IMG/VR virus record: IMGVR_UViG_3300020437_000003
Coordinates: 81,972 to 145,971 of that record
DNA from: a virus
Reading direction: 5' to 3' (one strand)
DNA length: 64,000 bases
In this document: in pieces, positions 1 through 64,000 of the stretch
How the letters are laid out: each line of letters begins with the position of its first letter
How positions within the stretch are numbered: position 1 is the stretch's first letter
Notes under the pieces: generated by a model
The model's input: the letters and a program-made list of their open reading frames with translations, nothing else
Database searches by the model: none
Told to the model about the DNA's origin: nothing
Translations under genes and position numbers: made by a program

Positions 1-285
1 AAACTTGGTGCCACATTTGGTACCCAAGCCGCAGGCGAAGAAATCGTTGCTGATGATGATGATTCTATCCGAGCTTCTTCGGGCGCTGCATTGGCGGTTG
101 GAAAGGGCAATAGCTCTAACCCAGTCACTCAAGCGGCTCTTGGCGGCGCAACGGCGCTAGCGCTTGTCGCTGACTCAGCGTTTAGCGCCTCAGCTAGAAA
201 TGTATATGGTGCAATCACAATTAGCGCTAACAACATTACTGCTGGTGCTGTAAGGTTCTACGTCAAGTACATCACTGTTGTTTAA
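1..285 (+). CDS. Truncated virion-type protein, C-terminal 94 residues
   Basis: The reading frame is open from the first base of the window, so the gene begins upstream and only its C-terminal part is seen. It is Ala-, Gly- and Ser-rich, with a likely beta-rich ending (ITISANN, then RFYVKYITVV). It lies just before a rho-independent terminator and ahead of neck genes, so a head or decoration protein is plausible by position. I do not recognise the family. An internal TTG at 91 could be mistaken for a start but has no ribosome binding site. Confidence 0.6.
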   Translation, partial: KLGATFGTQAAGEEIVADDDDSIRASSGAALAVGKGNSSNPVTQAALGGATALALVADSAFSASARNVYGAITISANNITAGAVRFYVKYITVV

Positions 286-307
286 TAAATTAAACTTTTA
301 AATTTTG

Positions 308-337
308 CCCCCCTTCCCTTTCGGGTTGGGGGGTTTT
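308..337 (+). terminator. Rho-independent terminator
   Basis: A run of six C (308-313) and a run of six G (328-333) flank inner CCC/GGG arms (316-318 and 323-325), with a TT/TT internal loop and a four-base apical loop, followed by TTTT. It would end transcription of the truncated gene 22 bases after its stop codon. Confidence 0.85.
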
Positions 338-356
338 ACTTTTTAAATATTTTGAT

Positions 357-364
357 ACTATTTA
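357..364 (+). promoter_or_regulatory. ACTATTTA motif, candidate late promoter element
   Basis: The octamer ACTATTTA ends 20 bases before the ATG of the next gene and follows a terminator. The same octamer precedes seven other genes in the window, most of them virion-like. It reads as the complement of the core of the T4 late box TATAAATA. A promoter role is inferred. Confidence 0.45.
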
Positions 365-383
365 CTACTAACAGGAGGCCATA

Positions 384-689
384 ATGGGCAAAAAACGCAG
401 ACTTCGTATTAGTCAAAAATTCAATGCAAAGCATTCTAATCATCCAGTGTTAAAAGCAATTAATAGCGTATCAAGCACTGATGAAGAACCTGCAACAATA
501 GTTGAGGAGACAATTTCAACTCCGATAGTTGCTAAAGTGAATACAGTTGAGCAGACCGTTGTTAAAACTGCAGGCTCTGCAGGTGTTAAGGTTAAAGAGA
601 CTACTACCAAAACAACTAGTAAAACTAGAAAAACGCGAACCAGAAAGACTACCAAGAAAACTACTCAGAAGAAACAAACAACTGAATAG
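384..689 (+). CDS. Lysine/threonine-rich basic protein
   Basis: This 101-residue protein starts at an ATG preceded by AGGAGG. The N-terminus is strongly basic (MGKKRRLRISQKF). The last 40 residues are a low-complexity Thr/Lys/Arg tail resembling histone-like or DNA-coating tails. The central part is Glu/Val-rich. It stands alone between a terminator and the neck gene, under an ACTATTTA motif, so late expression is likely. A head-packaged DNA-binding role is possible but is inferred from composition only. Confidence 0.7.
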   Translation: MGKKRRLRISQKFNAKHSNHPVLKAINSVSSTDEEPATIVEETISTPIVAKVNTVEQTVVKTAGSAGVKVKETTTKTTSKTRKTRTRKTTKKTTQKKQTTE

Positions 690-759
690 TTTAAAACTTA
701 TGTATTTTAAAGGTGGTCATTGATTGCCTCTTTACTAATTAATTTGAGGAACCTAATCA

Positions 760-2034
760 ATGCCAACAAATTTAAATCCTAAATCTCAACAAAGCGCCAT
801 TGTCTTAACGTCCACTGGTTCTACTGATGATGTCGCATCCGCAGTTCCGTTTGGTATTTACACTGGCTCAATTGAATTTTTAAGTGGCGCATCTGACCAA
901 GTAGCTTATACATATAAAAAGCTTGGTGGCGACGTTGTCGATATAGAACTAACAACAGACAATGTTTATGCTGCATATGAAGAGGCTGTACTAGAGTACT
1001 CTTATATTGTAAACCTTCATCAAAGTAAAAACAGTATCTCGAATGCACTTGGAAATGTAACGGGTACATTTGATCACAATGGTAATAGAATGTCTGGTCC
1101 TGTTAGTGCAAGCATGAAGTATCCAAGATTTCAAGCACAACAGGAAAGAAGAATTGGCGACTCTATGGCTGCAATGGCTGGTTTTGGTGGAACTATTCAA
1201 CAATACTCCGCATCGTTTAATTCAGTTAGCGGTCAACAAGATTATGACTTGCAGCAAATTTTAGAAACACAATCAACAAATGGTGTTGATGATAATGGGA
1301 ATGTAGTTCCATTTGCAGGCAAAGTAGAAAATAAAAGAATTATTGTTAACAAAGTCTTCTTCAAAACGCCAAGAGCAATGTGGCGATTCTTTGGTTATTA
1401 TGGTGGTATCAATGTTATTGGTAACTATTCAACATATGGACAGTTTGCAGATGATTCTACATTTGAAATTGTGCCTACGTGGCAAAACAAGATGCAAGCT
1501 ATAATGTATGAGGACTCAATCTATACAAGAACATCTCATTTTTCTTACGAGATCATAGACAACAAGTTAAGAATATATCCAAGACCCGGTGATTACGGAT
1601 TTGATTCTATTAAGACTATGTGGTTTAGGTTTTACATTGATGATCAGAATGTATTTGAATCTAACTCTGGTTATGATGATGGTGTCGATGGTATAAACAA
1701 TATCAACACTCTGCCATTTGGCAACATACCATTTGAGAATATAAATTCAATAGGTAAACAATGGATTAGAAAATATGCGCTAGCATTGTGCAAAGAAATG
1801 CTTGGACAAATTAGAGGTAAATTTACTACTATTCCTATTCCGGGTGAAAGTGTAACGTTAAACCACAGTGAACTCTTAGCTCAAGCTAAAGATGAGCAGC
1901 AACAACTTAAGGACAAATTGATGGAGATGCTTAAAGAGGTCGAATACAAAGAGCTTGTTAAATACGATGCCGAGTCTGCTGCAGCAACAGAGACAGTTTT
2001 CAAATCTTCTCCATTACCAATTTTTGTAGGGTAA
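760..2034 (+). CDS. Neck/head-completion protein, gp13-like
   Basis: This 424-residue protein starts at ATG after GAGGAA. Near residues 55-80 it has an acidic segment (VDIELTTDNVYAAYEEAV) of the kind found at the start of head-tail connector proteins such as T4 gp13, where a short strand is followed by a helix. The middle is Gly/Asn-rich and beta-like, and the C-terminus (about 375-405) is a helical, charged stretch with a run of Gln. It is longer than T4 gp13 (about 309 residues). It lies directly before two further neck-type genes and the tail sheath, the expected place for a connector. Assignment rests on position and a weak motif. Confidence 0.5.
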   Translation: MPTNLNPKSQQSAIVLTSTGSTDDVASAVPFGIYTGSIEFLSGASDQVAYTYKKLGGDVVDIELTTDNVYAAYEEAVLEYSYIVNLHQSKNSISNALGNVTGTFDHNGNRMSGPVSASMKYPRFQAQQERRIGDSMAAMAGFGGTIQQYSASFNSVSGQQDYDLQQILETQSTNGVDDNGNVVPFAGKVENKRIIVNKVFFKTPRAMWRFFGYYGGINVIGNYSTYGQFADDSTFEIVPTWQNKMQAIMYEDSIYTRTSHFSYEIIDNKLRIYPRPGDYGFDSIKTMWFRFYIDDQNVFESNSGYDDGVDGINNINTLPFGNIPFENINSIGKQWIRKYALALCKEMLGQIRGKFTTIPIPGESVTLNHSELLAQAKDEQQQLKDKLMEMLKEVEYKELVKYDAESAAATETVFKSSPLPIFVG

Positions 2035-2039
2035 AGTAG

Positions 2040-2528
2040 ATGGCAGATGAATGGAACAGACCAGAGCAGCCGCCACCACCTCTCTTTCTGGGTAAGAAGG
2101 AGAGAGACCTTGTTAAGCAAGTCAATGATGAATTAATTGAAAAAGTCATTGGACAGCAGATTCTATACTATTCTATCGACATAGAAAGAACTGACTTTCA
2201 TGATATGTATGGTGAGGCTGTGGAAAAAACATTCTTACCACCAATAAGAATATATGCTCTTGTTAATGTTGAAGAAGAGACTACATCATATCTTGAAGGC
2301 GTTGGTGTAGATGCGAATGCAATGATTAACGTATATTTTCACGAAAGACGTTTGACTGATGATCAGGATGTTTTTGTTCGACAAGGTGATTTTGTTTTAT
2401 ACGGAGATTTATATTACGAGATAGTTAAGTTAACGTCACCAAGAAAACTTTTTGGTCAAGTTGAACACACGTTTGAGACAATGGCAATCTGCAAGCGTGC
2501 TAGAAGAGGATTATTCGATGCTACCTGA
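2040..2528 (+). CDS. Neck or head-closure protein, gp14-like by position
   Basis: This 162-residue protein starts five bases after the previous stop codon. It has a Pro-rich N-terminus (EQPPPPLFLGKKERD). A mostly beta region follows, with short acidic turns such as RQGDFVLYGDLYYEIV near residues 120-135, typical of small head-closure and stopper proteins that bind a connector ring. Position between the gp13-like gene and the tail-completion candidate suggests a gp14-type neck role. No catalytic motif is visible. The gene overlaps the next one by 11 bases, indicating translational coupling. Confidence 0.5.
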   Translation: MADEWNRPEQPPPPLFLGKKERDLVKQVNDELIEKVIGQQILYYSIDIERTDFHDMYGEAVEKTFLPPIRIYALVNVEEETTSYLEGVGVDANAMINVYFHERRLTDDQDVFVRQGDFVLYGDLYYEIVKLTSPRKLFGQVEHTFETMAICKRARRGLFDAT

Positions 2529-3393
2529 TAACTTTGATTTTGCACAATTACCACCAACCAAAGACAGATTTACACTAAAAGAGATCGGAATGCTTGGCTC
2601 GTCTATAGAAGATATAGATTACTCAATTGTTTCTTGGCTCAAGGAAGATCTTGAATTAATAGCTAAAACAAATGCTGGGTATACAAAAGTGCCAGTATTC
2701 TGGCAATCACCAGAGCGTTCATTCCAAGTCAAGAATGATCGTTCGTTAAGAGATGACGAAGGTTCTATTATCTTGCCTGTTGTCAGCATTGAAAGAACAG
2801 GAATTGTTAAGGATCCTGCTGCCAAAGGATCATTTCAAGCCCATCTTTTTTCTGATAAAGGCAATGGCCGAAGCGGAAGAATGGTGATTGCTAAGAAAAT
2901 CAAGCAAGATAAGACTAGAAACTTTGCTGTTGCTTCAGGAACACGTTCATATAACTCAGGTAAGATACAGCAAAACTTTCCGAGAGTAAATCACAAAGTT
3001 GTAATTCAAACCTTGTCCATTCCTATTCCTGTATATGTTAATTTAGAATACAAAATAACTATTCGTTCTGAGTACCAACAACAGATGAATTCATTAATGC
3101 AACCTTTTATCGCAAGGACTGGACAAATTAATTCGTTTTTGTTAAGAAGAAATGGACACATTTACGAGGCATTTATAGATCAAAGCTTTGCCCACAACAA
3201 TAATGTTGCGACTTTAAACGAAGAAGTAAGAATGTTTCAAACCGATATAGTTATACGAGTTTTAGGTTACCTAATAGGCGAAGGCCCCAATGATGATAGA
3301 GAATTAGTAAGGGTTGAGGAAAACTTTGTTGAGGTAACTTTTCCAAGAGAGTCTGAGCCATTTCCGGGGGAAGCCAGCTTTTTTGAAGATTAA
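2518..3393 (+). CDS. Tail completion/sheath stabiliser candidate, gp15-like
   Basis: I choose the ATG at 2518 (MLPDNFDF), which overlaps the end of the previous gene; longer frames would only re-read that gene. The product is 291 residues. A central segment (about 165-185, IPIPVYVNLEYKITIRSEY) followed by a helical QQQMNSLMQPF stretch resembles the tail-terminator arrangement in which a beta sheet packs on a helix, as in proteins capping the tail tube. The position just before the sheath gene fits T4 gp15. Sequence similarity to gp15 itself is weak by eye. Confidence 0.45.
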   Translation: MLPDNFDFAQLPPTKDRFTLKEIGMLGSSIEDIDYSIVSWLKEDLELIAKTNAGYTKVPVFWQSPERSFQVKNDRSLRDDEGSIILPVVSIERTGIVKDPAAKGSFQAHLFSDKGNGRSGRMVIAKKIKQDKTRNFAVASGTRSYNSGKIQQNFPRVNHKVVIQTLSIPIPVYVNLEYKITIRSEYQQQMNSLMQPFIARTGQINSFLLRRNGHIYEAFIDQSFAHNNNVATLNEEVRMFQTDIVIRVLGYLIGEGPNDDRELVRVEENFVEVTFPRESEPFPGEASFFED

Positions 3394-3448
3394 ATCAGGA
3401 ACTGAACGTTATTTTGTCGTTTCTCTTCCTCCTTTTGAAGATAGAAAT

Positions 3449-3456
3449 ACTATTTA
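3449..3456 (+). promoter_or_regulatory. ACTATTTA motif upstream of tail sheath
   Basis: The octamer lies in the 119-base gap before the sheath gene, 57 bases ahead of its ATG. The gap has no clear TTGACA/TATAAT pair with normal spacing, which makes this the best candidate for a late promoter element here. Confidence 0.45.
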
Positions 3457-3512
3457 AGTTATGATATACCCGTCATTATGACAAATTCATTCTAAAGAAG
3501 GAAAGCAACACT

Positions 3513-6467
3513 ATGTCAGTAAAGAAATTTAAATTTGTATCCCCGGGAGTTTTTATTAATGAAATTGATAACTCGTTTATCCCCCGCTCTGCAGATACAA
3601 TAGGCCCTGCAGTTATTGGCCGCGCAAAGAGAGGTATCTCTATGCAGCCAGTCAGAGTAGAGTCTTATTCTCAATTCGTTGAAAACTTTGGCGAAACAGT
3701 CGCCGGCCGCTCAGGTGGCGATGTCTACCGTGATGGAAATTATCTTTCGCCTATGTACGGAACATATGCTGCCAAAGCATTCTTACGACCCAACGTTGCA
3801 CCTTTAACATACATGAGACTTTTAGGACATCAACATCCTGAGGCTGAAGAGGAAGCAGATGCTTTGGCAGGCTGGAGAACTAAAAACCGTGCCGGCACCG
3901 GTGATGGTGGAGGAGCTTTCGGATTGTTCATCGCACCCTCATCGTCTTTTGACGCCGCGTCGGGCGGTGGTTTAGGAACTCAAGCAACTGCCTCTTTAGC
4001 TGCTGTGTGGTATCTTCAAGATAGTCGTATCGAATTATCTGGTACAGTTTACGGTACCGAGACCGGACGCGCACCAGCTTTAGGAACTACTTCTTCCTTT
4101 GGTATGCCGATTGTGTCCGATGGTAATGGATTGTTTACTGCTAGAATTATTACTGGTTCTACAGATGTCGTAGAAGAGATTCCATTCTCTCTCGATCCAA
4201 ACAACAGAAATTATATTCGTAAGGTTTTCAACACCAACCCAACAATTGTAAAAGATGGTAACTTCTACCCCACAAGTGTTGAAAGAGATTACTGGCTTGG
4301 TGAAACATACGAGCAAGAAGCAAGAGACATCACTGGTGATCAGTTAGGTAGTACCACACTTGTCGGATTTATTGGAGTAGTCGCTTTGAGTGGAACCAAC
4401 CCTGATTCTAATACTCCTGCGAATATGAAGGACGTTGCAGCCAAGGGAGCCACAGAAGCTAAGGCTGGTTGGTTTATCAGTCAAGATTTACAAGTTCCCG
4501 GTGGTAATCTTGCACCTCAAAGATTGTTCCGACTTAAAGGTCGAGGTCACGGTGAATACATTAACCGGAACTTAAAAGTTTCAATTGAGAACATCTTGCA
4601 GTCCACTACTTCTACAACAGAGTACGGAACTTTCTCTGTAGTATTGAGAATGATTAGCGATTCTGATGGTGCAGTTCAAGTTGTTGAAAGATTTGATAAG
4701 TGTACTTTAGATCCAGCGTCTCCAAACTTTGTTGCGAGAAAGATTGGTGATCAATTCTTTGAGTGGAATAATCATGAACGTAGACTTAGGTTATACGGCG
4801 AATATGCAAATCAGTCTAAGTTTGTTTATGTTGAGATGAACCCTGATGTCGAAGCCGCAGCTACTGATCCACTTCTTCTTCCATTCGGCTTCTATGGGCC
4901 GCCTAGATACAGTGAAGGCAAGGTTACCATCTTTGGACACGCATCTGATGAAACACCACCAAATGCACCTTCAACGCCTAATCAATACTTCTTCTTAAAC
5001 GGCGATGGCATTGGCTCGCCTGCAAAGTATCACTTATCTGGTGGATTTGCACTTAAAGGAACTGATGAAGGGCAAGCCGCAATTACAGCTTCTTTAAGAT
5101 ATCCTGATCTTAGACTTAGAGTCTCGGCATCGGCTGGCGCATTGTCTTCGGAAAGCACCTACTTCGGTATCCAAACTACTCAAACCAGTGGTTCTGATAG
5201 ATTCGACCCGAGCACACGTATGGTCAACAGACTCTTGAATAATTCTATTCCTGATGATCCTCTTGAGTCATCTACGACTGGTATCGACCCTTATTCATAC
5301 GTCTTCACCTTGGATGATATCGTCTTGGGTGATAACGGAGCTTATTACGATTCTGGCTCTAGAGGCTCTGACGGTCGTGGTGGTCGCTCAATTACATCTG
5401 CGTCGTATGTGGCCGCACTCGAAGCAGGTTACGATAAGTTCACAGCGCCATTCTGGGGTGGATTTGACGGACTTGATATTACCAAGCCTGACCCATTCTT
5501 CAACAATGGTAGAGGCGCTGCCGCAACTGAGCAGAACAGCTACACATACTACACGCTTCTTAGAGCAATTGATACATTAGCAGATCCCGAGTTTGTTGAT
5601 ATCAACTTGTTAACTGCACCCGGTATTACTACTGATTCATTGACAAGGAGAATGATTAGTGTCTGTGAAGATAGAGGTGATGCAATGGCACTTATTGATC
5701 TTGAAAACGCATACTTACCATTCGCAGAAGGTGAGTATTCCACAAGAAAAACAAAGCCATCACGCATTCCTAACACCCCAACACAGTTGGCCACCAACTT
5801 GAAGAACAGAGCAATTGATTCTTCCTATGGTGCAACTTTCTATCCTTGGGTTCAAACACGCGAAGATGCTAACGGACAGTTGCTTTGGATTCCACCTTCC
5901 GTAGCCATGATGGGTGTTCTCGCCTCGTCTGAGCGCAAGTCGCACCTCTGGTTTGCACCAGCCGGCTTTAACCGCGGTGGACTCACTGAGGGTGCTGCAG
6001 GATTACCAATTCTTGGTGTCACAGCTAAGTTAACTTCTAAGGAAAGAGATGTGTTGTATGATTCTAATATCAACCCAATCGCCTCGTTCCCATCGACTGG
6101 AATCGTAGTATTTGGTCAGAAGACATTACAAGAGCGTCAAAGCGCACTTGACAGAATTAATGTTCGCAGACTTGTAATCTACTTGAAGAAGCAGATCTCG
6201 ATTATCTCTTCTCAAATTCTTTTTGAACAAAATGTTCCCACAACTTGGAACAGATTCAAGGGTCTTGTTGAGCCATTCTTGGCAAACGTTAAGACCAACT
6301 TTGGTATCTCGGACTACAAGTTAATTCTTGATGAATCGACTACTACCCCCGATCTCGTTGATCAGAATATTCTTTATGCGAAGATCATGGTTAAGCCAGC
6401 ACGTGCGATTGAATTTATTGCAATCGACTTCGTTGTTGCATCAACTGGAGCGTCTTTTGACGACTAA
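3513..6467 (+). CDS. Contractile tail sheath protein, gp18-like
   Basis: This protein forms the contractile outer sheath of the tail. The N-terminus (FVSPGVFINEIDNS, residues 8-21) and the C-terminus (GQKTLQERQSALDRINVRR, then the IEFIAIDFVV ending) are characteristic of T4 gp18-type sheath proteins. The middle has a much larger variable region than T4: 984 residues against about 659. The inserted part (roughly 110-620) is Gly/Ser/Thr-rich and beta-like, probably forming extra surface domains. It is preceded by AAGGAAAG at good spacing and followed by the tube gene, as in T4. Confidence 0.95.
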   Translation: MSVKKFKFVSPGVFINEIDNSFIPRSADTIGPAVIGRAKRGISMQPVRVESYSQFVENFGETVAGRSGGDVYRDGNYLSPMYGTYAAKAFLRPNVAPLTYMRLLGHQHPEAEEEADALAGWRTKNRAGTGDGGGAFGLFIAPSSSFDAASGGGLGTQATASLAAVWYLQDSRIELSGTVYGTETGRAPALGTTSSFGMPIVSDGNGLFTARIITGSTDVVEEIPFSLDPNNRNYIRKVFNTNPTIVKDGNFYPTSVERDYWLGETYEQEARDITGDQLGSTTLVGFIGVVALSGTNPDSNTPANMKDVAAKGATEAKAGWFISQDLQVPGGNLAPQRLFRLKGRGHGEYINRNLKVSIENILQSTTSTTEYGTFSVVLRMISDSDGAVQVVERFDKCTLDPASPNFVARKIGDQFFEWNNHERRLRLYGEYANQSKFVYVEMNPDVEAAATDPLLLPFGFYGPPRYSEGKVTIFGHASDETPPNAPSTPNQYFFLNGDGIGSPAKYHLSGGFALKGTDEGQAAITASLRYPDLRLRVSASAGALSSESTYFGIQTTQTSGSDRFDPSTRMVNRLLNNSIPDDPLESSTTGIDPYSYVFTLDDIVLGDNGAYYDSGSRGSDGRGGRSITSASYVAALEAGYDKFTAPFWGGFDGLDITKPDPFFNNGRGAAATEQNSYTYYTLLRAIDTLADPEFVDINLLTAPGITTDSLTRRMISVCEDRGDAMALIDLENAYLPFAEGEYSTRKTKPSRIPNTPTQLATNLKNRAIDSSYGATFYPWVQTREDANGQLLWIPPSVAMMGVLASSERKSHLWFAPAGFNRGGLTEGAAGLPILGVTAKLTSKERDVLYDSNINPIASFPSTGIVVFGQKTLQERQSALDRINVRRLVIYLKKQISIISSQILFEQNVPTTWNRFKGLVEPFLANVKTNFGISDYKLILDESTTTPDLVDQNILYAKIMVKPARAIEFIAIDFVVASTGASFDD

Positions 6468-6480
6468 AAAAAACTTACAC

Positions 6481-6488
6481 ACTATTTA
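6481..6488 (+). promoter_or_regulatory. ACTATTTA motif upstream of tail tube
   Basis: The octamer sits in the 46-base gap between sheath and tube genes, 26 bases before the tube ATG. It would allow the abundant tube protein to be made from its own late transcript. Confidence 0.45.
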
Positions 6489-6513
6489 AAAATATACAAG
6501 GAGAACCCCAAAA

Positions 6514-7110
6514 ATGCCATTCTGGTCAGACGATTATCGCTCATCAACTGAGTTGAAAGATCCAAAGAGACAATTTAGATTCAAAGTAGAGATTACAGGT
6601 ATCAATGCAGATACCGGTGGTCCTCTCGTGTGGTATGCTAAAACCGTTAACAAGCCATCTTTCGAGGTTTCAACCGGTGAACATGTTTACCTTAACCACA
6701 AGTTTTACTACCCCGGTGGTGTTACTTGGAGCCCAGTGTCTATGACCTTGGTCGATCCGAGAGACCCTGATATGTCTGCAACCTTGTCAGACATTGTTAG
6801 TCAGTCGGGCTATCGTCCACCGGATAATCCCAACGATTTAGGTTCGATGTCCAAGTCTCGTTCTGCCGGTGCTCTTGGTACTGTATATATTGTCCAGTTA
6901 GATGGTGATGGCAACGAGATTGAGAAGTGGACACTTTGGAACTCTTTTATCACTAAGGTTGATTATGGCCAATTGCAATATGAAGGTGGCGAAGGCTTGG
7001 TTGAGATTTCTCTTGACATTGCATACGATTGGGCTCGACTTGAAGTATTGAACAGCAAGGGCTCGATGGCTACCGCAGGTAACCAAGGCACTGAGTTCTT
7101 TAACGGTTAA
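6514..7110 (+). CDS. Tail tube protein, gp19-like
   Basis: This is the subunit of the inner tail tube through which DNA passes. It is 198 residues, close to T4 gp19 (163) with a longer end. The features expected of the family are the N-terminal FRFKVEITGI, the VNKPSFEVST strand, the KFYYPGGVTWSPVSMTLVDP segment around residues 68-87, and ITKVDYGQLQY near the C-terminus. It starts after AAGGAG and follows the sheath gene. Confidence 0.93.
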   Translation: MPFWSDDYRSSTELKDPKRQFRFKVEITGINADTGGPLVWYAKTVNKPSFEVSTGEHVYLNHKFYYPGGVTWSPVSMTLVDPRDPDMSATLSDIVSQSGYRPPDNPNDLGSMSKSRSAGALGTVYIVQLDGDGNEIEKWTLWNSFITKVDYGQLQYEGGEGLVEISLDIAYDWARLEVLNSKGSMATAGNQGTEFFNG

Positions 7111-7173
7111 AAAAACTCTAAAACAATTAAAATTGTGATATAATAAATCTATCTAGAAACAAAGAGGTGTATA

Positions 7174-8043
7174 TTGTCTAGAAATAGTAAGCGCGTAACC
7201 GGTGGCGGCGGCGCAACGGAACAGGATACTGCCCCACCACAACAGAACGTACAAGCCACGAATAATTTTAGCTTTGTAGTTCCAACGGAATTTGTTGAAT
7301 TACCATCTAATGGTATCTATTACGACCCCAGCCATCCGCTCCATAATCAGTCAACGATTGAAATTAAGCAGATGACAGCAAAAGAAGAAGATATGCTAAC
7401 TTCACGCAGTCTTCTCAAGAAAGGTGTTGCACTTGAGCGTGTAATTTCCAGCTTGATCATTGATAACTCAATTGATCCAGAAACTTTGCTAGTGGGTGAT
7501 AGAAATGCCATTGTGATTGCTGCTAGAATATCTGCATATGGCAGTGACTACACAACTAAGGTCGTATGTCCTAACTGTTCTACTCAACAAGAGCACACAT
7601 TCAATTTAGGTGAGCTTACAGTTGGCAAAAACCTTGTTGATAGAGTTGTTTCTAGTGCAGTTAAGCAGCGAGAAGATGGCACATTTGTAGTAGAATTACC
7701 AAGATCAGGATTAAACATTGGTTTCCGCTTATTAACCGGTGCTGATGAAAGAGTACTGCTAGCTGGTCTTGAAATGGATAAAAAAGCTAAAGGCGATTAT
7801 GAGAAGAATGTGACCAGACAACTTAAGAACATCATTATTGATGTTAATGGTAATACTACTTCCGAGGCCATTAACTATGTTGTTGACAATATGCCTTCAA
7901 TCGATGCGAGATATCTTAGGCAGGCATTCCAGTCCGTTAGTCCAAATATCGACATGACTCAGGATTTCGAGTGTATTAACTGTTCCTATGAAGCGGACTT
8001 GGAGGTGCCGCTCACCGCGGACTTTTTTTGGCCTGACCGATGA
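7174..8043 (+). CDS. Baseplate hub/tail chaperone protein, gp26-like (T4 baseplate family)
   Basis: The start is a TTG at 7174 behind AAAGAGGTG. The 289-residue product has the hallmark FVELPSNGIYYDPSHPL segment near residues 39-56 seen in T4 gp26-like baseplate proteins, followed by a conserved MTAKEEDML. Two Cys pairs (CPNC about residue 132 and CINC about 269) could hold a zinc ion. Its position between tube and tape-measure genes is where tailed phages carry their tail assembly chaperone. The last codons run over a TTTTTTT tract from which ribosomes could shift into the next gene's frame. Confidence 0.8.
   Translation: MSRNSKRVTGGGGATEQDTAPPQQNVQATNNFSFVVPTEFVELPSNGIYYDPSHPLHNQSTIEIKQMTAKEEDMLTSRSLLKKGVALERVISSLIIDNSIDPETLLVGDRNAIVIAARISAYGSDYTTKVVCPNCSTQQEHTFNLGELTVGKNLVDRVVSSAVKQREDGTFVVELPRSGLNIGFRLLTGADERVLLAGLEMDKKAKGDYEKNVTRQLKNIIIDVNGNTTSEAINYVVDNMPSIDARYLRQAFQSVSPNIDMTQDFECINCSYEADLEVPLTADFFWPDR
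8023..8029 (+). other. Candidate slippery site TTTTTTT between chaperone genes
   Basis: Seven T occur four codons before the stop of the gp26-like gene. A +1 or -2 shift here enters the frame of the 80-residue downstream gene with no intervening stop, producing a fusion of about 370 residues. The ATG of the downstream gene has no visible Shine-Dalgarno sequence. This is inference from sequence and position. Confidence 0.4.
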
Positions 8044-8047
8044 ATAT

Positions 8048-8290
8048 ATGGAAAACATCTATGAGCAATTTTTCTATTTGAAATATGCTGGTGGGTGGTC
8101 ATTTTCTGAAGCGTATAATTTGCCAATTGGTTTGCGTAGGTGGTTTGTTCAAAGACTCTCTAGACAACTAAAGGAAGAGCAAGAAGCAATTGAGGAGGCA
8201 TCAAAAGGTGGCTCAAAATCTCAAACTTTAACATCAAATAATGCTCCTCCCGTACCGGCAGAGTATCGTAAAAAATATGGACAGGGTTAA
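8048..8290 (+). CDS. Small baseplate/tail assembly protein, gp51-like
   Basis: From the ATG at 8048 the product is 80 residues. It contains an aromatic helix (FFYLKYAGGWSFSEAYNLP) followed by LRRWFVQRLSRQLKEE and a charged, Pro-containing tail. This pattern is found in short proteins next to gp26-like genes in T4-like phages, which I associate with the gp51 hub-assembly protein or the second half of a tail chaperone pair. It lacks a ribosome binding site and may be made by coupling or by frameshifting from the preceding gene. Confidence 0.55.
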   Translation: MENIYEQFFYLKYAGGWSFSEAYNLPIGLRRWFVQRLSRQLKEEQEAIEEASKGGSKSQTLTSNNAPPVPAEYRKKYGQG

Positions 8291-8306
8291 AGCCCTGTCT
8301 TTTTTT
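8280..8306 (+). terminator. Rho-independent terminator
   Basis: GACAGGG (8280-8286) and CCCTGTC (8293-8299) form a seven-base-pair stem with a six-base loop, followed by seven T. It overlaps the last codons of the gp51-like gene and would separate it from the tape-measure transcript. Confidence 0.85.
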
Positions 8307-8341
8307 ATTGTAACTAATTAATAAAGCAAGGTAATAATCCT

Positions 8342-10948
8342 ATGTCTGATGATATTAAAACATTTAAAAGCATTGAAAAACTCCTAAAGAGCATCAATAG
8401 AGAACAGACTGACTATAGAGACACTTTACGGGACAATGAAGCTTTACTTGATAGTATTCTTAACATTTCACAGAAGACCGCAGAACAAAATCTTGCGACG
8501 AGTAGACAAGAATTAGAAGCCTTAAAGCAACGACATCAAGCAATCATGGATAATGAACAACGTACCGCTGACGAATTCATTGAGGCCACAAAGCTTAATG
8601 ATATGATCAAAGAAAAAACTGAGTCTTTAGCGAAAGATACCGTTGCTGTTAAGGAAAATGCCAAAGCATTAGCGCAACAAAACGCTTCCATTAGAACCAC
8701 CCTTGGAAGATTCAAACAATTGACAACTGTTTACGAACGTCATGAGGAAGTCAATTCGGATTTGATATTCCGTATGAAGGATTTTTTCTTGACAATGGGT
8801 ACCGTCCGCGGCGGTATAGCGATGAGCCTTGTGGCCCTAACAGGACTTGTTGATTCATTTATCAGCTTGGCTTTCTCTGCTGATGAATCATCAAAAGCAT
8901 TAGCAAGACAAACTGGGATCACCGTAGAATTTGGTGATAAGCTCGCAGTCTCCCGAGACGAAGTGACTCGATTTGGTGTTTCATTAGATGATCAGTCTAA
9001 ATCATTTCAAGCTTTAAGATCTACGTTTACAGACTTTTCGCTTTCTAACGAAGATTTACAGGTAAAATTAACAAACTCAACTGCAGTCTTAAATCAACTC
9101 GGCATCGCAAATCAAGATCTTGCAGCCGGTTTTCAAAATACAACAAAGTTTTTTGGTCAAACTGCCGAAGCGGCTCTCTCCACAGCTAGTGATTTAGCAG
9201 ATTTTTCAACCATCATAGGTGAATCTCCCAGCAAAATAGCCTCTGACTTTGCAAGTGTTGGAACCTCAATAGCAAAATTAGGTTCGGATGGCCCAAGAGC
9301 GTTTAAAGACTTAGCAGTAGCAGCTAAGATTACTGGTATTGAAATTGGTCGTTTGGTACAGATTACTGATAAATTTGATACATTTGACGGTGCTGCCGCG
9401 CAAGCCGGTAAATTGAATGCTGCATTGGGAGGCAATTTTGTAAATGCTATGGATCTGATGATGGCGACAGATCCCATAGAACGTTTTGAAATGTTGCGTG
9501 ATTCAATTTTAAATACGGGTATGACATTTGATGACATGTCATATTTTCAACGTAAATTCTTTACAGAAGCTGCAGGACTAAATGATGTTGGCGAACTTGC
9601 TAAGTTAATGAGTGGAGATTTTACAGATCTTGCTGGGGCAACTCAAATGTCTTCTGCGGATTTTGCGAAACAAGCAGAAAGAGCAAAAGAAGTGCAAAAT
9701 GTGCAAGAAAGTTTACAAGCATCATTACGATCTCTTATAACAGTTAGCGCGCCACTTGTTGAATTATTTAGAGAATTTACTGTTGCACTTGAAGATAATA
9801 GGGAAGATATTAAGAAAGTTGCAGACATCGCCAAGATGCTAGCCGAGAATTCTCTAATTCCACTTCTTAAAGTTATGGCTGAATTTCCTAAGACAACACT
9901 TGCCGCCGGGGTTGCCTTTGGTGCATTTCGCGGCGCAATAATGAAAGGTTCAGCATCTATGCTTGGTATTGAATTAGGTGGCAAAGGCAAAGGTGGATTT
10001 AATTTATTTGGTAAAATTCTTGGTGGTTTTAGCAAAAAGGGCGCCACTCAGGCCGCTGTTGGACAAATGAAGATGGCTGGTGGAGCAATGCAGCCTCTCT
10101 CAGACGCTGCAACTCAACTAGCAGAAAACGGTGAAGATGCAGCCGGTGCTATTGAAGCGATGGGCGAAGCATCTGGCGATGCCGCATCTAATCTTTCTAA
10201 AATGGTTAAGCCAATTCTTGCGATTGGCGCTTCGATCGCTATGGCAGCATTTGGTGTATCATTCTTAGTAAAAGCATTTAGTGAACTTACAGGCGATCAA
10301 ATTATAGGTGCTGTTGGTGGTATCGCAGCACTTGGGATAGCACTTGCAGTATTTGCTAAAATCGCATTTGCTGCTGCAGCACCGACCGGCGTACTTGCAC
10401 TTGCAGTTTTGTCTATTGGTGCCGCGGTTGGTATAGCAGCAGTTGGTATGTCCTATTTAGTTGAATCATTTAAAGGGCTAGAAACAACTTTTGATACTAT
10501 AACTGGTATATCAGTATTCTTGGCTGTATTCACGTCTTCAGCCATTCTATTGGGACTAGCTGGTCCTGCTGCTGCAGGCGGAATTGTAGTCTTAGCTGGG
10601 GCTCTAGCTCTCCTATCACTGTCATTTGGTAGTCTTGGCGAGAAAATGACCCCATTTAACACGTTTGTTACTGGCTTAGCAACATTAACAGAGAACGTAT
10701 CAAACCTTGGGCTTGTAAAAGCAGAGATAGAAGCAATCGCCAATGCAATGGAAAAAATCCCAACAGGTGCTGGGATGTCAATTAATGCTGTTGCTGGTGC
10801 TGCGGCCAACTTCTCTGCTGCTCCAGCAAATATCACATACCAACCAAAACAAACAATTCAATTAGAAATCAATGGTAAACAATTTAACACTTATATAAAG
10901 AATGTGATTGGTGAAAGCGTTCAAGAATATATGAGACAACAAAAGTAG
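8342..10948 (+). CDS. Tail tape-measure/hub protein, gp29-like
   Basis: This 868-residue protein has a heptad-rich, charged coiled-coil N-terminus (residues about 1-140). Then comes a short hydrophobic patch, a long Ala/Gly/Ser-rich helical middle, and several hydrophobic segments between about 520 and 770 that could span a membrane during DNA injection. The C-terminus ends in a beta-like module (QTIQLEINGKQFNTYIKNVI). This architecture and the place after tube and chaperone genes identify a tape measure, which sets tail length and is carried in the tube. It is longer than T4 gp29 (590). Confidence 0.75.
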   Translation: MSDDIKTFKSIEKLLKSINREQTDYRDTLRDNEALLDSILNISQKTAEQNLATSRQELEALKQRHQAIMDNEQRTADEFIEATKLNDMIKEKTESLAKDTVAVKENAKALAQQNASIRTTLGRFKQLTTVYERHEEVNSDLIFRMKDFFLTMGTVRGGIAMSLVALTGLVDSFISLAFSADESSKALARQTGITVEFGDKLAVSRDEVTRFGVSLDDQSKSFQALRSTFTDFSLSNEDLQVKLTNSTAVLNQLGIANQDLAAGFQNTTKFFGQTAEAALSTASDLADFSTIIGESPSKIASDFASVGTSIAKLGSDGPRAFKDLAVAAKITGIEIGRLVQITDKFDTFDGAAAQAGKLNAALGGNFVNAMDLMMATDPIERFEMLRDSILNTGMTFDDMSYFQRKFFTEAAGLNDVGELAKLMSGDFTDLAGATQMSSADFAKQAERAKEVQNVQESLQASLRSLITVSAPLVELFREFTVALEDNREDIKKVADIAKMLAENSLIPLLKVMAEFPKTTLAAGVAFGAFRGAIMKGSASMLGIELGGKGKGGFNLFGKILGGFSKKGATQAAVGQMKMAGGAMQPLSDAATQLAENGEDAAGAIEAMGEASGDAASNLSKMVKPILAIGASIAMAAFGVSFLVKAFSELTGDQIIGAVGGIAALGIALAVFAKIAFAAAAPTGVLALAVLSIGAAVGIAAVGMSYLVESFKGLETTFDTITGISVFLAVFTSSAILLGLAGPAAAGGIVVLAGALALLSLSFGSLGEKMTPFNTFVTGLATLTENVSNLGLVKAEIEAIANAMEKIPTGAGMSINAVAGAAANFSAAPANITYQPKQTIQLEINGKQFNTYIKNVIGESVQEYMRQQK

Positions 10949-10959
10949 GAGACTGAAAA

Positions 10960-12126
10960 ATGGCAGAAAGTGATGATGGATTAGGTTTTGATAGTCAAAA
11001 ATATTTTCCTGTAGTTTTGGACGAAGATATATCAAGTCTTAGAAACCGTAGTACAATTATCGAGGACGACCCCTTCGATATCGTCGATGTCGATGCACGT
11101 CGTGGCCGTCGTATTGAGTATTCTTCGGCTACTGATAATATAGCAAATCAACATGAAGCTGTGATATCCCTTTTACATTTACCAAGCGGTCAAGATCTGT
11201 ATTTCAAAGCATTCATCACTTCGTTTAATGATTCCATTGCCCCATCGTACAATGAAGAAACTGTCTTCGGAAGGACAGATTCAATCTATACGTATAAAAA
11301 CACAACCAGAAATATTACTCTCAACTGGAAAATACCTGCGTCAACATATAGTGAGGCTTATGAAAATTTAGCTAAGGCACAAAAGCTGGCTCAATTTGTA
11401 TACCCAACCTATAAAAGAATACCTGCGGCACAGACAATTTCTCAGACTTCTTTAGTCAGATTAAAAGTTATGAATCTTCTTGCCAAGCAAGGTTCAAATC
11501 TAGCAGTGTCGTCCGATGACGCCGCGTTGGCCGCCGGCCAAGAGCGTGGTGATCTTCAGAAATTTGCTGGCTACAGATCTAATTCAGACTCTTCACAGGG
11601 CGCTATGGGCGTTATTAAAAGCTTGACAATATCGCACAATATCGAAAACCCTGATAATGGTGGTGGTGTTTTGTATTTAGGTAAAAATACTGTTTTACCA
11701 AAGCTGATTGAAGTGAATATGTCTTTTGATGTTATTCACGAGAACACTCTTGGGTATCAAAATGGTAAATTTATGGCTGGTGGGTTTCCATATAATACAA
11801 CTGATGGTTTAGTACCAGAGCAAACACCAGAGACTTTAGCACAATTTGCTGATTTCAATGAAGAACTCCAACGAGAGAGACAAAATGAAGCAGATCGTGC
11901 GAATGCATTGGCACGGTACAGTGGGTTAGGTGGTAAGGCGCGCTTTAACAAGGATGAAAATAGAATAAATAGACTTAGAGACAAAGAAAACTTAAGCGAG
12001 AGACAACAAGAAAAACTTGATTATTTAGAATCATCAAGGAGAGGTCAGGAATCCATCAATAAACAGGAAAGGGCGGCTGCCTATATTGAATCAGGAGATC
12101 CTGAAGACCTTTTGAGAGGTATATAA
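10960..12126 (+). CDS. Baseplate tail-tube cap protein, gp48-like
   Basis: This 388-residue protein has the segment FKAFITSFNDSIAPSYNEE (about residues 77-95), then FGRTDSIYTYKNTTRNI and a strand pattern typical of T4-like gp48 tube-cap and gp54 tube-initiator proteins, which resemble tube subunits and start tube polymerisation on the baseplate. The C-terminal 80 residues are highly charged (repeated Arg/Glu/Gln) and probably helical. It starts 11 bases after the tape-measure stop codon with a GGAG ribosome binding site, and is followed at once by a gp53-like gene. Confidence 0.65.
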   Translation: MAESDDGLGFDSQKYFPVVLDEDISSLRNRSTIIEDDPFDIVDVDARRGRRIEYSSATDNIANQHEAVISLLHLPSGQDLYFKAFITSFNDSIAPSYNEETVFGRTDSIYTYKNTTRNITLNWKIPASTYSEAYENLAKAQKLAQFVYPTYKRIPAAQTISQTSLVRLKVMNLLAKQGSNLAVSSDDAALAAGQERGDLQKFAGYRSNSDSSQGAMGVIKSLTISHNIENPDNGGGVLYLGKNTVLPKLIEVNMSFDVIHENTLGYQNGKFMAGGFPYNTTDGLVPEQTPETLAQFADFNEELQRERQNEADRANALARYSGLGGKARFNKDENRINRLRDKENLSERQQEKLDYLESSRRGQESINKQERAAAYIESGDPEDLLRGI

Positions 12127-12129
12127 ACC

Positions 12130-12468
12130 ATGTCAAGATACAAAAATTTCAGAGTATTAAATAACTCCAACGAGTATTATCGTAAACTCAGACAGAAAAG
12201 AAACAATACTAAAAACATTGTTCAATATGAAACTCCGATACTTAGGCACCCTACCGTTGCAGAGCGCGCTAGTATGGCTACCACACAACACATTTGGGTG
12301 CTTGGGGATAGATACTACAAATTGGCTAACAAATTCTACAATGATCCTACATTATGGTGGATAATAGCTTGGTATAATGCCCGTCCAACCGAAGCGGATA
12401 TTTTACCCGGTGACTTAATATTGATTCCCCTTAGTGTGGAAGATGTCTTAGATAATTTTGGAATTTAA
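12130..12468 (+). CDS. Baseplate wedge protein, gp53-like with LysM-type fold
   Basis: This 112-residue protein has a basic N-terminus and a C-terminal LysM-like module: WVLGDRYYKLANKFYNDP, then LWWIIAWYN and PGDLILIPL. LysM-type modules of this kind occur in T4 gp53 and in tail protein X of other contractile phages, where they join wedge and hub. It starts three bases after the preceding gene and ends three bases before the next, so the baseplate genes form one unit. Confidence 0.7.
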   Translation: MSRYKNFRVLNNSNEYYRKLRQKRNNTKNIVQYETPILRHPTVAERASMATTQHIWVLGDRYYKLANKFYNDPTLWWIIAWYNARPTEADILPGDLILIPLSVEDVLDNFGI

Positions 12469-12471
12469 GCT

Positions 12472-15400
12472 ATGAGTAGAATTGATGAATTAATCAAAGA
12501 ATTAAAAGATAATGGTGCAACGTCTGACCTTTTAACAGCAAAAGTTCTCGAAGAAAATAAAAGCACCTTAGACAATATAGGCTTGATATTCGATGATGGA
12601 AAAATAACATCCAACAAGGTCAGCAAAGCAAAAAATGCCCTCGCTGAAGCAGAGAGAATATTGGCTGAAAACAATCTCTTAGGTTCACCTAATGATGATG
12701 GTTACACACCCAGCGGCACTACTTTCACTGTAAAATTACCAGATCGTAACGCTTTTCAACCGCCCGGCCTAGCACCTAATTTTGATGCCACTGTATTTTC
12801 AGATACGGCAGGAACATTAGTTTCAAGACTAACAGAAGCAGAAAATAAATTAAAAGAAATAGATATAATTTTAAATGGCCCACCCGATTTTATAAGTTTA
12901 AACGCACAGAAATCTAAAATTGAACAAGCCATCGCTGCCCTTAATACCCCCGGTGGTGATCCTGATGCCAAAATTGAGCCTCTTAAAAAAGCCCTCGACC
13001 AACTCTACTTAGCAATCGGTGCTTTTCTAAATTTAAGAAATCAAATATCCCCGTTAGTCGAAGTGCTAGCCTTAATTCAAGCAGCAATTCAAGCCGAAGC
13101 TGCCTCAATTGAAGAAGAAGCAAATCTAGCTGGCATCCAAGCAAAAGGCGAATTTGTTGGCCCACTTCTTGCTAGCAGATTAGAAGATCAACTCGCAGAG
13201 CTAAATGAAAGAAGAGCGGCCCTTATAAGGATCCAAAGAGAATTAATTAATACTTTAGGTTTAGATCCTGAACTTCGCACCACTTTCAAAGAACAGTGTT
13301 TTCTTCAAAGATATGCATTCGATTTAATGAAAATTAGACAAGATGATGAGGCTAATGGTGTATTTACCAATCTTTTACCTTATGAAGAAGGGCCTGAATC
13401 TGGTAGAAATAGACCCCTAGCAATTTCAGGGATACCCTTCGGTTTTATGAACACAATGACAATGCCAAAATCAACCGCAGCCTTGTTTGATTTACCAACA
13501 AGCATTTTGTCACAGCTTCAGCCAAAAATAAGTCTTTTCAAAGTATATACAGATCCAGAAAACGATAAAGAATATGAAGTGGAAATTGATTTTCCATCAT
13601 CAATTGAATTTTTGAACAGTGAAGGCTCAAAAATAACTGCTGAAAATGCTCTAAGAAACCAATCAAGAAGAGGGTACGGAGTAGGAATAAAAAACTTTGG
13701 TTTTAGTTATGAGGGTTCTGACCCGTTTAGTGTCAAAAAGAGTATATCTGCTGATTTGTCAATATTTGCATCTTCCTTTGAAGAAATTTTACAAGAAAGA
13801 CGAACTAAAAACGGTAAAGTTTATTCATATGCTGATTTAGCCCTTAAAACTGGTTCCAGTAAGATGAAAAAATATACTTCTGTTAATCCACAAAGTAAAA
13901 TAAACACAGACGCTGTGATAGATAATCTTGATAAACTAAAATTTAGACTAAAAGCCATTGTTGGTTATGAAATGCCAACCAATTTAATTATTGGAGGCAC
14001 CGGTGGCTTGACTCGTAAGGAAATTAGTGATGCAATTTATAACAGTTTTGTAACTCTGAACCTGACACCAACAACTCATGAATTTAAATTTGATGACTCT
14101 GGCCGTGTTAATTTTAAAATTAATTATTTAGCTTACGTGGATGATTATTTTGATATTTCATACTTCAATATTTTCTCTGACCCAAGAGTGACTTCGGGTA
14201 TATTTAAAAGAAAGGTATTGAGAAAGTACTATGAACAGGAGTGCTTGTTTGAAAAAATTAAAGACTTAAAAGATCAAGAGGATAAACTTACACCCGAAAA
14301 TCAACGTGCTTCTTTGAGACGCATACTTGAAAAATTATTGATAAAGGAGAAAATACAACTAATCAACGTTAATTATAGCGAGTTAGGAAACTTTGTCCTT
14401 AATCCACTTGTTGATCTCAACTCAATTGTTAGTATTGCAGCGTCTCCAGTAGAGACACCATCGACTCCTACACCCGATACACCTAAAGCAGCATCGACTA
14501 ACTCTCCTCCTGAATCAGAAGCCTCCGGCGGCTCTCTTCTTGATTCTATTAAAGATGTTGTCACATCGGCCGCAAGAGCAGTTGCTGACGCCACCCTTGG
14601 GGAACGTAATGAAGATCTCGTTGGATTAGAAGGTAGAGGCCGCGGCCCTGTTTCATCCAGTGGCCCAGCAGTTTCACCAAGTGCTGGAATAAATTCTAAT
14701 GTTGACGAACAAATTGCATACTTTTATTTGTATGATTTAGTTGAAGTTGTTATGGACAACATAGAAGAATCACTATCTGAGTCTGGTTACGCAAAAGTAT
14801 TGGATCAAATAGATAATGTTCCTTTGGAATTTCTCAACGCTGAAAGAAAAATACTGAAATCTATGAGAGAAAATTTTAAAAGATATCGCGTTGTGTTAGG
14901 GCCTGTAGAACTTCGTGATCCTGCATTTCCGGGTGCTTATAATAATGGCTCATTGGCTGATATTCCAATATCGGTATCTTACTTTGTTGAATGGATGACT
15001 GAAAAAGTAGTAGCCCGTGATAGACTAGAATATAATATCAATTCTTTTGTTTCTGATATTGTAAAGAATTATGTTAGAAGTTTTTTGAACTCTGAAGATT
15101 GTTTTAATGGAGAAGTAAAACAAAGAATATCAACATTTTCGACAGCCGTTACATCTTATCGCCCTCCGGGTGCAGAAAATGACGAAATAAGCGAGAAAAT
15201 TCTTGATCAAATAAAGAAGACCGGGGAACTAGATGCAAGATTAAAATTGTTTTATCAAGGGACAGTAACCGTCTTTTCTGACTCTCTTTTAAATACAATG
15301 GGAGTTCGTAACGACAGTCGCTCTAAACGTGACATAAGTAGGGAGACTAATTATCAAATATATTATGCTGGTCGTTCCCAGCCTCATGATGCAAAAGTTG

Positions 15401-15957
15401 GTGATTACGCTATGGATAAAGAAAACGGTATATTCCACTATGTTTTAGGAAAAGATTCTGGTATTATAAAAAATATTGATTTGACTAGAACAGATGCTCA
15501 AGGTTTAAAGGAGTTAAGGTTTGAACAAGAGGGTTTTGATGGATTGCAACAATTAAGAGAAGTGTATAATGCATCTGTCACTACATTTGCATTTCCATCT
15601 GCATATCCGGGCACTTATATTTTTATAGACCCTAGAGGTTTTGCGCCCGATACAAACCAAGCTACAGCCACATTCAATAAATATGATCTTTCTAAGTATG
15701 GAATCGGTGGCTACTTTATGATTACTCGCGCTGAAACAGATTTCAGCGAAGGTTTAGCAGAAACAAAACTATCTGCTGTCTGGGTTCATCAGATTGATGG
15801 TGATGACACAGATTCTAATATGCGCGGTAAAATAGAAAATAATAGCTCTAGAAGTAAAAAGTGTAAGTCTAAAAGATCAATAAACAAAGGCTCATCTAAG
15901 GCCGCGCCTACTGGTGAAACAGCAGCATCGCCCAAAGATGAAGTTGGTGTACCGTAA
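12472..15957 (+). CDS. Large baseplate structural protein
   Basis: This 1161-residue protein has a helical N-terminus (about 1-270, Ala/Glu/Leu-rich coiled-coil-like). A beta-rich middle follows, with PKISLFKVYTDPENDKEYEVE near 350 and FGFSYEGSDPFSVKKSI near 400. A disordered Pro/Thr/Ser linker lies at about 660-745. The C-terminal region contains YPGTYIFIDPRGFAPDT and YGIGGYFMITRAETDFSEG, close to a motif I associate with hub-type baseplate proteins of marine T4-like phages. The last 45 residues are a basic, Ser-rich tail. By position it is a baseplate component; I cannot tell whether it corresponds to gp27, gp5 or a wedge protein. Confidence 0.6.
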   Translation: MSRIDELIKELKDNGATSDLLTAKVLEENKSTLDNIGLIFDDGKITSNKVSKAKNALAEAERILAENNLLGSPNDDGYTPSGTTFTVKLPDRNAFQPPGLAPNFDATVFSDTAGTLVSRLTEAENKLKEIDIILNGPPDFISLNAQKSKIEQAIAALNTPGGDPDAKIEPLKKALDQLYLAIGAFLNLRNQISPLVEVLALIQAAIQAEAASIEEEANLAGIQAKGEFVGPLLASRLEDQLAELNERRAALIRIQRELINTLGLDPELRTTFKEQCFLQRYAFDLMKIRQDDEANGVFTNLLPYEEGPESGRNRPLAISGIPFGFMNTMTMPKSTAALFDLPTSILSQLQPKISLFKVYTDPENDKEYEVEIDFPSSIEFLNSEGSKITAENALRNQSRRGYGVGIKNFGFSYEGSDPFSVKKSISADLSIFASSFEEILQERRTKNGKVYSYADLALKTGSSKMKKYTSVNPQSKINTDAVIDNLDKLKFRLKAIVGYEMPTNLIIGGTGGLTRKEISDAIYNSFVTLNLTPTTHEFKFDDSGRVNFKINYLAYVDDYFDISYFNIFSDPRVTSGIFKRKVLRKYYEQECLFEKIKDLKDQEDKLTPENQRASLRRILEKLLIKEKIQLINVNYSELGNFVLNPLVDLNSIVSIAASPVETPSTPTPDTPKAASTNSPPESEASGGSLLDSIKDVVTSAARAVADATLGERNEDLVGLEGRGRGPVSSSGPAVSPSAGINSNVDEQIAYFYLYDLVEVVMDNIEESLSESGYAKVLDQIDNVPLEFLNAERKILKSMRENFKRYRVVLGPVELRDPAFPGAYNNGSLADIPISVSYFVEWMTEKVVARDRLEYNINSFVSDIVKNYVRSFLNSEDCFNGEVKQRISTFSTAVTSYRPPGAENDEISEKILDQIKKTGELDARLKLFYQGTVTVFSDSLLNTMGVRNDSRSKRDISRETNYQIYYAGRSQPHDAKVGDYAMDKENGIFHYVLGKDSGIIKNIDLTRTDAQGLKELRFEQEGFDGLQQLREVYNASVTTFAFPSAYPGTYIFIDPRGFAPDTNQATATFNKYDLSKYGIGGYFMITRAETDFSEGLAETKLSAVWVHQIDGDDTDSNMRGKIENNSSRSKKCKSKRSINKGSSKAAPTGETAASPKDEVGVP

Positions 15958-15975
15958 CAGTGAGGAATTATTAAT

Positions 15976-17253
15976 ATGTCATTCTTTTTTAAAAGCAGCA
16001 ATGAAGAAGGCGCTAAAGATTTATATCAAAAAAGTCAAATTTACAATTTAGAAATTAGCGAAGACGAGTACAATAACCTGATTGATTTCGAGGTCGCAGA
16101 AAAATACCTGTACGGCCGTGTTAATTACTCATATGTTCCAATAGTCTATAATTCAAACGCCGTACCACTGGCTGGACTAAATAATACTAATACTAATAAC
16201 AACAATTTTGTTGCTGCACCTTATGTTGTCAAAGCGTTCAATGATTTAAATAATAAATTTTTAACCAAGACATTATCGGGAGAACTCAATACAAATGATC
16301 AATTTCTTGGTGTGCTGGAAGTTAAAAAAGCATATATCGATCCACGTGTGGTATACGATGCACATTTGACAAATATATTAAGCTTTTTGACCAATGCTAT
16401 GTCCGAGAGAAGTCGAAAATTTTCCAACATTCAAGAATTCATCCCCTTTTTCAATGATTCACTGCAGGCGATTTCTAAAGAAATACCAATTACCCTATCA
16501 GGATTTATAAAAAGTCGATTTTGCCCAGTTCATGTCAGTGGATTAGTAATTGAAATTGCAGATATTGATTATGCTAACGACGAAGAAAAAATTAGAAGTT
16601 TTAAGCAAAGCCCCAACTGGAAATTTTACCTAAATACTTGTAGATCATATGGTTTCCTTGTTGATTCTTCTAATCCATTTAGACTAATTGCAAACATTGG
16701 ATCTGATGAAATGATTGAATATGCAAAAAATGAACAAACGTGTGGCTTTAACAATACGGTCTCACTCTTATCAAACAATTATACCCCAGCATATCTCAAC
16801 TATCTTGAGTTTTATAAAAGATTTATTTATGATGCCTACAACCTGATGAAATTAGAGAGGTATCTAGAGAGAGAAATGTGCGCTGATGGCACAACCATCA
16901 CAAAAGAAATTGAAACCCTAAATTATAGTTTTAACGACTTTAAAAAAATCGTAAGCGACACTTATTGTTTAGAGAGCTATATTCAACTTAGGATCAATGA
17001 AGAGAACGCAGGCTTAGAGGATTATGAAATACTTAAATTAACAAAAGATACAATATCGCTCTCTGAGGTGAGAGGTGTGAATTTTGCCCTTAATCGTTTT
17101 GAAAAGATAGTGGGCCAAACATATAATTACAGTGGTTCCTTGACAGACTTATTTAATCGTGTTAAAATTAAAAACGAAGGTCTAGAGGAAACTTCAAGCG
17201 AAACTTTTGCTAGCGAAACTTCTACAACTAGTACTAATACATCGGGTTATTAA
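15976..17253 (+). CDS. Conserved phage structural protein of unknown function
   Basis: This 425-residue protein starts at ATG after GTGAGGA. It has aromatic- and Asn-rich segments and Cys residues at scattered positions. The stretch CRSYGFLVDSSNPFRLIANI (about 225-244) resembles a segment I associate with large hypothetical virion-region proteins of marine myoviruses. It ends with a Ser/Thr-rich tail. It follows the baseplate genes and shares its last base with the start of the polymerase gene. It is likely a baseplate or tail protein, by location only. Confidence 0.5.
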   Translation: MSFFFKSSNEEGAKDLYQKSQIYNLEISEDEYNNLIDFEVAEKYLYGRVNYSYVPIVYNSNAVPLAGLNNTNTNNNNFVAAPYVVKAFNDLNNKFLTKTLSGELNTNDQFLGVLEVKKAYIDPRVVYDAHLTNILSFLTNAMSERSRKFSNIQEFIPFFNDSLQAISKEIPITLSGFIKSRFCPVHVSGLVIEIADIDYANDEEKIRSFKQSPNWKFYLNTCRSYGFLVDSSNPFRLIANIGSDEMIEYAKNEQTCGFNNTVSLLSNNYTPAYLNYLEFYKRFIYDAYNLMKLERYLEREMCADGTTITKEIETLNYSFNDFKKIVSDTYCLESYIQLRINEENAGLEDYEILKLTKDTISLSEVRGVNFALNRFEKIVGQTYNYSGSLTDLFNRVKIKNEGLEETSSETFASETSTTSTNTSGY

Positions 17254-18446
17254 TGTATTTTCAAACACTTGACGACAAGTCTGAATGTGTCGGCATATAC
17301 AAAGATGGAAAACTACACTTTGATAATTTTCCTACAGACTTAAAAAGAACTTGGAGATACTCAGGTTCTATCAAAGATGATGACATTGAGTATGCGTGGC
17401 TTTATTGTCAAGGGAGAACACTAAGAGATGTATGTCCACCAGAATTTGAGAAAGAACTAAACTCAAGTATGAAAAAGATGGAGGCATTCTTTAAATCATT
17501 TCAGATAGCAAAGTTAGACATGACACAACATTGTATATTTGACTTAATACCTGAAGATTCATTGGCAAGTTTTTGTGAAATAAAAAACAAGATAACTGAA
17601 TATGTTTTCGCAATGAATGATAAGCCTGAAAACTACGATTTTTTGAATGATGCTCACAAATTGATTTACAATATTGGGGAACAAGAACTTAATATTGACA
17701 CTTTAGACTGCAAGAGCTTGTTTACTACAACCAACAACAGGCTTGGTTTGCAAAAGATTTTAAAAGGATCCAAATATATTGATTATAACTTGTTTGGCAC
17801 TGCCACAGGCCGCCTTACCACTTACCCTAGGTCTTTCCCCATACTAACGATGAAAAAGGATTTTAGGCGTATTATAAAGCCACATAACGACTGGTTCCTA
17901 TCCTTGGATTATAATGGTGCAGAAGTTAGAACTGTTCTATCGCTTCTTGGACAACCACAGCCGTCCGAAGATATTCACGCTTGGAATATGGCTAATATTT
18001 TTAGCTCGTCTGAGGTATCAATTAGTAGAGACGATGCAAAGGTGATGTTTTTTGGCTGGCTGTACAACCCAGAATCTGAGGTAATTCAGTCTGAGCTATA
18101 TGATAGAAACTCTATAATTGATCAATACTATGCTAACGGCAGTGTTAAAACGATATTTGGTAGAGAAATAGAGATTGACAGAAGAAGGGCGCTAAGTTAT
18201 ATTGTTCAAAGCACAACGTCTGATTTGGTGCTGGAGCGTGCTGTGGCAATATCAAAAATGCTAGACGACAAAAAGAGTTTTGTATCACACATTATTCACG
18301 ATGAGATTGTGATTGATTTAGCGGATGAGGACAAAAATATTGTCCCTGATATTAAGGCTGTATTTGCGAGTAATAAGCTTGACACATTTAAAGTTAACTT
18401 AAGCGCCGGAAAGAACTTTTATGATCTTGAGGAGCTTAAGTTATGA
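17253..18446 (+). CDS. Short family-A DNA polymerase, polymerase domain only
   Basis: The 397-residue product carries family-A polymerase motifs: GTATGRLTT (182-190); motif A, SLDYNGAEVR (217-226), in place of the usual DYSQIELR; a motif B-like KVMFFGWLYN (263-272); and motif C, HDE (349-351). The N-terminal 150 residues show no 3'-5' exonuclease motifs. It is much shorter than E. coli Pol I or T7 gp5. The Rhodothermus phage RM378 is a known case where polymerase and exonuclease are separate genes. The start codon overlaps the previous stop (TAATG). The catalytic Asp residues are present, so it may be active. With a DnaE-type polymerase also encoded, its role may be gap filling. Confidence 0.8.
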   Translation: MYFQTLDDKSECVGIYKDGKLHFDNFPTDLKRTWRYSGSIKDDDIEYAWLYCQGRTLRDVCPPEFEKELNSSMKKMEAFFKSFQIAKLDMTQHCIFDLIPEDSLASFCEIKNKITEYVFAMNDKPENYDFLNDAHKLIYNIGEQELNIDTLDCKSLFTTTNNRLGLQKILKGSKYIDYNLFGTATGRLTTYPRSFPILTMKKDFRRIIKPHNDWFLSLDYNGAEVRTVLSLLGQPQPSEDIHAWNMANIFSSSEVSISRDDAKVMFFGWLYNPESEVIQSELYDRNSIIDQYYANGSVKTIFGREIEIDRRRALSYIVQSTTSDLVLERAVAISKMLDDKKSFVSHIIHDEIVIDLADEDKNIVPDIKAVFASNKLDTFKVNLSAGKNFYDLEELKL

Positions 18447-19309
18447 TTTCAATTGTTGGAATTGGCAATGCCGCATCAGCCATTGCTACGAAATTTCAAA
18501 GCATCCCCCAGTATGATGTTTATTTGTTAAACGACAAGATTAAAAAAAATACCAAGCAAAAATATAAATTAAAATCATATGAAAAACCAGAAGATTATGA
18601 GAAGAACATACCAGATTTAACTAAATTTTTTAGTAATTGTCACGATCGTGTGCAAGTCTTTGTTACCGGTGCGTCTTTAAGTTCTATTTACAGTCTTGGG
18701 ATTCTTGAGCAGATTAAAGAAAAAGATATTGATGTCTTTTATATTAAACCTGATACCGAATTGTTAACCGGTATACCGCGTTTAGTTGAGAATATGGTAT
18801 TCGGTGTTCTACAAGAATACGCCCGCTCAGGTATGTTACGTAGTTTTACAATTTTCTCTAACGAGAGCATTGAAAAAATTCACTCCTCTATCAACTTAAA
18901 AACATACTATGATACGCTAAATGATACGATCTATTCTTCTGTTCATTATTTAAATTATTTTGAGCACACTGAGCCGCATATTGGGAACATGTCGAAGCCA
19001 AGCGAGATCAGTCGAATCCGCACAGTAGGAATGCTCGATATGAAAAAACTTTCTGAAATGTGGCTTTACGACCTTGACATGGAGCGAGAATTGTGCTATT
19101 ATATGTGTATAAATTCTGACCGACTTGAGGGGGAAGTGGGTCTACATAAAAAGCTTGTGGATATCTTGAAAAGTAAGCCAAGGAATGCTTTTCGCAAGAT
19201 TTCATATTCAATTTATGAAACAGAATTACCAGACTTTGGGTTTGTCGTGGCCCATACAAATGCGACACAATCAAACAAAAATACTCTTGACAAGCTAGAG
19301 CAAGAGTGA
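18443..19309 (+). CDS. Divergent FtsZ/tubulin-like protein
   Basis: The 288-residue product begins with a beta strand and a glycine turn (ISIVGIGNAASAIATKF, 2-18), as in FtsZ. At 72-82 VFVTGASLSSI stands where the tubulin signature GGGTGSG would be. Then comes a strand leading to KPDTELLTGIPRLVEN (102-117), like the KPF-FEG-R segment of FtsZ, then FTIFSNESIEKI (135-146), like the IPND-L-K segment, and SEISRIRTVGMLDM (187-200), like the FADVRTVM segment. The order and spacing fit the GTPase half of FtsZ, but the triglycine loop is lost. A degenerate or regulatory FtsZ relative is my inference. It overlaps the polymerase gene by four bases. Confidence 0.5.
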   Translation: MISIVGIGNAASAIATKFQSIPQYDVYLLNDKIKKNTKQKYKLKSYEKPEDYEKNIPDLTKFFSNCHDRVQVFVTGASLSSIYSLGILEQIKEKDIDVFYIKPDTELLTGIPRLVENMVFGVLQEYARSGMLRSFTIFSNESIEKIHSSINLKTYYDTLNDTIYSSVHYLNYFEHTEPHIGNMSKPSEISRIRTVGMLDMKKLSEMWLYDLDMERELCYYMCINSDRLEGEVGLHKKLVDILKSKPRNAFRKISYSIYETELPDFGFVVAHTNATQSNKNTLDKLEQE

Positions 19310-19315
19310 TACATT
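19287..19315 (+). promoter_or_regulatory. Sigma-70-like promoter for gp32/UvsX
   Basis: TTGACA (19287-19292), 17 bp, TACATT (19310-19315). It lies over the end of the FtsZ-like gene. Transcription would start around 19322, inside the hairpin that follows. Confidence 0.6.
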
Positions 19316-19317
19316 AG

Positions 19318-19338
19318 ATTCTGTGGAACGCACAGAAT
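19318..19338 (+). promoter_or_regulatory. Hairpin at the gp32 transcript start
   Basis: ATTCTGTG (19318-19325) and CACAGAAT (19331-19338) form a perfect eight-base-pair stem with a five-base loop. No T run follows, so it is not a standard terminator. It lies 28 bases before the gp32 start codon. T4 gp32 represses its own translation through leader RNA structure, so an operator role is possible. Confidence 0.5.
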
Positions 19339-19366
19339 ACTTTAACAAACAATAGGAGAAAAACTA

Positions 19367-20140
19367 ATGTCAATCAATATGGAACTAATGCGAAAGAAAC
19401 TTGCCACATTGCGTGGTGAAGGGCAACGAGACGGCGATTCGCTGTTTTTTAAACCAGATGAGGGAGATACTGATATTCGTATCGTGCCAACAAGTGATGG
19501 TGATCCTCTAAAGGAGATGTTCTTTCATTATAATGTAGGCGAGCACAAGGGTGGTATTTTGTGTCCGAAGCGTAACTTTGGAGAACGCTGCCCTGTGTGT
19601 GATTTTGCCTCTGCAGTATGGAGGGATGGCACAGAAAATAATGATGAGGAAGCTAAGAAGCTTGCAAAGTCACTATTTGTTCGCGGCCGCTACTTCTCGC
19701 CAGTTGTTGTTCGAGGACGCGAGAGTGAAGGTATCAAGGTTTATGGTTATGGTAAGAAGGCTTACGAACTTCTCCTTGGCTACATTCTTGATCCAGAATA
19801 CGGAGATATCACCGATATTGGAGAAGGCACAGACATTACACTCACCTATACCAAGCCAACAGCCCCCGGAGCTTATCCGCAGACTAGCATGAAAATGCGG
19901 CGTAACACATCTTCACTTTTAGAAGATACAGAAGCGATCCCTGCCCTCCTCGATCGTATGCCGGATTTTTCTTCGCTCTTCGAGCGCAAAACCCCCGAAG
20001 AAATCGACGCGATTCTCGATGAACAATTAGTAAACCCATCATCTGCAGAATCTCTGTCCAGTGAGACTACAGCGTATGGAAAAGGTAGCTCCACTAGTGA
20101 TGTCGATCGAGCGTTTGATGAACTTATGAGCAATAAGTAA
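19367..20140 (+). CDS. Single-stranded DNA-binding protein, gp32-like
   Basis: This protein coats single-stranded DNA during replication and recombination. The 257-residue product has a basic N-terminus (MELMRKKLATLRG), needed in gp32 for cooperative binding, and a core with a zinc site formed by HK-GGILCPK and CPVC (about residues 55-77). It ends in an acidic tail (SDVDRAFDELMSNK) of the kind that contacts partner proteins. It starts behind AGGAGAA. UvsX follows, as expected for functional partners, and both probably share the promoter at 19287. Confidence 0.93.
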   Translation: MSINMELMRKKLATLRGEGQRDGDSLFFKPDEGDTDIRIVPTSDGDPLKEMFFHYNVGEHKGGILCPKRNFGERCPVCDFASAVWRDGTENNDEEAKKLAKSLFVRGRYFSPVVVRGRESEGIKVYGYGKKAYELLLGYILDPEYGDITDIGEGTDITLTYTKPTAPGAYPQTSMKMRRNTSSLLEDTEAIPALLDRMPDFSSLFERKTPEEIDAILDEQLVNPSSAESLSSETTAYGKGSSTSDVDRAFDELMSNK

Positions 20141-20166
20141 ATAGTCTAGTGTGTGGGAAACCGCTG

Positions 20167-20186
20167 GCAGACCGGTCAAAGTCTGC
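20167..20186 (+). promoter_or_regulatory. Intergenic hairpin between gp32 and UvsX genes
   Basis: GCAGAC (20167-20172) and GTCTGC (20181-20186) form a six-base-pair stem with an eight-base loop, followed by a weak T-rich stretch. It could partly terminate or stabilise the gp32 message, giving more gp32 than UvsX. Confidence 0.4.
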
Positions 20187-20210
20187 TGCTTTATTTCAAA
20201 AGGAGTTAGA

Positions 20211-21353
20211 ATGGCAAAAGCCACAAAAGCAGGTCGTGTAGATATGCAAGATTTGATGAAGATTGTTAATAAAAAAGCAGGACAGAATGTAGCACACAAT
20301 CTGACGGGTGATAACCCAACTGCTGTAAAAGAGTGGATTCCAACTGGTTCACGATGGCTTGATTCTATCATTGCCAAAGGGCAAGTAGCTGGTATTCCAG
20401 TTGGCAAGATTACCGAGATTGCAGGATTGGAAGCAACTGGTAAGTCTTATATGGCAACGCAGATTGCTGCAAATGCCCAGAAAGCGGGCAAGATGGTCGT
20501 TTATTTTGATTCTGAGTCTGCTATCGATCCAATGTTTTTGGAGCGAGCAGGCTGCGATTTAGATCGCCTTATGTATGTGCAAGCTTCCTCCGTAGAGTTT
20601 GTGCTTGAGACTATCGAAGAACTATTGGGTGCAACCGACGAACAACTAGTGTTCATTTGGGATTCGTTGGCATTCACACCATCAATTTCAGATGTTGAGG
20701 GCGATTTCAATCCTCAATCATCAATGGCTGTCAAAGCCCGCATTCTCGCGAAGGGAATGTCAAAGCTTGTTATTCCGATTGCGGATAAACGAGCAACATT
20801 CATTGTCCTCAATCAGTTGAAGACAAATATTCCACAGGGTCCGATGGCCCGACAAATAGCAATGACAACACCTTATATCACCCCCGGTGGTAAGGCGATG
20901 CACTATGCTTATTCACTTCGTATTTGGTTGACTGGCCGAAAAGCTAAGTCAGCATTTATTGAAGATGAACGAGGGTTCCGTATCGGCTCCGAAGTTAAGG
21001 TGAAGCTTGAGAAGTCTCGTTTCGGCACTCAAGGTCGCTCTTGTGCTTTCCGTATCATGTGGGGCACTGACGATGTTGGGATCCGAGATGAGGAGTCTTG
21101 GTTTGATGCAATCAAAGGTTCGGAACACCTAACTTCCGCAGGTGCGTGGTATACATTCGCCACTCCTGACGGATATACAAAAAAGTTTCAACCATCCAAG
21201 TGGACCAGTATCATTACTTCCGATCAGGAGTTTAGGAATCGTGTCCTCAAAGTAATGGATGAAGAGATCGTGCAGAAGTTCGATCAGCGGCAAGGGAACG
21301 CAAAAGAGTTTTACGAAGATCCAGAAGATATATCAGTTCCTGTAAAAGAGTAA
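20211..21353 (+). CDS. uvsX: UvsX/RecA-type recombinase
   Basis: This ATP-dependent strand-exchange protein acts in recombination-driven replication and repair. I choose the ATG at 20211 (MAKATKAGR) because AAAGGAG lies eight bases upstream; the frame extends further but without a site. The 380-residue product has Walker A GLEATGKS, the YFDSESAID segment after it, a Walker B-like LVFIWDSLAF, and the NQLKTNI and GGKAMHYA segments of the RecA core. Length matches T4 UvsX (about 391). Confidence 0.93.
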   Translation: MAKATKAGRVDMQDLMKIVNKKAGQNVAHNLTGDNPTAVKEWIPTGSRWLDSIIAKGQVAGIPVGKITEIAGLEATGKSYMATQIAANAQKAGKMVVYFDSESAIDPMFLERAGCDLDRLMYVQASSVEFVLETIEELLGATDEQLVFIWDSLAFTPSISDVEGDFNPQSSMAVKARILAKGMSKLVIPIADKRATFIVLNQLKTNIPQGPMARQIAMTTPYITPGGKAMHYAYSLRIWLTGRKAKSAFIEDERGFRIGSEVKVKLEKSRFGTQGRSCAFRIMWGTDDVGIRDEESWFDAIKGSEHLTSAGAWYTFATPDGYTKKFQPSKWTSIITSDQEFRNRVLKVMDEEIVQKFDQRQGNAKEFYEDPEDISVPVKE

Positions 21354-21362
21354 AGAAAATAC

Positions 21363-21391
21363 TTGACTCTGGCCCTCCGATTGGTTATAAT
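21363..21391 (+). promoter_or_regulatory. Strong sigma-70-like promoter within a terminator
   Basis: TTGACT (21363-21368), 17 bp, and a perfect TATAAT (21386-21391). The -10 box sits in the loop of a terminator hairpin. Transcription would start near 21398, in the downstream arm of the stem. Confidence 0.85.
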
Positions 21392-21413
21392 AAATCAGTC
21401 GGAGGGTTTTTTT
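21373..21413 (+). terminator. Terminator hairpin overlapping a promoter
   Basis: CCCTCCGATTG (21373-21383) pairs with CAGTCGGAGGG (21396-21406) in an 11-base-pair stem with one G-U pair and a 12-base loop, followed by seven T (21407-21413). It would stop transcripts coming from UvsX. A transcript starting at the embedded promoter lacks the upstream arm and cannot form the stem. The GGAGG in the downstream arm is also the ribosome binding site of the next gene. Confidence 0.8.
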
Positions 21414-21614
21414 ATGAAGAAGACACACCACCATATTTGTGGTGCTTGTGAAAAAGTGCCACTTGATTGGACACCGGATGAATTTCCTCAGCCCGGCGAA
21501 ATAGCTGAGAGGATATTGTCAAAAAATCCTGAGTGGGCTAAATTGCACCATATGATTTCAATGGCTATTTCAATGCGAGATAAATTATGGAGAGAATATT
21601 ATGACAACAGATAA
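21414..21614 (+). CDS. Small Cys/His-containing protein
   Basis: The ATG at 21414 directly follows the T run and uses GGAGG in the hairpin arm. The 66-residue product begins MKKTHHHICGACEKV; the HHH-CxxC group could bind a metal. The rest is helical with several Met. It is the first gene of the RNase H transcript and overlaps it by 14 bases. Function unknown. Confidence 0.7.
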   Translation: MKKTHHHICGACEKVPLDWTPDEFPQPGEIAERILSKNPEWAKLHHMISMAISMRDKLWREYYDNR

Positions 21615-22572
21615 GAAAAGAGTCATCATTATTGATGCCCTCAATATGTTTCTGAGGGCTTACATTGTGGACCCGTCGCTATCAACCAATGGTGATCCTA
21701 TCGGCGGTATTAAGGGCTCGTTTAAGATTCTTCAGAAACTTGTGAGAATGACAAAGCCAGACTCAGTTGTGATTGTCTGGGACGGTCCAAATGGATCTAG
21801 AAAACGTCGCAGTATGGACAAAAATTATAAGGCCGGCCGTAAGCCACTCCGCCTTAACCGTTCTGTTAATAATCTAACTGACGATCAGATAACAGAAAAT
21901 AAGATTTGGCAACAGAGTAGGACAATTGACTACATTAACCAGATGCCTATTGTTCAGATCATGATTCCAGAGGTAGAGGCCGACGATGTTATTGCGTATG
22001 TGACTAAAATGAGTCATTACGATGGATGGCAAAAAGTTATTATTTCCAATGACAAAGATTTCCTTCAGCTTTGCGATGAGGATACAATTCTTTATCGACC
22101 CACTGTTGATGAAGTAATGAATACCAAGCGTGTTATTGAAACCTTTGGCGTACACCCCACTAATATGGCCTTGGCACGCTCAATTGTTGGTGATGCATCC
22201 GATAATCTACCGGGTATCAAAGGTGCTGGCATTACATCAGTAAAGAAAAGATTGTCATTCTTAGCATCTGAAAAAGATTATACGATTGATGATGTAATAT
22301 TATTCTGTGAAAATGCAGATAGTAAACTAAAATTCTTCACAAATATTATTGACGGCCGTCAAGTGATCGAACATAATTACAAAATGATGCAACTGTATTC
22401 TCCACAACTCTCGATTCAGTCTAAGACGTTTATTGACAATGCAATTGAGAACTTTGAATGTAATTTCAACCAGTTAGAAATCTATCGGAAAATGATGGAA
22501 GATGGTTTCGGTGAACTTAACTGGGAAGACTTAAAAACTAATATGAATCGAATCAAAATTGATTGTTTCTAA
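21601..22572 (+). CDS. rnh: RNase H / 5'-3' exonuclease (FLAP family)
   Basis: This nuclease removes RNA primers and flaps from lagging strands. The 323-residue product has the N-terminal metal-binding strand VIIIDALNMFLRA, VVIVWDGPNGSRKRR (about 56-70), EVEADDVIAYV (about 123-133), the SNDKDFLQL segment and VGDASDNLPGIKG (about 196-208), which is the helix-hairpin-helix region. All are characteristic of T4 RNase H and FEN-type nucleases. Length is close to T4 RNase H (305). It sits between recombinase and helicase genes. Confidence 0.92.
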   Translation: MTTDKKRVIIIDALNMFLRAYIVDPSLSTNGDPIGGIKGSFKILQKLVRMTKPDSVVIVWDGPNGSRKRRSMDKNYKAGRKPLRLNRSVNNLTDDQITENKIWQQSRTIDYINQMPIVQIMIPEVEADDVIAYVTKMSHYDGWQKVIISNDKDFLQLCDEDTILYRPTVDEVMNTKRVIETFGVHPTNMALARSIVGDASDNLPGIKGAGITSVKKRLSFLASEKDYTIDDVILFCENADSKLKFFTNIIDGRQVIEHNYKMMQLYSPQLSIQSKTFIDNAIENFECNFNQLEIYRKMMEDGFGELNWEDLKTNMNRIKIDCF

Positions 22573-22574
22573 GT

Positions 22575-22602
22575 TTGACTTTACACCGAATTGAGTTATA
22601 CT
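22575..22602 (+). promoter_or_regulatory. Sigma-70-like promoter for helicase and nucleotide-reductase genes
   Basis: TTGACT (22575-22580), 16 bp, TATACT (22597-22602), in the 51-base gap before the gp41-like gene. It could drive helicase, ribonucleotide reductase and the co-chaperonin downstream. Confidence 0.75.
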
Positions 22603-22623
22603 TATTAATCGACGGGAGCAACT

Positions 22624-24033
22624 TTGCAGAGTAAGCCTAATTTCGCAGACTATGGTAAATCGTTTCAAGAAAACCTAGTTCAACTGATTTACCAAGATCG
22701 ACCGTTTGCGGACCAGATTACGGAAGTCTTAGATCTTAACTTTCTAGATCTTGAATACCTGCGCGTGTTTTCAAGCAAAATCATCAACTACAGACAGCGT
22801 TATGGCTCGCATCCCTCATCAAATGCAATCGCCACCATTTTAAACACTGAGCTTGAAGATGAAGAAGAAATAGTAGTTCATCAAGTCAAAGAATACTTTA
22901 CGAGAATACTATCGAAAGATATTGATAATGACGCGGACTACGTTAAAGAAACATCGCTTGATTTTTGTAGGAAACAAAACTTAAAAGAAGCAATGATGAA
23001 ATCTGTAGGTCTACTGCAGACTTGCTCTTTTGATGAAATATCTAAAATCATTAATGACTCATTAATATTAGGTTCTGAAAACAATTTTGGTCATGACTAT
23101 CTGGCTGATTTTGAAGAACGATTTAAGCCTCGTTATCGAAAGCCAATAACAACCGGTTGGGACGATATTGATAAAATTTGTGGTGGTGGCTTGGGAATGC
23201 AAGAGTTGGGTGTCGTTGTCGCACCCACCGGTGCTGGAAAATCTATGGTTCTTGTTCACTTGGGAGCACAAGCAGTGCTTGAAGGCAAGACCGTCGTTCA
23301 TTACACCTTGGAACTGCAAGACACAGTTGTTGCCTCAAGATACGATAGTTGCATTACTGGTTATCCTCTTTCAAACCTTATGTCTTTTAAAGAAGAGATT
23401 TATGAATCTGTTAAAGACATTGAAGGTCGTCTAATCGTAAAAGAGTATCCTACAAAGTCAGCATCTACCAATTCAATACGTTCTCACTTGACTAAGCTTA
23501 AGAAGCGTGGAACTGTGCCGGGTATGATTATTGTGGATTATGCAGATCTGCTGAAGCCAGTTGTTGTGAGAAAAGAAAAACGAGCAGAGCTAGAATCAAT
23601 CTACGAAGAACTCAGAGCTTTGTCGTCTGAGTTTGAGTGTCCAATATGGACTGCCTCACAAACGAATCGTTCCGGTCTTAATGCTGAGGTGATCACAATG
23701 GAACAAATTTCCGAAGCATTTAATAAATGCTTTGTGGCGGACTTTATTATGTCCGTGTCCCGCACTGTTGAGGACAAACAAAATAATACTGGTAAGATTT
23801 TTATTGCAAAAAATCGTAATGGACCAGACGGAATGATATATAATATATTCATGGATACTTCTTGTGTTAAAATTAAGGTTCTACCAAAAAGTAACACGGT
23901 TATACCGACAAATCCATCAAGCCCGGTGCCGGCAGTAGCGACTAGTCCGGTCGCTTTGACACCAAAAGAACAGAGAGAAGTCTTACAAGACAAATATGCT
24001 AAATTCAGAAATATAAAAAGGAAAAACAAATAA
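22624..24033 (+). CDS. Replicative DNA helicase, gp41/DnaB-like
   Basis: This hexameric helicase unwinds DNA at the fork. The start is a TTG at 22624 after CGGGAG. The 469-residue product has an N-terminal helical domain (1-170), then the RecA-like core with Walker A APTGAGKS (about 201-208), YTLEL, Walker B-like GMIIVDYADLL (about 301-311), and TASQTNRSG, the sensor motif of DnaB-type helicases. The C-terminal 40 residues are Pro- and Lys-rich. No separate primase gene is recognised in the window. Confidence 0.93.
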   Translation: MQSKPNFADYGKSFQENLVQLIYQDRPFADQITEVLDLNFLDLEYLRVFSSKIINYRQRYGSHPSSNAIATILNTELEDEEEIVVHQVKEYFTRILSKDIDNDADYVKETSLDFCRKQNLKEAMMKSVGLLQTCSFDEISKIINDSLILGSENNFGHDYLADFEERFKPRYRKPITTGWDDIDKICGGGLGMQELGVVVAPTGAGKSMVLVHLGAQAVLEGKTVVHYTLELQDTVVASRYDSCITGYPLSNLMSFKEEIYESVKDIEGRLIVKEYPTKSASTNSIRSHLTKLKKRGTVPGMIIVDYADLLKPVVVRKEKRAELESIYEELRALSSEFECPIWTASQTNRSGLNAEVITMEQISEAFNKCFVADFIMSVSRTVEDKQNNTGKIFIAKNRNGPDGMIYNIFMDTSCVKIKVLPKSNTVIPTNPSSPVPAVATSPVALTPKEQREVLQDKYAKFRNIKRKNK

Positions 24034-26000
24034 TGAGAACTTTAGACACAATTAGAAAATTTAGATTATCCGACTCCTTTGTGGAGCCATACAAAACAGC
24101 AGAAGTGCCTTGGGGCCCGCTTGGTTACGTCACGTTCAAAAGAACATATGCTAGACGTTTAAGCGAGTTTGAAGCCGGCGCCACTGGAACTGAGGAGTGG
24201 TGGCAAACTTGTCGCCGTGTAATTGAGGGTATGTTCCATATTCAAAAACAGCACGTTGTTAGTCTTGGTCTTGAGTGGAATGATAACAAAGCACAAAAGA
24301 CTGCTAAGGATGCTTTTGACCGATTGTTCAATCTTAAGTGGACACCTCCCGGCCGTGGTTTATGGATGATGGGTACTAAGTTTGTTGAAGAGAGGACGGG
24401 TGCTGCTTTATTTAATTGTGCTTTTCGTTCAACTCAAGATATAGATCGAAAAGGTGGATATATATTTTCTTGGATTATGGATGCATTGATGGTCGGTGTC
24501 GGTGTTGGCTTCGATACCAAAGGTGCGGGCACTATCACCATCAAAGAACCAACATATACAAATGATACTCTTGTAATTGATGATTCTCGTGAAGGGTGGG
24601 TAAATTCTGTTCATGTCTTGCTTGATGGTTTCTTTCACGGCTCCAATGTACCTAGATTTGATTACTCTGCAATCAGGCCAGAGGGTGCTCCAATTTTAGG
24701 ATTTGGTGGTACTTCGTCAGGTGCACAACCGCTTATTGAATTACACGATAATCTGAAAGCTCTTTATTCTGAGAAAATTGGAGAACCGATCACCTCTGTT
24801 GATATTGTAGACACTGAAAACTTGATTGGTCGATGCGTGGTGGCTGGCAATGTCCGACGCTCTGCAGCTTTAGCTATTGGCGAACACGATGATATCCGTT
24901 ATCTTGAAATGAAGAATGATCAAGAAAAGCTTTATCATCATCGTTGGGGCTCTAATAACTCTTTTAACGCTGAAGTTGGGATGACTTATGACTGGCATGC
25001 TGAACAATCACAAAAGAACGGTGAGCCGGGATATATTTGGCTTGAAAACGCCCGGGCATTTGGCCGTATGAAGGATGGTGTCAATTATGACGATGCAGAG
25101 GTTATGGGCTTTAATCCTTGTGTGGAGCAAAGTCTACATAATGCTGAAATGTGTTGTCTGGTTGAGACTTTTCCGGCGAAACACGAAGACTATGATGACT
25201 ATGTTAAGACATTGAAGTGTGCCTATCTATATGGAAAGACCGTCACGCTTGTAAATACACACTGGCCAGAGACAAATGCCAAGATGTTAAAGAATCGCCG
25301 CATTGGACTTTCACAGTCAGGTATTGTGCAGGCATTTAACAAGCATGGTCGTCGCACTATGATGGACTGGTGTGATGATGCTTACGACTATGTTCGAGAG
25401 CTAGATACTGAATATTCCAATTGGTTGTGTGTACCTAGATCAATCAAGATGACCTCAATTAAGCCTTCCGGTACTGTATCACTATTAAACGGCTCTACAC
25501 CGGGAATACACTTCCCAGAGAGTGAGTTCTACATTCGTCGTATTAGGTTTTCAAACTCATCTCCTATTGTGCCGCAGTTACAAAAAGCAGGCTATAAGAC
25601 AGAAAAAGATAAATACTCACCGAATACAACCGTTGTTGAGTTTCCGATCCATGAAGAATTCTTTACAAAAGGAAAGAAAGATGTTAGTATGTGGGAGCAG
25701 TTAGAGATTGCAGCACAGTACCAGAACTATTGGGCTGACAATGCAGTATCGGTTACTGTGACGTTTAGAGAGGATGAAGCACTGCAATTGAAAAACGCAT
25801 TAGAAATGTATGAAACTAGACTTAAAGCGGTATCATTTCTTAAATACCAAGATACTGGATACGAGCAGGCACCATACGAACCTATCACCGAAGAACAATA
25901 CAGGGAAATGTCCGCAAATATTACACCAATCCACAGAATTGAAACTGACGTTGCAGGTGTTGGCACAAAGTATTGTGATGGGGAATCTTGCGAAATCTGA
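24033..26000 (+). CDS. nrdJ: Class II (B12-dependent) ribonucleotide reductase
   Basis: This enzyme reduces ribonucleotides to deoxyribonucleotides using adenosylcobalamin. The 655-residue length and motifs match the monomeric Lactobacillus-type ribonucleoside-triphosphate reductase: PPGRGLWMMGT, FNCAFRS holding an active-site Cys, NPCVEQSL with the catalytic Cys and Glu, and the C-terminal pair CDGESC (C648 and C653) that passes electrons. Class II enzymes need no oxygen or radical-generating subunit, and no such subunit is seen nearby. Reductant could come from the phage thioredoxin-like protein at 39690. The ATG overlaps the helicase stop. Confidence 0.92.
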   Translation: MRTLDTIRKFRLSDSFVEPYKTAEVPWGPLGYVTFKRTYARRLSEFEAGATGTEEWWQTCRRVIEGMFHIQKQHVVSLGLEWNDNKAQKTAKDAFDRLFNLKWTPPGRGLWMMGTKFVEERTGAALFNCAFRSTQDIDRKGGYIFSWIMDALMVGVGVGFDTKGAGTITIKEPTYTNDTLVIDDSREGWVNSVHVLLDGFFHGSNVPRFDYSAIRPEGAPILGFGGTSSGAQPLIELHDNLKALYSEKIGEPITSVDIVDTENLIGRCVVAGNVRRSAALAIGEHDDIRYLEMKNDQEKLYHHRWGSNNSFNAEVGMTYDWHAEQSQKNGEPGYIWLENARAFGRMKDGVNYDDAEVMGFNPCVEQSLHNAEMCCLVETFPAKHEDYDDYVKTLKCAYLYGKTVTLVNTHWPETNAKMLKNRRIGLSQSGIVQAFNKHGRRTMMDWCDDAYDYVRELDTEYSNWLCVPRSIKMTSIKPSGTVSLLNGSTPGIHFPESEFYIRRIRFSNSSPIVPQLQKAGYKTEKDKYSPNTTVVEFPIHEEFFTKGKKDVSMWEQLEIAAQYQNYWADNAVSVTVTFREDEALQLKNALEMYETRLKAVSFLKYQDTGYEQAPYEPITEEQYREMSANITPIHRIETDVAGVGTKYCDGESCEI

Positions 26001-26010
26001 AGAGGTATTG

Positions 26011-26238
26011 ATGAATTTTAATCATTTGATGAAAAAGGCAGAACTTAGGGATAAATGTGGTGATTTAGATACATGTTGCTACTATGTTCCACGTGGCCCT
26101 GTAAGGACTATGCTGGGTGAAAACGTACATCTCACAATGGTCTGTAAGCGCTGTGCAAAGCGAAAAGATGTATTTTTGACAAAAGAAGAATACTTTACAC
26201 AACAAAACTTAATTCATAAGGAGACAGGATATGTTTAA
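26011..26238 (+). CDS. Small Cys-rich protein
   Basis: I use the ATG at 26011, preceded by AGAGGT, 10 bases after the reductase stop. The 75-residue product has CGDLDTCC near 16-23 and CKRCAKRK near 47-54, together a likely zinc ribbon. It overlaps the GroES-like gene by eight bases. Function unknown. Confidence 0.65.
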   Translation: MNFNHLMKKAELRDKCGDLDTCCYYVPRGPVRTMLGENVHLTMVCKRCAKRKDVFLTKEEYFTQQNLIHKETGYV

Positions 26239-26500
26239 TCCAGTTAACAGGTATATACTTATTAAAATGCCGCCCAAGCAAACAGAGACAAATTCGGTTG
26301 TATTACTACCAGAGGATTACAAGCCTGAAGAACAAAGATATTCTGAAGTTACTGTAGTTAAAGCTGCTAGTGATGTTAGATTTGATTTGCATCAAAACAA
26401 TAAAATCATCATTGATCGCTCGATGGTAGAGCAAATTACTATTGGCAGTACTAATTATGATGTAATTTTAGACAACTATGTTATAGGAATTACTGAATAA
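26231..26500 (+). CDS. GroES-like co-chaperonin
   Basis: The 89-residue product fits the GroES/gp31 fold: N-terminal NPVNRYILIKMPP, a loop with TETNSVVLLPEDY (about 18-30) equivalent to the mobile loop whose hydrophobic tripeptide docks to GroEL, a strand EVTVVKA, and a C-terminal NYVIGITE. It is slightly shorter than GroES (97). T4 encodes a GroES replacement (gp31) for folding its capsid protein; here a phage GroEL is also present at 45245, so the pair may work together. Confidence 0.7.
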   Translation: MFNPVNRYILIKMPPKQTETNSVVLLPEDYKPEEQRYSEVTVVKAASDVRFDLHQNNKIIIDRSMVEQITIGSTNYDVILDNYVIGITE

Positions 26501-26516
26501 AATAAAGTAATATGTA

Positions 26517-27437
26517 ATGGATAAGAATTTCTACAATGAGGCTTCCGCCAAGAAGCTTGGGTGGGAACCTTCTTGGTTTGGAGAGAAATATTTTGATGAC
26601 AAATTAGTCAGAGAAATTAAAAAATGGCAGAGAGCAAGAAACCTAACAGCGGATGGCCTATGCGGACCTGCGACATTTAGAAGACTGTGGACTGAGAGAC
26701 AGTCCGAAATTACTAATTACAAGCCTGAAAGCAAACACTTCTCCAATTATATTGTTTACAACGGTGATTTTGTACCAATTGATTGGGACAAGTTTGTCTT
26801 GTGGTCCGAGAAGGGTGGGATAGAGACACCGGCTGGTAATTACTACGATTATTCCGGCCGACCAAAAAGACAAATCAGATATTTTGTTAATCATTGGGAT
26901 GTCTGCTTAAACTCTAAATCTTGTCAAAATGTGCTCAATCGACGAGGAGCATCAGTTCATTTTCTTATCGATAACGATGGAACTATCTATCAAACTATGG
27001 ATCTTCAACACGCAGCTTGGCATGCTGGTTCAAATAGAACTAACAGACCTTCTGTCGGTGTTGAAATATCAAACGCTTATTATTTAAAATATCAAAACTG
27101 GTATACTAAACACGGCTTTGGTGAACGCCCTGTCATTGACGATGCTTGGGTGCACGGTGAAAAGCTTGAACCATTTACTGGGTTTTACCCTGTTCAGCTT
27201 GAAGCGTTAAAGAAACTTTGGGAAGCGATTCATCACGCAACAAATATCCCGTATCAAACACCCTTAAACCAGTTTGGTAGTACATCAACTAAATACGAGC
27301 AGCAGGTCGCTTATGGCAAGTTCTCTGGCTTTGTAAGTCATTATCACGTTAGTAAAAGAAAGATAGATTGTGCCGGTTTAGATATAAAAAGTCTATTAGA
27401 TGAAATATCTTGCACCAGTGAGGTGTTAGATGAATGA
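26517..27437 (+). CDS. N-acetylmuramoyl-L-alanine amidase endolysin
   Basis: The 306-residue product has an N-terminal peptidoglycan-binding helical repeat (LVREIKKWQRARNLTADGLC then GPATFRRLW, residues about 29-59). An Amidase_2 domain follows, with the metal-binding FVNHWDVC, the SVHFLIDNDGTIYQ strand pair and HAAWHAGSN (about 162-170), then VGVEISN. It cleaves the bond between sugar and peptide in the cell wall at lysis. No signal peptide is visible, so it probably needs a holin, which I did not identify. The next gene overlaps by four bases and encodes a secreted protease. Confidence 0.9.
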   Translation: MDKNFYNEASAKKLGWEPSWFGEKYFDDKLVREIKKWQRARNLTADGLCGPATFRRLWTERQSEITNYKPESKHFSNYIVYNGDFVPIDWDKFVLWSEKGGIETPAGNYYDYSGRPKRQIRYFVNHWDVCLNSKSCQNVLNRRGASVHFLIDNDGTIYQTMDLQHAAWHAGSNRTNRPSVGVEISNAYYLKYQNWYTKHGFGERPVIDDAWVHGEKLEPFTGFYPVQLEALKKLWEAIHHATNIPYQTPLNQFGSTSTKYEQQVAYGKFSGFVSHYHVSKRKIDCAGLDIKSLLDEISCTSEVLDE

Positions 27438-27949
27438 TGTTTGTCAATTTATTATTTCTGATGATGGGACTACAGTCAGCAAACTACGCTGAGATAGTGA
27501 GGACTCGCACGCACGAATGGCAGATGGCACCCGGTATAACAGTATGCAACAATTCTGGTGTGCATAGTTATCGTGTTTCTCAGTCTGTAAAATACTGGGA
27601 AAGACTTGGCTATAAATTTGATTACATTAGATACGATGACAGTATTAGTTGCGGTGAGCCCAGATATGGTGAGATTATTATAACGTTGCCAAATCAAGAA
27701 TTTGACTTTGGAAATCATTTGGCTTCCACAAGGATTACAATCTCAAACAAAACAAAAGAAATTGTTAAGGCAAAAATATTTGTATTTCCTAAAACTGCTA
27801 ATAAAGAAAGAGTCATTGAGCACGAATTAGGACACGCTCTTGGTTGGCCACATATCAATCAGCCCTTTCATATAATGAACTCTAATTGGCACACCGGCGG
27901 CCATAATTCAAGTGGTTTGAAACTTTTCTATAAAAATTATGTGGATTAA
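27434..27949 (+). CDS. Secreted metzincin-type zinc protease
   Basis: The 171-residue product begins with a hydrophobic signal-like segment (residues 2-15). It carries HELGHALGWPH (130-140), the extended HExxHxxGxxH zinc motif, followed by HIMN (146-149), which fits the metzincin Met-turn. Overall it looks like a minimal matrixin- or archaemetzincin-like protease. Overlapping the endolysin gene suggests joint expression at lysis, perhaps to digest envelope proteins. I know of few such proteases in T4-like phages. Confidence 0.75.
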   Translation: MMFVNLLFLMMGLQSANYAEIVRTRTHEWQMAPGITVCNNSGVHSYRVSQSVKYWERLGYKFDYIRYDDSISCGEPRYGEIIITLPNQEFDFGNHLASTRITISNKTKEIVKAKIFVFPKTANKERVIEHELGHALGWPHINQPFHIMNSNWHTGGHNSSGLKLFYKNYVD

Positions 27950-27964
27950 AGTTATAATATTTTA

Positions 27965-28831
27965 ATGAAGTTTGAATACGATAATATCGTGATTGGCAGC
28001 GATTTAAAATCTTTATTATTTGCATTTATCAATCAATACCCAATTTTCTTCACAGAGCAAAACAAGCCACATCAATTTGATTTCTTTGTTGACTATCACA
28101 ATGACGGTTCCAACAGTTTTAAATCCTTTAACAATATTTATAAGTTTGGAATACAAAAGATTGATATGTGGGAAAGGTTATATTTTCTATTGTCTATGCA
28201 AGGACTATTGCCACTCGCAGATATTTGTGATACAATAAGATATGATGGCGAAAGATTAGTTTGTTCAACAGAGTATTCAAAATTATGCGAGATAAAATTT
28301 AAAAATTGTTTTTATGGTGGGGATAATAAAACATACAAATTAATTAATTTAAAGGAGCCCAAAAATGTTAGATATAAGGTCTACGATAAAATTGCTTTTA
28401 CATCAGGTGGCAAACACGATATCGACTACTTCCAGACAGACGATGATTTTGTTAGCAAAGTATGGTTTTTCTCAAGTGACAGAATTTGCGGGAATACTGG
28501 TGTTAAAGATGCTTATGTTTTATCAACACTCACTTATGAGCAGTTGAATGATCCGTCATTTACTAACACAATGGCAAGATTTAAGCTATTATCGATTATG
28601 AAAGAGAACGGGATGCGGGGCAAACAAAACGGCTTTACTAAGAATGGAACACCGCGACACTATGATTTCAAGGCTCACAATATTGAACGCAAAAAATTAA
28701 AGATAGAGCAGCCACATTGGATTGAGAATGATCGAATAAAAAAAATTAATTCCGATGTGTCTAAATTATTAAATCAAATCAATCATGATGTTTTGATGAA
28801 CTATGAGTATCTAAATGGAAACAAGCTTTAG
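27965..28831 (+). CDS. Conserved hypothetical protein, possible Rossmann-like start
   Basis: The 288-residue product begins with a strand-turn-helix (YDNIVIGSDLKSLLFAF, 5-21) resembling a dinucleotide-binding start but lacking the GxGxxG triplet. Later segments include FGIQKIDMWERLYFLLSMQG and DTIRYDGERLVC. It overlaps the next gene, a sugar nucleotidyltransferase-like protein, by 17 bases, so the two may act together. No catalytic residues can be named. Confidence 0.5.
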   Translation: MKFEYDNIVIGSDLKSLLFAFINQYPIFFTEQNKPHQFDFFVDYHNDGSNSFKSFNNIYKFGIQKIDMWERLYFLLSMQGLLPLADICDTIRYDGERLVCSTEYSKLCEIKFKNCFYGGDNKTYKLINLKEPKNVRYKVYDKIAFTSGGKHDIDYFQTDDDFVSKVWFFSSDRICGNTGVKDAYVLSTLTYEQLNDPSFTNTMARFKLLSIMKENGMRGKQNGFTKNGTPRHYDFKAHNIERKKLKIEQPHWIENDRIKKINSDVSKLLNQINHDVLMNYEYLNGNKL

Positions 28832-29702
28832 GCTACATATGGCTGGGATTATCCCCATAGCTAATATTAAAACAGATCACGATAACCCACTGCCAGAGGT
28901 TATGTTACCGGTTGACAATGGCTTCACCGCCATACAGAAGTCGGTGTATGAATGTGCACTGGCTGGTTGTAGCACAATATGGATTGTTGCTAATGATGAT
29001 ATGGCGCCAATTATACGTCACACAGTTGGTGATTGGATATATGACCCGGTTTATTACAATAGAATGTCAAAATTCTCAAGCCAAGAAAGAAAAGAGATAC
29101 CTATTTACTACGTTCCTATTCACCCGAAGGACAGAGACAGAAGAGACTCTTATGGATGGTCGGTCCTTTGTGGCCAGTTAACAGCTTGGCATACAGCTAA
29201 CAAAATATCGTCTTGGTTAACGCCAGATAAGTATTATGTATCATTTCCGTTAGGTTTTTTCGATTTTTCGGTCGTTAGGGAAAATAGAAAACTAATTCGA
29301 GACAAGAAAAACAACTTTTTCTTTACATTTAATAACAAAAACATTAAAAATGATTTGCCACTTTCATTTACAATGTTTGGAGAGGATTTTAAAAAATGCA
29401 GAAAGCACATCAACAGAGAAACCACAAGGGAGTTTTTACCCCCTTCACCCGACCAGCCTTTTCCTTCGGAAAAACTCCCCTTGAAGGAGAGGTGGACGGC
29501 TCGCCACTTCCCTTTGAGCGTTGTTTTCCATTCGGTGATGACGAACAGCAAGACGACGAAGATTGAAACTCCGTGGTTTTATGATGCACACCAGTGGACA
29601 CAGTATAAAGAATATATGTCCTCCGATAATCTTATTAAAAAGCCTTATTCAGAACTGATTAGACCACATACGCACGAAAAGTTTCCTTTTGAAGAAATTT
29701 AG
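28815..29702 (+). CDS. Nucleotidyltransferase-like protein (GalU-type N-terminus)
   Basis: The 295-residue product has GIIPIAN (12-18), PLPEVMLPVDNGFTAIQKSV (about 25-44) and CALAGCSTIWIVAND, matching the layout of sugar-phosphate nucleotidyltransferases (PKEMLPV then VEE-AGI). The usual GxGTR nucleotide loop is not intact. The C-terminal half is basic and unlike the family. Start could be the ATG at 28815 or at 28839; neither has a strong ribosome binding site. It may relate to surface-sugar chemistry together with the phosphomannomutase at 48797. Confidence 0.45.
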   Translation: METSFRLHMAGIIPIANIKTDHDNPLPEVMLPVDNGFTAIQKSVYECALAGCSTIWIVANDDMAPIIRHTVGDWIYDPVYYNRMSKFSSQERKEIPIYYVPIHPKDRDRRDSYGWSVLCGQLTAWHTANKISSWLTPDKYYVSFPLGFFDFSVVRENRKLIRDKKNNFFFTFNNKNIKNDLPLSFTMFGEDFKKCRKHINRETTREFLPPSPDQPFPSEKLPLKERWTARHFPLSVVFHSVMTNSKTTKIETPWFYDAHQWTQYKEYMSSDNLIKKPYSELIRPHTHEKFPFEEI

Positions 29703-29704
29703 AC

Positions 29705-29738
29705 TTGCAATGTACGGTCATATTGATTATACTATTTA
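29705..29738 (+). promoter_or_regulatory. Sigma-70-like promoter with ACTATTTA motif
   Basis: TTGCAA (29705-29710), 17 bp, TATACT (29728-29733). The octamer ACTATTTA (29731-29738) overlaps the -10 box, so this polymerase gene could be read by both the early and the putative late system. It lies 26 bases before the ATG. Confidence 0.65.
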
Positions 29739-29763
29739 AATACATTTATTTCAGGAGGGATGT

Positions 29764-32700
29764 ATGGCAGAGCGGGTTTACTCTAAAATTAAATTTGTAG
29801 GACTGCACGCGCACAGTGTGGCTGGTTCTATCTTTGATGCTATTGGATATCCACAGGATCATATGGATTTTGCATATGAGAACGGATGTGAAGCACTAGC
29901 ACTAACAGATCACGGTAATATGAACGGGCTAGCTTATCAGGTGTTGCATGCCAAGAAAATGCAAGAGGCCGGTAAAGAGTTCAAGCCGATTTTTGGTTGT
30001 GAAGCATATTTCACTCCCTCCATTACAGAGTGGCGCGATGCCTATGAGCAAGCTATGGCAGACAAGAAGCGCGCCCGTTCAATCAAGAAAGACGCTCAAT
30101 CTGGCGCTACCGTTGAGGACGAGGGCAATAGTAAACAAGTTCAAGATATTTTACGTCGCCGGCGTCACCTTGTCCTGCTAGCGCAGAATCAAACTGGGCT
30201 GAACAATCTATTTAAGTTGGTATCCGAATCATATCAACCGGAGAATTTTTACCGCTACCCACGTATTGACTATGCGCTATTGGAAAAGTACAATGAGGGC
30301 ATCATCGCTTCTTCTGCTTGTCTTGGCGGGGTGTATGCAGGTAACTACTGGGAAAATCGAGAGGAAGGCGATGAAGCCGTGCTTGAAGCTATGCGTGAAA
30401 CAACAGCACGTATGGTGGACATTTTCGGTGATCGCTGGTATGCCGAGATCCAGTGGAATAATATTAAAGAGCAACATGAATTGAACAAATATGTAATTCA
30501 AGTTGCCAAAGAGTTTGGCGTTGGACTGGTTTCTACAGCCGATAGCCATTACCCCAACCCTGACGCTTGGAAGGACCGTGAGCTTTACAAGCGTCTTGGT
30601 TGGCTTGGCAAAGGCACTCCATCTTGGGCTGAAGGCGAATCAGAGTTGCCAGATGGCGTCGAAGAGATTGGTTACGAGCTATACCCTAAGAATGGGGATC
30701 AGATGTGGGAGAGTTACAAGCAATACTCTAAGGAACAAGGTTTTGATTATGATGATGACTTGGTTTTGCAAAGTATTGAAGAAACGCACCGTATCGCCTT
30801 TGAGCGCATTGAAAAGTTTTTGCCGGATAATACCGTTCGTTTGCCTGAATTCGTCGTTCCAGCAGGGTTTACGGCCACGCAAGCACTTGTAAACTATGCG
30901 CTTGAGGGACTAAAAGACAAAGGACTTCATACAAACAAAGAATATACCGATCGTCTGCGTCAAGAACTCAACGTTATTGATGACCGAGGATTCTCAAAGT
31001 ATTTCTTAACAATGAAGTCCATTGTTGATGTGGCAACTGATATGATGCTCACAGGCCCCGGTCGAGGATCTGCTGCAGGTTCGTTAGTTGCATACGCTCT
31101 TAATATCACAACAGTTGACCCGATTAAACACGGACTGCTGTTCTCTCGGTTTTTGCGATCAGACGCAACAGACTATCCAGATATCGATTATGATGTGTCT
31201 GATAGTATGACCTTGAAGGAGAAGCTGGTCGAAATGTGGGGTGAGGACTGTGTTGCTCCCATTTCTAATTGGAATACTCTGCAACTCAAGTCACTGATCA
31301 AAGATATTTCAAAATTGTACAACATCGAATTTACAGAAGTTAATACTGTAACCTCTATTATGATTCGAGAGGCTACACCCGCCGCTAAGCAGAAACACGG
31401 CATTCGAGCCGGTGTTTATAGTCCCACGTGGGAAGAGGTGATTGAATTCTCGCCAACATTGCGTGCATACCTTGATAAGTATCCAGCGGTTAAAACACAC
31501 GTTGAAGGTCTGGTTGGTCAGGTTCGTTCTTGTTCTCGACATGCTGGCGGTGTGGTCATCGCAGAGGACCTTGATAAGAGTATGCCCTTAATTAATTCAG
31601 GCGGCGTCCGTCAGGCTCCGTGGGCTGAAGGTCAGAACGTCAGGCACCTCGAACCGATGGGATTTATTAAGTTCGACTTACTCGGTCTCTCTACGCTCAA
31701 GATGATGGAAGGTGCTATTTATCACATCCTCAAGCGTCATCACGGAGTTGAGGAGCCAACCTTCGCTCAAGTGCGCGAATATTACGAAAAGAACTTACAC
31801 CCTGATGTAATCGATTTGAATGATCAGAATGTGTATAAAAATATCTTTCATAAGGGTAAATGGGCAGGTATCTTCCAGTTCACAGAGCACGGAGCACAAC
31901 AGTTCTGTACTCGAGTGAAGCCAACCAACATCATTGATGTGTCAGCTATCACATCTATTTATCGTCCGGGTCCACTAGCTGCTAATGTACACGACGAATA
32001 TGTTGAGGCAAAGGAAAGCCCACACTATATCCAGTATCTAAATGAAGACGCTCGCGAAATCACTGAGGAAACTTTTGGCTTTCTAATCTTTCAAGAACAG
32101 ATTGCACTGCTTGCTCACAAGCTTGGCGGCTTAACACTTGATGAAGGTAATATGCTTCGTAAAGTGTTGACAAAGAAGGGTACGGGTAAAGGCTCAGTGA
32201 AGAATAAACTTCATAGTAAGTTTATTGATGGATGCGTATCCAAGAAGATCCCACGAGATGAAGCGCAAGCTCTTTGGGATAAGTTTGAATATTTCTCTGG
32301 ATACGGTTTCAATAAGTCTCACGCCGTAAGTTATTCAATTATCTCCTACCAGTGTGCTTGGCTATTCAACTACTACCCTGCTGAATGGATGGCAGCTTTC
32401 TTGGACAAAGAGCCAGAATCTCGTAAGGAAAAAGCAATCAACATTGCCAAGAAATATGGATTCGAGATTGCCGCCTTAGATATTAATAAATCTGGTACTG
32501 TCTGGGAGATTAGTGACGATGGTAAAACACTTATTCAACCATTGACATCGATTAAGGGCCTAGGTATGGCAGCCATCGAGCAAGTGTTGGAAAATAGACC
32601 ATTCATGAATGCCGAAGATCTTCTATTCCGCGAAGATATTTCGTATAGCAAACTCAATAAGAAAGCGCTCGATGCACTTTGCCGCGGCGGTGCACTAGAC

Positions 32701-33198
32701 AATATTGTAGATGATCGTTTTACGGGACGTAAACATTTCTGGTCTGCTTGTATTGTTGAGCGTCCTAAGAACTTGAAGAAATTTAGCGAGAACATTGATA
32801 TCTTTGCCCCCGAGGGTGACTTCTCTGAAGAGGAGATCATCCAGTTCAAAACCGAACTGATCGGTGTTTTCCCTATCAACCTCGTTATTTCTACAGAAAC
32901 TATTGAAAAGCTTAAGGAAAAGTACATTCCACCCATCTCTGAATTTGATGAAGAGTTGCAAATTTGTTGGTTTATCCCACGTAAGATTGTTGAGAAGAAA
33001 ACTAAGAATGGTAAACTTTATTGGATTATTGAGGCGATTGACTCAAACAATGAACTAACTAGAATTAGGTGCTGGGGAGTTAAGCCTGATAAAGATCAAG
33101 TTCATATCAACAGACCTTATATGAGCCGGCTTGACTACAATGAGCAGTGGGGATTTTCCACTCGTTCTATTCGGCACAATTTTAGATTGTTAGGATAA
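29764..33198 (+). CDS. dnaE: DNA polymerase III alpha subunit (DnaE-type, family C)
   Basis: This is probably the phage replicative polymerase. The 1144-residue product starts with a PHP domain with intact metal ligands (LHAH, 14-17, and TDHGN), often a proofreading or pyrophosphatase site. The polymerase core follows: GPGRGSAAGS, the catalytic Asp pair in PDIDYD (472-477), MGFIKFDLLGLSTLKMM with the third Asp, YRPGPL, and GYGFNKSHAVSYS. A helix-hairpin-helix region and an OB-like end follow. T4 uses a family-B enzyme instead. AGGAGG precedes the ATG. Confidence 0.95.
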   Translation: MAERVYSKIKFVGLHAHSVAGSIFDAIGYPQDHMDFAYENGCEALALTDHGNMNGLAYQVLHAKKMQEAGKEFKPIFGCEAYFTPSITEWRDAYEQAMADKKRARSIKKDAQSGATVEDEGNSKQVQDILRRRRHLVLLAQNQTGLNNLFKLVSESYQPENFYRYPRIDYALLEKYNEGIIASSACLGGVYAGNYWENREEGDEAVLEAMRETTARMVDIFGDRWYAEIQWNNIKEQHELNKYVIQVAKEFGVGLVSTADSHYPNPDAWKDRELYKRLGWLGKGTPSWAEGESELPDGVEEIGYELYPKNGDQMWESYKQYSKEQGFDYDDDLVLQSIEETHRIAFERIEKFLPDNTVRLPEFVVPAGFTATQALVNYALEGLKDKGLHTNKEYTDRLRQELNVIDDRGFSKYFLTMKSIVDVATDMMLTGPGRGSAAGSLVAYALNITTVDPIKHGLLFSRFLRSDATDYPDIDYDVSDSMTLKEKLVEMWGEDCVAPISNWNTLQLKSLIKDISKLYNIEFTEVNTVTSIMIREATPAAKQKHGIRAGVYSPTWEEVIEFSPTLRAYLDKYPAVKTHVEGLVGQVRSCSRHAGGVVIAEDLDKSMPLINSGGVRQAPWAEGQNVRHLEPMGFIKFDLLGLSTLKMMEGAIYHILKRHHGVEEPTFAQVREYYEKNLHPDVIDLNDQNVYKNIFHKGKWAGIFQFTEHGAQQFCTRVKPTNIIDVSAITSIYRPGPLAANVHDEYVEAKESPHYIQYLNEDAREITEETFGFLIFQEQIALLAHKLGGLTLDEGNMLRKVLTKKGTGKGSVKNKLHSKFIDGCVSKKIPRDEAQALWDKFEYFSGYGFNKSHAVSYSIISYQCAWLFNYYPAEWMAAFLDKEPESRKEKAINIAKKYGFEIAALDINKSGTVWEISDDGKTLIQPLTSIKGLGMAAIEQVLENRPFMNAEDLLFREDISYSKLNKKALDALCRGGALDNIVDDRFTGRKHFWSACIVERPKNLKKFSENIDIFAPEGDFSEEEIIQFKTELIGVFPINLVISTETIEKLKEKYIPPISEFDEELQICWFIPRKIVEKKTKNGKLYWIIEAIDSNNELTRIRCWGVKPDKDQVHINRPYMSRLDYNEQWGFSTRSIRHNFRLLG

Positions 33199-33203
33199 AA
33201 AAT

Positions 33204-33806
33204 ATGAACGTAATGAGATATTATAGCCCGCTTCTCAAAGAGCCAGAGCTAAAAAATGAACCTGTCATTGTTAGGATTAATAAATTCGACGAAGCCACAG
33301 CAAAAGCTTTTTCAACAGCAATTATGAAGGCTCAAAACACAGGCCAGAACATAATACCAGTTATTATCGACAGTTATGGTGGTCAAGTTTATAGTTTGAT
33401 GTCAATGATATCCGATATCAAACACTCCAAAGTTCCAGTGGCAACAATAGTTCAAGGCAAGGCGATGTCTTGCGGTGCTATATTGTTTAGTTTTGGTGCT
33501 GAAGGTCATAGATATATGGATCCTGATTCGACGCTTATGATTCATGATGTTAGTTCTATGGGCTGGGGCAAAGTCGAAGAGATTAAAGCATCTGCTGAGG
33601 AAACTGATCGTCTTAATACGAAGATATATCATATGATGGCGGAAAACTGCGGTCATCACTCAGACTATTTTCTCGATATTGTGCACGATAAGGGGCATTC
33701 TGATTGGTTTTTAGAGCATGACGAGTGCCTGAAGCATAATTTAGCTAATCACAGCTACGTCCCAGACTTTAGTGTATCTATCAAGGTTGAATTTGGACTT
33801 CATTAA
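33204..33806 (+). CDS. ClpP-like serine protease, complete triad
   Basis: The 200-residue product has the ClpP fold: IDSYGGQVYSLMSM (56-69), GKAMSCGA with Ser89, LMIHDV with His114, and SDWFL with Asp167 in the position of the third catalytic residue. The N-terminus is short and lacks a processing peptide. No phage Clp ATPase is seen, so it may use a host unfoldase, or may act as a capsid-maturation protease as ClpP relatives do in some phages. It starts six bases after dnaE. Confidence 0.88.
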   Translation: MNVMRYYSPLLKEPELKNEPVIVRINKFDEATAKAFSTAIMKAQNTGQNIIPVIIDSYGGQVYSLMSMISDIKHSKVPVATIVQGKAMSCGAILFSFGAEGHRYMDPDSTLMIHDVSSMGWGKVEEIKASAEETDRLNTKIYHMMAENCGHHSDYFLDIVHDKGHSDWFLEHDECLKHNLANHSYVPDFSVSIKVEFGLH

Positions 33807-33840
33807 TCACTTAGCTCTACTTATATATGAGGGCTAACAA

Positions 33841-34554
33841 GTGTCAAATATTGATATCATAAGATGGAAAAGACTTATTAACGAGTTGACATTTTTAAAT
33901 GAAGAAGCTGAGTTAGTAGACTCTATAATTTACGAGTATAATAAGCACTTTCAAGCTTATTACGAGGAATTTTGTAGAAGAAACAATATCGATATCGATA
34001 AATTGAATAGAGAAAATCACGATAAGATTACGGAACTCTATTCAATAAATGAAGACAAAGAAACTGACGAGCAAAAAGTAATAGATATTGACCCCGAACA
34101 CGATAACGAAAATTTACCTTCAACATTTGCAAATTCACCGAACAATAATAAACAAACTGAATATGAGATGACTCAAGAAGAGCTTGAGATGCACGAGTCA
34201 TTTGTGAAGCTCTTTCGAGCGTTGGCATTAAAATTACATCCAGATAAGCTTAGTTCTTCCTTGACAACTGAAGAACGTGATGATATGATTGATATGTTCA
34301 ATAAAGCTAAAGAAGCTTTAGATGAAAGAAAATATTTTGTGTTGCTTGATTTAGCTTCCAAGTTTAAAATTAAGAGTCCTAAAAATTATAAACAGCAAAT
34401 CCGCTGGATGAAAAAAGAACTAAAAATGATGAAAGAACAAGTTAGCAAAAAGAAAACAACATATAATTATTCATTCTCTGAATGCGAAACTGATGAACAG
34501 AAAGACAATCTGATTCGTAAGTTTATCAAACATCTTTTCAATATAAACGTTTAG
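33841..34554 (+). CDS. J-domain (DnaJ-like) protein
   Basis: The start is a GTG at 33841. The 237-residue product has a helical N-terminus and an acidic, Asn-rich linker (70-108). A J-like domain follows: FVKLFRALALKLHPDK, with the diagnostic HPD at 133-135, and a following helix (MFNKAKEAL, about 152-160). It lacks the Gly/Phe and zinc-finger regions of full DnaJ. It could recruit the host DnaK to phage substrates. A basic helical C-terminus follows. Neighbouring ClpP and the co-chaperonins suggest a protein-quality set. Confidence 0.75.
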   Translation: MSNIDIIRWKRLINELTFLNEEAELVDSIIYEYNKHFQAYYEEFCRRNNIDIDKLNRENHDKITELYSINEDKETDEQKVIDIDPEHDNENLPSTFANSPNNNKQTEYEMTQEELEMHESFVKLFRALALKLHPDKLSSSLTTEERDDMIDMFNKAKEALDERKYFVLLDLASKFKIKSPKNYKQQIRWMKKELKMMKEQVSKKKTTYNYSFSECETDEQKDNLIRKFIKHLFNINV

Positions 34555-34562
34555 GAGGCAAC

Positions 34563-35549
34563 TTGATTACAGATATTGTTTTGGGCATACAGCACGGTGA
34601 TGAGGGTAAAGGAAAGGTAACTCATCATTTACTTAAGAATGGCGACTACACACATTGCATACGCTTTAACGGTGGGTGTAACGCGGGCCACACTATCTTT
34701 CACAACGATAAGAAATTTGTTACCCACCATATTCCAGCATCGGTATTCTTTGGGATCCCGGCGATCATTGGGCCCGGATGTGTGGTTAACATTGACAAGT
34801 TTCTTAAAGAGCTAAACTATCTAGCAGAAAACGGGATTGACATTGAGAACAATGTTAAGATTGCTAGAAACGCTCATATTATTACTAAAGAACACGTAAC
34901 CGAAGATTCTAAAGACTATAAGATTGGCACCACTAAGTCTGGTAATGGTCCTGCGTATAGAGATAAGTTTCACAGATCAGGTGTTCGTGCCGAGAACGTA
35001 CCGCTGCTAGCTCCTTTTATTGTGGATATGCAAGAAGAATTATACGGTGGTGAGGAATCAGTTATTCTAATGGAAGGGGCCCAAGGCTTTTGGCTTGATG
35101 TGGATTGGGGTGATTACCCATTTGTGACAAGTAGCAACTGTGGTGTTGGTGCAGCCATCAATAATGGGATTGATCCTCGATCAATTCGTAATGTGTGGGG
35201 TGTTGCAAAAGTTTACGAAACTTATGTTGGAATGAAAAAATTTCAGCCAGAAGACAAAATATTTGAGACTATTCAAAAAGCAGGTTCAGAATTTGGTGCA
35301 ACGACCGGCCGCGTTCGGCAATGTAACTGGCTTGACTTTGAGAAACTTACTAGAGCTATTCGTATGAATGGAGTAAACAAGCTGATCTTTAATAAAGTTG
35401 ATGTACTACGTGAAGTTAAAAGTTGGGGTATGAAAAATCCAGACGCTTTCTTTGCTGATGGTGAAGACGGCTTTATGAAATTTATCACCGACAATGCCCC
35501 AGAATGTGTAGATGAAATTTTCTTCTCTGCATCCCCAAAAACTATTTGA
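34563..35549 (+). CDS. purA: Adenylosuccinate synthetase (PurA-like, short form)
   Basis: This enzyme makes adenylosuccinate from IMP, aspartate and GTP. Start is the TTG at 34563 after AGGAGG. The 328-residue product has the GTP loop HGDEGKGK with the catalytic Asp13, NAGHT with His43, GTTKSGNGPAYRDK, MEGAQGFWLDVDWG, YPFVTSSN and GATTGRVRQ. It is about 100 residues shorter than E. coli PurA, similar to archaeal and phage PurZ forms. Typical PurZ, which makes a 2-aminoadenine precursor, has Ser at the Asp13 position; Asp here favours ordinary PurA, though a PurZ0-type activity is not excluded. Confidence 0.9.
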   Translation: MITDIVLGIQHGDEGKGKVTHHLLKNGDYTHCIRFNGGCNAGHTIFHNDKKFVTHHIPASVFFGIPAIIGPGCVVNIDKFLKELNYLAENGIDIENNVKIARNAHIITKEHVTEDSKDYKIGTTKSGNGPAYRDKFHRSGVRAENVPLLAPFIVDMQEELYGGEESVILMEGAQGFWLDVDWGDYPFVTSSNCGVGAAINNGIDPRSIRNVWGVAKVYETYVGMKKFQPEDKIFETIQKAGSEFGATTGRVRQCNWLDFEKLTRAIRMNGVNKLIFNKVDVLREVKSWGMKNPDAFFADGEDGFMKFITDNAPECVDEIFFSASPKTI

Positions 35550-35574
35550 CTTCCCCGTCAATACTGATTATAAT
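35546..35574 (+). promoter_or_regulatory. Sigma-70-like promoter upstream of dUTPase and methylation genes
   Basis: TTGACT (35546-35551), 17 bp, perfect TATAAT (35569-35574), overlapping the purA stop. It can drive the GapR-like gene, dUTPase and the restriction/methylation cluster. Confidence 0.85.
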
Positions 35575-35597
35575 TTAGGTACACTTAGGAGGTAAAA

Positions 35598-35849
35598 GTG
35601 TCAAACGAAGACCAACGTATGCAATACGTTAAAGAATATATCCGTTCCCTTGTGGCAATTGAAGAAGCAATGGAGCCTTACAAAGAACAAAAGCGCGAAC
35701 TCCGAGCTGAATTTAGGGAGAATGGCTGGCTTAGCACTGACGAAATTCGTGCTGCTGTGAAGGCATACCGTCTTTTTAAGGATAACGTGGACATTGATGA
35801 AGTCGTTGAAAACTTTAACATGTTTAGGGGAGGTCAAAATGATAATTGA
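35598..35849 (+). CDS. Small helical protein, GapR-like
   Basis: The start is a GTG after AGGAGG. The 83-residue product is charged and helical, with VKEYIRSLVAIEEAMEPYKE then KRELRAEFRENGWLSTDEI and AVKAYRLFK. This order (helix, charged helix, a G-containing turn, then a basic helix) resembles the DUF2312/GapR family of alphaproteobacterial nucleoid proteins that bind overtwisted DNA. Identification by eye is tentative. It overlaps dUTPase by 11 bases. Confidence 0.45.
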   Translation: MSNEDQRMQYVKEYIRSLVAIEEAMEPYKEQKRELRAEFRENGWLSTDEIRAAVKAYRLFKDNVDIDEVVENFNMFRGGQNDN

Positions 35850-36300
35850 GTATGCCCGTACACGTCCTGATGCACACGATCCACAGAGGGCCAATCCTTC
35901 TGACGCAGGGCTTGATGTTTTTTATTCACCAGTAAACGAAGGACAAGCAATATCAGTAAATCCCGGTGAAAGTCGCATTATCCCTACAGGACTGCGATTC
36001 GGTATTCCACACGGGTATATGCTGGAGGTAAAGAATCGAAGCTCTGTGGCTTCTAAGCGCTCATTGCTTGTTGGTGCTTGTGTTATTGATTCTGGATATG
36101 ATGGAGAGGTCTTTATCAATCTACACAACGTCGGAAAAAGCCCACAGTTTTTACAGTCAGGCGACAAGATTGCACAAGTTGTAATGATTCCAGTTGTAAA
36201 TTTTAGGGCCGTACACAGTACATCAGGTGATTTGTATCGTAGTGCGATTACTATTAGCGATAGAGGTGATGGAGCCTTGGGGAGCACTGATGAGTCCTGA
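35839..36300 (+). CDS. dut: dUTPase
   Basis: This enzyme hydrolyses dUTP to dUMP, keeping uracil out of DNA and feeding dTMP synthesis. I choose the ATG at 35839, behind GGGAGG, giving 153 residues. The five trimeric dUTPase motifs are present in order: SDAGLDVF, NRSSVA (with RSS), GVCVIDSGY-like ACVIDSGYDGE, a GDKIAQVVMIPV segment, and a C-terminal RGDGALGST in place of RGxGGFGST. Confidence 0.93.
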   Translation: MIIEYARTRPDAHDPQRANPSDAGLDVFYSPVNEGQAISVNPGESRIIPTGLRFGIPHGYMLEVKNRSSVASKRSLLVGACVIDSGYDGEVFINLHNVGKSPQFLQSGDKIAQVVMIPVVNFRAVHSTSGDLYRSAITISDRGDGALGSTDES

Positions 36301-36784
36301 GCAACGTTATCAAATGCTTTATGAGGAATTGGCACAAGTCTGCAAAGAGGAAGGGTGGGGCGATCCTTTTAGTTACGCACGTAGCAAAGAAATCTATGCA
36401 GCTACAGTTCTAGGACATACGGTTGCCGACACATTTTCTGGTGCCGATGCTGTCAATGCAGAGGGTCAGGAGGTAGAATACAAGTCTACTATTTCAAGTA
36501 AGTGTAAAGGTTCTTATACTGGCATCTCAGTTCAGTCATCTTGGCAAGAACAAAAGCGATATTTATTTGAAGAAAAGCTTGCAAAATACCCTGAACACTA
36601 TTATAATAGGTTTAAAGACGGCAAGCTTGTTGAGTCTTGGAAAATGAGCGGCATTGATGTCTACAATATCTTGCTGCCGAAGCTTGAGCAAAAATACGAT
36701 ACTGTCTTAGATAAAAAAGATCCACGTCTAAGCGCAAACATTACGTGGTCTGAAATTCAACAATATGGGACAAAGGTAATTTAA
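36290..36784 (+). CDS. PD-(D/E)xK-type restriction endonuclease candidate
   Basis: I choose the ATG at 36290, overlapping the dUTPase stop, giving 164 residues. The core is GADAVNAEGQEVEYKST (51-67), in which Asp53, Glu63 and Lys65 form a D-x9-ExK nuclease site. A hydrophobic, aromatic C-terminal half follows (WKMSGIDVYNILLPKL). It is immediately followed by a ParB-like gene and two DNA methyltransferases, which suggests a restriction-modification-like unit. Substrate and cleavage site are unknown. The active-site call comes from motif geometry only. Confidence 0.6.
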   Translation: MSPEQRYQMLYEELAQVCKEEGWGDPFSYARSKEIYAATVLGHTVADTFSGADAVNAEGQEVEYKSTISSKCKGSYTGISVQSSWQEQKRYLFEEKLAKYPEHYYNRFKDGKLVESWKMSGIDVYNILLPKLEQKYDTVLDKKDPRLSANITWSEIQQYGTKVI

Positions 36785-36785
36785 A

Positions 36786-37757
36786 ATGAGAGAACAAATT
36801 TACGATGATCTTAAAGGTAAGATTTCTAATTTTGACATCCTATACACACAACTTGTACCCACAAGTTCACTAAAGTATAGTAAAAGCAAATCACAAATTA
36901 GATCTGCTGGTCATATGACGAGTAAAATTCCTGCTTATACGGCCACCTTTCGACAAGATGGTCCTAAAGCATTTCCTCCTGCATCAGTCCGCAAGCTGCC
37001 GGGTGGAGAATATGAGCTAAAAGATGGAAATACACGAGCTTTAGCCGCAGAGGCTGCCGGAACACATTTATGGGTTAGCTGGTATCATGATACTCAGCTT
37101 ACTCCTACTCCTGATGAGTGGGAAGATCTGCAGTTGCAATTTAACGATCACCCTAAAAGCTCACCTAACGCTTCACAAGATATTAAAGATTATCTTTGTC
37201 GTCAGCAATCGTCTGGGGCGATGACTTTAAAGGTTGGATTTGCCTACACTGGAAACGAAGACAAATATATCGAACAGGCTGTAGATATTTATCGGAAGAA
37301 ACTGCCCAACGCTGGAAAGGAAAAAGATTGGTGGGTTCGCTCTATTGAGGGTTCCCTTAAAGGACACATTGGTGTGCGATATGAAACATACACTAAGAAG
37401 CAGCTTTTTGAAATGTACAAGACACTGCATAACTTTTCAGGCACAAAGGTGGGCGAGATCTCAAGCGGCGAGGCAGTCTTCCCTTTTATGAACTTGAGTC
37501 ATACAAATCCAAATGTTATTGGTTTCATCGCGTCTAAGGCTATGGATAATTTAAACATCACTTATACATTAATATATTGTGTGGGTAATATGGCTGGCAA
37601 GAATGATGCTAAGCTAAAAGCTGAAAGACAAAAGGTTCTTGATTGGGCAAAGAAAGTATCTAAGCATTATGGCTGGAACATTAATGTATACTTTGCGCCA
37701 CAAATTAAGAGTGGCACAAACAAAGAAAATATGTACCAACTTAAAACCACACCATGA
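36786..37757 (+). CDS. ParB/Srx-fold N-terminal protein
   Basis: The 323-residue product has a ParB-like nuclease-type N-terminal fold: LVPTSSLKYSKSK (about 22-34), a strand set with a GGEYELKDGNTRALAAEAAG motif (about 76-95), where DGNTR matches the ParB dGnhR box that binds nucleotide. The remaining two thirds are of unknown fold with many aromatic residues. It starts one base after the nuclease candidate and overlaps the methyltransferase gene by four bases. It may be the specificity or regulatory partner of the unit. Confidence 0.6.
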   Translation: MREQIYDDLKGKISNFDILYTQLVPTSSLKYSKSKSQIRSAGHMTSKIPAYTATFRQDGPKAFPPASVRKLPGGEYELKDGNTRALAAEAAGTHLWVSWYHDTQLTPTPDEWEDLQLQFNDHPKSSPNASQDIKDYLCRQQSSGAMTLKVGFAYTGNEDKYIEQAVDIYRKKLPNAGKEKDWWVRSIEGSLKGHIGVRYETYTKKQLFEMYKTLHNFSGTKVGEISSGEAVFPFMNLSHTNPNVIGFIASKAMDNLNITYTLIYCVGNMAGKNDAKLKAERQKVLDWAKKVSKHYGWNINVYFAPQIKSGTNKENMYQLKTTP

Positions 37758-38629
37758 ACAGTATAGTCTTTAAACATCAAGAAGGTCTACAGTTTCTGTC
37801 GGATATACCCGATAACTCTGTAGATCTAATCTTGACAGACCCGCCTTATATCACATCGCGTGATTCAGGTATGGACAAGTGGGTTAATCATATCGCTAAA
37901 CAAGATACATCTGGCTCCGTCAATGTAATGACTGAGAAGGATTGGAATGAGTATAAGACCACTGAACAATGGAATCAGTGGTTTGAAAACTCAAATGTTG
38001 ATGTATTAAAGCGTCCAAATGCCTTGAAGAAAATGAAAGCAGACTTTCTTAAGTATGGTAGCATCTATGGTAAAAAATATGCTGTTAAAACCAACTACGG
38101 TAAATGGGATTCAGAATTTACGATGGAGCAGCTTGAGCTATTTGTAAAGCATTTTTATCGCATTCTTCGTCCCGGTGGCACGTGTATTATGTTTTTTGAT
38201 TTGTGGAAGATTACCAACCTCAAGGACATGCTTGAGGGCGAGAAGTTTAAGCAAATAAGAATGATTGAGTGGTTGAAAACAAACCCGCAACCGATCAACA
38301 GCAAAGTTAATTATCTTACAAACTGTAGAGAGATTGCGTTACTCGGCATTAAAAAATCTAAGCCCACATTCAATAGTAAGTATGACAAGGGGGTATACGA
38401 ATACCCATTGCAGGGCGGTAAAGATCGCTTTCACCCTACACAGAAAAGTCTACCACTGTTCGAGGATTTGATCAAGAAACACTCGAATGAGGGTGATACT
38501 GTATTAGATTGCTTTGCCGGCTCTGCCACCACTGCAATTGCTGCGATGAGAAATAATCGTAACTTTATTGGTTGCGAGATGGATGAAACATATTATATTA
38601 AATCTATGGAGAGAATAAAAAATGGATAA
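37754..38629 (+). CDS. DNA (N6-adenine or N4-cytosine) methyltransferase
   Basis: The 291-residue product has the catalytic motif DPPY (29-32) near the N-terminus and the S-adenosylmethionine-binding FAGSAT (254-259) near the C-terminus, followed by NFIGCEMDETYY. That order is the beta class of amino-methyltransferases (N6_N4_Mtase family). RFHPTQKSLPLFEDLI just before motif I is typical. It lies directly behind the nuclease and ParB-like genes and overlaps the next methyltransferase by eight bases. It probably protects phage DNA. Confidence 0.9.
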   Translation: MNSIVFKHQEGLQFLSDIPDNSVDLILTDPPYITSRDSGMDKWVNHIAKQDTSGSVNVMTEKDWNEYKTTEQWNQWFENSNVDVLKRPNALKKMKADFLKYGSIYGKKYAVKTNYGKWDSEFTMEQLELFVKHFYRILRPGGTCIMFFDLWKITNLKDMLEGEKFKQIRMIEWLKTNPQPINSKVNYLTNCREIALLGIKKSKPTFNSKYDKGVYEYPLQGGKDRFHPTQKSLPLFEDLIKKHSNEGDTVLDCFAGSATTAIAAMRNNRNFIGCEMDETYYIKSMERIKNG

Positions 38630-39095
38630 GAATACACAAGTTGTTATGTTTAGTTCAAAAACAGGTAACTGGGCAACACCACACGATTTCTTTTTAAAAT
38701 TGGATTGGAGATTTGGCCCTTTTGATCTTGACCCTTGTGCTAGTCACAGTAACGCTAAATGTGATAAGTACTTTACTGAAGAAGAGAATGGTCTTGATAA
38801 AGATTGGACTGGTAACAATGTTTTTGTAAACCCACCATATGGGCGAGGTATTGATAAGTGGATTAAGAAAGCTTACGAGTCAGCGTTAGAGCCTGACACT
38901 AAAGTTGTGATGCTTATTCCAGCACGTACAGATACAAAGTATTGGCATAACTATGTAATGAAGGCATCAGAGATTTATTTTGTTAGAGGTAGACTTAAAT
39001 TCGGTGATAGCGACAACTCCGCACCATTTCCATCTGCCGTTGTAGTATTCAATGGCAAGTCTGGGCCGTGGAGAGTCGAAGGCATTAACAGATAG
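38622..39095 (+). CDS. Phage Dam-type N6-adenine methyltransferase
   Basis: The 157-residue product matches the short phage Dam family: WATPHDFFLKLD (18-29), FDLDPCAS (34-41), a KYF element, and NPPYG (70-74) as the catalytic motif, with VVMLIPARTDTKYWH following. It modifies adenine in a short site. It overlaps the upstream beta-class enzyme, so two methyltransferases are produced together. Confidence 0.9.
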   Translation: MDKNTQVVMFSSKTGNWATPHDFFLKLDWRFGPFDLDPCASHSNAKCDKYFTEEENGLDKDWTGNNVFVNPPYGRGIDKWIKKAYESALEPDTKVVMLIPARTDTKYWHNYVMKASEIYFVRGRLKFGDSDNSAPFPSAVVVFNGKSGPWRVEGINR

Positions 39096-39104
39096 GAGAT
39101 TATT

Positions 39105-39461
39105 ATGACTGAAGAAGGATTAAATGCATCTATACTTAGACTTCAATCGTTTGTGATTGAGACCTATGGAATGATAAAAGATATATACAGACGAGAGCAA
39201 CAGGAAGGCGACGTAGATAAGGTTGCCCAGCTTAGTATGAAATTGGCTCAATATGAAGGCGCCCTGCTCACTTTGAGGGGCTACAAGCAAGACATTATTG
39301 ATTCTGCTGCAGTTGAAGAAGAACCGGAAGAAGAGCCCGAAGAGGAGCAGATTCCTGAAGAAAAAAATGAAGGTTTTATTACTGAAGAATATCTTGAAAA
39401 AGAGTCAAAAACATTCAGAAATTCACAAGCTCACCAGAAAAAGAAAAAGGGTAAGAAGTGA
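39105..39461 (+). CDS. Charged hypothetical protein
   Basis: The 118-residue product starts behind TAGGAGA. It has a helical N-terminal 70 residues, then a Glu/Pro-rich acidic segment (EEEPEEEPEEEQIPEE) and a basic Lys tail. No function can be assigned. It overlaps the next gene by four bases. Confidence 0.6.
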   Translation: MTEEGLNASILRLQSFVIETYGMIKDIYRREQQEGDVDKVAQLSMKLAQYEGALLTLRGYKQDIIDSAAVEEEPEEEPEEEQIPEEKNEGFITEEYLEKESKTFRNSQAHQKKKKGKK

Positions 39462-39724
39462 ATCGCCAGCAACGTAGAGCAATGAAAAAGCATGCAGGTA
39501 AAAAGGCCACAGATGCAATGGCTAACAAGGTCGCACTATTTGGCCAACTACCTCAATCTTGTAATGCTTGTGAGAAAGAGTTTGACAAGAAAGACAAAGA
39601 GATGGTAAAATCTTGGAGTGTCGTTGTGAAGCAAGAAGTTGTAAGACTGTTTTGTCCTGATTGTATTGAAAAAACGAGGGAGGTGATAAGTGAGCGTAAC
39701 GAGACTATCGACCGAGGGCCTTAA
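39458..39724 (+). CDS. Small zinc-ribbon-like protein
   Basis: The start is a GTG overlapping the previous stop. The 88-residue product begins MNRQQRRAMKK, a basic start common in small phage proteins. It has CNAC (about 35-38) and CPDC (about 67-70), giving a probable zinc ribbon. It overlaps the thioredoxin-like gene by 35 bases. Function unknown. Confidence 0.6.
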   Translation: MNRQQRRAMKKHAGKKATDAMANKVALFGQLPQSCNACEKEFDKKDKEMVKSWSVVVKQEVVRLFCPDCIEKTREVISERNETIDRGP

Positions 39725-40061
39725 AAAGATATTAGGCGGAGAAGTCAAGGAAGATGCTACCTGTGTGATTAAGTTTTATTCTAATGGTTGTCATTTGTGT
39801 CATAACTTGAAAGATTATTATGAAGATATATCGAATAATGATCAATTTTCTGACATCCATTTTTTTGCTTTTAATGTTGACAACTATCCCGACATTGAAA
39901 AGCAATTAAAGTTCAATGGCGTACCAACGATATCCCTAGTGAAAACTTATACAGAAGACGTAAGTCCTAAAGTTCGGATTTTAAAAGATCCAGATAAGCC
40001 CAATGAGCAAACTTGGTATCGCTCTAGGGATATAAAACAATTTATAACGGAGATGAAATGA
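39690..40061 (+). CDS. Thioredoxin/glutaredoxin-like protein
   Basis: The 123-residue product starts at GTG behind GGGAGG. A strand leads to FYSNGCHLCHNL with a CHLC redox pair, followed by FNVDNYPDIEKQLKFNGVPTI containing the cis-proline of the thioredoxin fold. It could reduce the phage class II ribonucleotide reductase through that enzyme's C-terminal Cys pair. That link is inferred. Confidence 0.8.
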   Translation: MSVTRLSTEGLKKILGGEVKEDATCVIKFYSNGCHLCHNLKDYYEDISNNDQFSDIHFFAFNVDNYPDIEKQLKFNGVPTISLVKTYTEDVSPKVRILKDPDKPNEQTWYRSRDIKQFITEMK

Positions 40062-41116
40062 TGCCACTTACAAATTCCAGAGAAATGTTATCATATGATG
40101 ATGTTCTTTTGGTACCACAATATTCTGATATTCGTAGCAGGTCCGAGGTCAGTACTACAACCGATCTAGGCAACGGCTTGGTCTTGAATCTGCCTGTTCT
40201 GGCCTCACCTATGGATACTATTTCTGAGACAGCTATGGCTGTCTCTCTGGGTCGTCTTGGCGGCGCCGCTATCATTCACAGGTATAACAGCGCCGAGAAT
40301 CAATGCCGTATGGTATCTATGGCCTGCGAGATTGCAAAGACAAAGTATAATATGTCTATTGACATTGGTGCAGCAGTCGGTATTTCAGGAGACTTCGTTG
40401 AAAGAGCGACAGCGCTAATTGATGCGGGTGCAACATTTTTATGTGTTGATGTTGCTCACGGCCACCATATTTTAATGAAGGAGGCTATTACAAAAATTCG
40501 ACAAGCGGCTGGCAGTAATGTTCATATCATGGCTGGTAATGTTGCTACACTAGAGGGGATCAACGATCTAGCAGATTGGGGTGCTGACTCTATTCGTTGC
40601 AACATTGGTGGTGGTTCTATTTGTTCGACTAGGGTACAGACGGGCCATGGTGTCCCGGGCCTGCAAACCATCTTAGATTGCTCGCAAACCGACCGAAATG
40701 TGACAATTATCGCTGATGGTGGAATTAGAAACTCTGGTGATATTGTAAAAGCTTTCGCCTGTGGCGCTGACGCGGTTATGTGCGGCTCTCTTTTGGCAGG
40801 AACAGATGAAAGTCCCGGTAAGATTCAGGAAGACTTGAATGGCTCTAGATGGAAAACTTATCGAGGTATGGCCTCAAAAGAGGCACAAGTTAGCTGGCGA
40901 GGTAATTATTCTTCATTTGAGGGTGTTTCTGCAAGGGTTCCATATAGAGGATCGGTTGTCAAGATTCTTCAAGACTTAGAACGTGGTATTCGTTCTGGCT
41001 TCTCATACAGTGGTGCTAGAACGCTCACAGAGTTTCAGTCAGTAGCAGAACTAATCAAGCAGACGCCGGCCGGAATGGGCGAGAGCAGAACGCATATATT
41101 AGGGAGAAAGTGGTGA
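40058..41116 (+). CDS. IMP dehydrogenase / GMP reductase family enzyme, no CBS domains
   Basis: The 352-residue barrel protein has LSYDDVLLVPQYS, ASPMDTISE, IIADGGIRNSGD and GGGSICSTR (about 187-195) with the catalytic Cys, then YRGMAS and VPYRGSV. The regulatory CBS pair of bacterial GuaB is absent. The ASPMDT and VLLVP segments favour IMP dehydrogenase, while length and an early SRSEV segment also fit GMP reductase. It would act at the IMP branch point of purine synthesis together with the phage PurA. It overlaps the thioredoxin-like gene by four bases. Confidence 0.88.
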   Translation: MMPLTNSREMLSYDDVLLVPQYSDIRSRSEVSTTTDLGNGLVLNLPVLASPMDTISETAMAVSLGRLGGAAIIHRYNSAENQCRMVSMACEIAKTKYNMSIDIGAAVGISGDFVERATALIDAGATFLCVDVAHGHHILMKEAITKIRQAAGSNVHIMAGNVATLEGINDLADWGADSIRCNIGGGSICSTRVQTGHGVPGLQTILDCSQTDRNVTIIADGGIRNSGDIVKAFACGADAVMCGSLLAGTDESPGKIQEDLNGSRWKTYRGMASKEAQVSWRGNYSSFEGVSARVPYRGSVVKILQDLERGIRSGFSYSGARTLTEFQSVAELIKQTPAGMGESRTHILGRKW

Positions 41117-41439
41117 GCGACGAGCCAAAATACGGTAGAAACGATAAGCGTATTGTTTTTACTGATACGGATCATCGGCATGCCCAACTGTTGGTGCGTT
41201 TACGTACCGACGGTATGAAACAAGCACAGTTTTTTCGTAGTTTAATCACAGGTTACATTGAACAAGATGATAGAATAGTCAGTTTTTTTGATGATATTAA
41301 AGATCAATCTATAAAGAGAAAAGATAAATCGAATAGGTTGCGTAAATCTGGGCAAAAACTTCTAAATGACTCAGGCTTTTCCGATGAGCAGATTCAAGAT
41401 ATTTTTGATTTAATTGCAGAGGAACACCCAGAGCTATGA
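41113..41439 (+). CDS. Ribbon-helix-helix-like small protein
   Basis: Two GTG codons are adjacent; I prefer 41113 for its spacing from GGGAG. The 108-residue product has a strand-like IVFTDTDHR and then LVRLRTDGMKQAQFFRSLI, which resembles a ribbon-helix-helix DNA-binding start. The rest is charged and helical. It overlaps the next gene, a sigma-region-4-like protein, by four bases, so both may be transcription factors. Confidence 0.5.
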   Translation: MSDEPKYGRNDKRIVFTDTDHRHAQLLVRLRTDGMKQAQFFRSLITGYIEQDDRIVSFFDDIKDQSIKRKDKSNRLRKSGQKLLNDSGFSDEQIQDIFDLIAEEHPEL

Positions 41440-41687
41440 AAAACTTTGATGGTCTCAGACCATGTTCCAGAAAATGTATAGAACTTAATACTAGTTGTCC
41501 TGTGGAAAGTTGTAGAATGTGGATTGATTACCCAGATGAGAAAAATTGTACGCTCATTTCAATCAATGAAAACGACTCAATGACCCTTAGAGAAATAGGT
41601 GAGCGACTGTCAATTTCGTTTGCCAGAGTTAAACAAATAGAGCAAAAAGCTCTTATGAAGTTACGCCGCTTAGGCGTAGAATGGTAA
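41436..41687 (+). CDS. Cys-rich protein with sigma-70 region-4-like helix-turn-helix
   Basis: The 83-residue product has Cys at 10, 14, 21, 26 and 38 in a possible metal or iron-sulphur site, and a C-terminal MTLREIGERLSIS-FARVKQIEQKA segment (49-72), matching sigma region 4.2 that reads the -35 box. It lacks regions 2 and 3, so it is not a full sigma factor. It could act like the T4 late co-activator or a divergent phage sigma component that reads the ACTATTTA elements. That link is a hypothesis. Confidence 0.65.
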   Translation: MKNFDGLRPCSRKCIELNTSCPVESCRMWIDYPDEKNCTLISINENDSMTLREIGERLSISFARVKQIEQKALMKLRRLGVEW

Positions 41688-41713
41688 TTTTATTAGTTTT
41701 TGTAAAATACAGG

Positions 41714-41721
41714 ACTATTTA
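41714..41721 (+). promoter_or_regulatory. ACTATTTA motif upstream of acidic protein
   Basis: The octamer lies in the 92-base gap between the sigma-like gene and the acidic protein gene, 59 bases before the latter's ATG. Confidence 0.4.
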
Positions 41722-41779
41722 TTACTGACTTATTTTGATGCCAAAATTGTAAATTTACACATTTTAAAGGAGAAATATA

Positions 41780-42394
41780 ATGGCTCGCAAAACACTTTTA
41801 ACCGAGGCTGAACTTCGTAGCTTTATGAAGCTTGCTGAACTTAGACCCATCGGTGATGATAAAATTAGAGAAATGTATGGTCAAGATGAAGACGATACTA
41901 TGGAAGAGGGTGAAAACGTTCAAGACGATGATCCTGCCGGCGAAGCTGGTGTAACTTCCGAAGAAATGGATATGGATATGGGCGATGATGACGATGATGC
42001 CCCAAAAATGGATATGGACATGGATATGAAAATGGACGCCCCTGCTGGCGGTGCCAAGATGGTGTCTATCGATGACTTTATGGGAGCGCTTGAATCTGCC
42101 CTCGAAGACGTTTTAGATGATGAAGTTGAGGTTGATATGGATGACGATGCTGAAATGGATATGGATCGTGAGGATGAGCCCGGTGGTATGGAAATGGACG
42201 CCGCGGTAGATGCGATGGATGACGGTGACGATGATCCTATGATGGAAGAAGAACACGATGATGATATCAATGAAGAAGAAGTTGTCAATGAAATCGCACG
42301 TCGAGTTGCTGAGAGACTTCAGGCAAAAAACGAAAATGCAGAGATGATTGATCAACTCGCAGAAAGAATTTTAAACAGATTAACATCAAAATAG
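41780..42394 (+). CDS. Highly acidic Met/Asp-repeat protein, candidate prohead core protein
   Basis: The 204-residue product starts after AAAGGAG. A basic N-terminus (MARKTLLTEAELRSFMKLAEL) is followed by about 130 residues of Asp/Glu with repeated MDMD units, then a helical C-terminus (VVNEIARRVAERLQAKN). Extreme acidity and short helical ends are seen in scaffold and prohead-core proteins, and the ACTATTTA motif upstream suggests late expression. No scaffold motif can be proven. A terminator follows the stop. Confidence 0.6.
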   Translation: MARKTLLTEAELRSFMKLAELRPIGDDKIREMYGQDEDDTMEEGENVQDDDPAGEAGVTSEEMDMDMGDDDDDAPKMDMDMDMKMDAPAGGAKMVSIDDFMGALESALEDVLDDEVEVDMDDDAEMDMDREDEPGGMEMDAAVDAMDDGDDDPMMEEEHDDDINEEEVVNEIARRVAERLQAKNENAEMIDQLAERILNRLTSK

Positions 42395-42423
42395 TTGACA
42401 AAACTGTTGTGAGTCATTATAAT
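42395..42423 (+). promoter_or_regulatory. Strong sigma-70-like promoter abutting a terminator hairpin
   Basis: TTGACA (42395-42400), 17 bp, TATAAT (42418-42423), both perfect consensus. It begins at the base after the acidic gene's stop codon. The start point near 42430 falls inside the first arm of the hairpin that follows. Confidence 0.88.
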
Positions 42424-42457
42424 AACCATTAGCAGCAATGCTAGTGGTTATTTTTTT
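42424..42457 (+). terminator. Terminator hairpin overlapping a transcription start
   Basis: AACCATTAGCA (42424-42434) pairs with TGCTAGTGGTT (42439-42449), an 11-base-pair stem with one G-U pair and a four-base GCAA loop, followed by A and seven T. It would stop transcripts from the acidic gene. Transcripts starting from the abutting promoter lack part of the first arm and should escape. Confidence 0.82.
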
Positions 42458-42467
42458 CGGGGGTATT

Positions 42468-42875
42468 GTGGATCCATTTTGGTTATATGCGCTAGTTTTT
42501 TTGTTTGGATATGTCACATGTCAAACGTTTTATTTTTTTAAGTCAACGAGGGTTTCACTTAAATTAATGAAATCAGGTAGAGTCATCTACTTATTGATGA
42601 TGGCAAAAGCAATGGAAAATTATAAAATTGCAGAAGAAGTAATGCTCACAAATCTTAAAGATTCTGAGAGTGATCAAATTGTTATTGATAGGTTTAAAAG
42701 AGGCGTAGAAGACGAAAGAAAAAGTTTTAAAAGTAAGAGTGTAATGTGGTTAATTAATAACACACCTCAAACATTTAGAGATATCATAGGATTTGATGAT
42801 TGGGATTCTGCAATGCAATACCTTGTTCTCCATCAAGAAGAGGCATATAAATTTTGGAGAATAGATAATGATTAA
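42468..42875 (+). CDS. Membrane-anchored protein of unknown function
   Basis: I choose the GTG at 42468, behind CGGGGG and after the terminator T run; an upstream ATG at 42438 lies inside the hairpin. The 135-residue product has an N-terminal transmembrane helix (PFWLYALVFLFGYV) followed by a basic, helical cytoplasmic part. It overlaps the ClpP-like gene by eight bases. Confidence 0.65.
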   Translation: MDPFWLYALVFLFGYVTCQTFYFFKSTRVSLKLMKSGRVIYLLMMAKAMENYKIAEEVMLTNLKDSESDQIVIDRFKRGVEDERKSFKSKSVMWLINNTPQTFRDIIGFDDWDSAMQYLVLHQEEAYKFWRIDND

Positions 42876-43500
42876 TAGAATATTGGATAGGATTGCAGGT
42901 GGTAAAAAGGTTAGTGACAAAGAAAAGAAACTTTTAGAAAGTGAACTTGAAAAACTACTTGCTTCTCCTCCGCAACCGGACTTGCGAGTGATAGGTTTGT
43001 TCTCTGATGTTTCAGACGACAAAATAGCTGAGTTGATACACGCGCTGATATATCTCGACGAGATTAACAGAATCACTGACGAAAATAGACCAGTAGAATT
43101 TTATATCTCAACGTATGGTGGCTCCGCTGATGATATGTTTGGGATGTATGATATAATGCGTGTAATAAGAGAGCGCACCCCAATTCAAACTATTGGTTTG
43201 GGCAAGGTTATGTCAGCAGGCGTCTTGTTATTAGCTGCCGGCACCAAAGGAAAGCGTTGTATTGGTAAAAACTGTAGAGTAATGGTTCACTCTGTTATTG
43301 GTGGTAGCCATGGCCCACTTCACAATCTTATAAATGAAATGGATGCCATCGAGCAGATACAAAAAATGTACAGTGACGCCCTCATAGCAGAGACCAACTT
43401 GACAAAGAAAGATTTAAAGAAGCTTCTGGAGAAGAAAGTAAATGTCTATTTATCTGCAGAAGAAGCGGTAGAACTAGGGATCGCAGACATTATTGTATAA
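42868..43500 (+). CDS. Second ClpP-like protease, Asn in place of catalytic Asp
   Basis: The 210-residue product has the ClpP signature: ISTYGGSADDMFGMYD (80-95), GKVMSAGV with Ser116, VMVHSV with His141, and YLSAEEAVELGIAD near the C-terminus. Where E. coli ClpP has the third residue Asp171, this protein has Asn192. It may have altered or weak activity. It is only distantly similar to the ClpP-like protein at 33204. It could pair with that protein or process virion proteins. Confidence 0.85.
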   Translation: MINRILDRIAGGKKVSDKEKKLLESELEKLLASPPQPDLRVIGLFSDVSDDKIAELIHALIYLDEINRITDENRPVEFYISTYGGSADDMFGMYDIMRVIRERTPIQTIGLGKVMSAGVLLLAAGTKGKRCIGKNCRVMVHSVIGGSHGPLHNLINEMDAIEQIQKMYSDALIAETNLTKKDLKKLLEKKVNVYLSAEEAVELGIADIIV

Positions 43501-43510
43501 GGAGTATGAA

Positions 43511-45187
43511 GTGTCAAATTATTTAAAAGATATGTTTATCGAGGTTCGAGAAAACACAAAAGAAGCCTCACCATTAAATGAATTGGAACAGATCATTGAT
43601 AGTGTTACCAAAGTGATTTACGATAAAGCTATTGTGTCCGAAAAGAAATCACGAGATTTAACGTTTAAACTTTCTATGATCCCTGAAATCGAAGTTTCAG
43701 AATTAGGCTGGTCTGATGTACGCACTCCCGATGGTGGAGGCGCGCCAGTTAAGGGTCGCGAACGTCAGCTTCTTGAGAGTTATTTAGAGAACATACTTGG
43801 TGCAGATTCTGTCCGCGGACTTAATTCGTTGCCTGAACAACTTAGTAAACTATCAAATTTTTATAACAATCCCGAACAATATCTTCAATCTGCGAAAACA
43901 AGATCTGCTAAGGTCCAACAGGCTGTATCAATGCTTGTTTTCTATAAAACGCTGACAAAAATCATTGCTAATTTCAACGCATCATCAGCCGGTTTCAGTT
44001 TTGAATCTTTCCTAGCAACACTATTAGATGGTGTTCAGGTGCCTGCCAATACGGGAACAATTGCAGATTTCTATGCTGGCGGTACAGATGGTGAGCCTAT
44101 CAGTCTTAAACTTTATAATGAAAAGAGCGTAGAGGTTGGAGGTAGTTTTGTTGATCTTGTCGGCGATTTATTAAACGATTCTAAAGACAATAGAATGACA
44201 TATCTTGTCGTTATGAAAAATCTTAAAGGAGAAGCGGAAAACTTAACAGGAAACCTAACTTTCTATCAGTTTGATTTCACTCTTGATAACATTATGGATA
44301 TTATTGGTGAATCGAAACCAGCATCCGCAGCATGTATTATCCTGCCACTTGAGGGCAACGAACTATCTGATGTTGAGGCACCTGAGCGGATTAGGGTAAC
44401 GACAGATATGGTTCAAGAGCTTTTTGTTCAAAACCTCAATGATTTAATTAATAATGATCAAATTGTTAATGCCATTGTTTCAAGTCCCTATTTCCAATAT
44501 GGTACTGATGAAATGTTTTCGATTGCAAGTTCATCCACCCCTGTTCGACGCTATGCTGACAAAAGAAAGAAATCCAATCGAGAGAATATGGAGCAAGTTC
44601 TCAGAGGTATTCCAGCGCTTGAGAACGCACAGGAGTTGGGGCAGGTTGTGTTAGCTATCTATTCTGCGCTAGACAAAGCTTCAGAACAAGTTGGAGAACT
44701 TCGCGCTGGACGAAAGGAAAAAATTGCACAAATCCTTCCATCTTTGTCAAGTTATCGTGTAACAAAAGGCAGCAAAGGTAAGGAAAGGTCCGCAGAGGCT
44801 GCAAACATTAATGCGGCCGCCGAGAGAAGTATTGAATATTATAATGGTATTAAAGGCAATAAAGAAGCTCAAAAGCAAGCATTGTTAAAATCAAATGGCT
44901 ATTTGAATGAAATGCAGTTTTCTCTTAACAGGTCAGAAGTATTGAATCTAGCTAAGCCTATGGCAACCCTTGAAGTTGGTGCTGCAGCAATTCAACAAAT
45001 GTTAGCTCAAACTACATCTTTACTTAATTCTGAAGTATTTGCTATCTTTGAGTCTCTTAGGGAGCTTTCTGATAACTTGAACGGGTTCTTTGCTAGTGGT
45101 TTAGCAGATACGGAAAAAGCAACTAGCGCGATTGGTGACGCACAAAATATCGAAACAAAGACAGAAAAAGTTAGAGACACCCAATAA
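43511..45187 (+). CDS. Conserved phage protein of unknown function
   Basis: I choose the GTG at 43511 (MSNYLKDMF), behind AAGGAG, giving 558 residues. A central segment (FESFLATLLDGVQVP then GTIADFYAGG and ISLKLYNEKSVEVGGSF, about 160-215) has Asp and Lys in an arrangement loosely like a PD-(D/E)xK fold, but the motif is not convincing. The C-terminal third is Ala/Gln/Asn-rich and helical. A promoter for GroEL follows. A virion role is as likely as an enzymatic one. Confidence 0.55.
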   Translation: MSNYLKDMFIEVRENTKEASPLNELEQIIDSVTKVIYDKAIVSEKKSRDLTFKLSMIPEIEVSELGWSDVRTPDGGGAPVKGRERQLLESYLENILGADSVRGLNSLPEQLSKLSNFYNNPEQYLQSAKTRSAKVQQAVSMLVFYKTLTKIIANFNASSAGFSFESFLATLLDGVQVPANTGTIADFYAGGTDGEPISLKLYNEKSVEVGGSFVDLVGDLLNDSKDNRMTYLVVMKNLKGEAENLTGNLTFYQFDFTLDNIMDIIGESKPASAACIILPLEGNELSDVEAPERIRVTTDMVQELFVQNLNDLINNDQIVNAIVSSPYFQYGTDEMFSIASSSTPVRRYADKRKKSNRENMEQVLRGIPALENAQELGQVVLAIYSALDKASEQVGELRAGRKEKIAQILPSLSSYRVTKGSKGKERSAEAANINAAAERSIEYYNGIKGNKEAQKQALLKSNGYLNEMQFSLNRSEVLNLAKPMATLEVGAAAIQQMLAQTTSLLNSEVFAIFESLRELSDNLNGFFASGLADTEKATSAIGDAQNIETKTEKVRDTQ

Positions 45188-45192
45188 ATAAA

Positions 45193-45221
45193 TTGACATT
45201 TTTCTTTTAATGATATATAAT
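45193..45221 (+). promoter_or_regulatory. Strong sigma-70-like promoter for groEL
   Basis: TTGACA (45193-45198), 17 bp, TATAAT (45216-45221), both perfect consensus, 24 bases before the groEL ATG. Confidence 0.88.
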
Positions 45222-45244
45222 ATTTACACAACTGAGAGGTATTA

Positions 45245-46831
45245 ATGAGTCGAGCATATGACGACAATCAATCATTACAACAAAAGATTATAACAGGAGC
45301 CAATGTTCTAGCAGACAACGTTGCCTCTACACTCGGCCCTCGCGGCCGAAATGTTCTGCTACAAGAAAAAGGCAAGAATCCATTTATTACCAAGGACGGT
45401 GTTACTGTTGCCGCGTTTGTTTCTCTTGATGATCCATTTGAAAACGCTGGTGCTCAAATCATTCGACAAGCAGCTATTGAAACTAACAACGGTGCTGGAG
45501 ATGGCACCACTACATCAACCGTGTTGGCTCGCTCTATTTTAACAGAAGCACAGAAATTTATTGCGTCTGGGGTTTCACCAATTGAGCTACAACGCGGCAT
45601 TGAGGCCTCTGTTAAACAAGTTGTCTTAAATCTGAAAGATATGGCGATACCGATTAATAGTCTTGAAGATGTTGAGCACATTGCCACTATATCGGCCAAC
45701 AATGATGCGTCCATTGGAAAACTCATTGCAATGGCTTTTGACCGGGTTGGCCATGATGGCTCAATTACAATTGAGGAATCAAATTCTATTGACACCTCCC
45801 TCGATATCACAGAGGGCTTTAGTTTTAATTCTGGGTATTGTGCCTCTGCTTTTGTTACAGATGATCGCAGGGCTGTAATGCATCACGATGATCCTATGAT
45901 ATTGGTAACCGATTATCGAATTACTTCGGTTGATCAAATCCTGCCTGTGCTTGAGACTGCAGCGCGCGAAGGTCGCCCATTGATTATTGTTTCTGAAGAC
46001 ATTGAAGGCCAAGCATTAGCAGCGTTAATTATGAATGCTATGCGAGGTACGATGAAGGTAGCTGCCATCAAAGCCCCCGGATACGGAGAGGAGCGTAGAA
46101 ACACATTGTCTGATTTGGCATTATCTGTAGGTGCAACATTTGTATCAAAGGAGAGCGGCAAGAAATTGCAAGATACCAAGATGATTGATTTTGGGACTTC
46201 TAAATTTGTTGAGTCAAGTAAAAATAGTACTATCTTTGTTGGTGGCAATGCCAATGTTGAAGTTATCGAAAGTAAAATTGACTCGTTAAAAGCAATTATG
46301 GAAGATACCGACTCTCTTGACGCTTGCAGAATGATACAAAATAGAATTACACGACTTGCATCCGGCGTAGCTGTCATCCGTGTTGGTGGAGCAACAGAAG
46401 TTGAAATGACCGAGAAAAAGCACAGGATTGAGGATGCACTAGAGGCTGTAAAAGCCGCACAAGATGAGGGTGTAGTGCCCGGTGGCGGGACAGCGTTATT
46501 ACGTGCTTGTCAAAAGATGGTTATTGCCACTGAAGATGGCCACCATGAGCAGATTAATGGCGCTGTCATTGTTAAGAATGCCTGTTATGCACCCATTAGA
46601 CAGATGGCTGAAAACGCTGGCTTGTCTCCTGACATTATTGTACAAGAAGTTTTGGATTCTGATACTAATATGGGCTGGAACTTTAGGAGTAACCAACTAA
46701 CAGATTTAACAAGTGATGGTGTCATTGATCCCGTGAAGGTTACACGTACTGCCCTGCAAAATGCCGCTAGTTGCGCCGGAACACTGATAACAACAAACTA
46801 CGGAATTGTTCAAACTGGGGCCGATGTATGA
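45245..46831 (+). CDS. groEL: GroEL-type chaperonin
   Basis: This ATP-driven folding chamber subunit is 528 residues, against 548 in E. coli. It has ASTLGPRGRNVLLQ (near 27-40), the ATP-binding GDGTTTSTV, the apical YGEERR, and the ATPase Asp in the segment EDALEAVKAA before EGVVPGGGTALL. The C-terminal Gly-Gly-Met repeat of bacterial GroEL is absent. Phage-encoded GroEL is uncommon. With the phage GroES-like protein it could replace or modify the host system for capsid folding. It has its own strong promoter. Confidence 0.96.
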   Translation: MSRAYDDNQSLQQKIITGANVLADNVASTLGPRGRNVLLQEKGKNPFITKDGVTVAAFVSLDDPFENAGAQIIRQAAIETNNGAGDGTTTSTVLARSILTEAQKFIASGVSPIELQRGIEASVKQVVLNLKDMAIPINSLEDVEHIATISANNDASIGKLIAMAFDRVGHDGSITIEESNSIDTSLDITEGFSFNSGYCASAFVTDDRRAVMHHDDPMILVTDYRITSVDQILPVLETAAREGRPLIIVSEDIEGQALAALIMNAMRGTMKVAAIKAPGYGEERRNTLSDLALSVGATFVSKESGKKLQDTKMIDFGTSKFVESSKNSTIFVGGNANVEVIESKIDSLKAIMEDTDSLDACRMIQNRITRLASGVAVIRVGGATEVEMTEKKHRIEDALEAVKAAQDEGVVPGGGTALLRACQKMVIATEDGHHEQINGAVIVKNACYAPIRQMAENAGLSPDIIVQEVLDSDTNMGWNFRSNQLTDLTSDGVIDPVKVTRTALQNAASCAGTLITTNYGIVQTGADV

Positions 46832-47037
46832 ATCAAGGAGATTTAATTCATATTCCGCAGGGCGTACAATTGTGGTCAGATGCCGGTAGTGGTATGAGAC
46901 ATCGAACAACTGATAGACCCATCGTTGGTGTTTATTTGGGAGGCACTAACACTGTTTATCTTGTTTATGCTAATGGTGCAGAATGGAATTTAAAAAGAAG
47001 GGATGTATATCCAATGGAGAATGAATATGTTAGTTAA
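46828..47037 (+). CDS. Short SH3-like protein
   Basis: Start at ATG 46828, overlapping the groEL stop by four bases. The 69-residue product begins MNQGDLIHIPQG and has short beta strands with VGVYLGGTNTVYLVY and WNLKRRDVYPM. The layout resembles the KVGDL family of small proteins clustered at the end of this window, and I group it with them tentatively. Confidence 0.5.
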   Translation: MNQGDLIHIPQGVQLWSDAGSGMRHRTTDRPIVGVYLGGTNTVYLVYANGAEWNLKRRDVYPMENEYVS

Positions 47038-47320
47038 GCTGACAGAGGTTTGTCAAAGAAATACTCTTACCTCTTCAAAACAAGAGTATTCCCTGCGTGA
47101 TATTTTTGTCAACCCTGAGCACGTAGTAATGATACGTGAAGACTCACGCCTTGGACAATTAAACGAAAGTAATTCGTTGTTACCCGGTATGGATAGTAAT
47201 CACCAGTTTACCAAGCTGACCATTAATCGTGGTCAAACTGGCACTGAAATTATTGTAGTTGGCTCACCGCAATTAGTAGAAGAAAAATTACAACAAACAA
47301 AAACAATTTTGAGAGGTTAA
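47027..47320 (+). CDS. Conserved small phage protein
   Basis: I choose the ATG at 47027 for its seven-base spacing from GGAG; another ATG lies at 47021. The 97-residue product is MLVKLTEVCQRN, then SLRDIFVNPEHVVMIRED and LTINRGQTGTEIIVVG. The pattern (strand, conserved NPEHVV, strand, GTEI-VVG) loosely resembles FlbD-type small proteins, which is not enough to assign a role. Confidence 0.5.
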   Translation: MLVKLTEVCQRNTLTSSKQEYSLRDIFVNPEHVVMIREDSRLGQLNESNSLLPGMDSNHQFTKLTINRGQTGTEIIVVGSPQLVEEKLQQTKTILRG

Positions 47321-47321
47321 A

Positions 47322-47720
47322 GTGTCACAAAGAGTAAATATACAATTTTCAATTGATTTAGATGAGTTACCTAGTGAGGTTGAAAGGCTGGTTGAAAAGT
47401 TTGGCGCTGAAAACGAAGTCACTGGTGAATTATACAATGAACTTGTCGCAGATGTCATTTCTGTCGAGGGCATAAAACAGATTAATGAACTGAGACTTTC
47501 TCTCTCTCGTGCCGATCATATCCTTGATGACATAACCAAGATCGTGACGGGCTATATTAGGATGAATGTTGAGGAGCCTCGACAGGCTGTGCAACAAGAA
47601 CCTGAGCACCAAGTTAATCCATTCGCCCCGAATGCGGATACGTTTAATAATATTGAGCAAAAGCTTAAAGCATTTTCTGAGAGAATGAGCGATGAACAAT
47701 CCTCTGAAGTCTCCGATTAG
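47322..47720 (+). CDS. Helical hypothetical protein
   Basis: The start is a GTG after GAGAGGT. The 132-residue product is strongly acidic and helical (DLDELPSEVERLVEKFG, LSRADHILDDITKIV), with a Gln/Pro linker near 90-105. It could act as an adaptor, but no motif supports this. It overlaps the next gene by 29 bases. Confidence 0.55.
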   Translation: MSQRVNIQFSIDLDELPSEVERLVEKFGAENEVTGELYNELVADVISVEGIKQINELRLSLSRADHILDDITKIVTGYIRMNVEEPRQAVQQEPEHQVNPFAPNADTFNNIEQKLKAFSERMSDEQSSEVSD

Positions 47721-48456
47721 TGATAGTAAATCGCTCTCAACACTAAAAAAAATAATACCTGTTGGCTCAGTCGTGCATTCTTTCCTATTGTATGATGGGA
47801 ATATAGAGTCCCAGTTGGCTGGAGACAAAAGATTTGTCGTTGCTCACACCAATAAATACGTGAACTACGAGTTTTGGGAGTGCCTACAGCACGATGCTAA
47901 CAGACTGTCAGAGATTGTAAAACATTTCTGCCCCATAGAAAGTGAAAATATTTTTGATGTGTTGCAGAAAGAGTGGCCAAAATATCATGATCCATTTATT
48001 AGATCTGCTATGTTTTATTTATTGAACCATAGTTCTGACTTGGGGTACGTATCTTCTGGTAAGCTATTAGATAATGTGGACTTTAGCAGAAAACTGATTA
48101 AGCTTAAATCATATCAAAATGAAAATTTACATGTTGTATTTGACAAAGATGATAATTTTATTAATTCCATAAACAAGATTCAAAATAGATGTGACTATGT
48201 TTTTTTGCCGGTCAGAAATTTTTCATTCAATTTTTTAGAAGATGGTAAAAATCTTGGTTTTGAGCAGACCAGAGTAATACATAAAGATTTAAAAAAATTT
48301 ATTGACAACACGGACAAAAAGGTTATTATATTATACAATTACTCCAAACAAGCGCTAAACTTGTACAAAGATTATAATGTCAAAATTATTGACAAATGGG
48401 GTAGAAATACAGAGGCAACAAAGTTTGCTGAGGAGGTTCTGATTGCCAACTTTTAA
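47692..48456 (+). CDS. Degenerate D12-class DNA adenine methyltransferase-like protein
   Basis: The 254-residue product follows the layout of Dam/D12 methyltransferases: an N-terminal FVVAHTNKYVNYEFW region in place of NDiN-L, AMFYLLNHSSDLGY (about 103-116) like the FLNRTGFNGLYR block, and a C-terminal GRNTEATKFAEEVLIANF like the EVLI-NY ending. The catalytic DPPY is absent; the equivalent position reads YVFLPVRNF. It may bind DNA without methylating it. The call depends on block order and needs a profile search. Confidence 0.4.
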   Translation: MNNPLKSPISDSKSLSTLKKIIPVGSVVHSFLLYDGNIESQLAGDKRFVVAHTNKYVNYEFWECLQHDANRLSEIVKHFCPIESENIFDVLQKEWPKYHDPFIRSAMFYLLNHSSDLGYVSSGKLLDNVDFSRKLIKLKSYQNENLHVVFDKDDNFINSINKIQNRCDYVFLPVRNFSFNFLEDGKNLGFEQTRVIHKDLKKFIDNTDKKVIILYNYSKQALNLYKDYNVKIIDKWGRNTEATKFAEEVLIANF

Positions 48457-48793
48457 TATTTTATTTGCGTGTTTCCTATTTGCACTTGGCCAAACACTTG
48501 GCTGGTTTCAGCTAAACTCGCAATTCGTGTGGGACTGGTGGAAAGACAAGCCACTTTTAGCCGCAGTATTATTTTCTGTACCGACAGGTATCTGTTTTTG
48601 GTACGGTATCAAGCTTTGTTATGAAGAGTGGGGTGAAGTCTGGGGTCCTAGATTTTTGATTTTTTGTATGTCTTACCTCACATTTCCTATATTGACTTGG
48701 TATTACCTAAATGAAAGTATGTTCACATTAAAAACTATGGTGTGCGTATTACTTTCCGCACTTATTGTGGCAGTGCAATTATTTTGGAGATGA
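48443..48793 (+). CDS. Four-helix membrane protein
   Basis: The start is a TTG at 48443 behind GAGGAGG. The 116-residue product has hydrophobic segments at about 5-22, 38-56, 70-88 and 97-115, with charged loops (WDWWKDKP, CYEEWGEVWG). This resembles small transporter- or holin-like membrane proteins. A holin role is possible, but the gene is far from the endolysin. Confidence 0.55.
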   Translation: MPTFNILFACFLFALGQTLGWFQLNSQFVWDWWKDKPLLAAVLFSVPTGICFWYGIKLCYEEWGEVWGPRFLIFCMSYLTFPILTWYYLNESMFTLKTMVCVLLSALIVAVQLFWR

Positions 48794-48796
48794 GAT

Positions 48797-49555
48797 ATGG
48801 GTAGTATTTATTTGTTTGACGTTGACGGAACTTTAACACCTGCTAAGTCGAAGATAGACGATAAATTTAAAAAAACATTTTTGCATTGGATGGATGACAA
48901 AGAGGTTTATATCGTATCCGGTGGTTCATTTGTAAGGCTAATTGATCAACTTGGCACTGATATTATTAACTCTACTCAGGGTGTATTCGCTTGTATGGGT
49001 AATGTTTTTTATCAGAGACGTGAACAAATTAATAATTCAGGTATGCACGAATGGGATATTGTCTATGAAAATAAATTTATTGCACCTAAAAACCTTTATA
49101 GATCATTGAATTCTTACGTCGCAAAGTCCAATTATCACACAAAGACAGGGAAACATCATGATTTGAGAACTGGTATGATTAACTTTTCAATTGTTGGCAG
49201 AAACGCTACCAAAAAGCAGCGAATGGATTACGAAAAGTACGATATTGAAAATAAAGAAAGGGCCAGAATAGTTAACAAACTTCGTAAAAAGTATCCTGAA
49301 CTTGACTTTGTTATTGGTGGTGCCGTCTCAATGGATATTTTTAATAAGGGCAATGATAAGTCACAGGTTATTCCACGTTTTTTTGTTGAGGCTTTGGAAT
49401 ACAATCAGATTCACTTTGTAGGCGATAGAATTCCTTTCCCAGGTAATGACCACTCCTTGGCTGAGGTATTGCGTCAGCATCGAAATGGCGCCGCTTATGA
49501 GGTAGAAACCTGGGAAGATACAGCAGAACTATTAAAGACAGAGCCTTTTTCGTAG
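48797..49555 (+). CDS. Phosphomannomutase-like HAD protein
   Basis: The 252-residue product is of the eukaryotic-type phosphomannomutase (PMM2) branch: DVDGTLTP (8-15) with the two catalytic Asp, VSGGSFVRLIDQLG, the family hallmark RTGMINFSIVGRN near 125-137, and FVIGGAVSMDIF then HFVGDRIPFPGND at the end. It would convert mannose-6-phosphate to mannose-1-phosphate for surface-sugar or glycan synthesis. It is rare in phages. It follows the membrane-protein gene by three bases. Confidence 0.85.
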   Translation: MGSIYLFDVDGTLTPAKSKIDDKFKKTFLHWMDDKEVYIVSGGSFVRLIDQLGTDIINSTQGVFACMGNVFYQRREQINNSGMHEWDIVYENKFIAPKNLYRSLNSYVAKSNYHTKTGKHHDLRTGMINFSIVGRNATKKQRMDYEKYDIENKERARIVNKLRKKYPELDFVIGGAVSMDIFNKGNDKSQVIPRFFVEALEYNQIHFVGDRIPFPGNDHSLAEVLRQHRNGAAYEVETWEDTAELLKTEPFS

Positions 49556-49570
49556 ATACTGTCAAAAACA

Positions 49571-49578
49571 ACTATTTA
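49571..49578 (+). promoter_or_regulatory. ACTATTTA motif upstream of giant protein gene
   Basis: The octamer lies in the 43-base gap before the 1165-residue protein gene, 21 bases from its ATG, with TTGGAG as ribosome binding site between them. Confidence 0.45.
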
Positions 49579-49598
49579 TATTGTTGGAGTTAAAATAA

Positions 49599-52500
49599 AT
49601 GGATATTTCTACAGGCAATTGGTTTGAGTATCTTCGCGAAGAAGTATTGACGGAGGGCATACGAGACATCGGTTTGCCTGAGTTTGTTATTGATCGGATT
49701 GAAGAGGCAATGCCAAATGCATCCGAGAAAGCAAAGATGTACATTGGCAACAACTGGAAGAAATCAGTTGGCTCTATGCGAGGCGCCTTTACACCAAACA
49801 ATTTAAAGTATGTATTGGTCACCAAGTTGATCGATGATTATGGCGATTATGTTCAGTTAGAAGATCCTACAAAAAGAATGGCTGACCCTGTGGCGAGAAC
49901 GGTAGAGCCGTTTGATATAAACAAGGGCACTAATGCTCCGCGAGTGGCATACGATGACGAGAGAATCAAGCAATCTGAACAAGTTAGTTTTGTCCTTATC
50001 AATCTCCGTAATGCAGTCGGTAAGCCAATGGGAACTTGGCGGAAAGCATTTATGAAGGGCATCAAGGCACTAAGCAAAGCAGGCATCCCAAGCGAAAAAG
50101 TCGAGAGCACAAAAGAATACCTTGCCAACTTCTACCAAGATAACTTTGATATGTGGTGGAATCGATACGATCAATTGATCGCATTTCTTAATGATGACCC
50201 GACCAATTATGAACTCATCAAAGATCAGGACAGCCTCCGCGAAGCAAACGCTTACGCACAGCAATACTTCCTAGATAGAGAAAACCCTGAGCAAGTTTTA
50301 CACGAGTTTGATGACGGCTCGTATTGGTATGACTTGCAGACATCCAACTGTTCAATAGAAGCAAGTCGTATGGGACACTGTGGCGATACACCAGAAGGTT
50401 CTTTGTATTCGCTTCGCAAGCAACAATCAAAAAGAAGAGACCCATCATCTTATGTGACAATCGCAGCCGGTGATAATGTTATCTACCAAATCAAAGGCAG
50501 AGAAAACTTGGCACCACCAGAGGAAACTTGGGATCACATTGTTTGGTTTGTTGAAAATATGGGCATAGAAGAGATCCGTGAAACTGGCCAACACTCGCAA
50601 GATGAAGAAGGTCTTCGAGAGATGGTGCAATATTTGGCTAGTCAGACCGGTGCCAGAACCACGGCAGGACCGGAAGCGACCGCCGAAGCAGCCGAAGAAT
50701 ACTGTCGGAATGTAGATGACAGATTCTACGATAACCGTGATGAACTTGAAAGAGCATCCATAGGTTATGATATACCAGAAACTTATGATGGCGGCGACAC
50801 CGTGTATGTGAATATGTCCGCAGATTATGAGTTTACAATTAATCTCGGTTGGCCCGGTGTTGAAAGCAGGGACGGAATGTTTAGACCAATGGCTGGACCT
50901 GATTCTGATGAGCCACTAGAACTTGAGGATATCCCCGGTGGTTCATATTCCGAACGATCCCGCTTCGCGTCTGAGATTGGGCTAGACGATATGGCTAATG
51001 AACTCCCCGGCGACCAAGCCGATTATGAATATGACGTAGTAATGCTTGTGGCAGCCCAGCCAGATGACGAAGACTTTGATCCAAGTTACCCAGCAACTGC
51101 ACACCTTCGTGTTCGATTAATGAATTATGAAACAACCTATGCTGACGAAGACGGCGAGGTCAGAGAGTATGATGACTGGGCTGACTCTATGCTTGAATTT
51201 GAAAGTGATGTCGCACCTGAGTCTATCGAAACTATCAGGCAAGCACTCGCCGCAGAAGATTACATCGAGAAGACAAGATATGATAGAGACAAGCAAGACT
51301 TAATTAACTTAACTGATCTTGACAAGTGGCATGTTAAAGATATGGGCGGCGGTCTTGAGTTTGATTGGCTCGCAGACGATAGACAGCCACTCCATTACTA
51401 CCCGCAAAAATTACCAACATCTACTTTTTTGTATGCTATGGGAACAGGAAATGTTGTTGGCGGAACATCAGACCCTATGCAAATCTTGATAGAGATATTT
51501 GGGTATGGTAAACGATACGGCTATGCAAATATGCAGGGCATTATGGATCCATCAATTGCGAATGCATTCGCCGCCAAACTTAACAATGCCGTCAGAGAAG
51601 CAATGGCAACAAAAGCAAAAGGACAACAAGATTTTGACTTTGGTCCAGATTATGTAAAACCTCAAGAGGCTGCTAAGTTGCTCGCAGATGACACTGACTT
51701 TGTGGTGTTGCCATCGGTTAAATACGATGTATCCAGCCCTGAAGAGTTTCCAACATTTAGAATCGCTTGGCTGTATCGTATGCGAGTTGGTCCGAAGTCA
51801 GGTGCTGATGAAGTGGGAGTCATTAAAGACATCGCTTCCTACTTGAACGAGAACCCACAACTGGTTGTCAAAGCAGCCAACGAGACAATCAAGTTTTATG
51901 TTGACGAGTTTATCAAGAAGCTTGAGCTAAGAAAAAGTCGAGTGACGAGTAATCAAGATGTGCAAGCCCTCATTAACAAATCGAAGTCTCAAATGCAAAT
52001 GGTGTTGGACCGAGCCCCGGGTGCATTCATCCCTTTATCGAATCGAATTGCGGAACTCATACGGGAGCGAGGACCGTTGATGTTGGATTGGTTTGAGAGC
52101 AACTATGCAAATATGAGTGAGTATGAAAGGTATGTATTGGTTACGAGATTCCTTGTTCCAATGGCTCGCGGAAACTTTAATATGTTCAGCACCGATATAA
52201 CTTCAATCGATGAAGATGGCAAGCCCAAGCGATTTGATTATCTTGTGAGAAAATTAGAACACAGAGCGACTGGTAAGCCTATGAGCGAATCAGTTGAGGA
52301 TCAGATTAACAGGATTGATAGGCTGCTGAATGAAAGAGATCCAAACTATGATTTAAGAATTTATTCAATTAGGGCTGATCTATCAATACAAAAAAATGTT
52401 GGTGGAGAAGTACAGCAAACACAAACAGAGATTAGAGGTATTGAAGGTGTTACCACTGTCAGGGCAATCGGGGATAGCCGAGATGTTGGTACAAGTCAAG

Positions 52501-53096
52501 TTGCAACATATCAAATCAAGTTTGAATTGTTGGGCAGTGTTTCAAGAGAAGAATATCGTAAAAATGTTTTGATTCCGGGCCTTATGAAAATTAAAGGGCT
52601 TCGCATACTTCGCATTGGTAAGGCTGAACTCGCAGATAAGCCTAAGACTCTTAAAGAGTATGGAGCAGGCGCCGCCACTGGTGGTGGTATATCAAATTTT
52701 GGTGGTGTTGCGACAGGTCTTGGATTTGCTAGAATGCCTCAAGCTGCACCTATGCCAACGCCTCGCAAAATGCTTCAGCAAGTCATCGACGATTGGGTTG
52801 AAGGCGGAGTGATGGGTTATGACCGGCCAATGAATACTAATGACAGTTCGTATCATGTTATGGTACCAGTAGAGGAGTTATTGCCATATATCGGTAGGGA
52901 ATTTAGAGCGCCTAAAGATGCATTTGATGGTATGTATCAAAACTTTATTGAATATGGTGCACAAAATCCTGTTTACTTCTCGATTGGTAAAAATGGTCGT
53001 GCAAAAATAACAGGCAATGAAGATATTGTTTGGTTCGCTAAGAAATCTGGTCTTGATGAAGTGCCAGTATTTTTTAGTTATCAGGCGCAAGTTTAA
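49599..53096 (+). CDS. Giant late protein with a PcfJ-like segment
   Basis: This 1165-residue protein has a helical N-terminus. A segment SIEASRMGHCGDTPEGS followed by LYSLR and a strand ending in YQIKGRENLAP (about 251-307) resembles the core of PcfJ-type proteins (MGHCVG, then SLR, then Q-RG-N-P). An acidic middle follows (Asp/Glu-rich, about 370-560). A C-terminal part (about 910-1165) contains a ferredoxin-like TVRAIGDSRD...ATYQIKFE region. ACTATTTA upstream and a place ahead of tail-fibre-like genes suggest a virion or packaged protein. Function unknown. Confidence 0.55.
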   Translation: MDISTGNWFEYLREEVLTEGIRDIGLPEFVIDRIEEAMPNASEKAKMYIGNNWKKSVGSMRGAFTPNNLKYVLVTKLIDDYGDYVQLEDPTKRMADPVARTVEPFDINKGTNAPRVAYDDERIKQSEQVSFVLINLRNAVGKPMGTWRKAFMKGIKALSKAGIPSEKVESTKEYLANFYQDNFDMWWNRYDQLIAFLNDDPTNYELIKDQDSLREANAYAQQYFLDRENPEQVLHEFDDGSYWYDLQTSNCSIEASRMGHCGDTPEGSLYSLRKQQSKRRDPSSYVTIAAGDNVIYQIKGRENLAPPEETWDHIVWFVENMGIEEIRETGQHSQDEEGLREMVQYLASQTGARTTAGPEATAEAAEEYCRNVDDRFYDNRDELERASIGYDIPETYDGGDTVYVNMSADYEFTINLGWPGVESRDGMFRPMAGPDSDEPLELEDIPGGSYSERSRFASEIGLDDMANELPGDQADYEYDVVMLVAAQPDDEDFDPSYPATAHLRVRLMNYETTYADEDGEVREYDDWADSMLEFESDVAPESIETIRQALAAEDYIEKTRYDRDKQDLINLTDLDKWHVKDMGGGLEFDWLADDRQPLHYYPQKLPTSTFLYAMGTGNVVGGTSDPMQILIEIFGYGKRYGYANMQGIMDPSIANAFAAKLNNAVREAMATKAKGQQDFDFGPDYVKPQEAAKLLADDTDFVVLPSVKYDVSSPEEFPTFRIAWLYRMRVGPKSGADEVGVIKDIASYLNENPQLVVKAANETIKFYVDEFIKKLELRKSRVTSNQDVQALINKSKSQMQMVLDRAPGAFIPLSNRIAELIRERGPLMLDWFESNYANMSEYERYVLVTRFLVPMARGNFNMFSTDITSIDEDGKPKRFDYLVRKLEHRATGKPMSESVEDQINRIDRLLNERDPNYDLRIYSIRADLSIQKNVGGEVQQTQTEIRGIEGVTTVRAIGDSRDVGTSQVATYQIKFELLGSVSREEYRKNVLIPGLMKIKGLRILRIGKAELADKPKTLKEYGAGAATGGGISNFGGVATGLGFARMPQAAPMPTPRKMLQQVIDDWVEGGVMGYDRPMNTNDSSYHVMVPVEELLPYIGREFRAPKDAFDGMYQNFIEYGAQNPVYFSIGKNGRAKITGNEDIVWFAKKSGLDEVPVFFSYQAQV

Positions 53097-53098
53097 TT

Positions 53099-53890
53099 AT
53101 GAGTAGTATGTTAAAGAATGTATTAGGTTGTTTTGTAATTGCTACTATCGCTGCATTCTTAACTCATCTTGTTGTATATGGACAATATGTTAGTAATCAG
53201 TTGCCAGTTCGTGACTTAAGTACAATATCGAAAATTTCTGATGCTAGAAATGTCAATAGTGTAAAATCAATTAAAAAATCACGAACCAGTTCAGTTAGAG
53301 TGATGTCGCTTGATATCGATGGCGGTATGATATCCACTTCTAGCGGAACATTTTTTGTTTATGATAATACAAATTATGTTATCACTACTTCACACGGCTT
53401 ACTTGGTGGTTGCGAAACAATACAAATTGAGTCCGATGGCGAGCTTTTTGATTGCTTTGATGAAATTGTCATTGACAAGCAAAACGATTATGCTATATTA
53501 GAGGTGGATTATGTAACCAATAGAAAGCCTTTAACTTATCCTAAAGACTTCGTAAAGAACAATAATGGGTGGAGTAAGTCATTAACATTATTAAATAAAA
53601 TTGTATATACAGGATACCCAAATTCAATTGGTCCCCTGACTGTCGCTGGTAATATAATGGGTTTTGATTCTCAAGGTCTAATTTACATACAATCGTATGC
53701 TTGGTCAGGCTCATCTGGTTCTGGTGTTTTTGATCAATCAGGAAAATTAATGGGCTATATTCTGGCTATTGATGTAGGACAAAACGAATTTGGAACAGCG
53801 ATTTTAGAAAATGTAATGATTGTCGTACCTATATACAAAGTCGATTGGTCTGTGATTACTAAAAAGGAATTAACAAATGTCGGAAAATAA
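53099..53890 (+). CDS. Membrane-anchored trypsin-like serine protease
   Basis: The 263-residue product has an N-terminal transmembrane or signal segment (VLGCFVIATIAAFLTHLVV, 8-26) and a chymotrypsin-fold protease domain: TTSHGL with His99, KQNDYAIL with Asp130, and GSSGSG with Ser206 in place of GNSGG. The full triad is present. It lies between the giant protein and tail-fibre genes. It may process surface or envelope proteins at entry or exit. Confidence 0.8.
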   Translation: MSSMLKNVLGCFVIATIAAFLTHLVVYGQYVSNQLPVRDLSTISKISDARNVNSVKSIKKSRTSSVRVMSLDIDGGMISTSSGTFFVYDNTNYVITTSHGLLGGCETIQIESDGELFDCFDEIVIDKQNDYAILEVDYVTNRKPLTYPKDFVKNNNGWSKSLTLLNKIVYTGYPNSIGPLTVAGNIMGFDSQGLIYIQSYAWSGSSGSGVFDQSGKLMGYILAIDVGQNEFGTAILENVMIVVPIYKVDWSVITKKELTNVGK

Positions 53891-54059
53891 GATACCATGT
53901 TTCTATACAACTATGATTGATAAGCTTGAGAGTTTGGACACTAAGGTTAATGAAATCCAAAACAGTATTAAAATATTTAAGGCAATGATAAATGAAAGGA
54001 TTGATACAGAAAAACTTTCCAAACAAACCACAACTGAGGATAATGATGAGCACCGATGA
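53877..54059 (+). CDS. Small coiled-coil protein
   Basis: The ATG at 53877 overlaps the protease gene by 14 bases. The 60-residue product has a heptad-like stretch (MIDKLESLDTKVNEIQNSI, 13-31). It overlaps the next gene at its end. It could be a small trimerising chaperone, but this is inferred only from the coiled coil. Confidence 0.5.
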   Translation: MSENKIPCFYTTMIDKLESLDTKVNEIQNSIKIFKAMINERIDTEKLSKQTTTEDNDEHR

Positions 54060-54435
54060 AATCAGAGACGAAGATGAGATTTCGACCGTAGCCGAAGATT
54101 TAAAACCTAAGAAGCCATCTAAACGAGCACCGCAGGGCATCCGCACCTTTACAGTCTGCCGGCAGAATGACGAGACAGGCATATCGGGTGAAGGTGTTGT
54201 GATAGAAGGTGCAACATTTGCCACCGGTCATACGGTTATACACTGGCTAACGCCAGCCCCTAGGGGATCAATTGCTTTCTTTGATGCATTCGATGATTTT
54301 ATTAAAATTCACGTTAGTTCTCATCCGACAAACAATACAATTATTACATTTGAAGATGGCGAACAAATTGTTCATAAAGCCGATGGTTCAATAGTTAAGA
54401 ATTCTGCGGAATCTGAGACAGAGCAAACTATTTAA
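54046..54435 (+). CDS. Small phage protein with SGxGxVxEG motif
   Basis: I choose the ATG at 54046 (MSTDEIRDE) for its spacing from GAGGA; an ATG at 54043 is next to it. The 129-residue product has an acidic start and a beta region: FTVCRQNDETGISGEGVVIE then GATFATGHTVIHWLTPAP. This layout matches a widespread small phage family with the pattern R-D-SG-SG-G-V-EG, whose role is unknown to me. It may be a virion or host-takeover protein. Confidence 0.5.
   Translation: MSTDEIRDEDEISTVAEDLKPKKPSKRAPQGIRTFTVCRQNDETGISGEGVVIEGATFATGHTVIHWLTPAPRGSIAFFDAFDDFIKIHVSSHPTNNTIITFEDGEQIVHKADGSIVKNSAESETEQTI
54427..54434 (+). promoter_or_regulatory. ACTATTTA motif upstream of tail-fibre genes
   Basis: The octamer overlaps the last codons of the preceding gene and lies 25 bases before the ATG of the first propeller-like gene, with AAAGGAG in between. 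Confidence 0.45.
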
Positions 54436-54458
54436 TATACACAAAGGAGATAGTGAGA

Positions 54459-55595
54459 ATGACTTACAAGTTCAGAGGAACAACAATTGATTATACGGAG
54501 CCCAGCGCTGGGGCTACACGATGGTCTGTAATTGGCGGCGGTAGCAACGGCGGTAGATTTTGGTATCTTGATAACGATACAGTAAGTGGACATAGTACTG
54601 GCACTGTTAATAGCTGGAGTGGTAGTTATACACCTTTTGGCAGCGAAGAAAATGTTTTCGCTCTGGGCTATGGAAAAGACTCAAATGGCGATGGTATTTA
54701 CATTGCAGCCGCGAACGATGGAAACAAAGAGCTTGCCCGCAGCGGCACCGATGTCACCAGCACTGCTAATTGGACGACTATCAATATCAGCACTACGGGA
54801 GGTATCGCTGTAATTGTCGATGTGCTCTGGGCAGCCCACTCTAGCGGCGCTACCGCAGGTGTTTGGATGGCAGTTGGTACAGGCGCTCACTCACGTGTGT
54901 ATAGAAGCACTGACGGTGGAGTAAACTGGTCGGCCGTAGCAGTGCCAAATGGCGATACGGGCGAGTACATTCCCCAAATCGCATCAAACGGCTCAGGCAC
55001 TTGGGCATTCGTTCACGACGACGGTTTTTACCTCAGCACTGATGATGGTGCAAGCTTTACAAAATCAACACCGTTTACAATGGTCAGAGGCAATGGCATT
55101 GCTTACAATGCATCAAACAACACTTGGATAGTCTCATACACTAACGGCGGTGTCCTAAATGCAAGGTCTTGCTCTGGGACGGATTTTACCACTTGGAGCG
55201 CGGAGACGGCACTAACTGGCACCGGCGGTGCCGTAGAGGGACATTCATCAGACATCGGCACAAGTTTTGGTAGAAGAGTGAGAGTCGTCGCATACGATGG
55301 AAAAGTTATGTTTGTATCAGCAACAGATACTTCCAAGAAATCCAGAGTTGCGACTTGCGATGTTAACGGCACTACGATCTCGAATATGGATACCCAACAA
55401 CTAACGGGCACTACCGATACATTCTGTAGTGGATTCACCGATGGGAATGTGTGGATGATCACTGCTAGAGATGGAGACACTTGGATCAGCACGGACAATA
55501 CAGCAAACTGGATTAGACTTTCCAATGGTATAACTGGTTTTGGAAATGGTGGTATGGGCGGTGTTGCGGCAGATGTATTCTTACCACTTGATTAA
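54459..55595 (+). CDS. Asp-box beta-propeller tail-fibre-like protein, copy 1
   Basis: I choose the ATG at 54459, giving MTYKFRGTTIDYTEPS, because the next gene starts the same way; a GTG six bases upstream is in frame. The 378-residue product has Asp-box repeats such as YRSTDGGVNW and LSTDDGASF, typical of sialidase-type beta-propellers in phage receptor-binding or tail-fibre proteins. It is a close paralogue of the next gene; the middle third (IASNGSGTWAFVHDDGFYLS) is nearly identical. Confidence 0.75.
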   Translation: MTYKFRGTTIDYTEPSAGATRWSVIGGGSNGGRFWYLDNDTVSGHSTGTVNSWSGSYTPFGSEENVFALGYGKDSNGDGIYIAAANDGNKELARSGTDVTSTANWTTINISTTGGIAVIVDVLWAAHSSGATAGVWMAVGTGAHSRVYRSTDGGVNWSAVAVPNGDTGEYIPQIASNGSGTWAFVHDDGFYLSTDDGASFTKSTPFTMVRGNGIAYNASNNTWIVSYTNGGVLNARSCSGTDFTTWSAETALTGTGGAVEGHSSDIGTSFGRRVRVVAYDGKVMFVSATDTSKKSRVATCDVNGTTISNMDTQQLTGTTDTFCSGFTDGNVWMITARDGDTWISTDNTANWIRLSNGITGFGNGGMGGVAADVFLPLD

Positions 55596-55607
55596 GGAAA
55601 ATGAATT

Positions 55608-56819
55608 ATGACTTACAAATTTAGAGGGACAACTATTGACTACACAGAGCCAAGCACTGGTGCAACACGATGGTCTGTAACATCTGGTCGAAGCGGCGAT
55701 AATCAAGGTAAGTTTTACTATTTGTCTAATGACACCATAACAGCCGCCACAACTAATAATTCTGCTCATGATTGGCTTGGAGGCTACAACATATGGGGTG
55801 TTGAAAGTCGTACCGCCCGTGGTATTCGTGCATTAGGATATGGTAAAGATGCCAGCGGTAATGGTATTTATATAGCAGCACAAGTAAGTCACACCACTAA
55901 TGAATTTGCTATCCAGTCGGGCTCTGCTGTCGAAGTCGTCGCCGGTACTCCACCAAGTGCTGCAGATGTAAACCCTTGGACTTTAGTAGATGTAACCGGC
56001 TCCAACAGTAATCAAGTACAGATTTTTGATGTAGTCTGGGGTGCTGACTCTGGTGGAGCGGCCGCCGGAACTTGGATGGCTGTTGGCGAGCAAAGTAATG
56101 ATCAGGCTGTTTATAGAAGTAGAGACGGCGGACAAAATTGGCAAGCTATTGCAGTGCCGTCTGGGGATTCTAGTGAAGATGTCCACACAATTGCATCAAA
56201 CGGTTCTGGAACTTGGGCTTTTGTTCACGATGACGGCTTCTATCTGAGCACCGATGATGGTGCGAGCTTCACAAAATCTACCCCATTTACTATGGTAAGA
56301 GGGGTGGGTATCGGCTATAATAAATCAAATAACACTTGGATTGTTTCATATATTAATGGTGGAAACTACAATGTTAGGACTTGTTCTGGCACAGACTTTA
56401 CTACTTGGAGTAGCGAAACAGTAATTACTGGTAATGCCGGCACATTTGTTGATGTGGGTGCAGTTCCCCATTTTATCCGAGCATACAATGGAAGGGTAAT
56501 GATTCAACCTTACAGTAACGTGAACAAAGCCTCAAGAATTGCAATTCTTGATGTAAACGGAACCTCAATATCAAATTTGGACACCATTCAATTTGCAGGT
56601 GGAAACTCCAAACCAATCCGCTGTTCCGCTACTGATGGCACTACTTGGTTGGTTGGCACCAGAGGTGGAAACATTTTTAAGAGTACAGACAATGCTGAAA
56701 CTTGGGTAAAAATATCAGATTCTTTACAAGGTCCAACCTCTCCAAACTATGCCGTGCCGCACATTTTTGATGGTATTGCTAATATGGCGATGGCAGCCGA
56801 TGTATATTATCCTTTATAG
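55608..56819 (+). CDS. Asp-box beta-propeller tail-fibre-like protein, copy 2
   Basis: The 403-residue product shares the N-terminus MTYKFRGTTIDYTEPS and the central Asp-box segments (YRSRDGGQNW, LSTDDGASF) with copy 1, but differs in the outer loops (for example an ASYVEVVAGTPPS-like insertion near 105). Tandem paralogues with variable loops suggest host-range diversification or a heteromeric fibre tip. ATG follows AAGGAAAA. Confidence 0.75.
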   Translation: MTYKFRGTTIDYTEPSTGATRWSVTSGRSGDNQGKFYYLSNDTITAATTNNSAHDWLGGYNIWGVESRTARGIRALGYGKDASGNGIYIAAQVSHTTNEFAIQSGSAVEVVAGTPPSAADVNPWTLVDVTGSNSNQVQIFDVVWGADSGGAAAGTWMAVGEQSNDQAVYRSRDGGQNWQAIAVPSGDSSEDVHTIASNGSGTWAFVHDDGFYLSTDDGASFTKSTPFTMVRGVGIGYNKSNNTWIVSYINGGNYNVRTCSGTDFTTWSSETVITGNAGTFVDVGAVPHFIRAYNGRVMIQPYSNVNKASRIAILDVNGTSISNLDTIQFAGGNSKPIRCSATDGTTWLVGTRGGNIFKSTDNAETWVKISDSLQGPTSPNYAVPHIFDGIANMAMAADVYYPL

Positions 56820-56829
56820 GAATTAAGTT

Positions 56830-57504
56830 ATGACATACAAATATTCGAGAGGCAATCGCAAAGTTGGAGATCTTCAATTTGAAGATGACACAAACACCGA
56901 GATTGACTTTGAGGACGATTACATCGCTCTTGAGGCTGCTGGAACCGCTGTTTTGGTTGTCTCCGGCTCTAATGTTGGAATCGGAACGACAACCCCTGAT
57001 TCTCTTTTAAGTCTTGATGGGACACAACCTAAGATAAAGTTTACCGAGAGTGGACAGAACCGGGCAGAAATATTTATCAATGATTCGGATAACCTAAAGG
57101 TTGTGAACCGAGCTAGCAATAAGCATATGGTGTTCGAGATTAGCGATGGTGGTACTTTGAGAGAGGGGCTGAGGTTACGAGCCACTTCAAATATTCAAGG
57201 GTCTACATCGCCAGAGGTGGTGATTAATGACGGCTCTACTTCCCTGATGGATTTCCGTGTTGAGTCTGACAACAACACTCACATGATTTATGTAGATGGT
57301 GCTAATGATAAGGTTGGTATTAATACTAAGTCACCAAGCCAAATACTTGACATTGATGGCGACACTATCAGATTGAGAAGCCAAAGAACAATTCCTAGCT
57401 CAAATACTTTTGGTGAAGCTGGCGAAATATGTTATGACCAAAATTATATTTACATTTGTATTGCTACTGATACTTGGCGAAGAGTAGCAATTAGTAGTTG
57501 GTAG
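56830..57504 (+). CDS. Tail-fibre-like protein with MTYK start
   Basis: The 224-residue product begins MTYKYSRGNRKVGDLQF and contains GSNVGIGTTTPDSLLSLDG (about 46-64) and VGINTKSPSQILDIDG (about 157-172), a repeat pattern typical of phage fibre shafts and S74-type fibre proteins. It ends GEICYDQNYIYICIATDTW, like known fibre ends. No intramolecular chaperone peptidase motif is present. It shares MTYK with the two propeller genes, perhaps a docking peptide. Confidence 0.75.
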   Translation: MTYKYSRGNRKVGDLQFEDDTNTEIDFEDDYIALEAAGTAVLVVSGSNVGIGTTTPDSLLSLDGTQPKIKFTESGQNRAEIFINDSDNLKVVNRASNKHMVFEISDGGTLREGLRLRATSNIQGSTSPEVVINDGSTSLMDFRVESDNNTHMIYVDGANDKVGINTKSPSQILDIDGDTIRLRSQRTIPSSNTFGEAGEICYDQNYIYICIATDTWRRVAISSW

Positions 57505-57516
57505 ACTAATTATAGT

Positions 57517-58437
57517 ATGAATGGAACAAATTGGAAGGACTTCGTAGACTCAATTCACGAAGTGGAAGCATATCAAAAGAAAGTCCGCAAGGGCTATGTG
57601 AAAGGCCGAAATAAGTACACCCAGACTGGCCCACAACGACAAGGCGGTGCACCATTTGATGAAGAACCGCCCGACACTAGATCAAAGTCTGCGCCTCCGG
57701 GCTTTGGAGCATTGGGCGAGGAAGTTGAAGCATCATCTTTCGATACAAATGAAACACTTGAGCCTGAAATATGGGATGGTGAAGAAATCAACCCCCGTAT
57801 TCGCGAGAGATTAATTCAAATAGCACTGAATTTTATTGATGGGCTGCCCATCGATGTTAACGTTAAAGACATTACTTTGACTGGTTCACTTGCTAACTAC
57901 AATTGGTCAAACTACTCTGATGTTGATTTACATATTATTGTTGATTTTTTAGAAGTTGATGAAAATATAGATCTTGTTAAATCATTTTTTGACAATGCGC
58001 GTATGAAGTGGAATAATGACCATGATATTACAATGAAGGGGTATGACGTTGAGATATATGTTGAAAATGAAGGTGAATCGCACAAGTCATCCGGGGTTTA
58101 TTCTCTTTTAAAAGGTGATTGGATTAAACGACCAAAAAAATACAGAAGCAGTATTGATTTCCCTTCTGCCAAAATGAAAGCACAAGATATTGAATTTCAA
58201 GTTAATATAGTTGCTAACCTAATCACAGCTAAAAAATATAACACAGCTTTGAAAAATATCGATAGACTAAAAGAGAAGATTAGGAATATGCGTCGTGCTG
58301 GACTTGAAAGCCCTAAGCAGGAATTCTCAGTTGAAAATATTGCGTTCAAAATACTGAGAAGAAATGACACGCTCGGCTATTTGAATGATTTAAAAAAGAA
58401 AGCGTATGATGATAAAATGACTATTAAGGATCAATAA
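57517..58437 (+). CDS. DNA polymerase beta-like nucleotidyltransferase
   Basis: The 306-residue product has a variable Gly/Pro N-terminus and a nucleotidyltransferase core: LTGSLANYNWSNYSDVDLHI (about 118-137), where GS and the SDVDLH Asp pair form the catalytic site, and a third acidic position in YDVEIYVE. It could add nucleotides to RNA or modify proteins. A helical C-terminal domain follows. It shares a base with the start of the next gene (TAATGA). Confidence 0.75.
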   Translation: MNGTNWKDFVDSIHEVEAYQKKVRKGYVKGRNKYTQTGPQRQGGAPFDEEPPDTRSKSAPPGFGALGEEVEASSFDTNETLEPEIWDGEEINPRIRERLIQIALNFIDGLPIDVNVKDITLTGSLANYNWSNYSDVDLHIIVDFLEVDENIDLVKSFFDNARMKWNNDHDITMKGYDVEIYVENEGESHKSSGVYSLLKGDWIKRPKKYRSSIDFPSAKMKAQDIEFQVNIVANLITAKKYNTALKNIDRLKEKIRNMRRAGLESPKQEFSVENIAFKILRRNDTLGYLNDLKKKAYDDKMTIKDQ

Positions 58438-58673
58438 TGAAGTTTGTTAGTATTGACGAGAGTAGTAAAGTCTTCCCCGGCGAATATTTGCTTTATGAGC
58501 CCAGCCAAATAATTGTTTTATGTGGGGCGTTCAACCGCAGCAATGATATGATTCGAGCCTTTGGACAAGGCCGATATATTGAAGATAAAATTAATAATTT
58601 CAAAAAGATTGATATGGATCCAAATGAACACAAAGAACACTACCGCTCAAGATGCAAGGGGTGTGGTGGTTAA
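58437..58673 (+). CDS. Small hypothetical protein ending in CxxC
   Basis: The 78-residue product starts at the overlapping ATG. It ends with YRSRCKGCGG, where the two Cys could bind metal. An inner hydrophobic strand pattern (YLLYEPSQIIVLCGAF) is seen. Function unknown. Confidence 0.55.
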   Translation: MKFVSIDESSKVFPGEYLLYEPSQIIVLCGAFNRSNDMIRAFGQGRYIEDKINNFKKIDMDPNEHKEHYRSRCKGCGG

Positions 58674-58694
58674 ACAATTAAAAGGAGTTTAGTT

Positions 58695-58952
58695 ATGAAA
58701 AGTACTGGTTTTTCCTGCGGGCCCTTCGCAGATGTCCTAAAAAGGGTTGATGATTTTGGCACATCGCTGTACTTCTCTCAACTATACTATGAAACTATGA
58801 TGCAACATCAAGAGCTTGTTGTACAATTGCAGATTGCTAAAAATAATGATGACCCCGACTTAATTAAAGAACTTGAAGAGCAGATTTGCTTTATTGAACA
58901 TGCCTGCCAAATTACTGATCTAATTGATTTGCCTTTCTCAGAGAATAATTGA
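58695..58952 (+). CDS. Small helical hypothetical protein
   Basis: Preceded by AAAGGAG. The 85-residue product is mostly helical (LYYETMMQHQELVVQLQIAK). Function unknown; the next gene follows without a gap. Confidence 0.55.
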   Translation: MKSTGFSCGPFADVLKRVDDFGTSLYFSQLYYETMMQHQELVVQLQIAKNNDDPDLIKELEEQICFIEHACQITDLIDLPFSENN

Positions 58953-59216
58953 ATGACAAAGATTAATATATATTGTTTATTTGACGATAATGATAGCCTG
59001 TATGGCGTTTACTCGTCAATTAAGGCCGCGCACCGCGATGCGCTTAAACTGTGCAATACGGGCAATTCTGGGGTTTTTATTAGACTTGATGACTCATCAA
59101 TTAAGCCAACTGTTACAATACTAAGAAACATATTTAAAGGCGAGCTTGACATAAAAGTAAATTACTTTTCTGCTAGATCAAAAGTTACCATTTTAAAGAC
59201 AAATATTAAAGAATAA
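58953..59216 (+). CDS. Small hypothetical protein
   Basis: The 87-residue product starts directly after the previous stop. It begins KINIYCLFDDNDSLYGVY with a strand-turn-strand pattern followed by a helix (IKAAHRDALKLC), an arrangement seen in small phage proteins of unknown function. Confidence 0.5.
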   Translation: MTKINIYCLFDDNDSLYGVYSSIKAAHRDALKLCNTGNSGVFIRLDDSSIKPTVTILRNIFKGELDIKVNYFSARSKVTILKTNIKE

Positions 59217-59227
59217 ATAGTTACTAT

Positions 59228-59467
59228 ATGCGGGTAAAAAATGGTGACCTCATTAAGTGGGTTTCACATCACGACACTTTTAAAGCTTCACCAACTGATG
59301 TTGTGGGGATCTCGCCGATATACAGATATGGTATAGTTTTGGATATATCACGCAAAAAAAGCACTGCTATTATTGCCCACTGTTTCGATTGTAAGGATTC
59401 AAAGCTAGTTATTTTAGATACGAATTATGATTTCGTTGAAGTTATCAGTGAGAGAAAAGATGGCTAA
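59228..59467 (+). CDS. SH3-like small protein, KVGDL family
   Basis: The 79-residue product starts MRVKNGDLIKWVSH, has YGIVLDISRKK in the middle and ends FVEVISERKDG. The (K)xGDL start, GIVLDI strand and VEVISE ending are shared with small proteins at 62698-64000. It overlaps the next gene by eight bases. Function unknown; the fold is predicted to be a small barrel. Confidence 0.6.
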   Translation: MRVKNGDLIKWVSHHDTFKASPTDVVGISPIYRYGIVLDISRKKSTAIIAHCFDCKDSKLVILDTNYDFVEVISERKDG

Positions 59468-59768
59468 TATATTTTTTAATGATGGCGAAAAATTATCAAA
59501 ACAAAATGCTATCAACTCCCTGACACTTGAAATATCCAATTACTACGGTGGTAGGTACGAAGTTGTCGCTGGTTCTGATGATGGGGGTTCTGTTCTTGAG
59601 GTAATTGTTGAGGTTGATGTTCCGAGTGAGACCATAATCACACAGTGTCCCGACTTTCCACTATTTGATGTAATCCCTAAATGGGGTGGTTGGCGATGTC
59701 AAGTTGTTAAAGTTCCACACGGATACATCGACGCAATCGTACTGTCCCCTGAAGTTGATGATTACTGA
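59460..59768 (+). CDS. Small hypothetical protein
   Basis: I choose the ATG at 59460, overlapping the preceding stop. The 102-residue product has MANIFFNDGEKLSKQNAI, then beta-rich segments SVLEVIVEVDVPSETII and WRCQVVKVPHGY. No family recognised. Confidence 0.55.
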   Translation: MANIFFNDGEKLSKQNAINSLTLEISNYYGGRYEVVAGSDDGGSVLEVIVEVDVPSETIITQCPDFPLFDVIPKWGGWRCQVVKVPHGYIDAIVLSPEVDDY

Positions 59769-59789
59769 CATTTAGCTGACAAATAATTC

Positions 59790-59818
59790 TTGACCTTCTA
59801 GTATGTATCCTATATATT
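59790..59818 (+). promoter_or_regulatory. Sigma-70-like promoter
   Basis: TTGACC (59790-59795), 17 bp, TATATT (59813-59818). It lies 19 bases before the ATG of the 208-residue gene. Confidence 0.7.
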
Positions 59819-59836
59819 ATAAGTGTTGGAGGGAAC

Positions 59837-60463
59837 ATGAAAGAAGAAATTGAAATGGCTCTTAGTCGTCCAGTATGTACAGGGTGGGACCGTGGATTTC
59901 TTGAATCGATTTTAGGTCAGCTTGAGAAGGGTCGTACACTCTCAGAGAAACAAGTTACGACTGCTACCAAAGTTATCCTTCGTAACGGCGAGGAGGCTCA
60001 ATCCCTTCACGATGAGTGGGAGAGCGTATACATTAAAGAGCATAAGTCGGATGCACTTGTGCTTGCGCAGTATTATAACACCACCGGCTACTTTTCTGAG
60101 TTAACTCGCGATATTCTCAAAGGCTTGGTGCCTGATATGCGGGCATATACGAAAATGCGTAGTAATAAGTATGCTCAGAGAGTTTTAGATACACACCACG
60201 CTGAACCTAAATATCCTGCCGGCACTCTTGTGGCTGCTCGCGCGAACTGTTATGCAAAGAATATTGGCATTTCGGCACCCACAACTTGGAGTAGCCAAGA
60301 TCAAGCTGTTAAGGCTTTTCGCGCCAAAGGTGGCCTTATCATTCGAGTGCTAGATGTTATTCGTTCTGCTGCCAAGGGTGCAAAAATGTATAAGATTCTA
60401 CCGATCGGTAGCACAATCCCGGTGATTATTGAAGAGCGGTTTATTAAGTTAAAAAGAAAGTAG
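59837..60463 (+). CDS. Conserved hypothetical protein
   Basis: The 208-residue product starts behind TGGAGGG. The N-terminal half is helical (FLESILGQLEKGRTLSEKQ). The C-terminal half has beta segments with YPAGTLVAARANCYAKN, then PTTWSSQDQAVKA and IIRVLDVIRSAAKG. No catalytic motif is seen. It has its own promoter and so is probably early. Confidence 0.6.
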   Translation: MKEEIEMALSRPVCTGWDRGFLESILGQLEKGRTLSEKQVTTATKVILRNGEEAQSLHDEWESVYIKEHKSDALVLAQYYNTTGYFSELTRDILKGLVPDMRAYTKMRSNKYAQRVLDTHHAEPKYPAGTLVAARANCYAKNIGISAPTTWSSQDQAVKAFRAKGGLIIRVLDVIRSAAKGAKMYKILPIGSTIPVIIEERFIKLKRK

Positions 60464-60484
60464 GTGGCTCATACTAAATAATGT

Positions 60485-60721
60485 ATGGGATTTGATATAC
60501 CACCAAAATATAAGATAGGCAATCTCGTTAAGGGCTTTTATGATATTATTGAATATTATTATTGGCACGATGATCCTGATGATTATTTTACTACAACCCA
60601 CACTGGTGTCATCATTGATATCGACTATGAAATGGAATACTTTCAAGATTATGTCTACACTGTTTTATGTCTTGACGGAACAAAACGATATTTTATTGAA
60701 TCCGAACTAATAAAATTATAA
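60485..60721 (+). CDS. SH3-like small protein
   Basis: The 78-residue product has KYKIGNLVKGFYDII, THTGVIIDIDYEM and YTVLCLDGTKRYFIESELI, matching the KVGDL, GIIxD and strand pattern of the small-protein family in this region, with an extra aromatic insert (YYYWHDDPDDYF). Confidence 0.55.
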   Translation: MGFDIPPKYKIGNLVKGFYDIIEYYYWHDDPDDYFTTTHTGVIIDIDYEMEYFQDYVYTVLCLDGTKRYFIESELIKL

Positions 60722-60728
60722 AAACTAC

Positions 60729-60757
60729 TTGACAGCGTGTCGCTAACCTATTATAAT
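60729..60757 (+). promoter_or_regulatory. Strong sigma-70-like promoter for tRNA genes
   Basis: TTGACA (60729-60734), 17 bp, perfect TATAAT (60752-60757). Predicted start lies at the first base of tRNA-Leu. Confidence 0.88.
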
Positions 60758-60765
60758 TTATTTAT

Positions 60766-60851
60766 GGCTGATTGGTGGAATTGGTATACACAACAGACTT
60801 AAAATCTGTCGCCCTTTGGGCTTGCGAGTTCGAGTCTCGCATCAGCTACCA
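60766..60851 (+). tRNA. tRNA-Leu (anticodon UAA)
   Basis: This 86-base class II tRNA has a seven-base acceptor pairing (GGCTGAT with ATCAGCT), loop CTTAAAA giving anticodon UAA, a long variable arm (GCCCTTTGGGC), the T loop TTCGAGT, and an encoded CCA. Confidence 0.92.
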
Positions 60852-61017
60852 TCTTTTATTTTACTGTGGAATCACAAATCGGTTCAAGTCCGTTAAGCAA
60901 GCTGGATGCACATTGATCACCACACCCTTGCGAGAAGTTCAGAAGTCTGGTTGAAGAGATTAATAGCTGCAGCTATCATGATTGTTCGACGGATGGAGGA
61001 TAGGCAAGGGCACTTTT
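60852..61017 (+). other. 166-base non-coding spacer between tRNAs
   Basis: No convincing coding frame or complete tRNA is present. There is a T-arm-like CGGTTCAAGTCCG (60883-60895) without other arms, and a 14-base perfect palindrome ATAGCTGCAGCTAT (60963-60976). It could be tRNA decay or part of a small RNA. Confidence 0.4.
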
Positions 61018-61094
61018 GGGCCTTTAGTTCAGTTGGTTAGAGCATCCCGCTCATAACGGGAGAGTCGTCGGTTCGAGTCCGACAGGGCCCACCA
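61018..61094 (+). tRNA. tRNA-Met or tRNA-Ile2 (anticodon CAU)
   Basis: This 77-base tRNA has acceptor GGGCCTT with AGGGCCC, loop CTCATAA giving anticodon CAU, T loop TTCGAGT and an encoded CCA. The acceptor resembles Ile2 tRNAs, whose CAU is changed to lysidine, so elongator Met against Ile2 cannot be settled by eye. Confidence 0.9.
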
Positions 61095-61119
61095 TTTAAC
61101 ATAACAAAAGGGAGAAAAT

Positions 61120-61305
61120 ATGTTAACTACAAGAGACAATAATGTGGCTGTGGCATTCTTTGCAGCCTCTCTGATTTCCGTCGCCTGCAGCATTTATGTC
61201 TGGGTTGCATCAAGTGCAGATCCGGCACACGCTGAAAGGTTTGGAATCTTTGTCGGTCTTTGGGCCCCAACACTTATGGGCTTGGCAAATTACTATCGGG
61301 AGTAG
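61120..61305 (+). CDS. Small membrane protein
   Basis: The 61-residue product starts after AAAGGGAG. It has two hydrophobic segments (NVAVAFFAASLISVACSIYV and IFVGLWAPTLMGLA). It could be a holin-like or superinfection-exclusion membrane protein; no motif decides. Confidence 0.55.
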   Translation: MLTTRDNNVAVAFFAASLISVACSIYVWVASSADPAHAERFGIFVGLWAPTLMGLANYYRE

Positions 61306-61308
61306 AAT

Positions 61309-61458
61309 ATGACAGGCAACCTTTATGAGTTCTTGGGGATGGCATCATTTGTAAGCACGGCAACTTTTTTTGTTGTCGGCTTACGGTGGTTTATCTTTAA
61401 GTTGGGCTCAACTAAAAAAGTAAGCGAAGAAACAAGTGGATATATTCAAAACAAATAA
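61309..61458 (+). CDS. Very small membrane protein
   Basis: The 49-residue frame starts at ATG 61309, three bases after the previous stop, behind GGGAG. It has one hydrophobic helix (MASFVSTATFFVVGLRWFIF, 11-30) and a charged C-terminus. It overlaps the next gene by 23 bases. With its neighbour it may form a pair of membrane peptides, as in spanin- or holin-like genes. Confidence 0.55.
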   Translation: MTGNLYEFLGMASFVSTATFFVVGLRWFIFKLGSTKKVSEETSGYIQNK

Positions 61459-61708
61459 ACTGTGGCAAGCACAAAATCTTTGTTTAAAGACTTTAGAAAT
61501 GAATCTCAAATCTTTAGAAGATGCTACCAAAGAGTTGCAAAGTAAAGTCAAGAATGATAAACTAGATGCATTCTACAGTCAGAATAGTGACTGCCTCGTT
61601 TATGCAACCAAAGTATGGAATTCTTGTTTAAGGCTTGCAGAGCTAAAAAAATTACAGTGGGAACTTGAGGGTAGAGATTCAGCAGGTAGACTTATTACGG
61701 AGGATTAA
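61436..61708 (+). CDS. Small helical protein
   Basis: The start is a GTG. The 90-residue product is helical, with repeated Leu/Lys (LCLKTLEMNLKSLEDATKEL) in coiled-coil-like spacing. It overlaps the small membrane protein gene, and the next gene starts directly after its stop. Function unknown. Confidence 0.5.
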   Translation: MDIFKTNKLWQAQNLCLKTLEMNLKSLEDATKELQSKVKNDKLDAFYSQNSDCLVYATKVWNSCLRLAELKKLQWELEGRDSAGRLITED

Positions 61709-61915
61709 ATGATCTACACAATTATTTATAGCAGTCAGAGTGGGAATGGAAGTTATACTTTTGTTTCCTCACACGATAAGAATGATGCTTGGTATGATTA
61801 TATTAATAATCACGCCGAGGAGGGGCAAGAGCCACTAGCAATCTGCCCGGGCAATATTGTTGTTTACTTTGAGGATTGTATTTCACCGGAGGAGTCTGGC
61901 AATGAAGCAAGCTAA
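61709..61915 (+). CDS. Small hypothetical protein
   Basis: The 68-residue product has a strand-rich start (MIYTIIYSSQSGNGSYTFV) and an acidic end. It overlaps the next gene by 14 bases. Function unknown. Confidence 0.5.
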   Translation: MIYTIIYSSQSGNGSYTFVSSHDKNDAWYDYINNHAEEGQEPLAICPGNIVVYFEDCISPEESGNEAS

Positions 61916-62315
61916 AGTACGCAAAGGCACCGTTGCATTTCTTAGGGATGACTCACATCTTCCTTTTGTTAACCTTGCAAAGTTTGAAACAATGGACAAA
62001 GCTTACACGATTCCACATTACTGGCGAGATCGTGATGGCAAAATGTCACACTTGTGGCATCTCGATCATCTTCCAAAGAATACTAAAGTTACCTGTATGC
62101 ACAGGGAGCGTGGGATGAAGCACACTTTTTGGGCTGTCACTGACCCCGAAAGTGAATCGATTGGTAAAGTGTTTGTTGTTGGGTTTCGTTTTGATGATCG
62201 CATTGAAATGGAGGATGAAATGTCTTTTCAATACGAGAATATTTCACCTTTCGTAAAGTATTCACTTTTGTCTGAAAAGTACTTGACAAAGAAGCAAGCA
62301 AAAGTTATGCTATAG
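61902..62315 (+). CDS. Conserved hypothetical beta-rich protein
   Basis: I choose the ATG at 61902 (MKQAKVRKG), spaced from GGAGGAG. The 137-residue product is basic and aromatic with many His (SHLWHLDHLPKN, MKHTFWAV). It ends in a segment that includes a tRNA promoter. Function unknown. Confidence 0.55.
   Translation: MKQAKVRKGTVAFLRDDSHLPFVNLAKFETMDKAYTIPHYWRDRDGKMSHLWHLDHLPKNTKVTCMHRERGMKHTFWAVTDPESESIGKVFVVGFRFDDRIEMEDEMSFQYENISPFVKYSLLSEKYLTKKQAKVML
62283..62311 (+). promoter_or_regulatory. Sigma-70-like promoter for tRNA-Arg and tRNA-Ile
   Basis: TTGACA (62283-62288), 17 bp, TATGCT (62306-62311), within the last codons of the preceding gene and 14 bases before tRNA-Arg. Confidence 0.65.
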
Positions 62316-62324
62316 AGGTATTAA

Positions 62325-62401
62325 GCACCCTTAGCTCAGTTGGATAGAGCATCGGCCTTCTAAGCCGAGGGTCGTAGGTTCGAGCCCTACAGGGTGTGCC
62401 A
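62325..62401 (+). tRNA. tRNA-Arg (anticodon UCU)
   Basis: This 77-base tRNA has acceptor GCACCCT with AGGGTGT, anticodon loop CTTCTAA giving UCU (reads AGA/AGG), T loop TTCGAGC and an encoded CCA. AGA codons are common in this phage, so it may compensate for host scarcity. Confidence 0.92.
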
Positions 62402-62408
62402 TTTCTTT

Positions 62409-62484
62409 GCGGGTGTAGCTCAGCGGTAAGAGCAGTCGTCTTATATGCGATTGGTCGCAGGTTCAAATCCTGCCACCCGTACCA
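62409..62484 (+). tRNA. tRNA-Ile (anticodon UAU)
   Basis: This 76-base tRNA has acceptor GCGGGTG with CACCCGT, anticodon loop CTTATAT giving UAU, which reads the AUA codon, T loop TTCAAAT and an encoded CCA. UAU-Ile tRNAs are rare in bacteria, where AUA is normally read by a lysidine-modified CAU tRNA. Confidence 0.85.
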
Positions 62485-62501
62485 CTTTATGTAATTTACT
62501 A

Positions 62502-62509
62502 ACTATTTA
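62502..62509 (+). promoter_or_regulatory. ACTATTTA motif downstream of tRNAs
   Basis: The octamer lies 16 bases before the ATG at 62525 and starts the last small-gene block. Confidence 0.4.
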
Positions 62510-62524
62510 TAATCGAGGCTTGCA

Positions 62525-62701
62525 ATGTCATATCATGATTCTTATTACCACTCCAAGTTAGAGGATAAAGGTATTTCTGTTGTTAATCCATTGCACGAGC
62601 AACAAAAACGCCTGTCTCAACTTGAAGATTTTCTTGCAGAAATCGCTAATGAAACCCAAGATCAGCGCTTGAAAGATAGAATCAATGATGTGCTAAAATG
62701 A
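62525..62701 (+). CDS. Small helical protein
   Basis: The 58-residue frame starts at ATG 62525 shortly after GAGG. It has a charged, helical C-terminus (QKRLSQLEDFLAEIANETQD). It overlaps the next gene by four bases (ATGA). Function unknown. Confidence 0.55.
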   Translation: MSYHDSYYHSKLEDKGISVVNPLHEQQKRLSQLEDFLAEIANETQDQRLKDRINDVLK

Positions 62702-62919
62702 AAGTCGGTGATCTGGTTACATATGTGCCTGAGCCGTCAGCACTTTTTAAGTGGGAAAGATATAGAGGCTTAGGTCAGCGCAGACCACCGGGGATTATTG
62801 TGGAGGCCATTGAGCACTCATATTCACATACCCCACGATTTAAAATACGTTGGCACACTGGTATAATCACTGAAGAGTGGGCGTCTTACTTAAAAATATA
62901 CGAAGATATGGAGGACTAA
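62698..62919 (+). CDS. SH3-like small protein, KVGDL family
   Basis: The 73-residue product begins MKVGDLVTYVPEP and has PPGIIVEAIEHSY, FKIRWHTGIITEEW and a short acidic end. The KVGDL start, GIIVE strand and a (R/V)W strand define the family. The barrel-like strand order resembles small RNA- or protein-binding SH3/KOW folds, but no biochemical role is known to me. Confidence 0.65.
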   Translation: MKVGDLVTYVPEPSALFKWERYRGLGQRRPPGIIVEAIEHSYSHTPRFKIRWHTGIITEEWASYLKIYEDMED

Positions 62920-62923
62920 TATT

Positions 62924-63163
62924 ATGATTTTAAAAACTTTTGTGCTTGTGGGTGTTATTGACTCTTTTGATTCACATTTTGCCTCCGTTGAGCTTAGTGC
63001 AAATCCTGCCTTAAATGGCGGACCAGCACAAGCAGTGATGCCAATTAACGCATTTCCTTGTGAAATTACGGAAGGGCAAAAGTTTTATGTGATTAAGATT
63101 CATGAAGACTCAGATACCGTTATTGTGTGTAATTTGGAGGATCAAAAAGAATTAAATGACTGA
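62924..63163 (+). CDS. Small hypothetical protein
   Basis: The 79-residue product has LKTFVLVGVIDSFDSHFASV, a strand-rich start, and FYVIKIHEDSDTVIVCNLED. It overlaps the next gene by eight bases. Function unknown. Confidence 0.5.
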   Translation: MILKTFVLVGVIDSFDSHFASVELSANPALNGGPAQAVMPINAFPCEITEGQKFYVIKIHEDSDTVIVCNLEDQKELND

Positions 63164-63326
63164 ACAACAGGAAAATATGATTAAGGAATGTATTGAATCT
63201 CACCATCGTATGATCAAGTTTCATAGGTCACAAATTATCAATCTGTCTCGTAAACTTATCAAACAAGACAGAATTATGGAGAGTTTCGATTACGATATTA
63301 TCAATAAAAGTAGGGGATCTGATTAA
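63156..63326 (+). CDS. Small helical basic protein
   Basis: The 56-residue frame starts at ATG 63156 behind AAAAAG-like purines, inside the end of the previous gene. It is helical and His/Lys-rich (HHRMIKFHRSQIINLSRKL). It overlaps the next SH3-like gene by 23 bases. Confidence 0.5.
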   Translation: MTEQQENMIKECIESHHRMIKFHRSQIINLSRKLIKQDRIMESFDYDIINKSRGSD

Positions 63327-63519
63327 GCTGCAATATGCTATGAAGAACCCATACGATCAATCGATTGAGGGATGGGGTGATCCGTTCATCGGCGTGATTG
63401 TTGAAGTTCCTTCCGATGACAGAACTTCGGTGCTTAAAATGTATTGTTTTGATGATATGAAGGAGCACATTCTTATGCCTGAAATAGATTTAATTGAGGT
63501 CATAAGTGAAAGTAGGTGA
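63304..63519 (+). CDS. SH3-like small protein, KVGDL family, non-standard start
   Basis: By alignment with its neighbours the frame begins at ATA 63304 (IKVGDLIKLQYA) and has PFIGVIVEVPSDD and the ending LIEVISESR. No ATG, GTG or TTG is in frame at the expected point, so start may be AUA or an upstream ATT (63289). The stop overlaps the start of the next paralogue. It could be expressed poorly or be decaying. Confidence 0.45.
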   Translation: MKVGDLIKLQYAMKNPYDQSIEGWGDPFIGVIVEVPSDDRTSVLKMYCFDDMKEHILMPEIDLIEVISESR

Positions 63520-63703
63520 TTTGATTTCTTTTAAGCCCAAGTCTTTCGGGGATGATGATTGGTCAAATCCGGGTATTATTATTGATTCTTACATTAGCAA
63601 AGGTTTTGAGAGGGATGAGGAAATTTGGATCGTCTGGATCAACGGACATAAGTGCTTAATTAATGAAAGAGTCGATGATGTTATAATTATCACAGGCTCT
63701 TGA
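63506..63703 (+). CDS. SH3-like small protein, KVGDL family
   Basis: The start is a GTG, reading GTG-AAA-GTA-GGT-GAT. The 65-residue product has MKVGDLISFKPKS, NPGIIIDSYIS, EIWIVWINGHK and a short C-terminus. Its first bases also encode the end (ISESR) of the preceding paralogue in another frame. Confidence 0.6.
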   Translation: MKVGDLISFKPKSFGDDDWSNPGIIIDSYISKGFERDEEIWIVWINGHKCLINERVDDVIIITGS

Positions 63704-63739
63704 CTTGCTTTTTGTTCTGATCAATGTTAAGTTATTTGT

Positions 63740-63922
63740 ATGAAGATTGGAAGTCTTGTAAGAATGCACACGCACCAAACTGGCTTTGTCGGTGTGGTTG
63801 TGAGTGTTAACAAAAGAGGCTACGGTCGAACCGCACTAGTTGGTGTTCGATGGATAGGAGGTTCCGGCAAGATTGATTGGGAACCAAAAGCTTGGTTGGA
63901 GGTTATCAGTGAAGGTGGGTGA
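63740..63922 (+). CDS. SH3-like small protein, KVGDL family
   Basis: The 60-residue product has MKIGSLVRMHTHQ, FVGVVVSVNK, VGVRWIGGSGK and the family ending WLEVISEGG. Its last bases encode the start of the next paralogue. Confidence 0.6.
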   Translation: MKIGSLVRMHTHQTGFVGVVVSVNKRGYGRTALVGVRWIGGSGKIDWEPKAWLEVISEGG

Positions 63923-64000
63923 TCTTGTGAGGTACAAGTTTGTACCTCATCCTTATGCTGATGAGGAGGTCAATCTTGGTGTTATTCTTGAGATTTCTAA
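63909..64000 (+). CDS. SH3-like small protein, KVGDL family, truncated by window end
   Basis: The start is a GTG inside the end of the preceding gene. The visible 30 residues (MKVGDLVRYKFVPHP, then LGVILEIS) match the family start and GVILE strand. The frame runs off the window. Confidence 0.6.
   Translation, partial: MKVGDLVRYKFVPHPYADEEVNLGVILEIS

Follow-up and report, generated by a model that had tools for sequence, protein, structure and literature searches.

A predicted pseudo-GTPase tubulin encoded in the replication operon of uncultured marine phages that also carry an intact tubulin

What does a protein with the segment order of FtsZ, but without the FtsZ signature GGGTGSG, do in the replication region of a phage? 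The question was raised by an open reading frame in a 64,000-nucleotide stretch (the window), taken from a virus record of 145,971 bases (G000). A sequence-only reading of the window had proposed a divergent FtsZ/tubulin-like protein, encoded between a polymerase and gp32 in a T4-like phage and possibly blocking host division by poisoning FtsZ. ORF calling returned the frame as described (18443-19309, ATG start, + strand, 288 residues). The gene of this protein, designated P0001, is indeed flanked by a polymerase gene (17253-18446) and a gp32-like gene (19367-20140), in the following order.

17253..18446, + strand: short DNA polymerase of the PolA family, 397 aa (phrog_17, 1.5e-17)
18443..19309, + strand: P0001, predicted pseudo-GTPase protein of the tubulin/FtsZ fold, 288 aa (ORF call, AlphaFold2, Foldseek and VIA-align)
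19367..20140, + strand: gp32-like single-stranded DNA-binding protein (phrog_1192, 4.5e-25)
20211..21353, + strand: UvsX/RecA-like recombinase (phrog_97, 2.5e-61)
21601..24033, + strand: 5'-3' exonuclease and DnaB-type helicase of the same operon (phrog_107 and phrog_19)

A class II ribonucleotide reductase comes after the exonuclease and helicase genes. The description of the phage as T4-like holds in part: the sheath, UvsX and gp32 speak for it, and the encoded DnaE-type polymerase III alpha subunit and class II ribonucleotide reductase speak against it. The DnaE-type subunit (29764-33198) is encoded alongside T4-like structural and recombination genes, the PolA-like enzyme at 17253 being an additional polymerase. 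The interval between the baseplate genes and polA contains a 425-aa ORF (15976-17253) without PHROG or isolate-phage match, which is syntenic, yet only 34% identical, between distant members. Elsewhere in the window, an adenylosuccinate synthetase-like gene (34563-35549; PurA models up to 272 bits and PurZ 112 bits, all below cut-off) may be a base-modification or purine gene. An IMP dehydrogenase/GMP reductase-like protein is encoded at 40058-41116 (TIGR01302, 277 bits, below cut-off), and a phage-encoded GroEL at 45245-46831 scored over the cut-off of several GroEL subfamily models.

The start codon of P0001 overlaps the stop codon of the upstream polA-like gene by 4 nucleotides (ATGA) in 112 of 113 distinct loci. 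This arrangement points to translational coupling and to production of P0001 alongside the replication proteins. Relatives of P0001 were detected in at least 516 IMG/VR stretches in one scan, and a second query extended to a branch at about 49-54% identity. The dN/dS ratio was 0.04-0.07 (about 0.05) for pairs with measurable dS; purifying selection was found both for P0001 and for P0002, the second tubulin of the record described below. With orthologues down to about 49% identity in so many stretches and such low dN/dS ratios, P0001 is no chance ORF. Two copies contained apparent in-frame stops, and no gene was called broken on such ground. A bacterial origin of P0001 and P0002 was also considered: degenerate-peptide patterns, which distant relatives can escape, detected no relative of either protein in 84,980 species genomes.

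Sequence profiles did not place P0001 in the tubulin/FtsZ superfamily. Pfam returned a sub-threshold match to GARS_N only (0.17), NCBIfam returned no match, and PDB sequence searches gave chance matches only (a uteroglobin fusion and cysteine synthase). Profile-profile similarity by hhalign was not significant (p 0.011 against FtsZ and p 0.054 against P0002), partly because the alignment of P0001 is shallow (Neff about 2), and the T6-H7 segment was the sole stretch aligned with FtsZ. PHROGs gave a 24-residue match to phrog_8956 (0.013).

The predicted structure was informative. AlphaFold2, run on an input of 28 family sequences that were 61-88% identical to the query and included no FtsZ, produced a model with a pLDDT of 86.4 and a pTM of 0.86. 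The first 50 Foldseek matches of this model in the PDB were all FtsZ, TubZ or CetZ, and FtsZ was among the highest-ranked; the best E was 6.6e-12 at a probability of 1.00, TM normalised by query length ranged from 0.43 to 0.69, and identity was 8-14%. VIA-align gave Z scores of 23.5 for CetZ (3zid_B, 255 residues), 22.0 for TubZ (4ei7_A) and about 21 for β-tubulin; 255-269 residues were aligned over the range 1-281 of the model, and Z was at least 8 for 719 of 719 aligned PDB chains. In a viral structure library, the best match (E 2.1e-12) bore the name FtsZ and came from an uncultured Caudovirales phage. Prediction by AlphaFold2 followed by Foldseek, the check that the sequence-only reading had suggested, thus bore out the tubulin/FtsZ fold at the level of the model (E 6.6e-12, Z 21-23.5). 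Since the match extends over residues 1-281 and includes the C-terminal domain, the fold assignment covers the whole protein beyond its GTPase half, and a two-domain tubulin/FtsZ fold over the full length of P0001 is supported by the model. It is highly improbable that P0001 is no tubulin and that this nucleotide-binding protein of Rossmann type would be similar to no more than the GTPase half. Its N-terminal GxG motif, the sub-threshold GARS_N match and some weak matches to Rossmann folds among the viral structures would fit, but the last of these cover only part of the model with TMq about 0.3. The Rossmann reading was rejected on coverage and TM, as tubulins span residues 1-281, C-terminal domain included, at Z 21-23.5.

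The predicted topology also placed the segments on which the FtsZ likeness had been based. MISIVGIGNAAS corresponds to strand S1 and loop T1, GASLSS to the T4 loop between S4 and H4, KPDTELL to the S5/T5 turn, FSNESIEKI to S6/T6/H6, and RTVGMLDM to S7. The elements of the putative nucleotide site are as follows, column counts being taken over 52 family representatives.

18458..18481, + strand: T1 loop equivalent, residues 6-13, GIGNAASA (model topology, column counts)
18668..18691, + strand: T4 phosphate loop, degenerate, residues 76-83, where GASLSSIY replaces GGGTGSG (modelled between S4 and H4)
18746..18763, + strand: T5 region, residues 102-107, KPDTEL, with P103, D104 and L107 invariant (topology, column counts)
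18860..18862, + strand: Asn140 in T6, at the guanine-contact position of FtsZ N165 and β-tubulin N206, in 52/52 representatives (hhalign, column count)
18908..18922, + strand: Tyr156 and Asn160 of H7, aligned with the base-stacking and base-contact residues F182/N186 of FtsZ and Y224/N228 of tubulin (hhalign)
18968..19015, + strand: T7/H8 equivalent, residues 176-191, without NxDxxD/E (DSSP of the model, motif count)

The phosphate-binding and catalytic elements are degraded. As had been noticed from the sequence, GGGTGSG is missing; GGGTG[ST]G occurs in 0 of 166 family members, and the family has instead the pattern G76-[SA]-S-x-S-[SA]-x-Y (G76 in 52/52, S80 in 49/52 and Y83 in 48/52 representatives). 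The GxG of T1 is kept, and the Asn of the canonical T1 is found at position 13 in 8 of the 52 representatives only; it is present in a divergent member, L195, whose T1 reads GIGDAGCN. The T7 motif N.D..[DE] was likewise found in none of the 166 members, and helix H8 is reduced to a 3-residue turn in the model according to DSSP. The positions that contact the base are retained. Asn165, Phe182 and Asn186 of E. coli FtsZ, like Asn206, Tyr224 and Asn228 of tubulin, have guanine-contact roles. Position 156 is Tyr in 39, Phe in 12 and His in 1 of the P0001 representatives (Tyr or Phe in 51/52), and Asn160 occurs in all 52. The assignment of N140, Y156 and N160 relies on the P0001-FtsZ alignment with p 0.011, which covers exactly the T6-H7 stretch. 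Compared with a GTPase of the PF00091 type, P0001 lacks the GGGTG(S/T)G of T4, the NxDxxD/E of T7 and, in the model, helix H8, and has the guanine-contact residues at the aligned positions (N140, Y/F156 and N160). With a degenerate T4, no T7 acids and no H8, we read P0001 as a pseudo-GTPase tubulin that has probably lost GTP hydrolysis. Binding of a guanine nucleotide, or of a similar ligand, may persist through the putative Asn/Tyr/Asn pocket.

Only one match in a PF00091 search of the 145,971-base record exceeded the curated cut-off; it lies about 41 kb upstream of P0001.

G000:C1:59170-60306 (L421:7171-8307), outside the window, same strand as P0001: P0002, intact FtsZ-like tubulin, 378 aa (PF00091)

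The PF00091 score of P0002 was 35.3 bits in the search of the record and 33.5 bits for the ORF, and its core matched FtsZ by hhalign with 97.5% probability (E 5.6e-12). The GTPase motifs are intact (T1 GVGGGGN, T4 GGGGGTGSS and T7 SFDSKDLE), and the base triad N222/Y239/N243 is N/Y/N, as in P0001. Among the P0002 matches, GGGTGS of T4 was found in 215/215 and FDSxDLE of T7 in 213/215, counts that include repeat contigs and represent 86 distinct sequences. The alignment was too shallow for AlphaFold2, and the resulting model (pLDDT 47) was not used. Neither protein belonged to the PhuZ family phrog_4733, which P0001 did not match and P0002 matched with an E of 0.084 only. Between two distant members, P0002 was the most conserved protein compared (88% identity), followed by the terminase (78%), the portal, UvsX and NrdJ (74%), gp32 and DnaB (72%), PolA (53%) and P0001 (50%). 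P0002 also carries a nearly invariant acidic N-terminal tail of 60 residues (NEFDFLPPAEPPPSFNQEKD...), 88-99% identical across 80 loci; a conserved and probably disordered tail suggests a candidate binding site. As a separate observation, six ORFs near the P0002 gene (starting at L421: 2692, 6818, 8619, 9568, 10137 and 12620) share an N-terminal tag like MKITKxxLKQIIKEEL, similar to the capsid-targeting leaders of T4 type that have an I-x-E cleavage site. L422 contains two further ORFs of this kind, and a reversed-sequence control contained none.

Both genes were sought in 31 further virus records and in the record of the window. P0001 and P0002 were both present in 10 of the 10 contigs able to show both (G000, G001, G002, G003, G005, G012, G014, G015, G018 and G024), on one strand and 39-43 kb apart, the distance being measured across contig ends in G005 and apparently also in G024. 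As both genes are nearly identical between G000 and G001, these two contigs amount to almost one case. In the contigs with a single gene, the expected position of the partner lies past the contig end, G025 being a borderline fragment. Judged by sheath and PolA alike, one of the nearest isolates is Flavobacterium phage immuto, whose operon follows the same order (PolA, two small ORFs, SSB, RecA, exonuclease and DnaB). The products of the two small ORFs in the P0001 slot, gp002 and gp003, did not match the P0001 family, and immuto gave no PF00091 match whatsoever. In Microcystis phage Mel-JY01, also among the nearest isolates, neither P0001 nor P0002 was found. Within the sensitivity of the profiles, which bounds the absence of a diverged P0001 from immuto and Mel-JY01, the pattern fits a joint gain of the pair.

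In our preferred reading, to which we give somewhat less than an even chance, P0001 is a non-hydrolysing partner of P0002, tied to phage DNA replication. As a cap, nucleator or adaptor, P0001 would bind P0002 filaments at one of their ends. Co-produced with the PolA-like and single-stranded DNA-binding proteins, it would link the P0002 filament to the phage replication centre, and replicating phage DNA would thereby be positioned or segregated in the host cell. We infer the P0001-P0002 contact and the DNA-positioning role, the latter by analogy with PhuZ. Without T7 and H8, P0001 is unlikely to polymerise at two ends in the ordinary way, and a role at one specific end fits more naturally. The partnership is favoured by the predicted fold with its lost catalytic parts and retained base pocket, by the intact tubulin in the same genome, by the joint presence of both genes in 10 of 10 contigs and the lack of both in immuto and Mel-JY01, by the coupling to polA, by purifying selection on both genes and by the high conservation of P0002. 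Several observations weigh against it. The two genes lie in different operons, and the profile similarity of P0001 to P0002 and FtsZ is not significant. P0001 evolves much faster than P0002 (50% versus 88% identity), a difference that hardly points to an obligate stoichiometric heterodimer. Co-occurrence within one phage clade represents about one evolutionary event and leaves the interaction unproven, as shared descent alone could account for it. The broader proposal of a two-component phage tubulin cytoskeleton, in which hydrolysing P0002 would be capped, nucleated or anchored to the replisome by the pseudo-GTPase P0001, is tentative, and we hold it to be possible rather than probable.

The tubulin fold of P0001 could instead have been reused as a replisome scaffold or guanine-nucleotide sensor acting with the PolA-like polymerase and gp32, in the absence of any filament role. 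This is rather unlikely, although the 4-nucleotide overlap with polA in 112/113 loci argues for it, as does the similar extent to which PolA (53%) and P0001 (50%) have diverged in distant members. It is also in keeping with the absence of T7 and H8 from P0001, since in phiKZ TubZ the filament contact is made with T7, S9 and the base of H8 (PMC3678025). However, a role confined to replication leaves unexplained the intact tubulin P0002 in exactly these phages, as well as immuto, which has the same operon and neither tubulin.

Interference with host division, as suggested by the sequence-only reading, would require P0001 to mimic an FtsZ subunit and to cap or poison host FtsZ filaments, so that division stops during infection. 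An FtsZ fold without the GTPase parts would suit a dominant-negative subunit. FtsZ-binding phage proteins such as T7 Gp0.4 are small and unrelated. Their existence in other phages nevertheless offers a precedent (T7 Gp0.4, PMC13423816). We regard a host-FtsZ poison as unlikely, and as less likely than a partner of P0002, because P0001 belongs to the core replication operon, is co-translated with polA (112/113 loci), is universal rather than patchy in the phage group, never missing where expected, and is under strong purifying selection. In addition, the intact tubulin of the phage itself, P0002, is a closer candidate partner than host FtsZ, and P0001 had no bacterial relative in the species genomes searched with degenerate-peptide patterns. 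Finally, P0001 might assemble without hydrolysis into homopolymeric filaments, independently of P0002. A tubulin fold with conserved top-face loops and H10/S9/S10 region would be compatible with such assembly, which the absence of T7 and H8 and the degenerate T4 render improbable.

Comparison with known systems places P0001 close to FtsZ in structure and far from it in sequence. FtsZ, to which the top Foldseek matches belonged (TMq mainly 0.59-0.69, lowest E 6.6e-12), shares the topology from S1 to H7, the C-terminal domain and the Asn/aromatic/Asn base pocket. P0001 differs by its 8-14% identity, by the lack of GGGTG(S/T)G, T7 NxDxxD and H8/H9, and by the lack of a long C-terminal linker and peptide; it is somewhat shorter than the FtsZ core. 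CetZ gave the top structural Z score (23.5, 3zid_B, 255 residues), but CetZs are intact archaeal GTPases, whereas P0001 has lost the T4 and T7 elements. Archaeal FtsZ paralogues without function-important motifs are on record (PMC2875224). α/β-Tubulin and BtubA/BtubB offer the parallel of two tubulin paralogues per genome, with the activating T7 on one subunit only in α/β-tubulin (PMC3232192). Both members of these pairs bind GTP and form heterodimers, in contrast to P0001, which lacks the phosphate and catalytic machinery and is encoded in a separate operon from P0002.

Among phages, two kinds of tubulins have been described, TubZ and PhuZ (PMC7950403; also PMC7824862). In the open-access literature, both are active GTPases, PhuZ being found in large nucleus-forming phages and TubZ in plasmid-like prophages. 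PhuZ of the phiKZ/201phi2-1 group, like P0001 a phage-encoded member of the tubulin superfamily, positions phage DNA at mid-cell (PMC4244570, PMC7950403). Its GTPase site is competent (PMC3678025), and the phages from which it was described measure 186-316 kb (PMC7950403). P0001, in contrast, has no GTPase motifs, and the phage in whose T4-like replication operon it is encoded measures about 190 kb. TubZ of Bacillus plasmids and phage c-st shares the tubulin fold (Z 22.0, 4ei7_A) and an origin in mobile elements; it is an active GTPase with TubR/tubS partners, none of which were noticed adjoining P0001. The only isolate-phage relative of P0002 that we found was gp138 of Bacillus phage G (24.6%, 7e-4), which has a canonical-looking T4 loop and comes from a giant phage, whereas P0001 had no relative among 50,697 phage records. 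The latter result, together with a literature limited to PhuZ and TubZ, agrees with the statement of the sequence-only reading that tubulins are not known in T4-like phages. In the open-access literature, we found no report of the P0001 family, of a phage pseudo-GTPase tubulin, or of a phage with two proteins of the tubulin fold. If they work as a two-component system, P0001 and P0002 would be the first paired tubulin-fold phage system that we could find.

The P0001 family escapes sequence profiles, and similar pseudo-tubulins may therefore hide among phage proteins that have no assigned function. If the two-component proposal is true, phage tubulins would extend beyond giant nucleus-forming phages and plasmid-like prophages, and viruses, too, would have divided the tubulin fold between a hydrolysing and a non-hydrolysing partner. 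P0001 and P0002 provide a testable case of tubulin filament capping or coupling to DNA replication, and of a filament role in phages other than the nucleus-forming ones. The phage group that carries P0001 is widespread, marine and uncultured, and phages smaller than the known giants may run a two-part tubulin system.

Follow-up and report, generated by a model that had tools for sequence, protein, structure and literature searches.

The window analysed here, a stretch of 64,000 nucleotides, closes a 146-kb marine virus record that encodes a T4-type portal and prohead protease. A sequence-only reading had noted five open reading frames within 21 kb, assigned to GroEL, a GroES-like protein, a J-like protein and two ClpP-like proteins, and we confirmed all five at their coordinates on the + strand. 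These genes and their associated features are as follows:

26231-26500, + strand: GroES/Cpn10-like co-chaperonin, 89 aa (Pfam Cpn10; predicted fold; mobile-loop motif)
33204-33806, + strand: ClpP-like serine peptidase 1 (ClpP1), 200 aa (PF00574, E 7e-23; Ser89-His114-Asp167)
33841-34554, + strand: J-like protein, 237 aa (HPD133-135 with a helix on either side; its own conserved N- and C-terminal domains)
42395-42423, + strand: sigma-70 consensus promoter TTGACA-17-TATAAT (12/12 match), upstream of the operon formed by the gene at 42438, ClpP2 and the gene at 43493
42438-42875, + strand: small conserved protein whose N terminus is hydrophobic; its gene is the first behind the promoter (in 28/30 loci)
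42868-43500, + strand: ClpP-like serine peptidase 2 (ClpP2), 210 aa (PF00574, E 4.5e-31; Ser116-His141-Asn192)
43493-45187, + strand: 564-aa protein that evolves fast, encoded between the ClpP2 and GroEL genes (E171...D192...SLK206)
45193-45221, + strand: sigma-70 consensus promoter TTGACA-17-TATAAT (12/12 match), directly upstream of groEL
45245-46831, + strand: GroEL, group I chaperonin large subunit, 528 aa (PF00118, E 3e-65; PHROG groEL, 3e-139)

The same 21 kb also carries genes for DnaE, dUTPase, Dam, thioredoxin and IMPDH. The 564-aa protein has no significant match in Pfam, PHROG or NCBIfam; its E, D and K are invariant in 21 aligned sequences, in a pattern resembling the PD-(D/E)XK nuclease motif. 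One PHROG match bears the name aminoadenylate synthetase, which hinted at a genome with 2-aminoadenine (Z). This reading was rejected because the protein retains the catalytic Asp (GDEGKGK), which is replaced by Ser in the PurZ/PurZ0 of phages (PMC12884076), and falls below the NCBIfam PurZ cut-off.

At least 30 relatives are known, all uncultured. DNA-level searches returned no cultured relative, and tblastn found no cultured phage with the J-like or GroES-like protein. Gene order is conserved across 30 related records, in which both chaperonin halves, the two ClpP-fold proteins and the HPD protein are jointly conserved, far beyond chance. ClpP2 is present in 30/30 aligned loci, ClpP1 in 23/30 and the J-like gene in 18/30; GroEL and GroES persist where the latter two are absent.

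The head genes that we found are of T4 type, comprising a portal (PF07230) and, near it, an S77 prohead protease (PF03420), both elsewhere in the genome than the chaperonin and ClpP genes. Among near-identical relatives the longest measures 187 kb, about the genome size of T4. The large or unusual capsid once offered as a possible reason for the chaperones is supported by nothing in these data. The major capsid protein was not found in this virus; a 514-aa open reading frame (L155:13699-15240) was rejected as a candidate because its consensus is repetitive and nothing in the PDB matches it.

The chaperonin and its putative lid

The GroEL is full-length, with a PF00118 match spanning residues 22-519, passes the NCBIfam GroEL subfamily cut-offs and shares about 44% identity with bacterial GroEL. 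Across 68 GroEL sequences the GDGTTT ATP motif is invariant, as are T29, D86, F203, L236, I262, E385 and D397 (68/68 each). The hydrophobic apical groove, which serves lid and substrate, is kept, through F203, L236 and I262 and, in most sequences, L233, L258 and M263 (the last in 66/68). The Tyr203 of the E. coli substrate groove is Ala in 63/68 sequences, including this one. The C-terminal GGM repeat tail, common in GroEL and not essential, is not present, and the protein ends in NYGIVQTGADV.

The similarity of the 89-aa protein to Cpn10 is weak. It passes the Pfam Cpn10 cut-off marginally (22.9 against 21.1 bits) and matches the PHROG co-chaperonin GroES family, but does not reach the NCBIfam equivalog cut-offs for GroES; the Pfam cut-off is passed in just 12 of 48 records. 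The predicted structure upholds the assignment: the AF2 model has a pLDDT of 89, and its best 35 Foldseek matches in the PDB are all Cpn10-type, T4 gp31 included (TM ≤0.70). The mobile loop, the low-confidence part of the model, follows the pattern G-I/V-V/L-L-P, and its L26-P27 motif is conserved in 30 GroES-like sequences (P27 invariant, L26 nearly so). The sequence and model suggest that this protein is the highly diverged cognate lid of the phage GroEL.

The GroES-like gene lies about 19 kb upstream of groEL, within a long series of replication and nucleotide genes that all point the same way; among relatives it is likewise upstream, at 11-20 kb. Joint occurrence in related phages, whose absence was to refute the earlier proposal, holds for this gene: it is found in 34/34 records with at least 16.4 kb of sequence upstream of GroEL, and the 13 records without it all have less than 14.75 kb there.

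Possession of both chaperonin halves is not the rarity that the sequence-only reading had supposed. Cpn10 was detected in 8 of 12 GroEL-bearing records of a phage collection, namely Flavobacterium phage immuto, Elemovirus, Cellulophaga phi38:1, Bacteroides DAC20 and the Vibrio phages K364, pv27, VAP7 and 207E48.1, so cultured phages with both halves exist and the kind was already known. Where the GroEL shares 33% identity or more with this one, all 8 tested records carry Cpn10, leaving aside a 735-kb metagenomic phage assembly (LR756503; GroEL 41.6%) in which Cpn10 was not detectable. Like the virus studied here, the eight have two chaperonin genes per genome, far apart in several of the Vibrio phages; their GroEL, however, is just 33-43% identical to this one, most lack ClpP (pv27 has one) and a J domain is detectable in none. 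In their ISME J article of 2017 on virioplankton chaperonins, Marine et al. are said to have found GroEL and GroES genes to be common in marine viral metagenomes. A survey of jumbo phages placed HSP60 and HSP10 in different phages (PMC7824862), whereas in this lineage they always occur together.

Alternatively, the GroES-like protein may serve the host GroEL, as T4 gp31 does, leaving the phage GroEL lidless. The chaperonins of phiEL, OBP and AR9, GroEL homologues that work without a co-chaperonin, offer a precedent (PMC7185714, PMC9598537), and the 11-20 kb between the two genes and their different promoter types also count in favour. However, those homologues are much more diverged (25% identity to bacterial GroEL is given in the literature for phiEL), whereas the GroEL described here, at about 44%, has kept its apical groove. 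The phiEL arrangement of a phage GroEL without a phage GroES was seen in none of the 34 records, and their co-occurrence, together with that in 8/12 other GroEL phages, argues for a pair. Cpn10 is lacking from the EL and PBS1 records. We thus consider a lidless GroEL unlikely. T4 gp31 and RB49 CocO are likewise phage co-chaperonins of Cpn10 fold, and the head genes here are also T4-type, but T4 uses the host GroEL and this virus encodes its own.

Promoters, peptidases and the J-like protein

The groEL promoter is conserved among relatives, being perfect in 49/66 and matching at no fewer than 11/12 positions in 59/66, against 0.2% of shuffles; both hexamers are conserved and the spacer is not. 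Its counterpart ahead of the ClpP2 operon is perfect in 17/28 relatives and matches at 11/12 or better in 22/28. These conserved perfect promoters are new here. The GroES, ClpP1 and J-like genes have no conserved strong sigma-70 promoter of this type, and the five genes therefore do not form one regulon. As GroES also lies apart from GroEL, matched dosage of the two is not evident. Given its own consensus promoter, groEL is probably transcribed early, by the host RNA polymerase.

These observations bear on the earlier proposal that the five proteins form one co-regulated quality-control module that takes over host folding and turnover. All five are encoded on one strand within 21 kb in an order conserved in 30 relatives, as such a module would predict. 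However, the promoters differ, the DnaE, dUTPase, Dam, thioredoxin and IMPDH genes share the interval, and ClpP1 is missing from 7/30 loci and the J-like gene from 12/30 while GroEL and GroES stay, making a single coordinated set improbable. Takeover of host turnover fares no better, as the records searched contain no Hsp70 or ClpX/ClpA and the ClpP-like proteins lack ClpX-docking features.

In ClpP1 the triad Ser89-His114-Asp167 is invariant (23/23). In ClpP2, Ser and His are invariant (30/30) and the third catalytic position is Asn in 25/30 and Asp in 5/30, the latter being divergent relatives. Both proteins lack the N-terminal axial loop residues, and both are altered at positions that we take to form the Clp ATPase pocket of ClpP: M92 to Q/E and L114 to D in ClpP1, and F112 to K/R/Q and L114 to G/A in ClpP2. 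Neither meets the NCBIfam clpP equivalog (61.7 and 83.5 against 308.6 bits). From these residues, we predict that both are probably ClpX-independent serine peptidases.

A role of the ClpP-like proteins as prohead (capsid maturation) proteases is suggested by their best PHROG matches, which are 'head maturation protease' families. This is very unlikely, as both proteins miss the NCBIfam cut-off for ClpP-related head proteases (60.5 and 55.9 against 120 bits) and ClpP2 adjoins GroEL, not head genes; we rejected it because the virus has a dedicated S77 prohead protease near its T4-type portal.

Least credible is a GroES-like lid that caps phage ClpP rings instead of or besides GroEL, as Cpn11/20/23 do with the chloroplast ClpP of Chlamydomonas. 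In its favour, a PDB sequence comparison with the profile of the GroES-like family ranks Cpn11 of the Chlamydomonas ClpP complex 7ekq first (E 7e-7), axial loop and ClpX pocket are missing from the ClpPs, and a ClpP-fold protein accompanies GroES in 30/30 aligned loci. Against it, Cpn10 folds are all alike, ordinary GroES structures outrank 7ekq in the fold search and the ClpP pockets for an IVL loop are not conserved. Equally improbable is its extension to a fold-or-degrade hub without a Clp ATPase, in which GroEL and ClpP2 would be made early from their matching promoters and a common lid would partition between their rings.

The J-like protein is the weakest of the five identifications, as its J-domain assignment held only in part. 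Its HPD is invariant in 18/18 aligned sequences, and the AF2 model (pLDDT 80) places helices 112-132 and 143-161 on either side. An hhalign comparison with the J domain of E. coli DnaJ gave 91%, with a match covering only helix II-HPD-helix III, while PF00226 scored 16.5 bits (E 0.0095; gathering cut-off 27.8). Foldseek with the whole model, a search dominated by long helices, returned no match. We thus find support for a partial J domain. The Rki protein of phage RB43, whose J domain was shown to engage host DnaK (PMC3486835), is also an HPD protein of 237 aa; its J domain is N-terminal, with a C-terminal region unlike DnaJ, whereas here the HPD hairpin sits in the middle of the protein, with no evident helix I. 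As no phage-encoded Hsp70 (nor ClpX/ClpA) was found in 12 records searched, the partner would be host DnaK, probably recruited through the HPD loop by analogy with Rki. AAA matches in the records searched resembled, by eye, a MoxR-type ATPase; ClpP, DnaJ and MoxR genes have been reported in jumbo phages (PMC7824862).

A phage-encoded group I chaperonin

Overall, we consider it likely that this virus belongs to an uncultured lineage of T4-like myoviruses with a complete group I chaperonin of its own, formed by a cognate GroEL-GroES pair and accompanied by ClpX-independent ClpP-like peptidases and a J-like protein that uses host DnaK. GroEL, made from its own sigma-70 promoter and probably early, would assemble into an ATP-driven ring, on which the GroES-like lid, expressed within the replication and nucleotide gene run, would dock through its conserved hydrophobic mobile loop. 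The pair may assist phage proteins whose folding in the host is poor; a precedent for phage-protein folding is the T4 head protein, folded by gp31 with GroEL. The peptidases might process proteins of the phage or the host, or clear them away, and the J-like protein may bring host DnaK to a phage-specific task, as Rki does in RB43.

Each type of part (GroEL, GroES, ClpP and J) is known in phages, but the lid in this lineage was cryptic, and groEL has a near-perfect promoter of its own. Phage GroEL is often discussed as lidless. The lid described here is so diverged, and encoded so far from groEL, that it escapes profile searches in the majority of relatives. Some of the other phages scored as 'GroEL-only' may therefore be misclassified. 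The ClpP-like proteins, lacking ClpX-docking features, are candidate ATPase-independent phage proteases, and the consensus promoter suggests that groEL is an early gene and not merely an assembly factor.

The chaperonin pair and its conservation

The sequence-only reading had described GroEL, a GroES-like protein, a J-domain protein and two ClpP-like proteins as a five-protein proteostasis set within 21 kb. All five open reading frames (ORFs) are present where that reading placed them, on one strand, which confirms the observation:

26231-26500, GroES-like protein (89 aa; Pfam Cpn10 22.9 bits, narrowly passing the cut-off of 21.1)
33204-33806, ClpP-like 1 (ClpP1; 200 aa), a clear member of the ClpP fold family
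33841-34554, J-like protein (237 aa; Pfam DnaJ 16.5 bits, below the cut-off of 27.8)
42868-43500, ClpP-like 2 (ClpP2; 210 aa), a clear member of the ClpP fold family
45245-46831, GroEL (528 aa), a full-length group I chaperonin

Across 68 GroEL sequences the ATP motif and the hydrophobic apical groove are kept. The groove residue Tyr203 of E. coli is Ala in the phage protein, which also lacks the C-terminal GGM tail. The GroES-like call withstood structure prediction: an AlphaFold model built on 30 GroES-like sequences reaches a mean pLDDT of 89, lower only at the mobile loop, and Cpn10-type structures, T4 gp31 included, fill the first 35 places of a Foldseek search against the PDB. Conservation extends to the mobile-loop pattern G-I/V-V/L-L-P, in which P27 is invariant.

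Scanning IMG/VR with GroEL gave 105 relatives, of which 80 were kept (52-100% identity), and the region spanning GroES to GroEL was retrieved and annotated in 30 records. The genes are usually ordered RNR, GroES, amidase, two conserved proteins, DnaE, ClpP1, J, dUTPase, Dam, thioredoxin, IMPDH, small proteins, ClpP2, w43493 (the ORF at 43493-45187) and GroEL. Joint occurrence was borne out, with GroES and a ClpP at the ClpP2 position in 30/30 loci, ClpP1 in 23 and J in 18 (two ClpP2-position proteins that the script had labelled ClpP1 were counted as ClpP2). GroES is present in 34 of 47 records, all of them reaching 16.4 kb or more upstream of GroEL; the 13 without it all have less than 14.75 kb, and as far as is visible the pair is therefore obligate. 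The GroES-GroEL distance is 11.5-20.2 kb. With Pfam alone, the GroES-like lid clears the cut-off in just 12 of 48 records and is thus easy to overlook. The interpretation first put on the set is supported in part: the evidence for a chaperonin pair encoded by the phage is good.

The J-like and ClpP-like proteins

Of the J-domain call, only a partial J domain stands. HPD is the sole triplet of adjacent residues that is invariant across the 18 sequences aligned, and the profile matches the E. coli DnaJ J domain with 91% probability, covering helix II-HPD-helix III only; its PDB matches are J domains, among them Sec63, itself a J protein. The model has two helices flanking HPD, but as a whole finds no match in the PDB. 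A search of 12 records for an encoded Hsp70 found none. As a precedent, Rki of phage RB43 comes closest; it binds host DnaK (PMC3486835).

The Ser-His-Asp triad of ClpP1 is invariant (23/23). In ClpP2, Ser and His are invariant (30/30), and the third position is Asn in 25 and Asp in five divergent relatives. Neither protein has the N-terminal axial loop, and in both the Clp-ATPase docking pocket is altered at key positions. None of the 12 records searched showed a ClpX/ClpA-type ATPase. PHROGs names both proteins head maturation proteases, a role we rejected: they miss the NCBIfam head-protease cut-off, and a dedicated S77 prohead protease lies near the portal instead. Our best guess is that they act as ClpX-independent peptidases. 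The portal and prohead protease are T4-type, leaving the suggested unusual capsid unsupported.

Between ClpP2 and GroEL, w43493 encodes a fast-evolving 564-aa protein without a family match; its invariant E171, D192 and SLK206 resemble a PD-(D/E)XK nuclease core. In a near-identical relative (G001, near 35.6 kb; L167 739-1827), an AAA+ ATPase about 23 kb beyond GroEL looks by eye to be of MoxR type. In jumbo phages, MoxR reportedly comes paired with a vWA co-chaperone (PMC7824862).

Promoters of GroEL and the ClpP2 operon

The perfect sigma-70 consensus TTGACA-17-TATAAT was sought throughout the 64-kb window and occurs only three times:

42395-42423, before the genes w42438 (42438-42875), ClpP2 and w43493
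45193-45221, before GroEL, ending 24 bases ahead of its start
60729-60757, immediately upstream of tRNA-Leu in a four-tRNA cluster

In relatives, the GroEL promoter, near position -51, is perfect in 49/66 and matches at least 11/12 bases in 59/66, a level reached by 0.2% of shuffled sequences. Both hexamers, at 2.0 and 1.9 bits per base, are conserved and the spacer, at 0.55, is not; with the alignment anchored on TTGACA, the -10 value alone is independent. For the ClpP2 operon, the promoter is perfect in 17/28 and at least 11/12 in 22/28. At this level no promoter precedes GroES or J in relatives, and ClpP1 has one in 1/25. Only GroEL and the ClpP2 operon thus have the strong conserved promoter, and the five genes do not form one regulon, contrary to the single module first envisaged. 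By promoter sequence, GroEL and ClpP2 are the predicted pair with matching control, and early expression by host RNA polymerase would be the natural inference.

At 42421-42452, a hairpin of 14 pairs with a T run behind it shares bases with the -10 end of the perfect ClpP2 operon promoter and with the start annotated for w42438. It is possibly the upstream gene's terminator fused to the next promoter, and the true start of w42438 may lie downstream. A small protein with a C-terminal sigma-70 region 4 domain (41436-41687; PF04545, 1.5e-10; 27/30 loci) could redirect host RNA polymerase.

The virus and comparable phages

The record comprises 145,971 bases (window, 81972-145971) and belongs to a myovirus (tail sheath, tube, baseplate hub, terminase, T4-type portal, prohead protease). 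A DNA-level search for cultured phages gave no match, and among the ORFs scanned neither Pfam nor PHROGs identified a major capsid protein. Around the five genes lie DnaE-type polymerase, RNR, dUTPase, IMPDH, Dam and others. Besides the DnaE polymerase at 29764, the ORF at 17253-18446 matches part of a PHROG DNA polymerase family (1.5e-17) and could be a separate exonuclease domain. An amidase-type lysin (26517-27437) adjoins a putative zinc metallopeptidase (27434-27949; HELGHALGWPH motif, weak matrixin match), and a trypsin-like serine protease (53099-53890; PF13365, 39.5 bits) is a further protease in the window. A 328-aa adenylosuccinate synthetase homologue (34563-35549; 5/30 loci) keeps the catalytic Asp (GDEGKGK) and is therefore PurA-like, not PurZ; with IMPDH (40058-41116) it suggests purine-pool control. 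One related stretch (L155 13699-15240) encodes a repetitive 514-aa protein with a fibre-like consensus. Contigs binned in Halobacteriovorax and Methylococcaceae MAGs (L157, L158; ClpP1 at 67% and 56%) also carry a phage helicase, a recombinase and other genes of this lineage; they are probably phage contigs inside the bins, a weak host hint.

Marine et al. 2017, the main paper on virioplankton chaperonins, reportedly describes both subunits on viral contigs, and the general idea is therefore not new. Among 12 GroEL-bearing phage records tested, eight have Cpn10, two ClpP (Vibrio pv27, Myxococcus Mx1) and one (LR756503, 735 kb) a DnaJ domain scoring above the cut-off; the closest combination in a cultured phage among them is that of pv27 (GroEL, Cpn10 and ClpP). 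A jumbo-phage survey places HSP60 and HSP10 in different phages (PMC7824862), and Southern Ocean viral genomes are reported often to encode GroEL/GroES analogues (PMC8407431). What is new here is a lid that is cryptic, distant from GroEL and obligate, conserved promoters dedicated to GroEL and to the ClpP2 operon, and a pair of ClpP-like proteins without ClpX-docking features.

Follow-up and report, generated by a model that had tools for sequence, protein, structure and literature searches.

A putative virus-borne type II restriction-modification locus with an exchangeable gene slot between a PvuII-fold nuclease and an adenine-type methyltransferase

Type II restriction-modification (RM) is usually viewed as a bacterial defence against phages. 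Viruses can also carry an adjacent restriction endonuclease and methyltransferase (MTase): the chlorovirus RM is thought to degrade host DNA (PMC7019647), and marseillevirus RM has been argued to exclude rivals (PMC7253447). In phages, fusions of a ParB fold with an N6_N4 MTase are common, and ParB-fold proteins in some cases bind CTP, ATP or GTP (PMC12704722). Conflict systems repeatedly contain ParB-fold domains, SNF2-type ATPases and DNA methylases, and the source that describes them also cites a nicking activity of a ParB-methylase (PMC5512222). A ParB-like partner is thus not without precedent, although a sequence-only reading of the DNA studied here held that ordinary RM has none.

The phage locus described below resembles the R.PvuII system in the predicted full-length PvuII fold of its nuclease, in the D-x9-E-x-K motif and in the presence of a DNA MTase encoded by a separate adjacent ORF. 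It differs in that the PvuII base-contact residues are not kept, no C-protein was recognised, the MTase is a DPPY adenine-type enzyme instead of the N4-cytosine M.PvuII, and the locus is phage-borne and carries an extra gene in a slot between the two enzymes. Compared with the chlorovirus and marseillevirus systems, the carrier is a bacteriophage and not a eukaryotic virus, the slot is exchangeable and the locus is known from sequence alone. It shares with the phage ParB-CTPase-fold/N6_N4 MTase fusions the coupling of a ParB fold to a PF01555 MTase, but here the two are separate genes, a PvuII-fold nuclease is encoded upstream and the ParB part can be exchanged. The paraMORC/GHKL ATPases of RM neighbourhoods and MzaB have a counterpart in the GHKL slot occupant of two related loci (L017, L038), though as a single GHKL gene in an RM-like phage operon. 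Finally, the modification-dependent BisI family (Eco15I, NhoI) also has a PvuII-like fold, but its structural similarity is lower and its members are described as orphans without an MTase (PMC11347163).

The window, i.e. the whole stretch of 64,000 nucleotides that was analysed, belongs to a virus record of 145,971 bases and encodes a tail sheath, a DnaB-like helicase, a ribonucleotide reductase and a GroEL-like chaperonin. The locus comprises four genes on the plus strand: a candidate restriction endonuclease with a predicted PvuII fold (36290-36784, 164 aa), a ParB/sulfiredoxin-fold protein in the exchangeable slot (36786-37757, 323 aa), a beta-class adenine-type DNA MTase presumed to be cognate (37754-38629, 291 aa) and a phage Dam-family N6-adenine MTase, which is a frequent accessory (38622-39095, 157 aa). 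A 1-bp gap separates the nuclease and ParB-like genes, the ParB-like and MTase genes overlap by 4 bases, and the MTase and Dam genes by 8. The start of the nuclease ORF overlaps by 11 bases the upstream dUTPase gene (35839-36300, plus strand; PF00692, E=2e-16), which forms the conserved left flank.

The 164-aa protein matches the Pfam PvuII model weakly (E=0.009) and the single-chain PvuII sequence somewhat better (E=0.0015), and it belongs with PHROG 35715, annotated as unknown function (E=8e-60). Its AlphaFold2 model, built from 34 family members, has a mean pLDDT of 91.5, and the best PDB match of this model by Foldseek is PvuII itself (1f0o; E=1.5e-7, TM 0.66/0.70, 163 columns), the match spanning essentially the whole length of the predicted structure. 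The next family among the Foldseek hits (13-24) is that of the modification-dependent Eco15I and NhoI. The residues of the D-x9-E-x-K triad, D53, E63 and K65 (36446-36484), are invariant in both the 23- and the 34-sequence family alignments and align with D58, E68 and K70 of PvuII. The predicted structure is thus that of a complete restriction endonuclease fold of the PvuII type.

The 291-aa protein is an N6_N4_Mtase (PF01555, E=3.5e-32) with DPPY preceding FAGS, the motif order of the beta class, and its closest solved relative is the DpnA-type MTase 5hfj (E=2e-26). The 157-aa protein is a phage Dam (PF05869, E=2e-34; 119 bits against a Pfam gathering score of 28.1), and its match to TIGR01712 (E=4e-27) falls slightly below the cut-off of that model. 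The 323-aa protein is composed of an N-terminal ParB-like domain (QxR..G, DGNTR), a helical middle part and a C-terminal alpha/beta domain with FxPQ. By itself, it matched no ParB model in profile searches. Its AF2 model (pLDDT 77.5) has Noc, ParB, KorB and sulfiredoxin as top Foldseek matches, and profiles of the wider ParB-like family match sulfiredoxin, Noc, ParB and phage ParB families. The four ORFs, their strand, gap and overlaps and the four assignments proposed in the sequence-only reading (a D-x9-ExK nuclease candidate, a ParB/Srx-fold protein, a beta-class MTase and a phage Dam) are all borne out, the ParB/Srx fold through the model and the family profiles though not through the single sequence; in particular, the absence of a nuclease fold, which would have spoken against that reading, was checked and a PvuII fold was predicted. 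A role of the ParB-like protein in ParABS partition was rejected, since no ParA was found by AAA_31 matching in the 146-kb record, which is possibly incomplete, with the controls being positive. The protein is probably an accessory, NTP-binding partner that acts on DNA.

PvuII contacts its bases through D34, S81, H84, H85, N140 and N141, the role of D34 being named in the title of PDB entry 3pvi. None of these contacts is kept in the phage nuclease, which carries Y29, I79/S80 and K143/D144 at the corresponding positions (with an alignment offset, the C-terminal part being aligned by eye), so that its specificity may differ or be absent. Since Y29, Y76, S80, K143 and D144 are constant across the 23-sequence alignment while differing from PvuII, the family seems to share another recognition site, which is probably not CAGCTG. 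As judged by dN/dS, the nuclease is under purifying selection: three pairs gave 0.07-0.09, and a fourth, close pair gave 0.38. Counting of palindromes over the whole record gave zero CAGCTG, TTCGAA, GTCGAC and GAGCTC against 8.8-19.8 expected (14.8 for CAGCTG), and the pooled loci of the DnaE clade contain no GAGCTC against 22 expected and a single CTCGAG against 29.5; P-SSM2 has six CAGCTG. Because several of these palindromes are scarce together, no recognition site was inferred from word avoidance. CATG is low in all genomes and loci counted.

An alignment scan revealed relatives of the nuclease in at least 240 IMG/VR stretches, of which 80 confirmed ones were kept (an earlier first scan had fetched 27 loci). 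The bacterial genome set yielded a single contig with a relative, a short MAG contig, which indicates that this is a phage family. Among named phages, only the cultured Prochlorococcus phages P-SSM2, P-SSM5 and P-TIM68 matched, all with unannotated hypothetical or predicted proteins, and no description of the family was found among the matches of literature searches that covered open-access text.

To assess linkage, 79 distinct nuclease loci were considered, 64 of which extend 600 bases or more upstream and 1500 or more downstream. An adenine-type MTase gene lies within 3 kb of the nuclease in 63 of these 64; the exception, P-SSM2, carries an M.EcoRI-like MTase (80% identical) 7 kb upstream. 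The nearest MTase is of the beta class, as in the window, in 31 loci and M.EcoRI-like in 32, the latter being an unrelated protein of roughly 180 residues. The MTase type changes at least five times on the nuclease tree; indeed, the sister nucleases of L018 and L019 lie beside an M.EcoRI-like and a beta-class MTase, respectively. A need for a cognate MTase would lead to just such exchange of one MTase for a non-homologous one next to the same nuclease. Nuclease and adenine-type MTase are, in this comparison of sequences, the conserved core and carry the predicted signature of a cognate RM pair. A diverged nuclease allele (38-40% identity) is found beside the beta-class MTase in L132, L197 and L199. 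The Dam gene follows the MTase in many, not all, relatives of the DnaE clade.

Two other proteins were observed before the MTase. In L131 (4462-5004), a different 180-aa protein takes the place of the nuclease; it carries the DGMDFEGSDGLRYECKM motif, D-x-E-x-K-like by eye, and has a very weak MjaI match. In L135 (3509-4936), a phage contig that lacks the PvuII-fold nuclease, a 475-aa protein is encoded immediately 5' of the MTase. The MTase itself contains an insert directly after DPPY (37850-38060 in the window; also compared in L006, L007, L009 and L020) of at least three types, two long ones or none, which may be a specificity module. We compared slot type and insert type by eye across loci, and no association held.

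The position between nuclease and MTase is occupied by about eight gene types, or by none, across related phages. Close homologues of the ParB-like gene of the window are present in L030 and L031 and diverged ones in L007, L008 and L049. A second ParB-like group (ParB2) occurs in L006, L012, L197 and L199, with a 33% identical member in L133, and a third (ParB3) in L009 and L019, with one at 33% in L134; profile comparison with hhalign places ParB1, ParB2 and ParB3 in one superfamily. Other occupants are a GHKL ATPase (L017, L038) matching MzaB (3e-11), MORC2 (8.5e-7) and the BbrUII/HgiDII restriction enzyme (2e-6), a 639-residue protein with helicase-like motifs (L015, L016) and a protein of 469-475 residues (L013, L137) with weak C-terminal HNH matches (E=0.06 and 0.02) and no useful match in a PDB search. 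An SF2 label for the 639-residue protein was not adopted, its basis being P-loop/DEAH-like motifs seen by eye and very weak matches. A GmrSD type IV reading (GmrSD_N, DUF262, plus HNH) was considered for the 469-475-residue protein; the weak HNH match was the one sign of it, and DUF262 was not confirmed.

The slot is empty in L011, L020-L022, L132 and others, indicating that the partner gene is dispensable. In L053 and L057 a ParB-like gene lies 3' of the MTase instead, and in L126, L130, L139 and L147 one is paired with the MTase without this nuclease. When mapped on a 24-phage tree of IMPDH, which is encoded nearby, slot type changes 15 times, compared with an average of 17.0 for shuffled labels, and slot turnover is thus close to unstructured. 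The ParB-like gene is therefore, on this gene content, not a fixed member of the putative unit. As to the four-gene island of the sequence-only reading, the search for the same gene set in other phages upheld the nuclease-MTase core; the set of four is not kept, the ParB-like gene being one of many slot occupants and Dam a frequent extra.

Exchange can be followed between close phages. L030 and L038 are 99.96% identical upstream (2 mismatches in 5002 bp) and 99.5% identical downstream (18 in 3404 bp), whereas between the dUTPase end and the MTase start L030 carries a nuclease and a ParB-like gene (1530 bp) and L038 another nuclease allele and a GHKL ATPase (2086 bp). When the window is compared with L006, the alignment reaches 91% and 85% in the flanks and 95% in the nuclease, while the slot gene differs, together with the MTase beyond its first 153 bases.

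These data are best explained, with a probability that we put at about 0.6, by a putative type II RM unit that is carried by the virus and has a slot for exchangeable partners, a reading drawn from sequence and predicted fold. A short DNA site would be open to cutting by the PvuII-fold enzyme as long as it is unmethylated, and the adjacent beta-class adenine-type MTase would methylate that site in phage DNA. The phage DNA would thus be spared, and the nuclease could destroy the host chromosome and/or the DNA of competing phages. Dam would add a second, separate methylation, and the ParB/Srx-fold protein would be an accessory in a slot where related phages use other RM-associated ATPases. Cleavage and its specificity, protection of phage DNA, the host or competitor as target and whatever function the slot protein has are all putative. 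The earlier proposal of a phage-borne restriction or competitor-exclusion unit therefore survives in its nuclease fold and in the phage-borne RM reading, and fails in its four-gene make-up. Several observations weigh against this reading: the base contacts of PvuII are not kept, no MTase adjoins the nuclease of P-SSM2, modification-dependent enzymes follow PvuII among the structural matches, the slot is empty in many loci, and a ParB-like gene pairs with the MTase in several phages where the nuclease is absent.

Such ParB-MTase pairs would also fit an anti-restriction island, in which the MTases shield phage DNA from host enzymes, the ParB-like protein serves in anti-restriction or defence, and the operon happens to include the nuclease as an independent enzyme of host takeover. 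Orphan phage MTases are indeed common, and the avoidance of several palindromes points to pressure from restriction enzymes. We nevertheless consider such an island rather unlikely, since a chance neighbourhood does not explain why an adenine-type MTase stays beside the nuclease in 63 of 64 loci despite the change of MTase type. The same linkage argues against a BisI-like, modification-dependent nuclease that would cut methylated foreign or host DNA and not unmethylated DNA. Eco15I and NhoI, which suggest such an activity, need methylated cytosine (PMC11347163), but the E-value of the PvuII match is lower by roughly two orders of magnitude, and modification-dependent enzymes are described as orphans, whereas this nuclease almost always lies beside an MTase; this activity is thus highly improbable. 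Scarcely more credible is a selfish mobile cassette, whose nuclease would drive its own spread between phages in a homing-like or RM-addiction-like manner, with slot genes hitchhiking. It would account for the joint exchange of nuclease allele and slot gene between phages that are otherwise nearly identical, the breakpoints lying at the flanking genes. On the other hand, the change between the window and L006 is confined to the slot gene and part of the MTase, with the nuclease still 95% identical, and recombination through conserved flanks accounts for both swaps without homing.

Within the preferred RM reading, the family of PvuII-fold nucleases kept beside adenine-type MTases in many metagenomic phages suggests that phages may run RM against hosts or rivals. 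The unusual feature is a single position rotating ParB- and ATPase-type genes between two RM genes, and it offers natural near-isogenic pairs (ParB versus GHKL ATPase) for studying poorly understood NTPases beside restriction enzymes. As a speculative and rather doubtful extension, this position could define a class of phage RM in which it acts as a dedicated socket that accepts one or another DNA clamp or motor driven by NTP (of the ParB/Srx-fold, MORC-like GHKL or helicase-like kind). With each of them, the small PvuII-type nuclease, itself unchanged, would gain a new NTP-dependent way of acting or choice of target, and phages would reshuffle nuclease, partner and MTase module by module in their arms race against hosts and rival phages.

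Several neighbouring genes of the window deserve mention. An adenylosuccinate-synthetase-like gene (34563-35549, 328 aa) keeps the GDEGKGK motif, and its best PHROG is named as the 2-amino-adenylosuccinate-synthetase type. Together with the nearby IMP dehydrogenase/GMP reductase-type gene (40058-41116), phage-borne and common to many relatives, and the dUTPase, it is possibly connected with the supply of purines or the modification of bases. A GroEL-like chaperonin (45245-46831) and a DnaE-like DNA polymerase III alpha (29764-33198, 1144 aa), the latter named from reading of the sequence, are also common to many relatives. Two ClpP-like protease genes were recognised by eye (33204-33806 and 42868-43500), and their mutual similarity is detectable in relatives.
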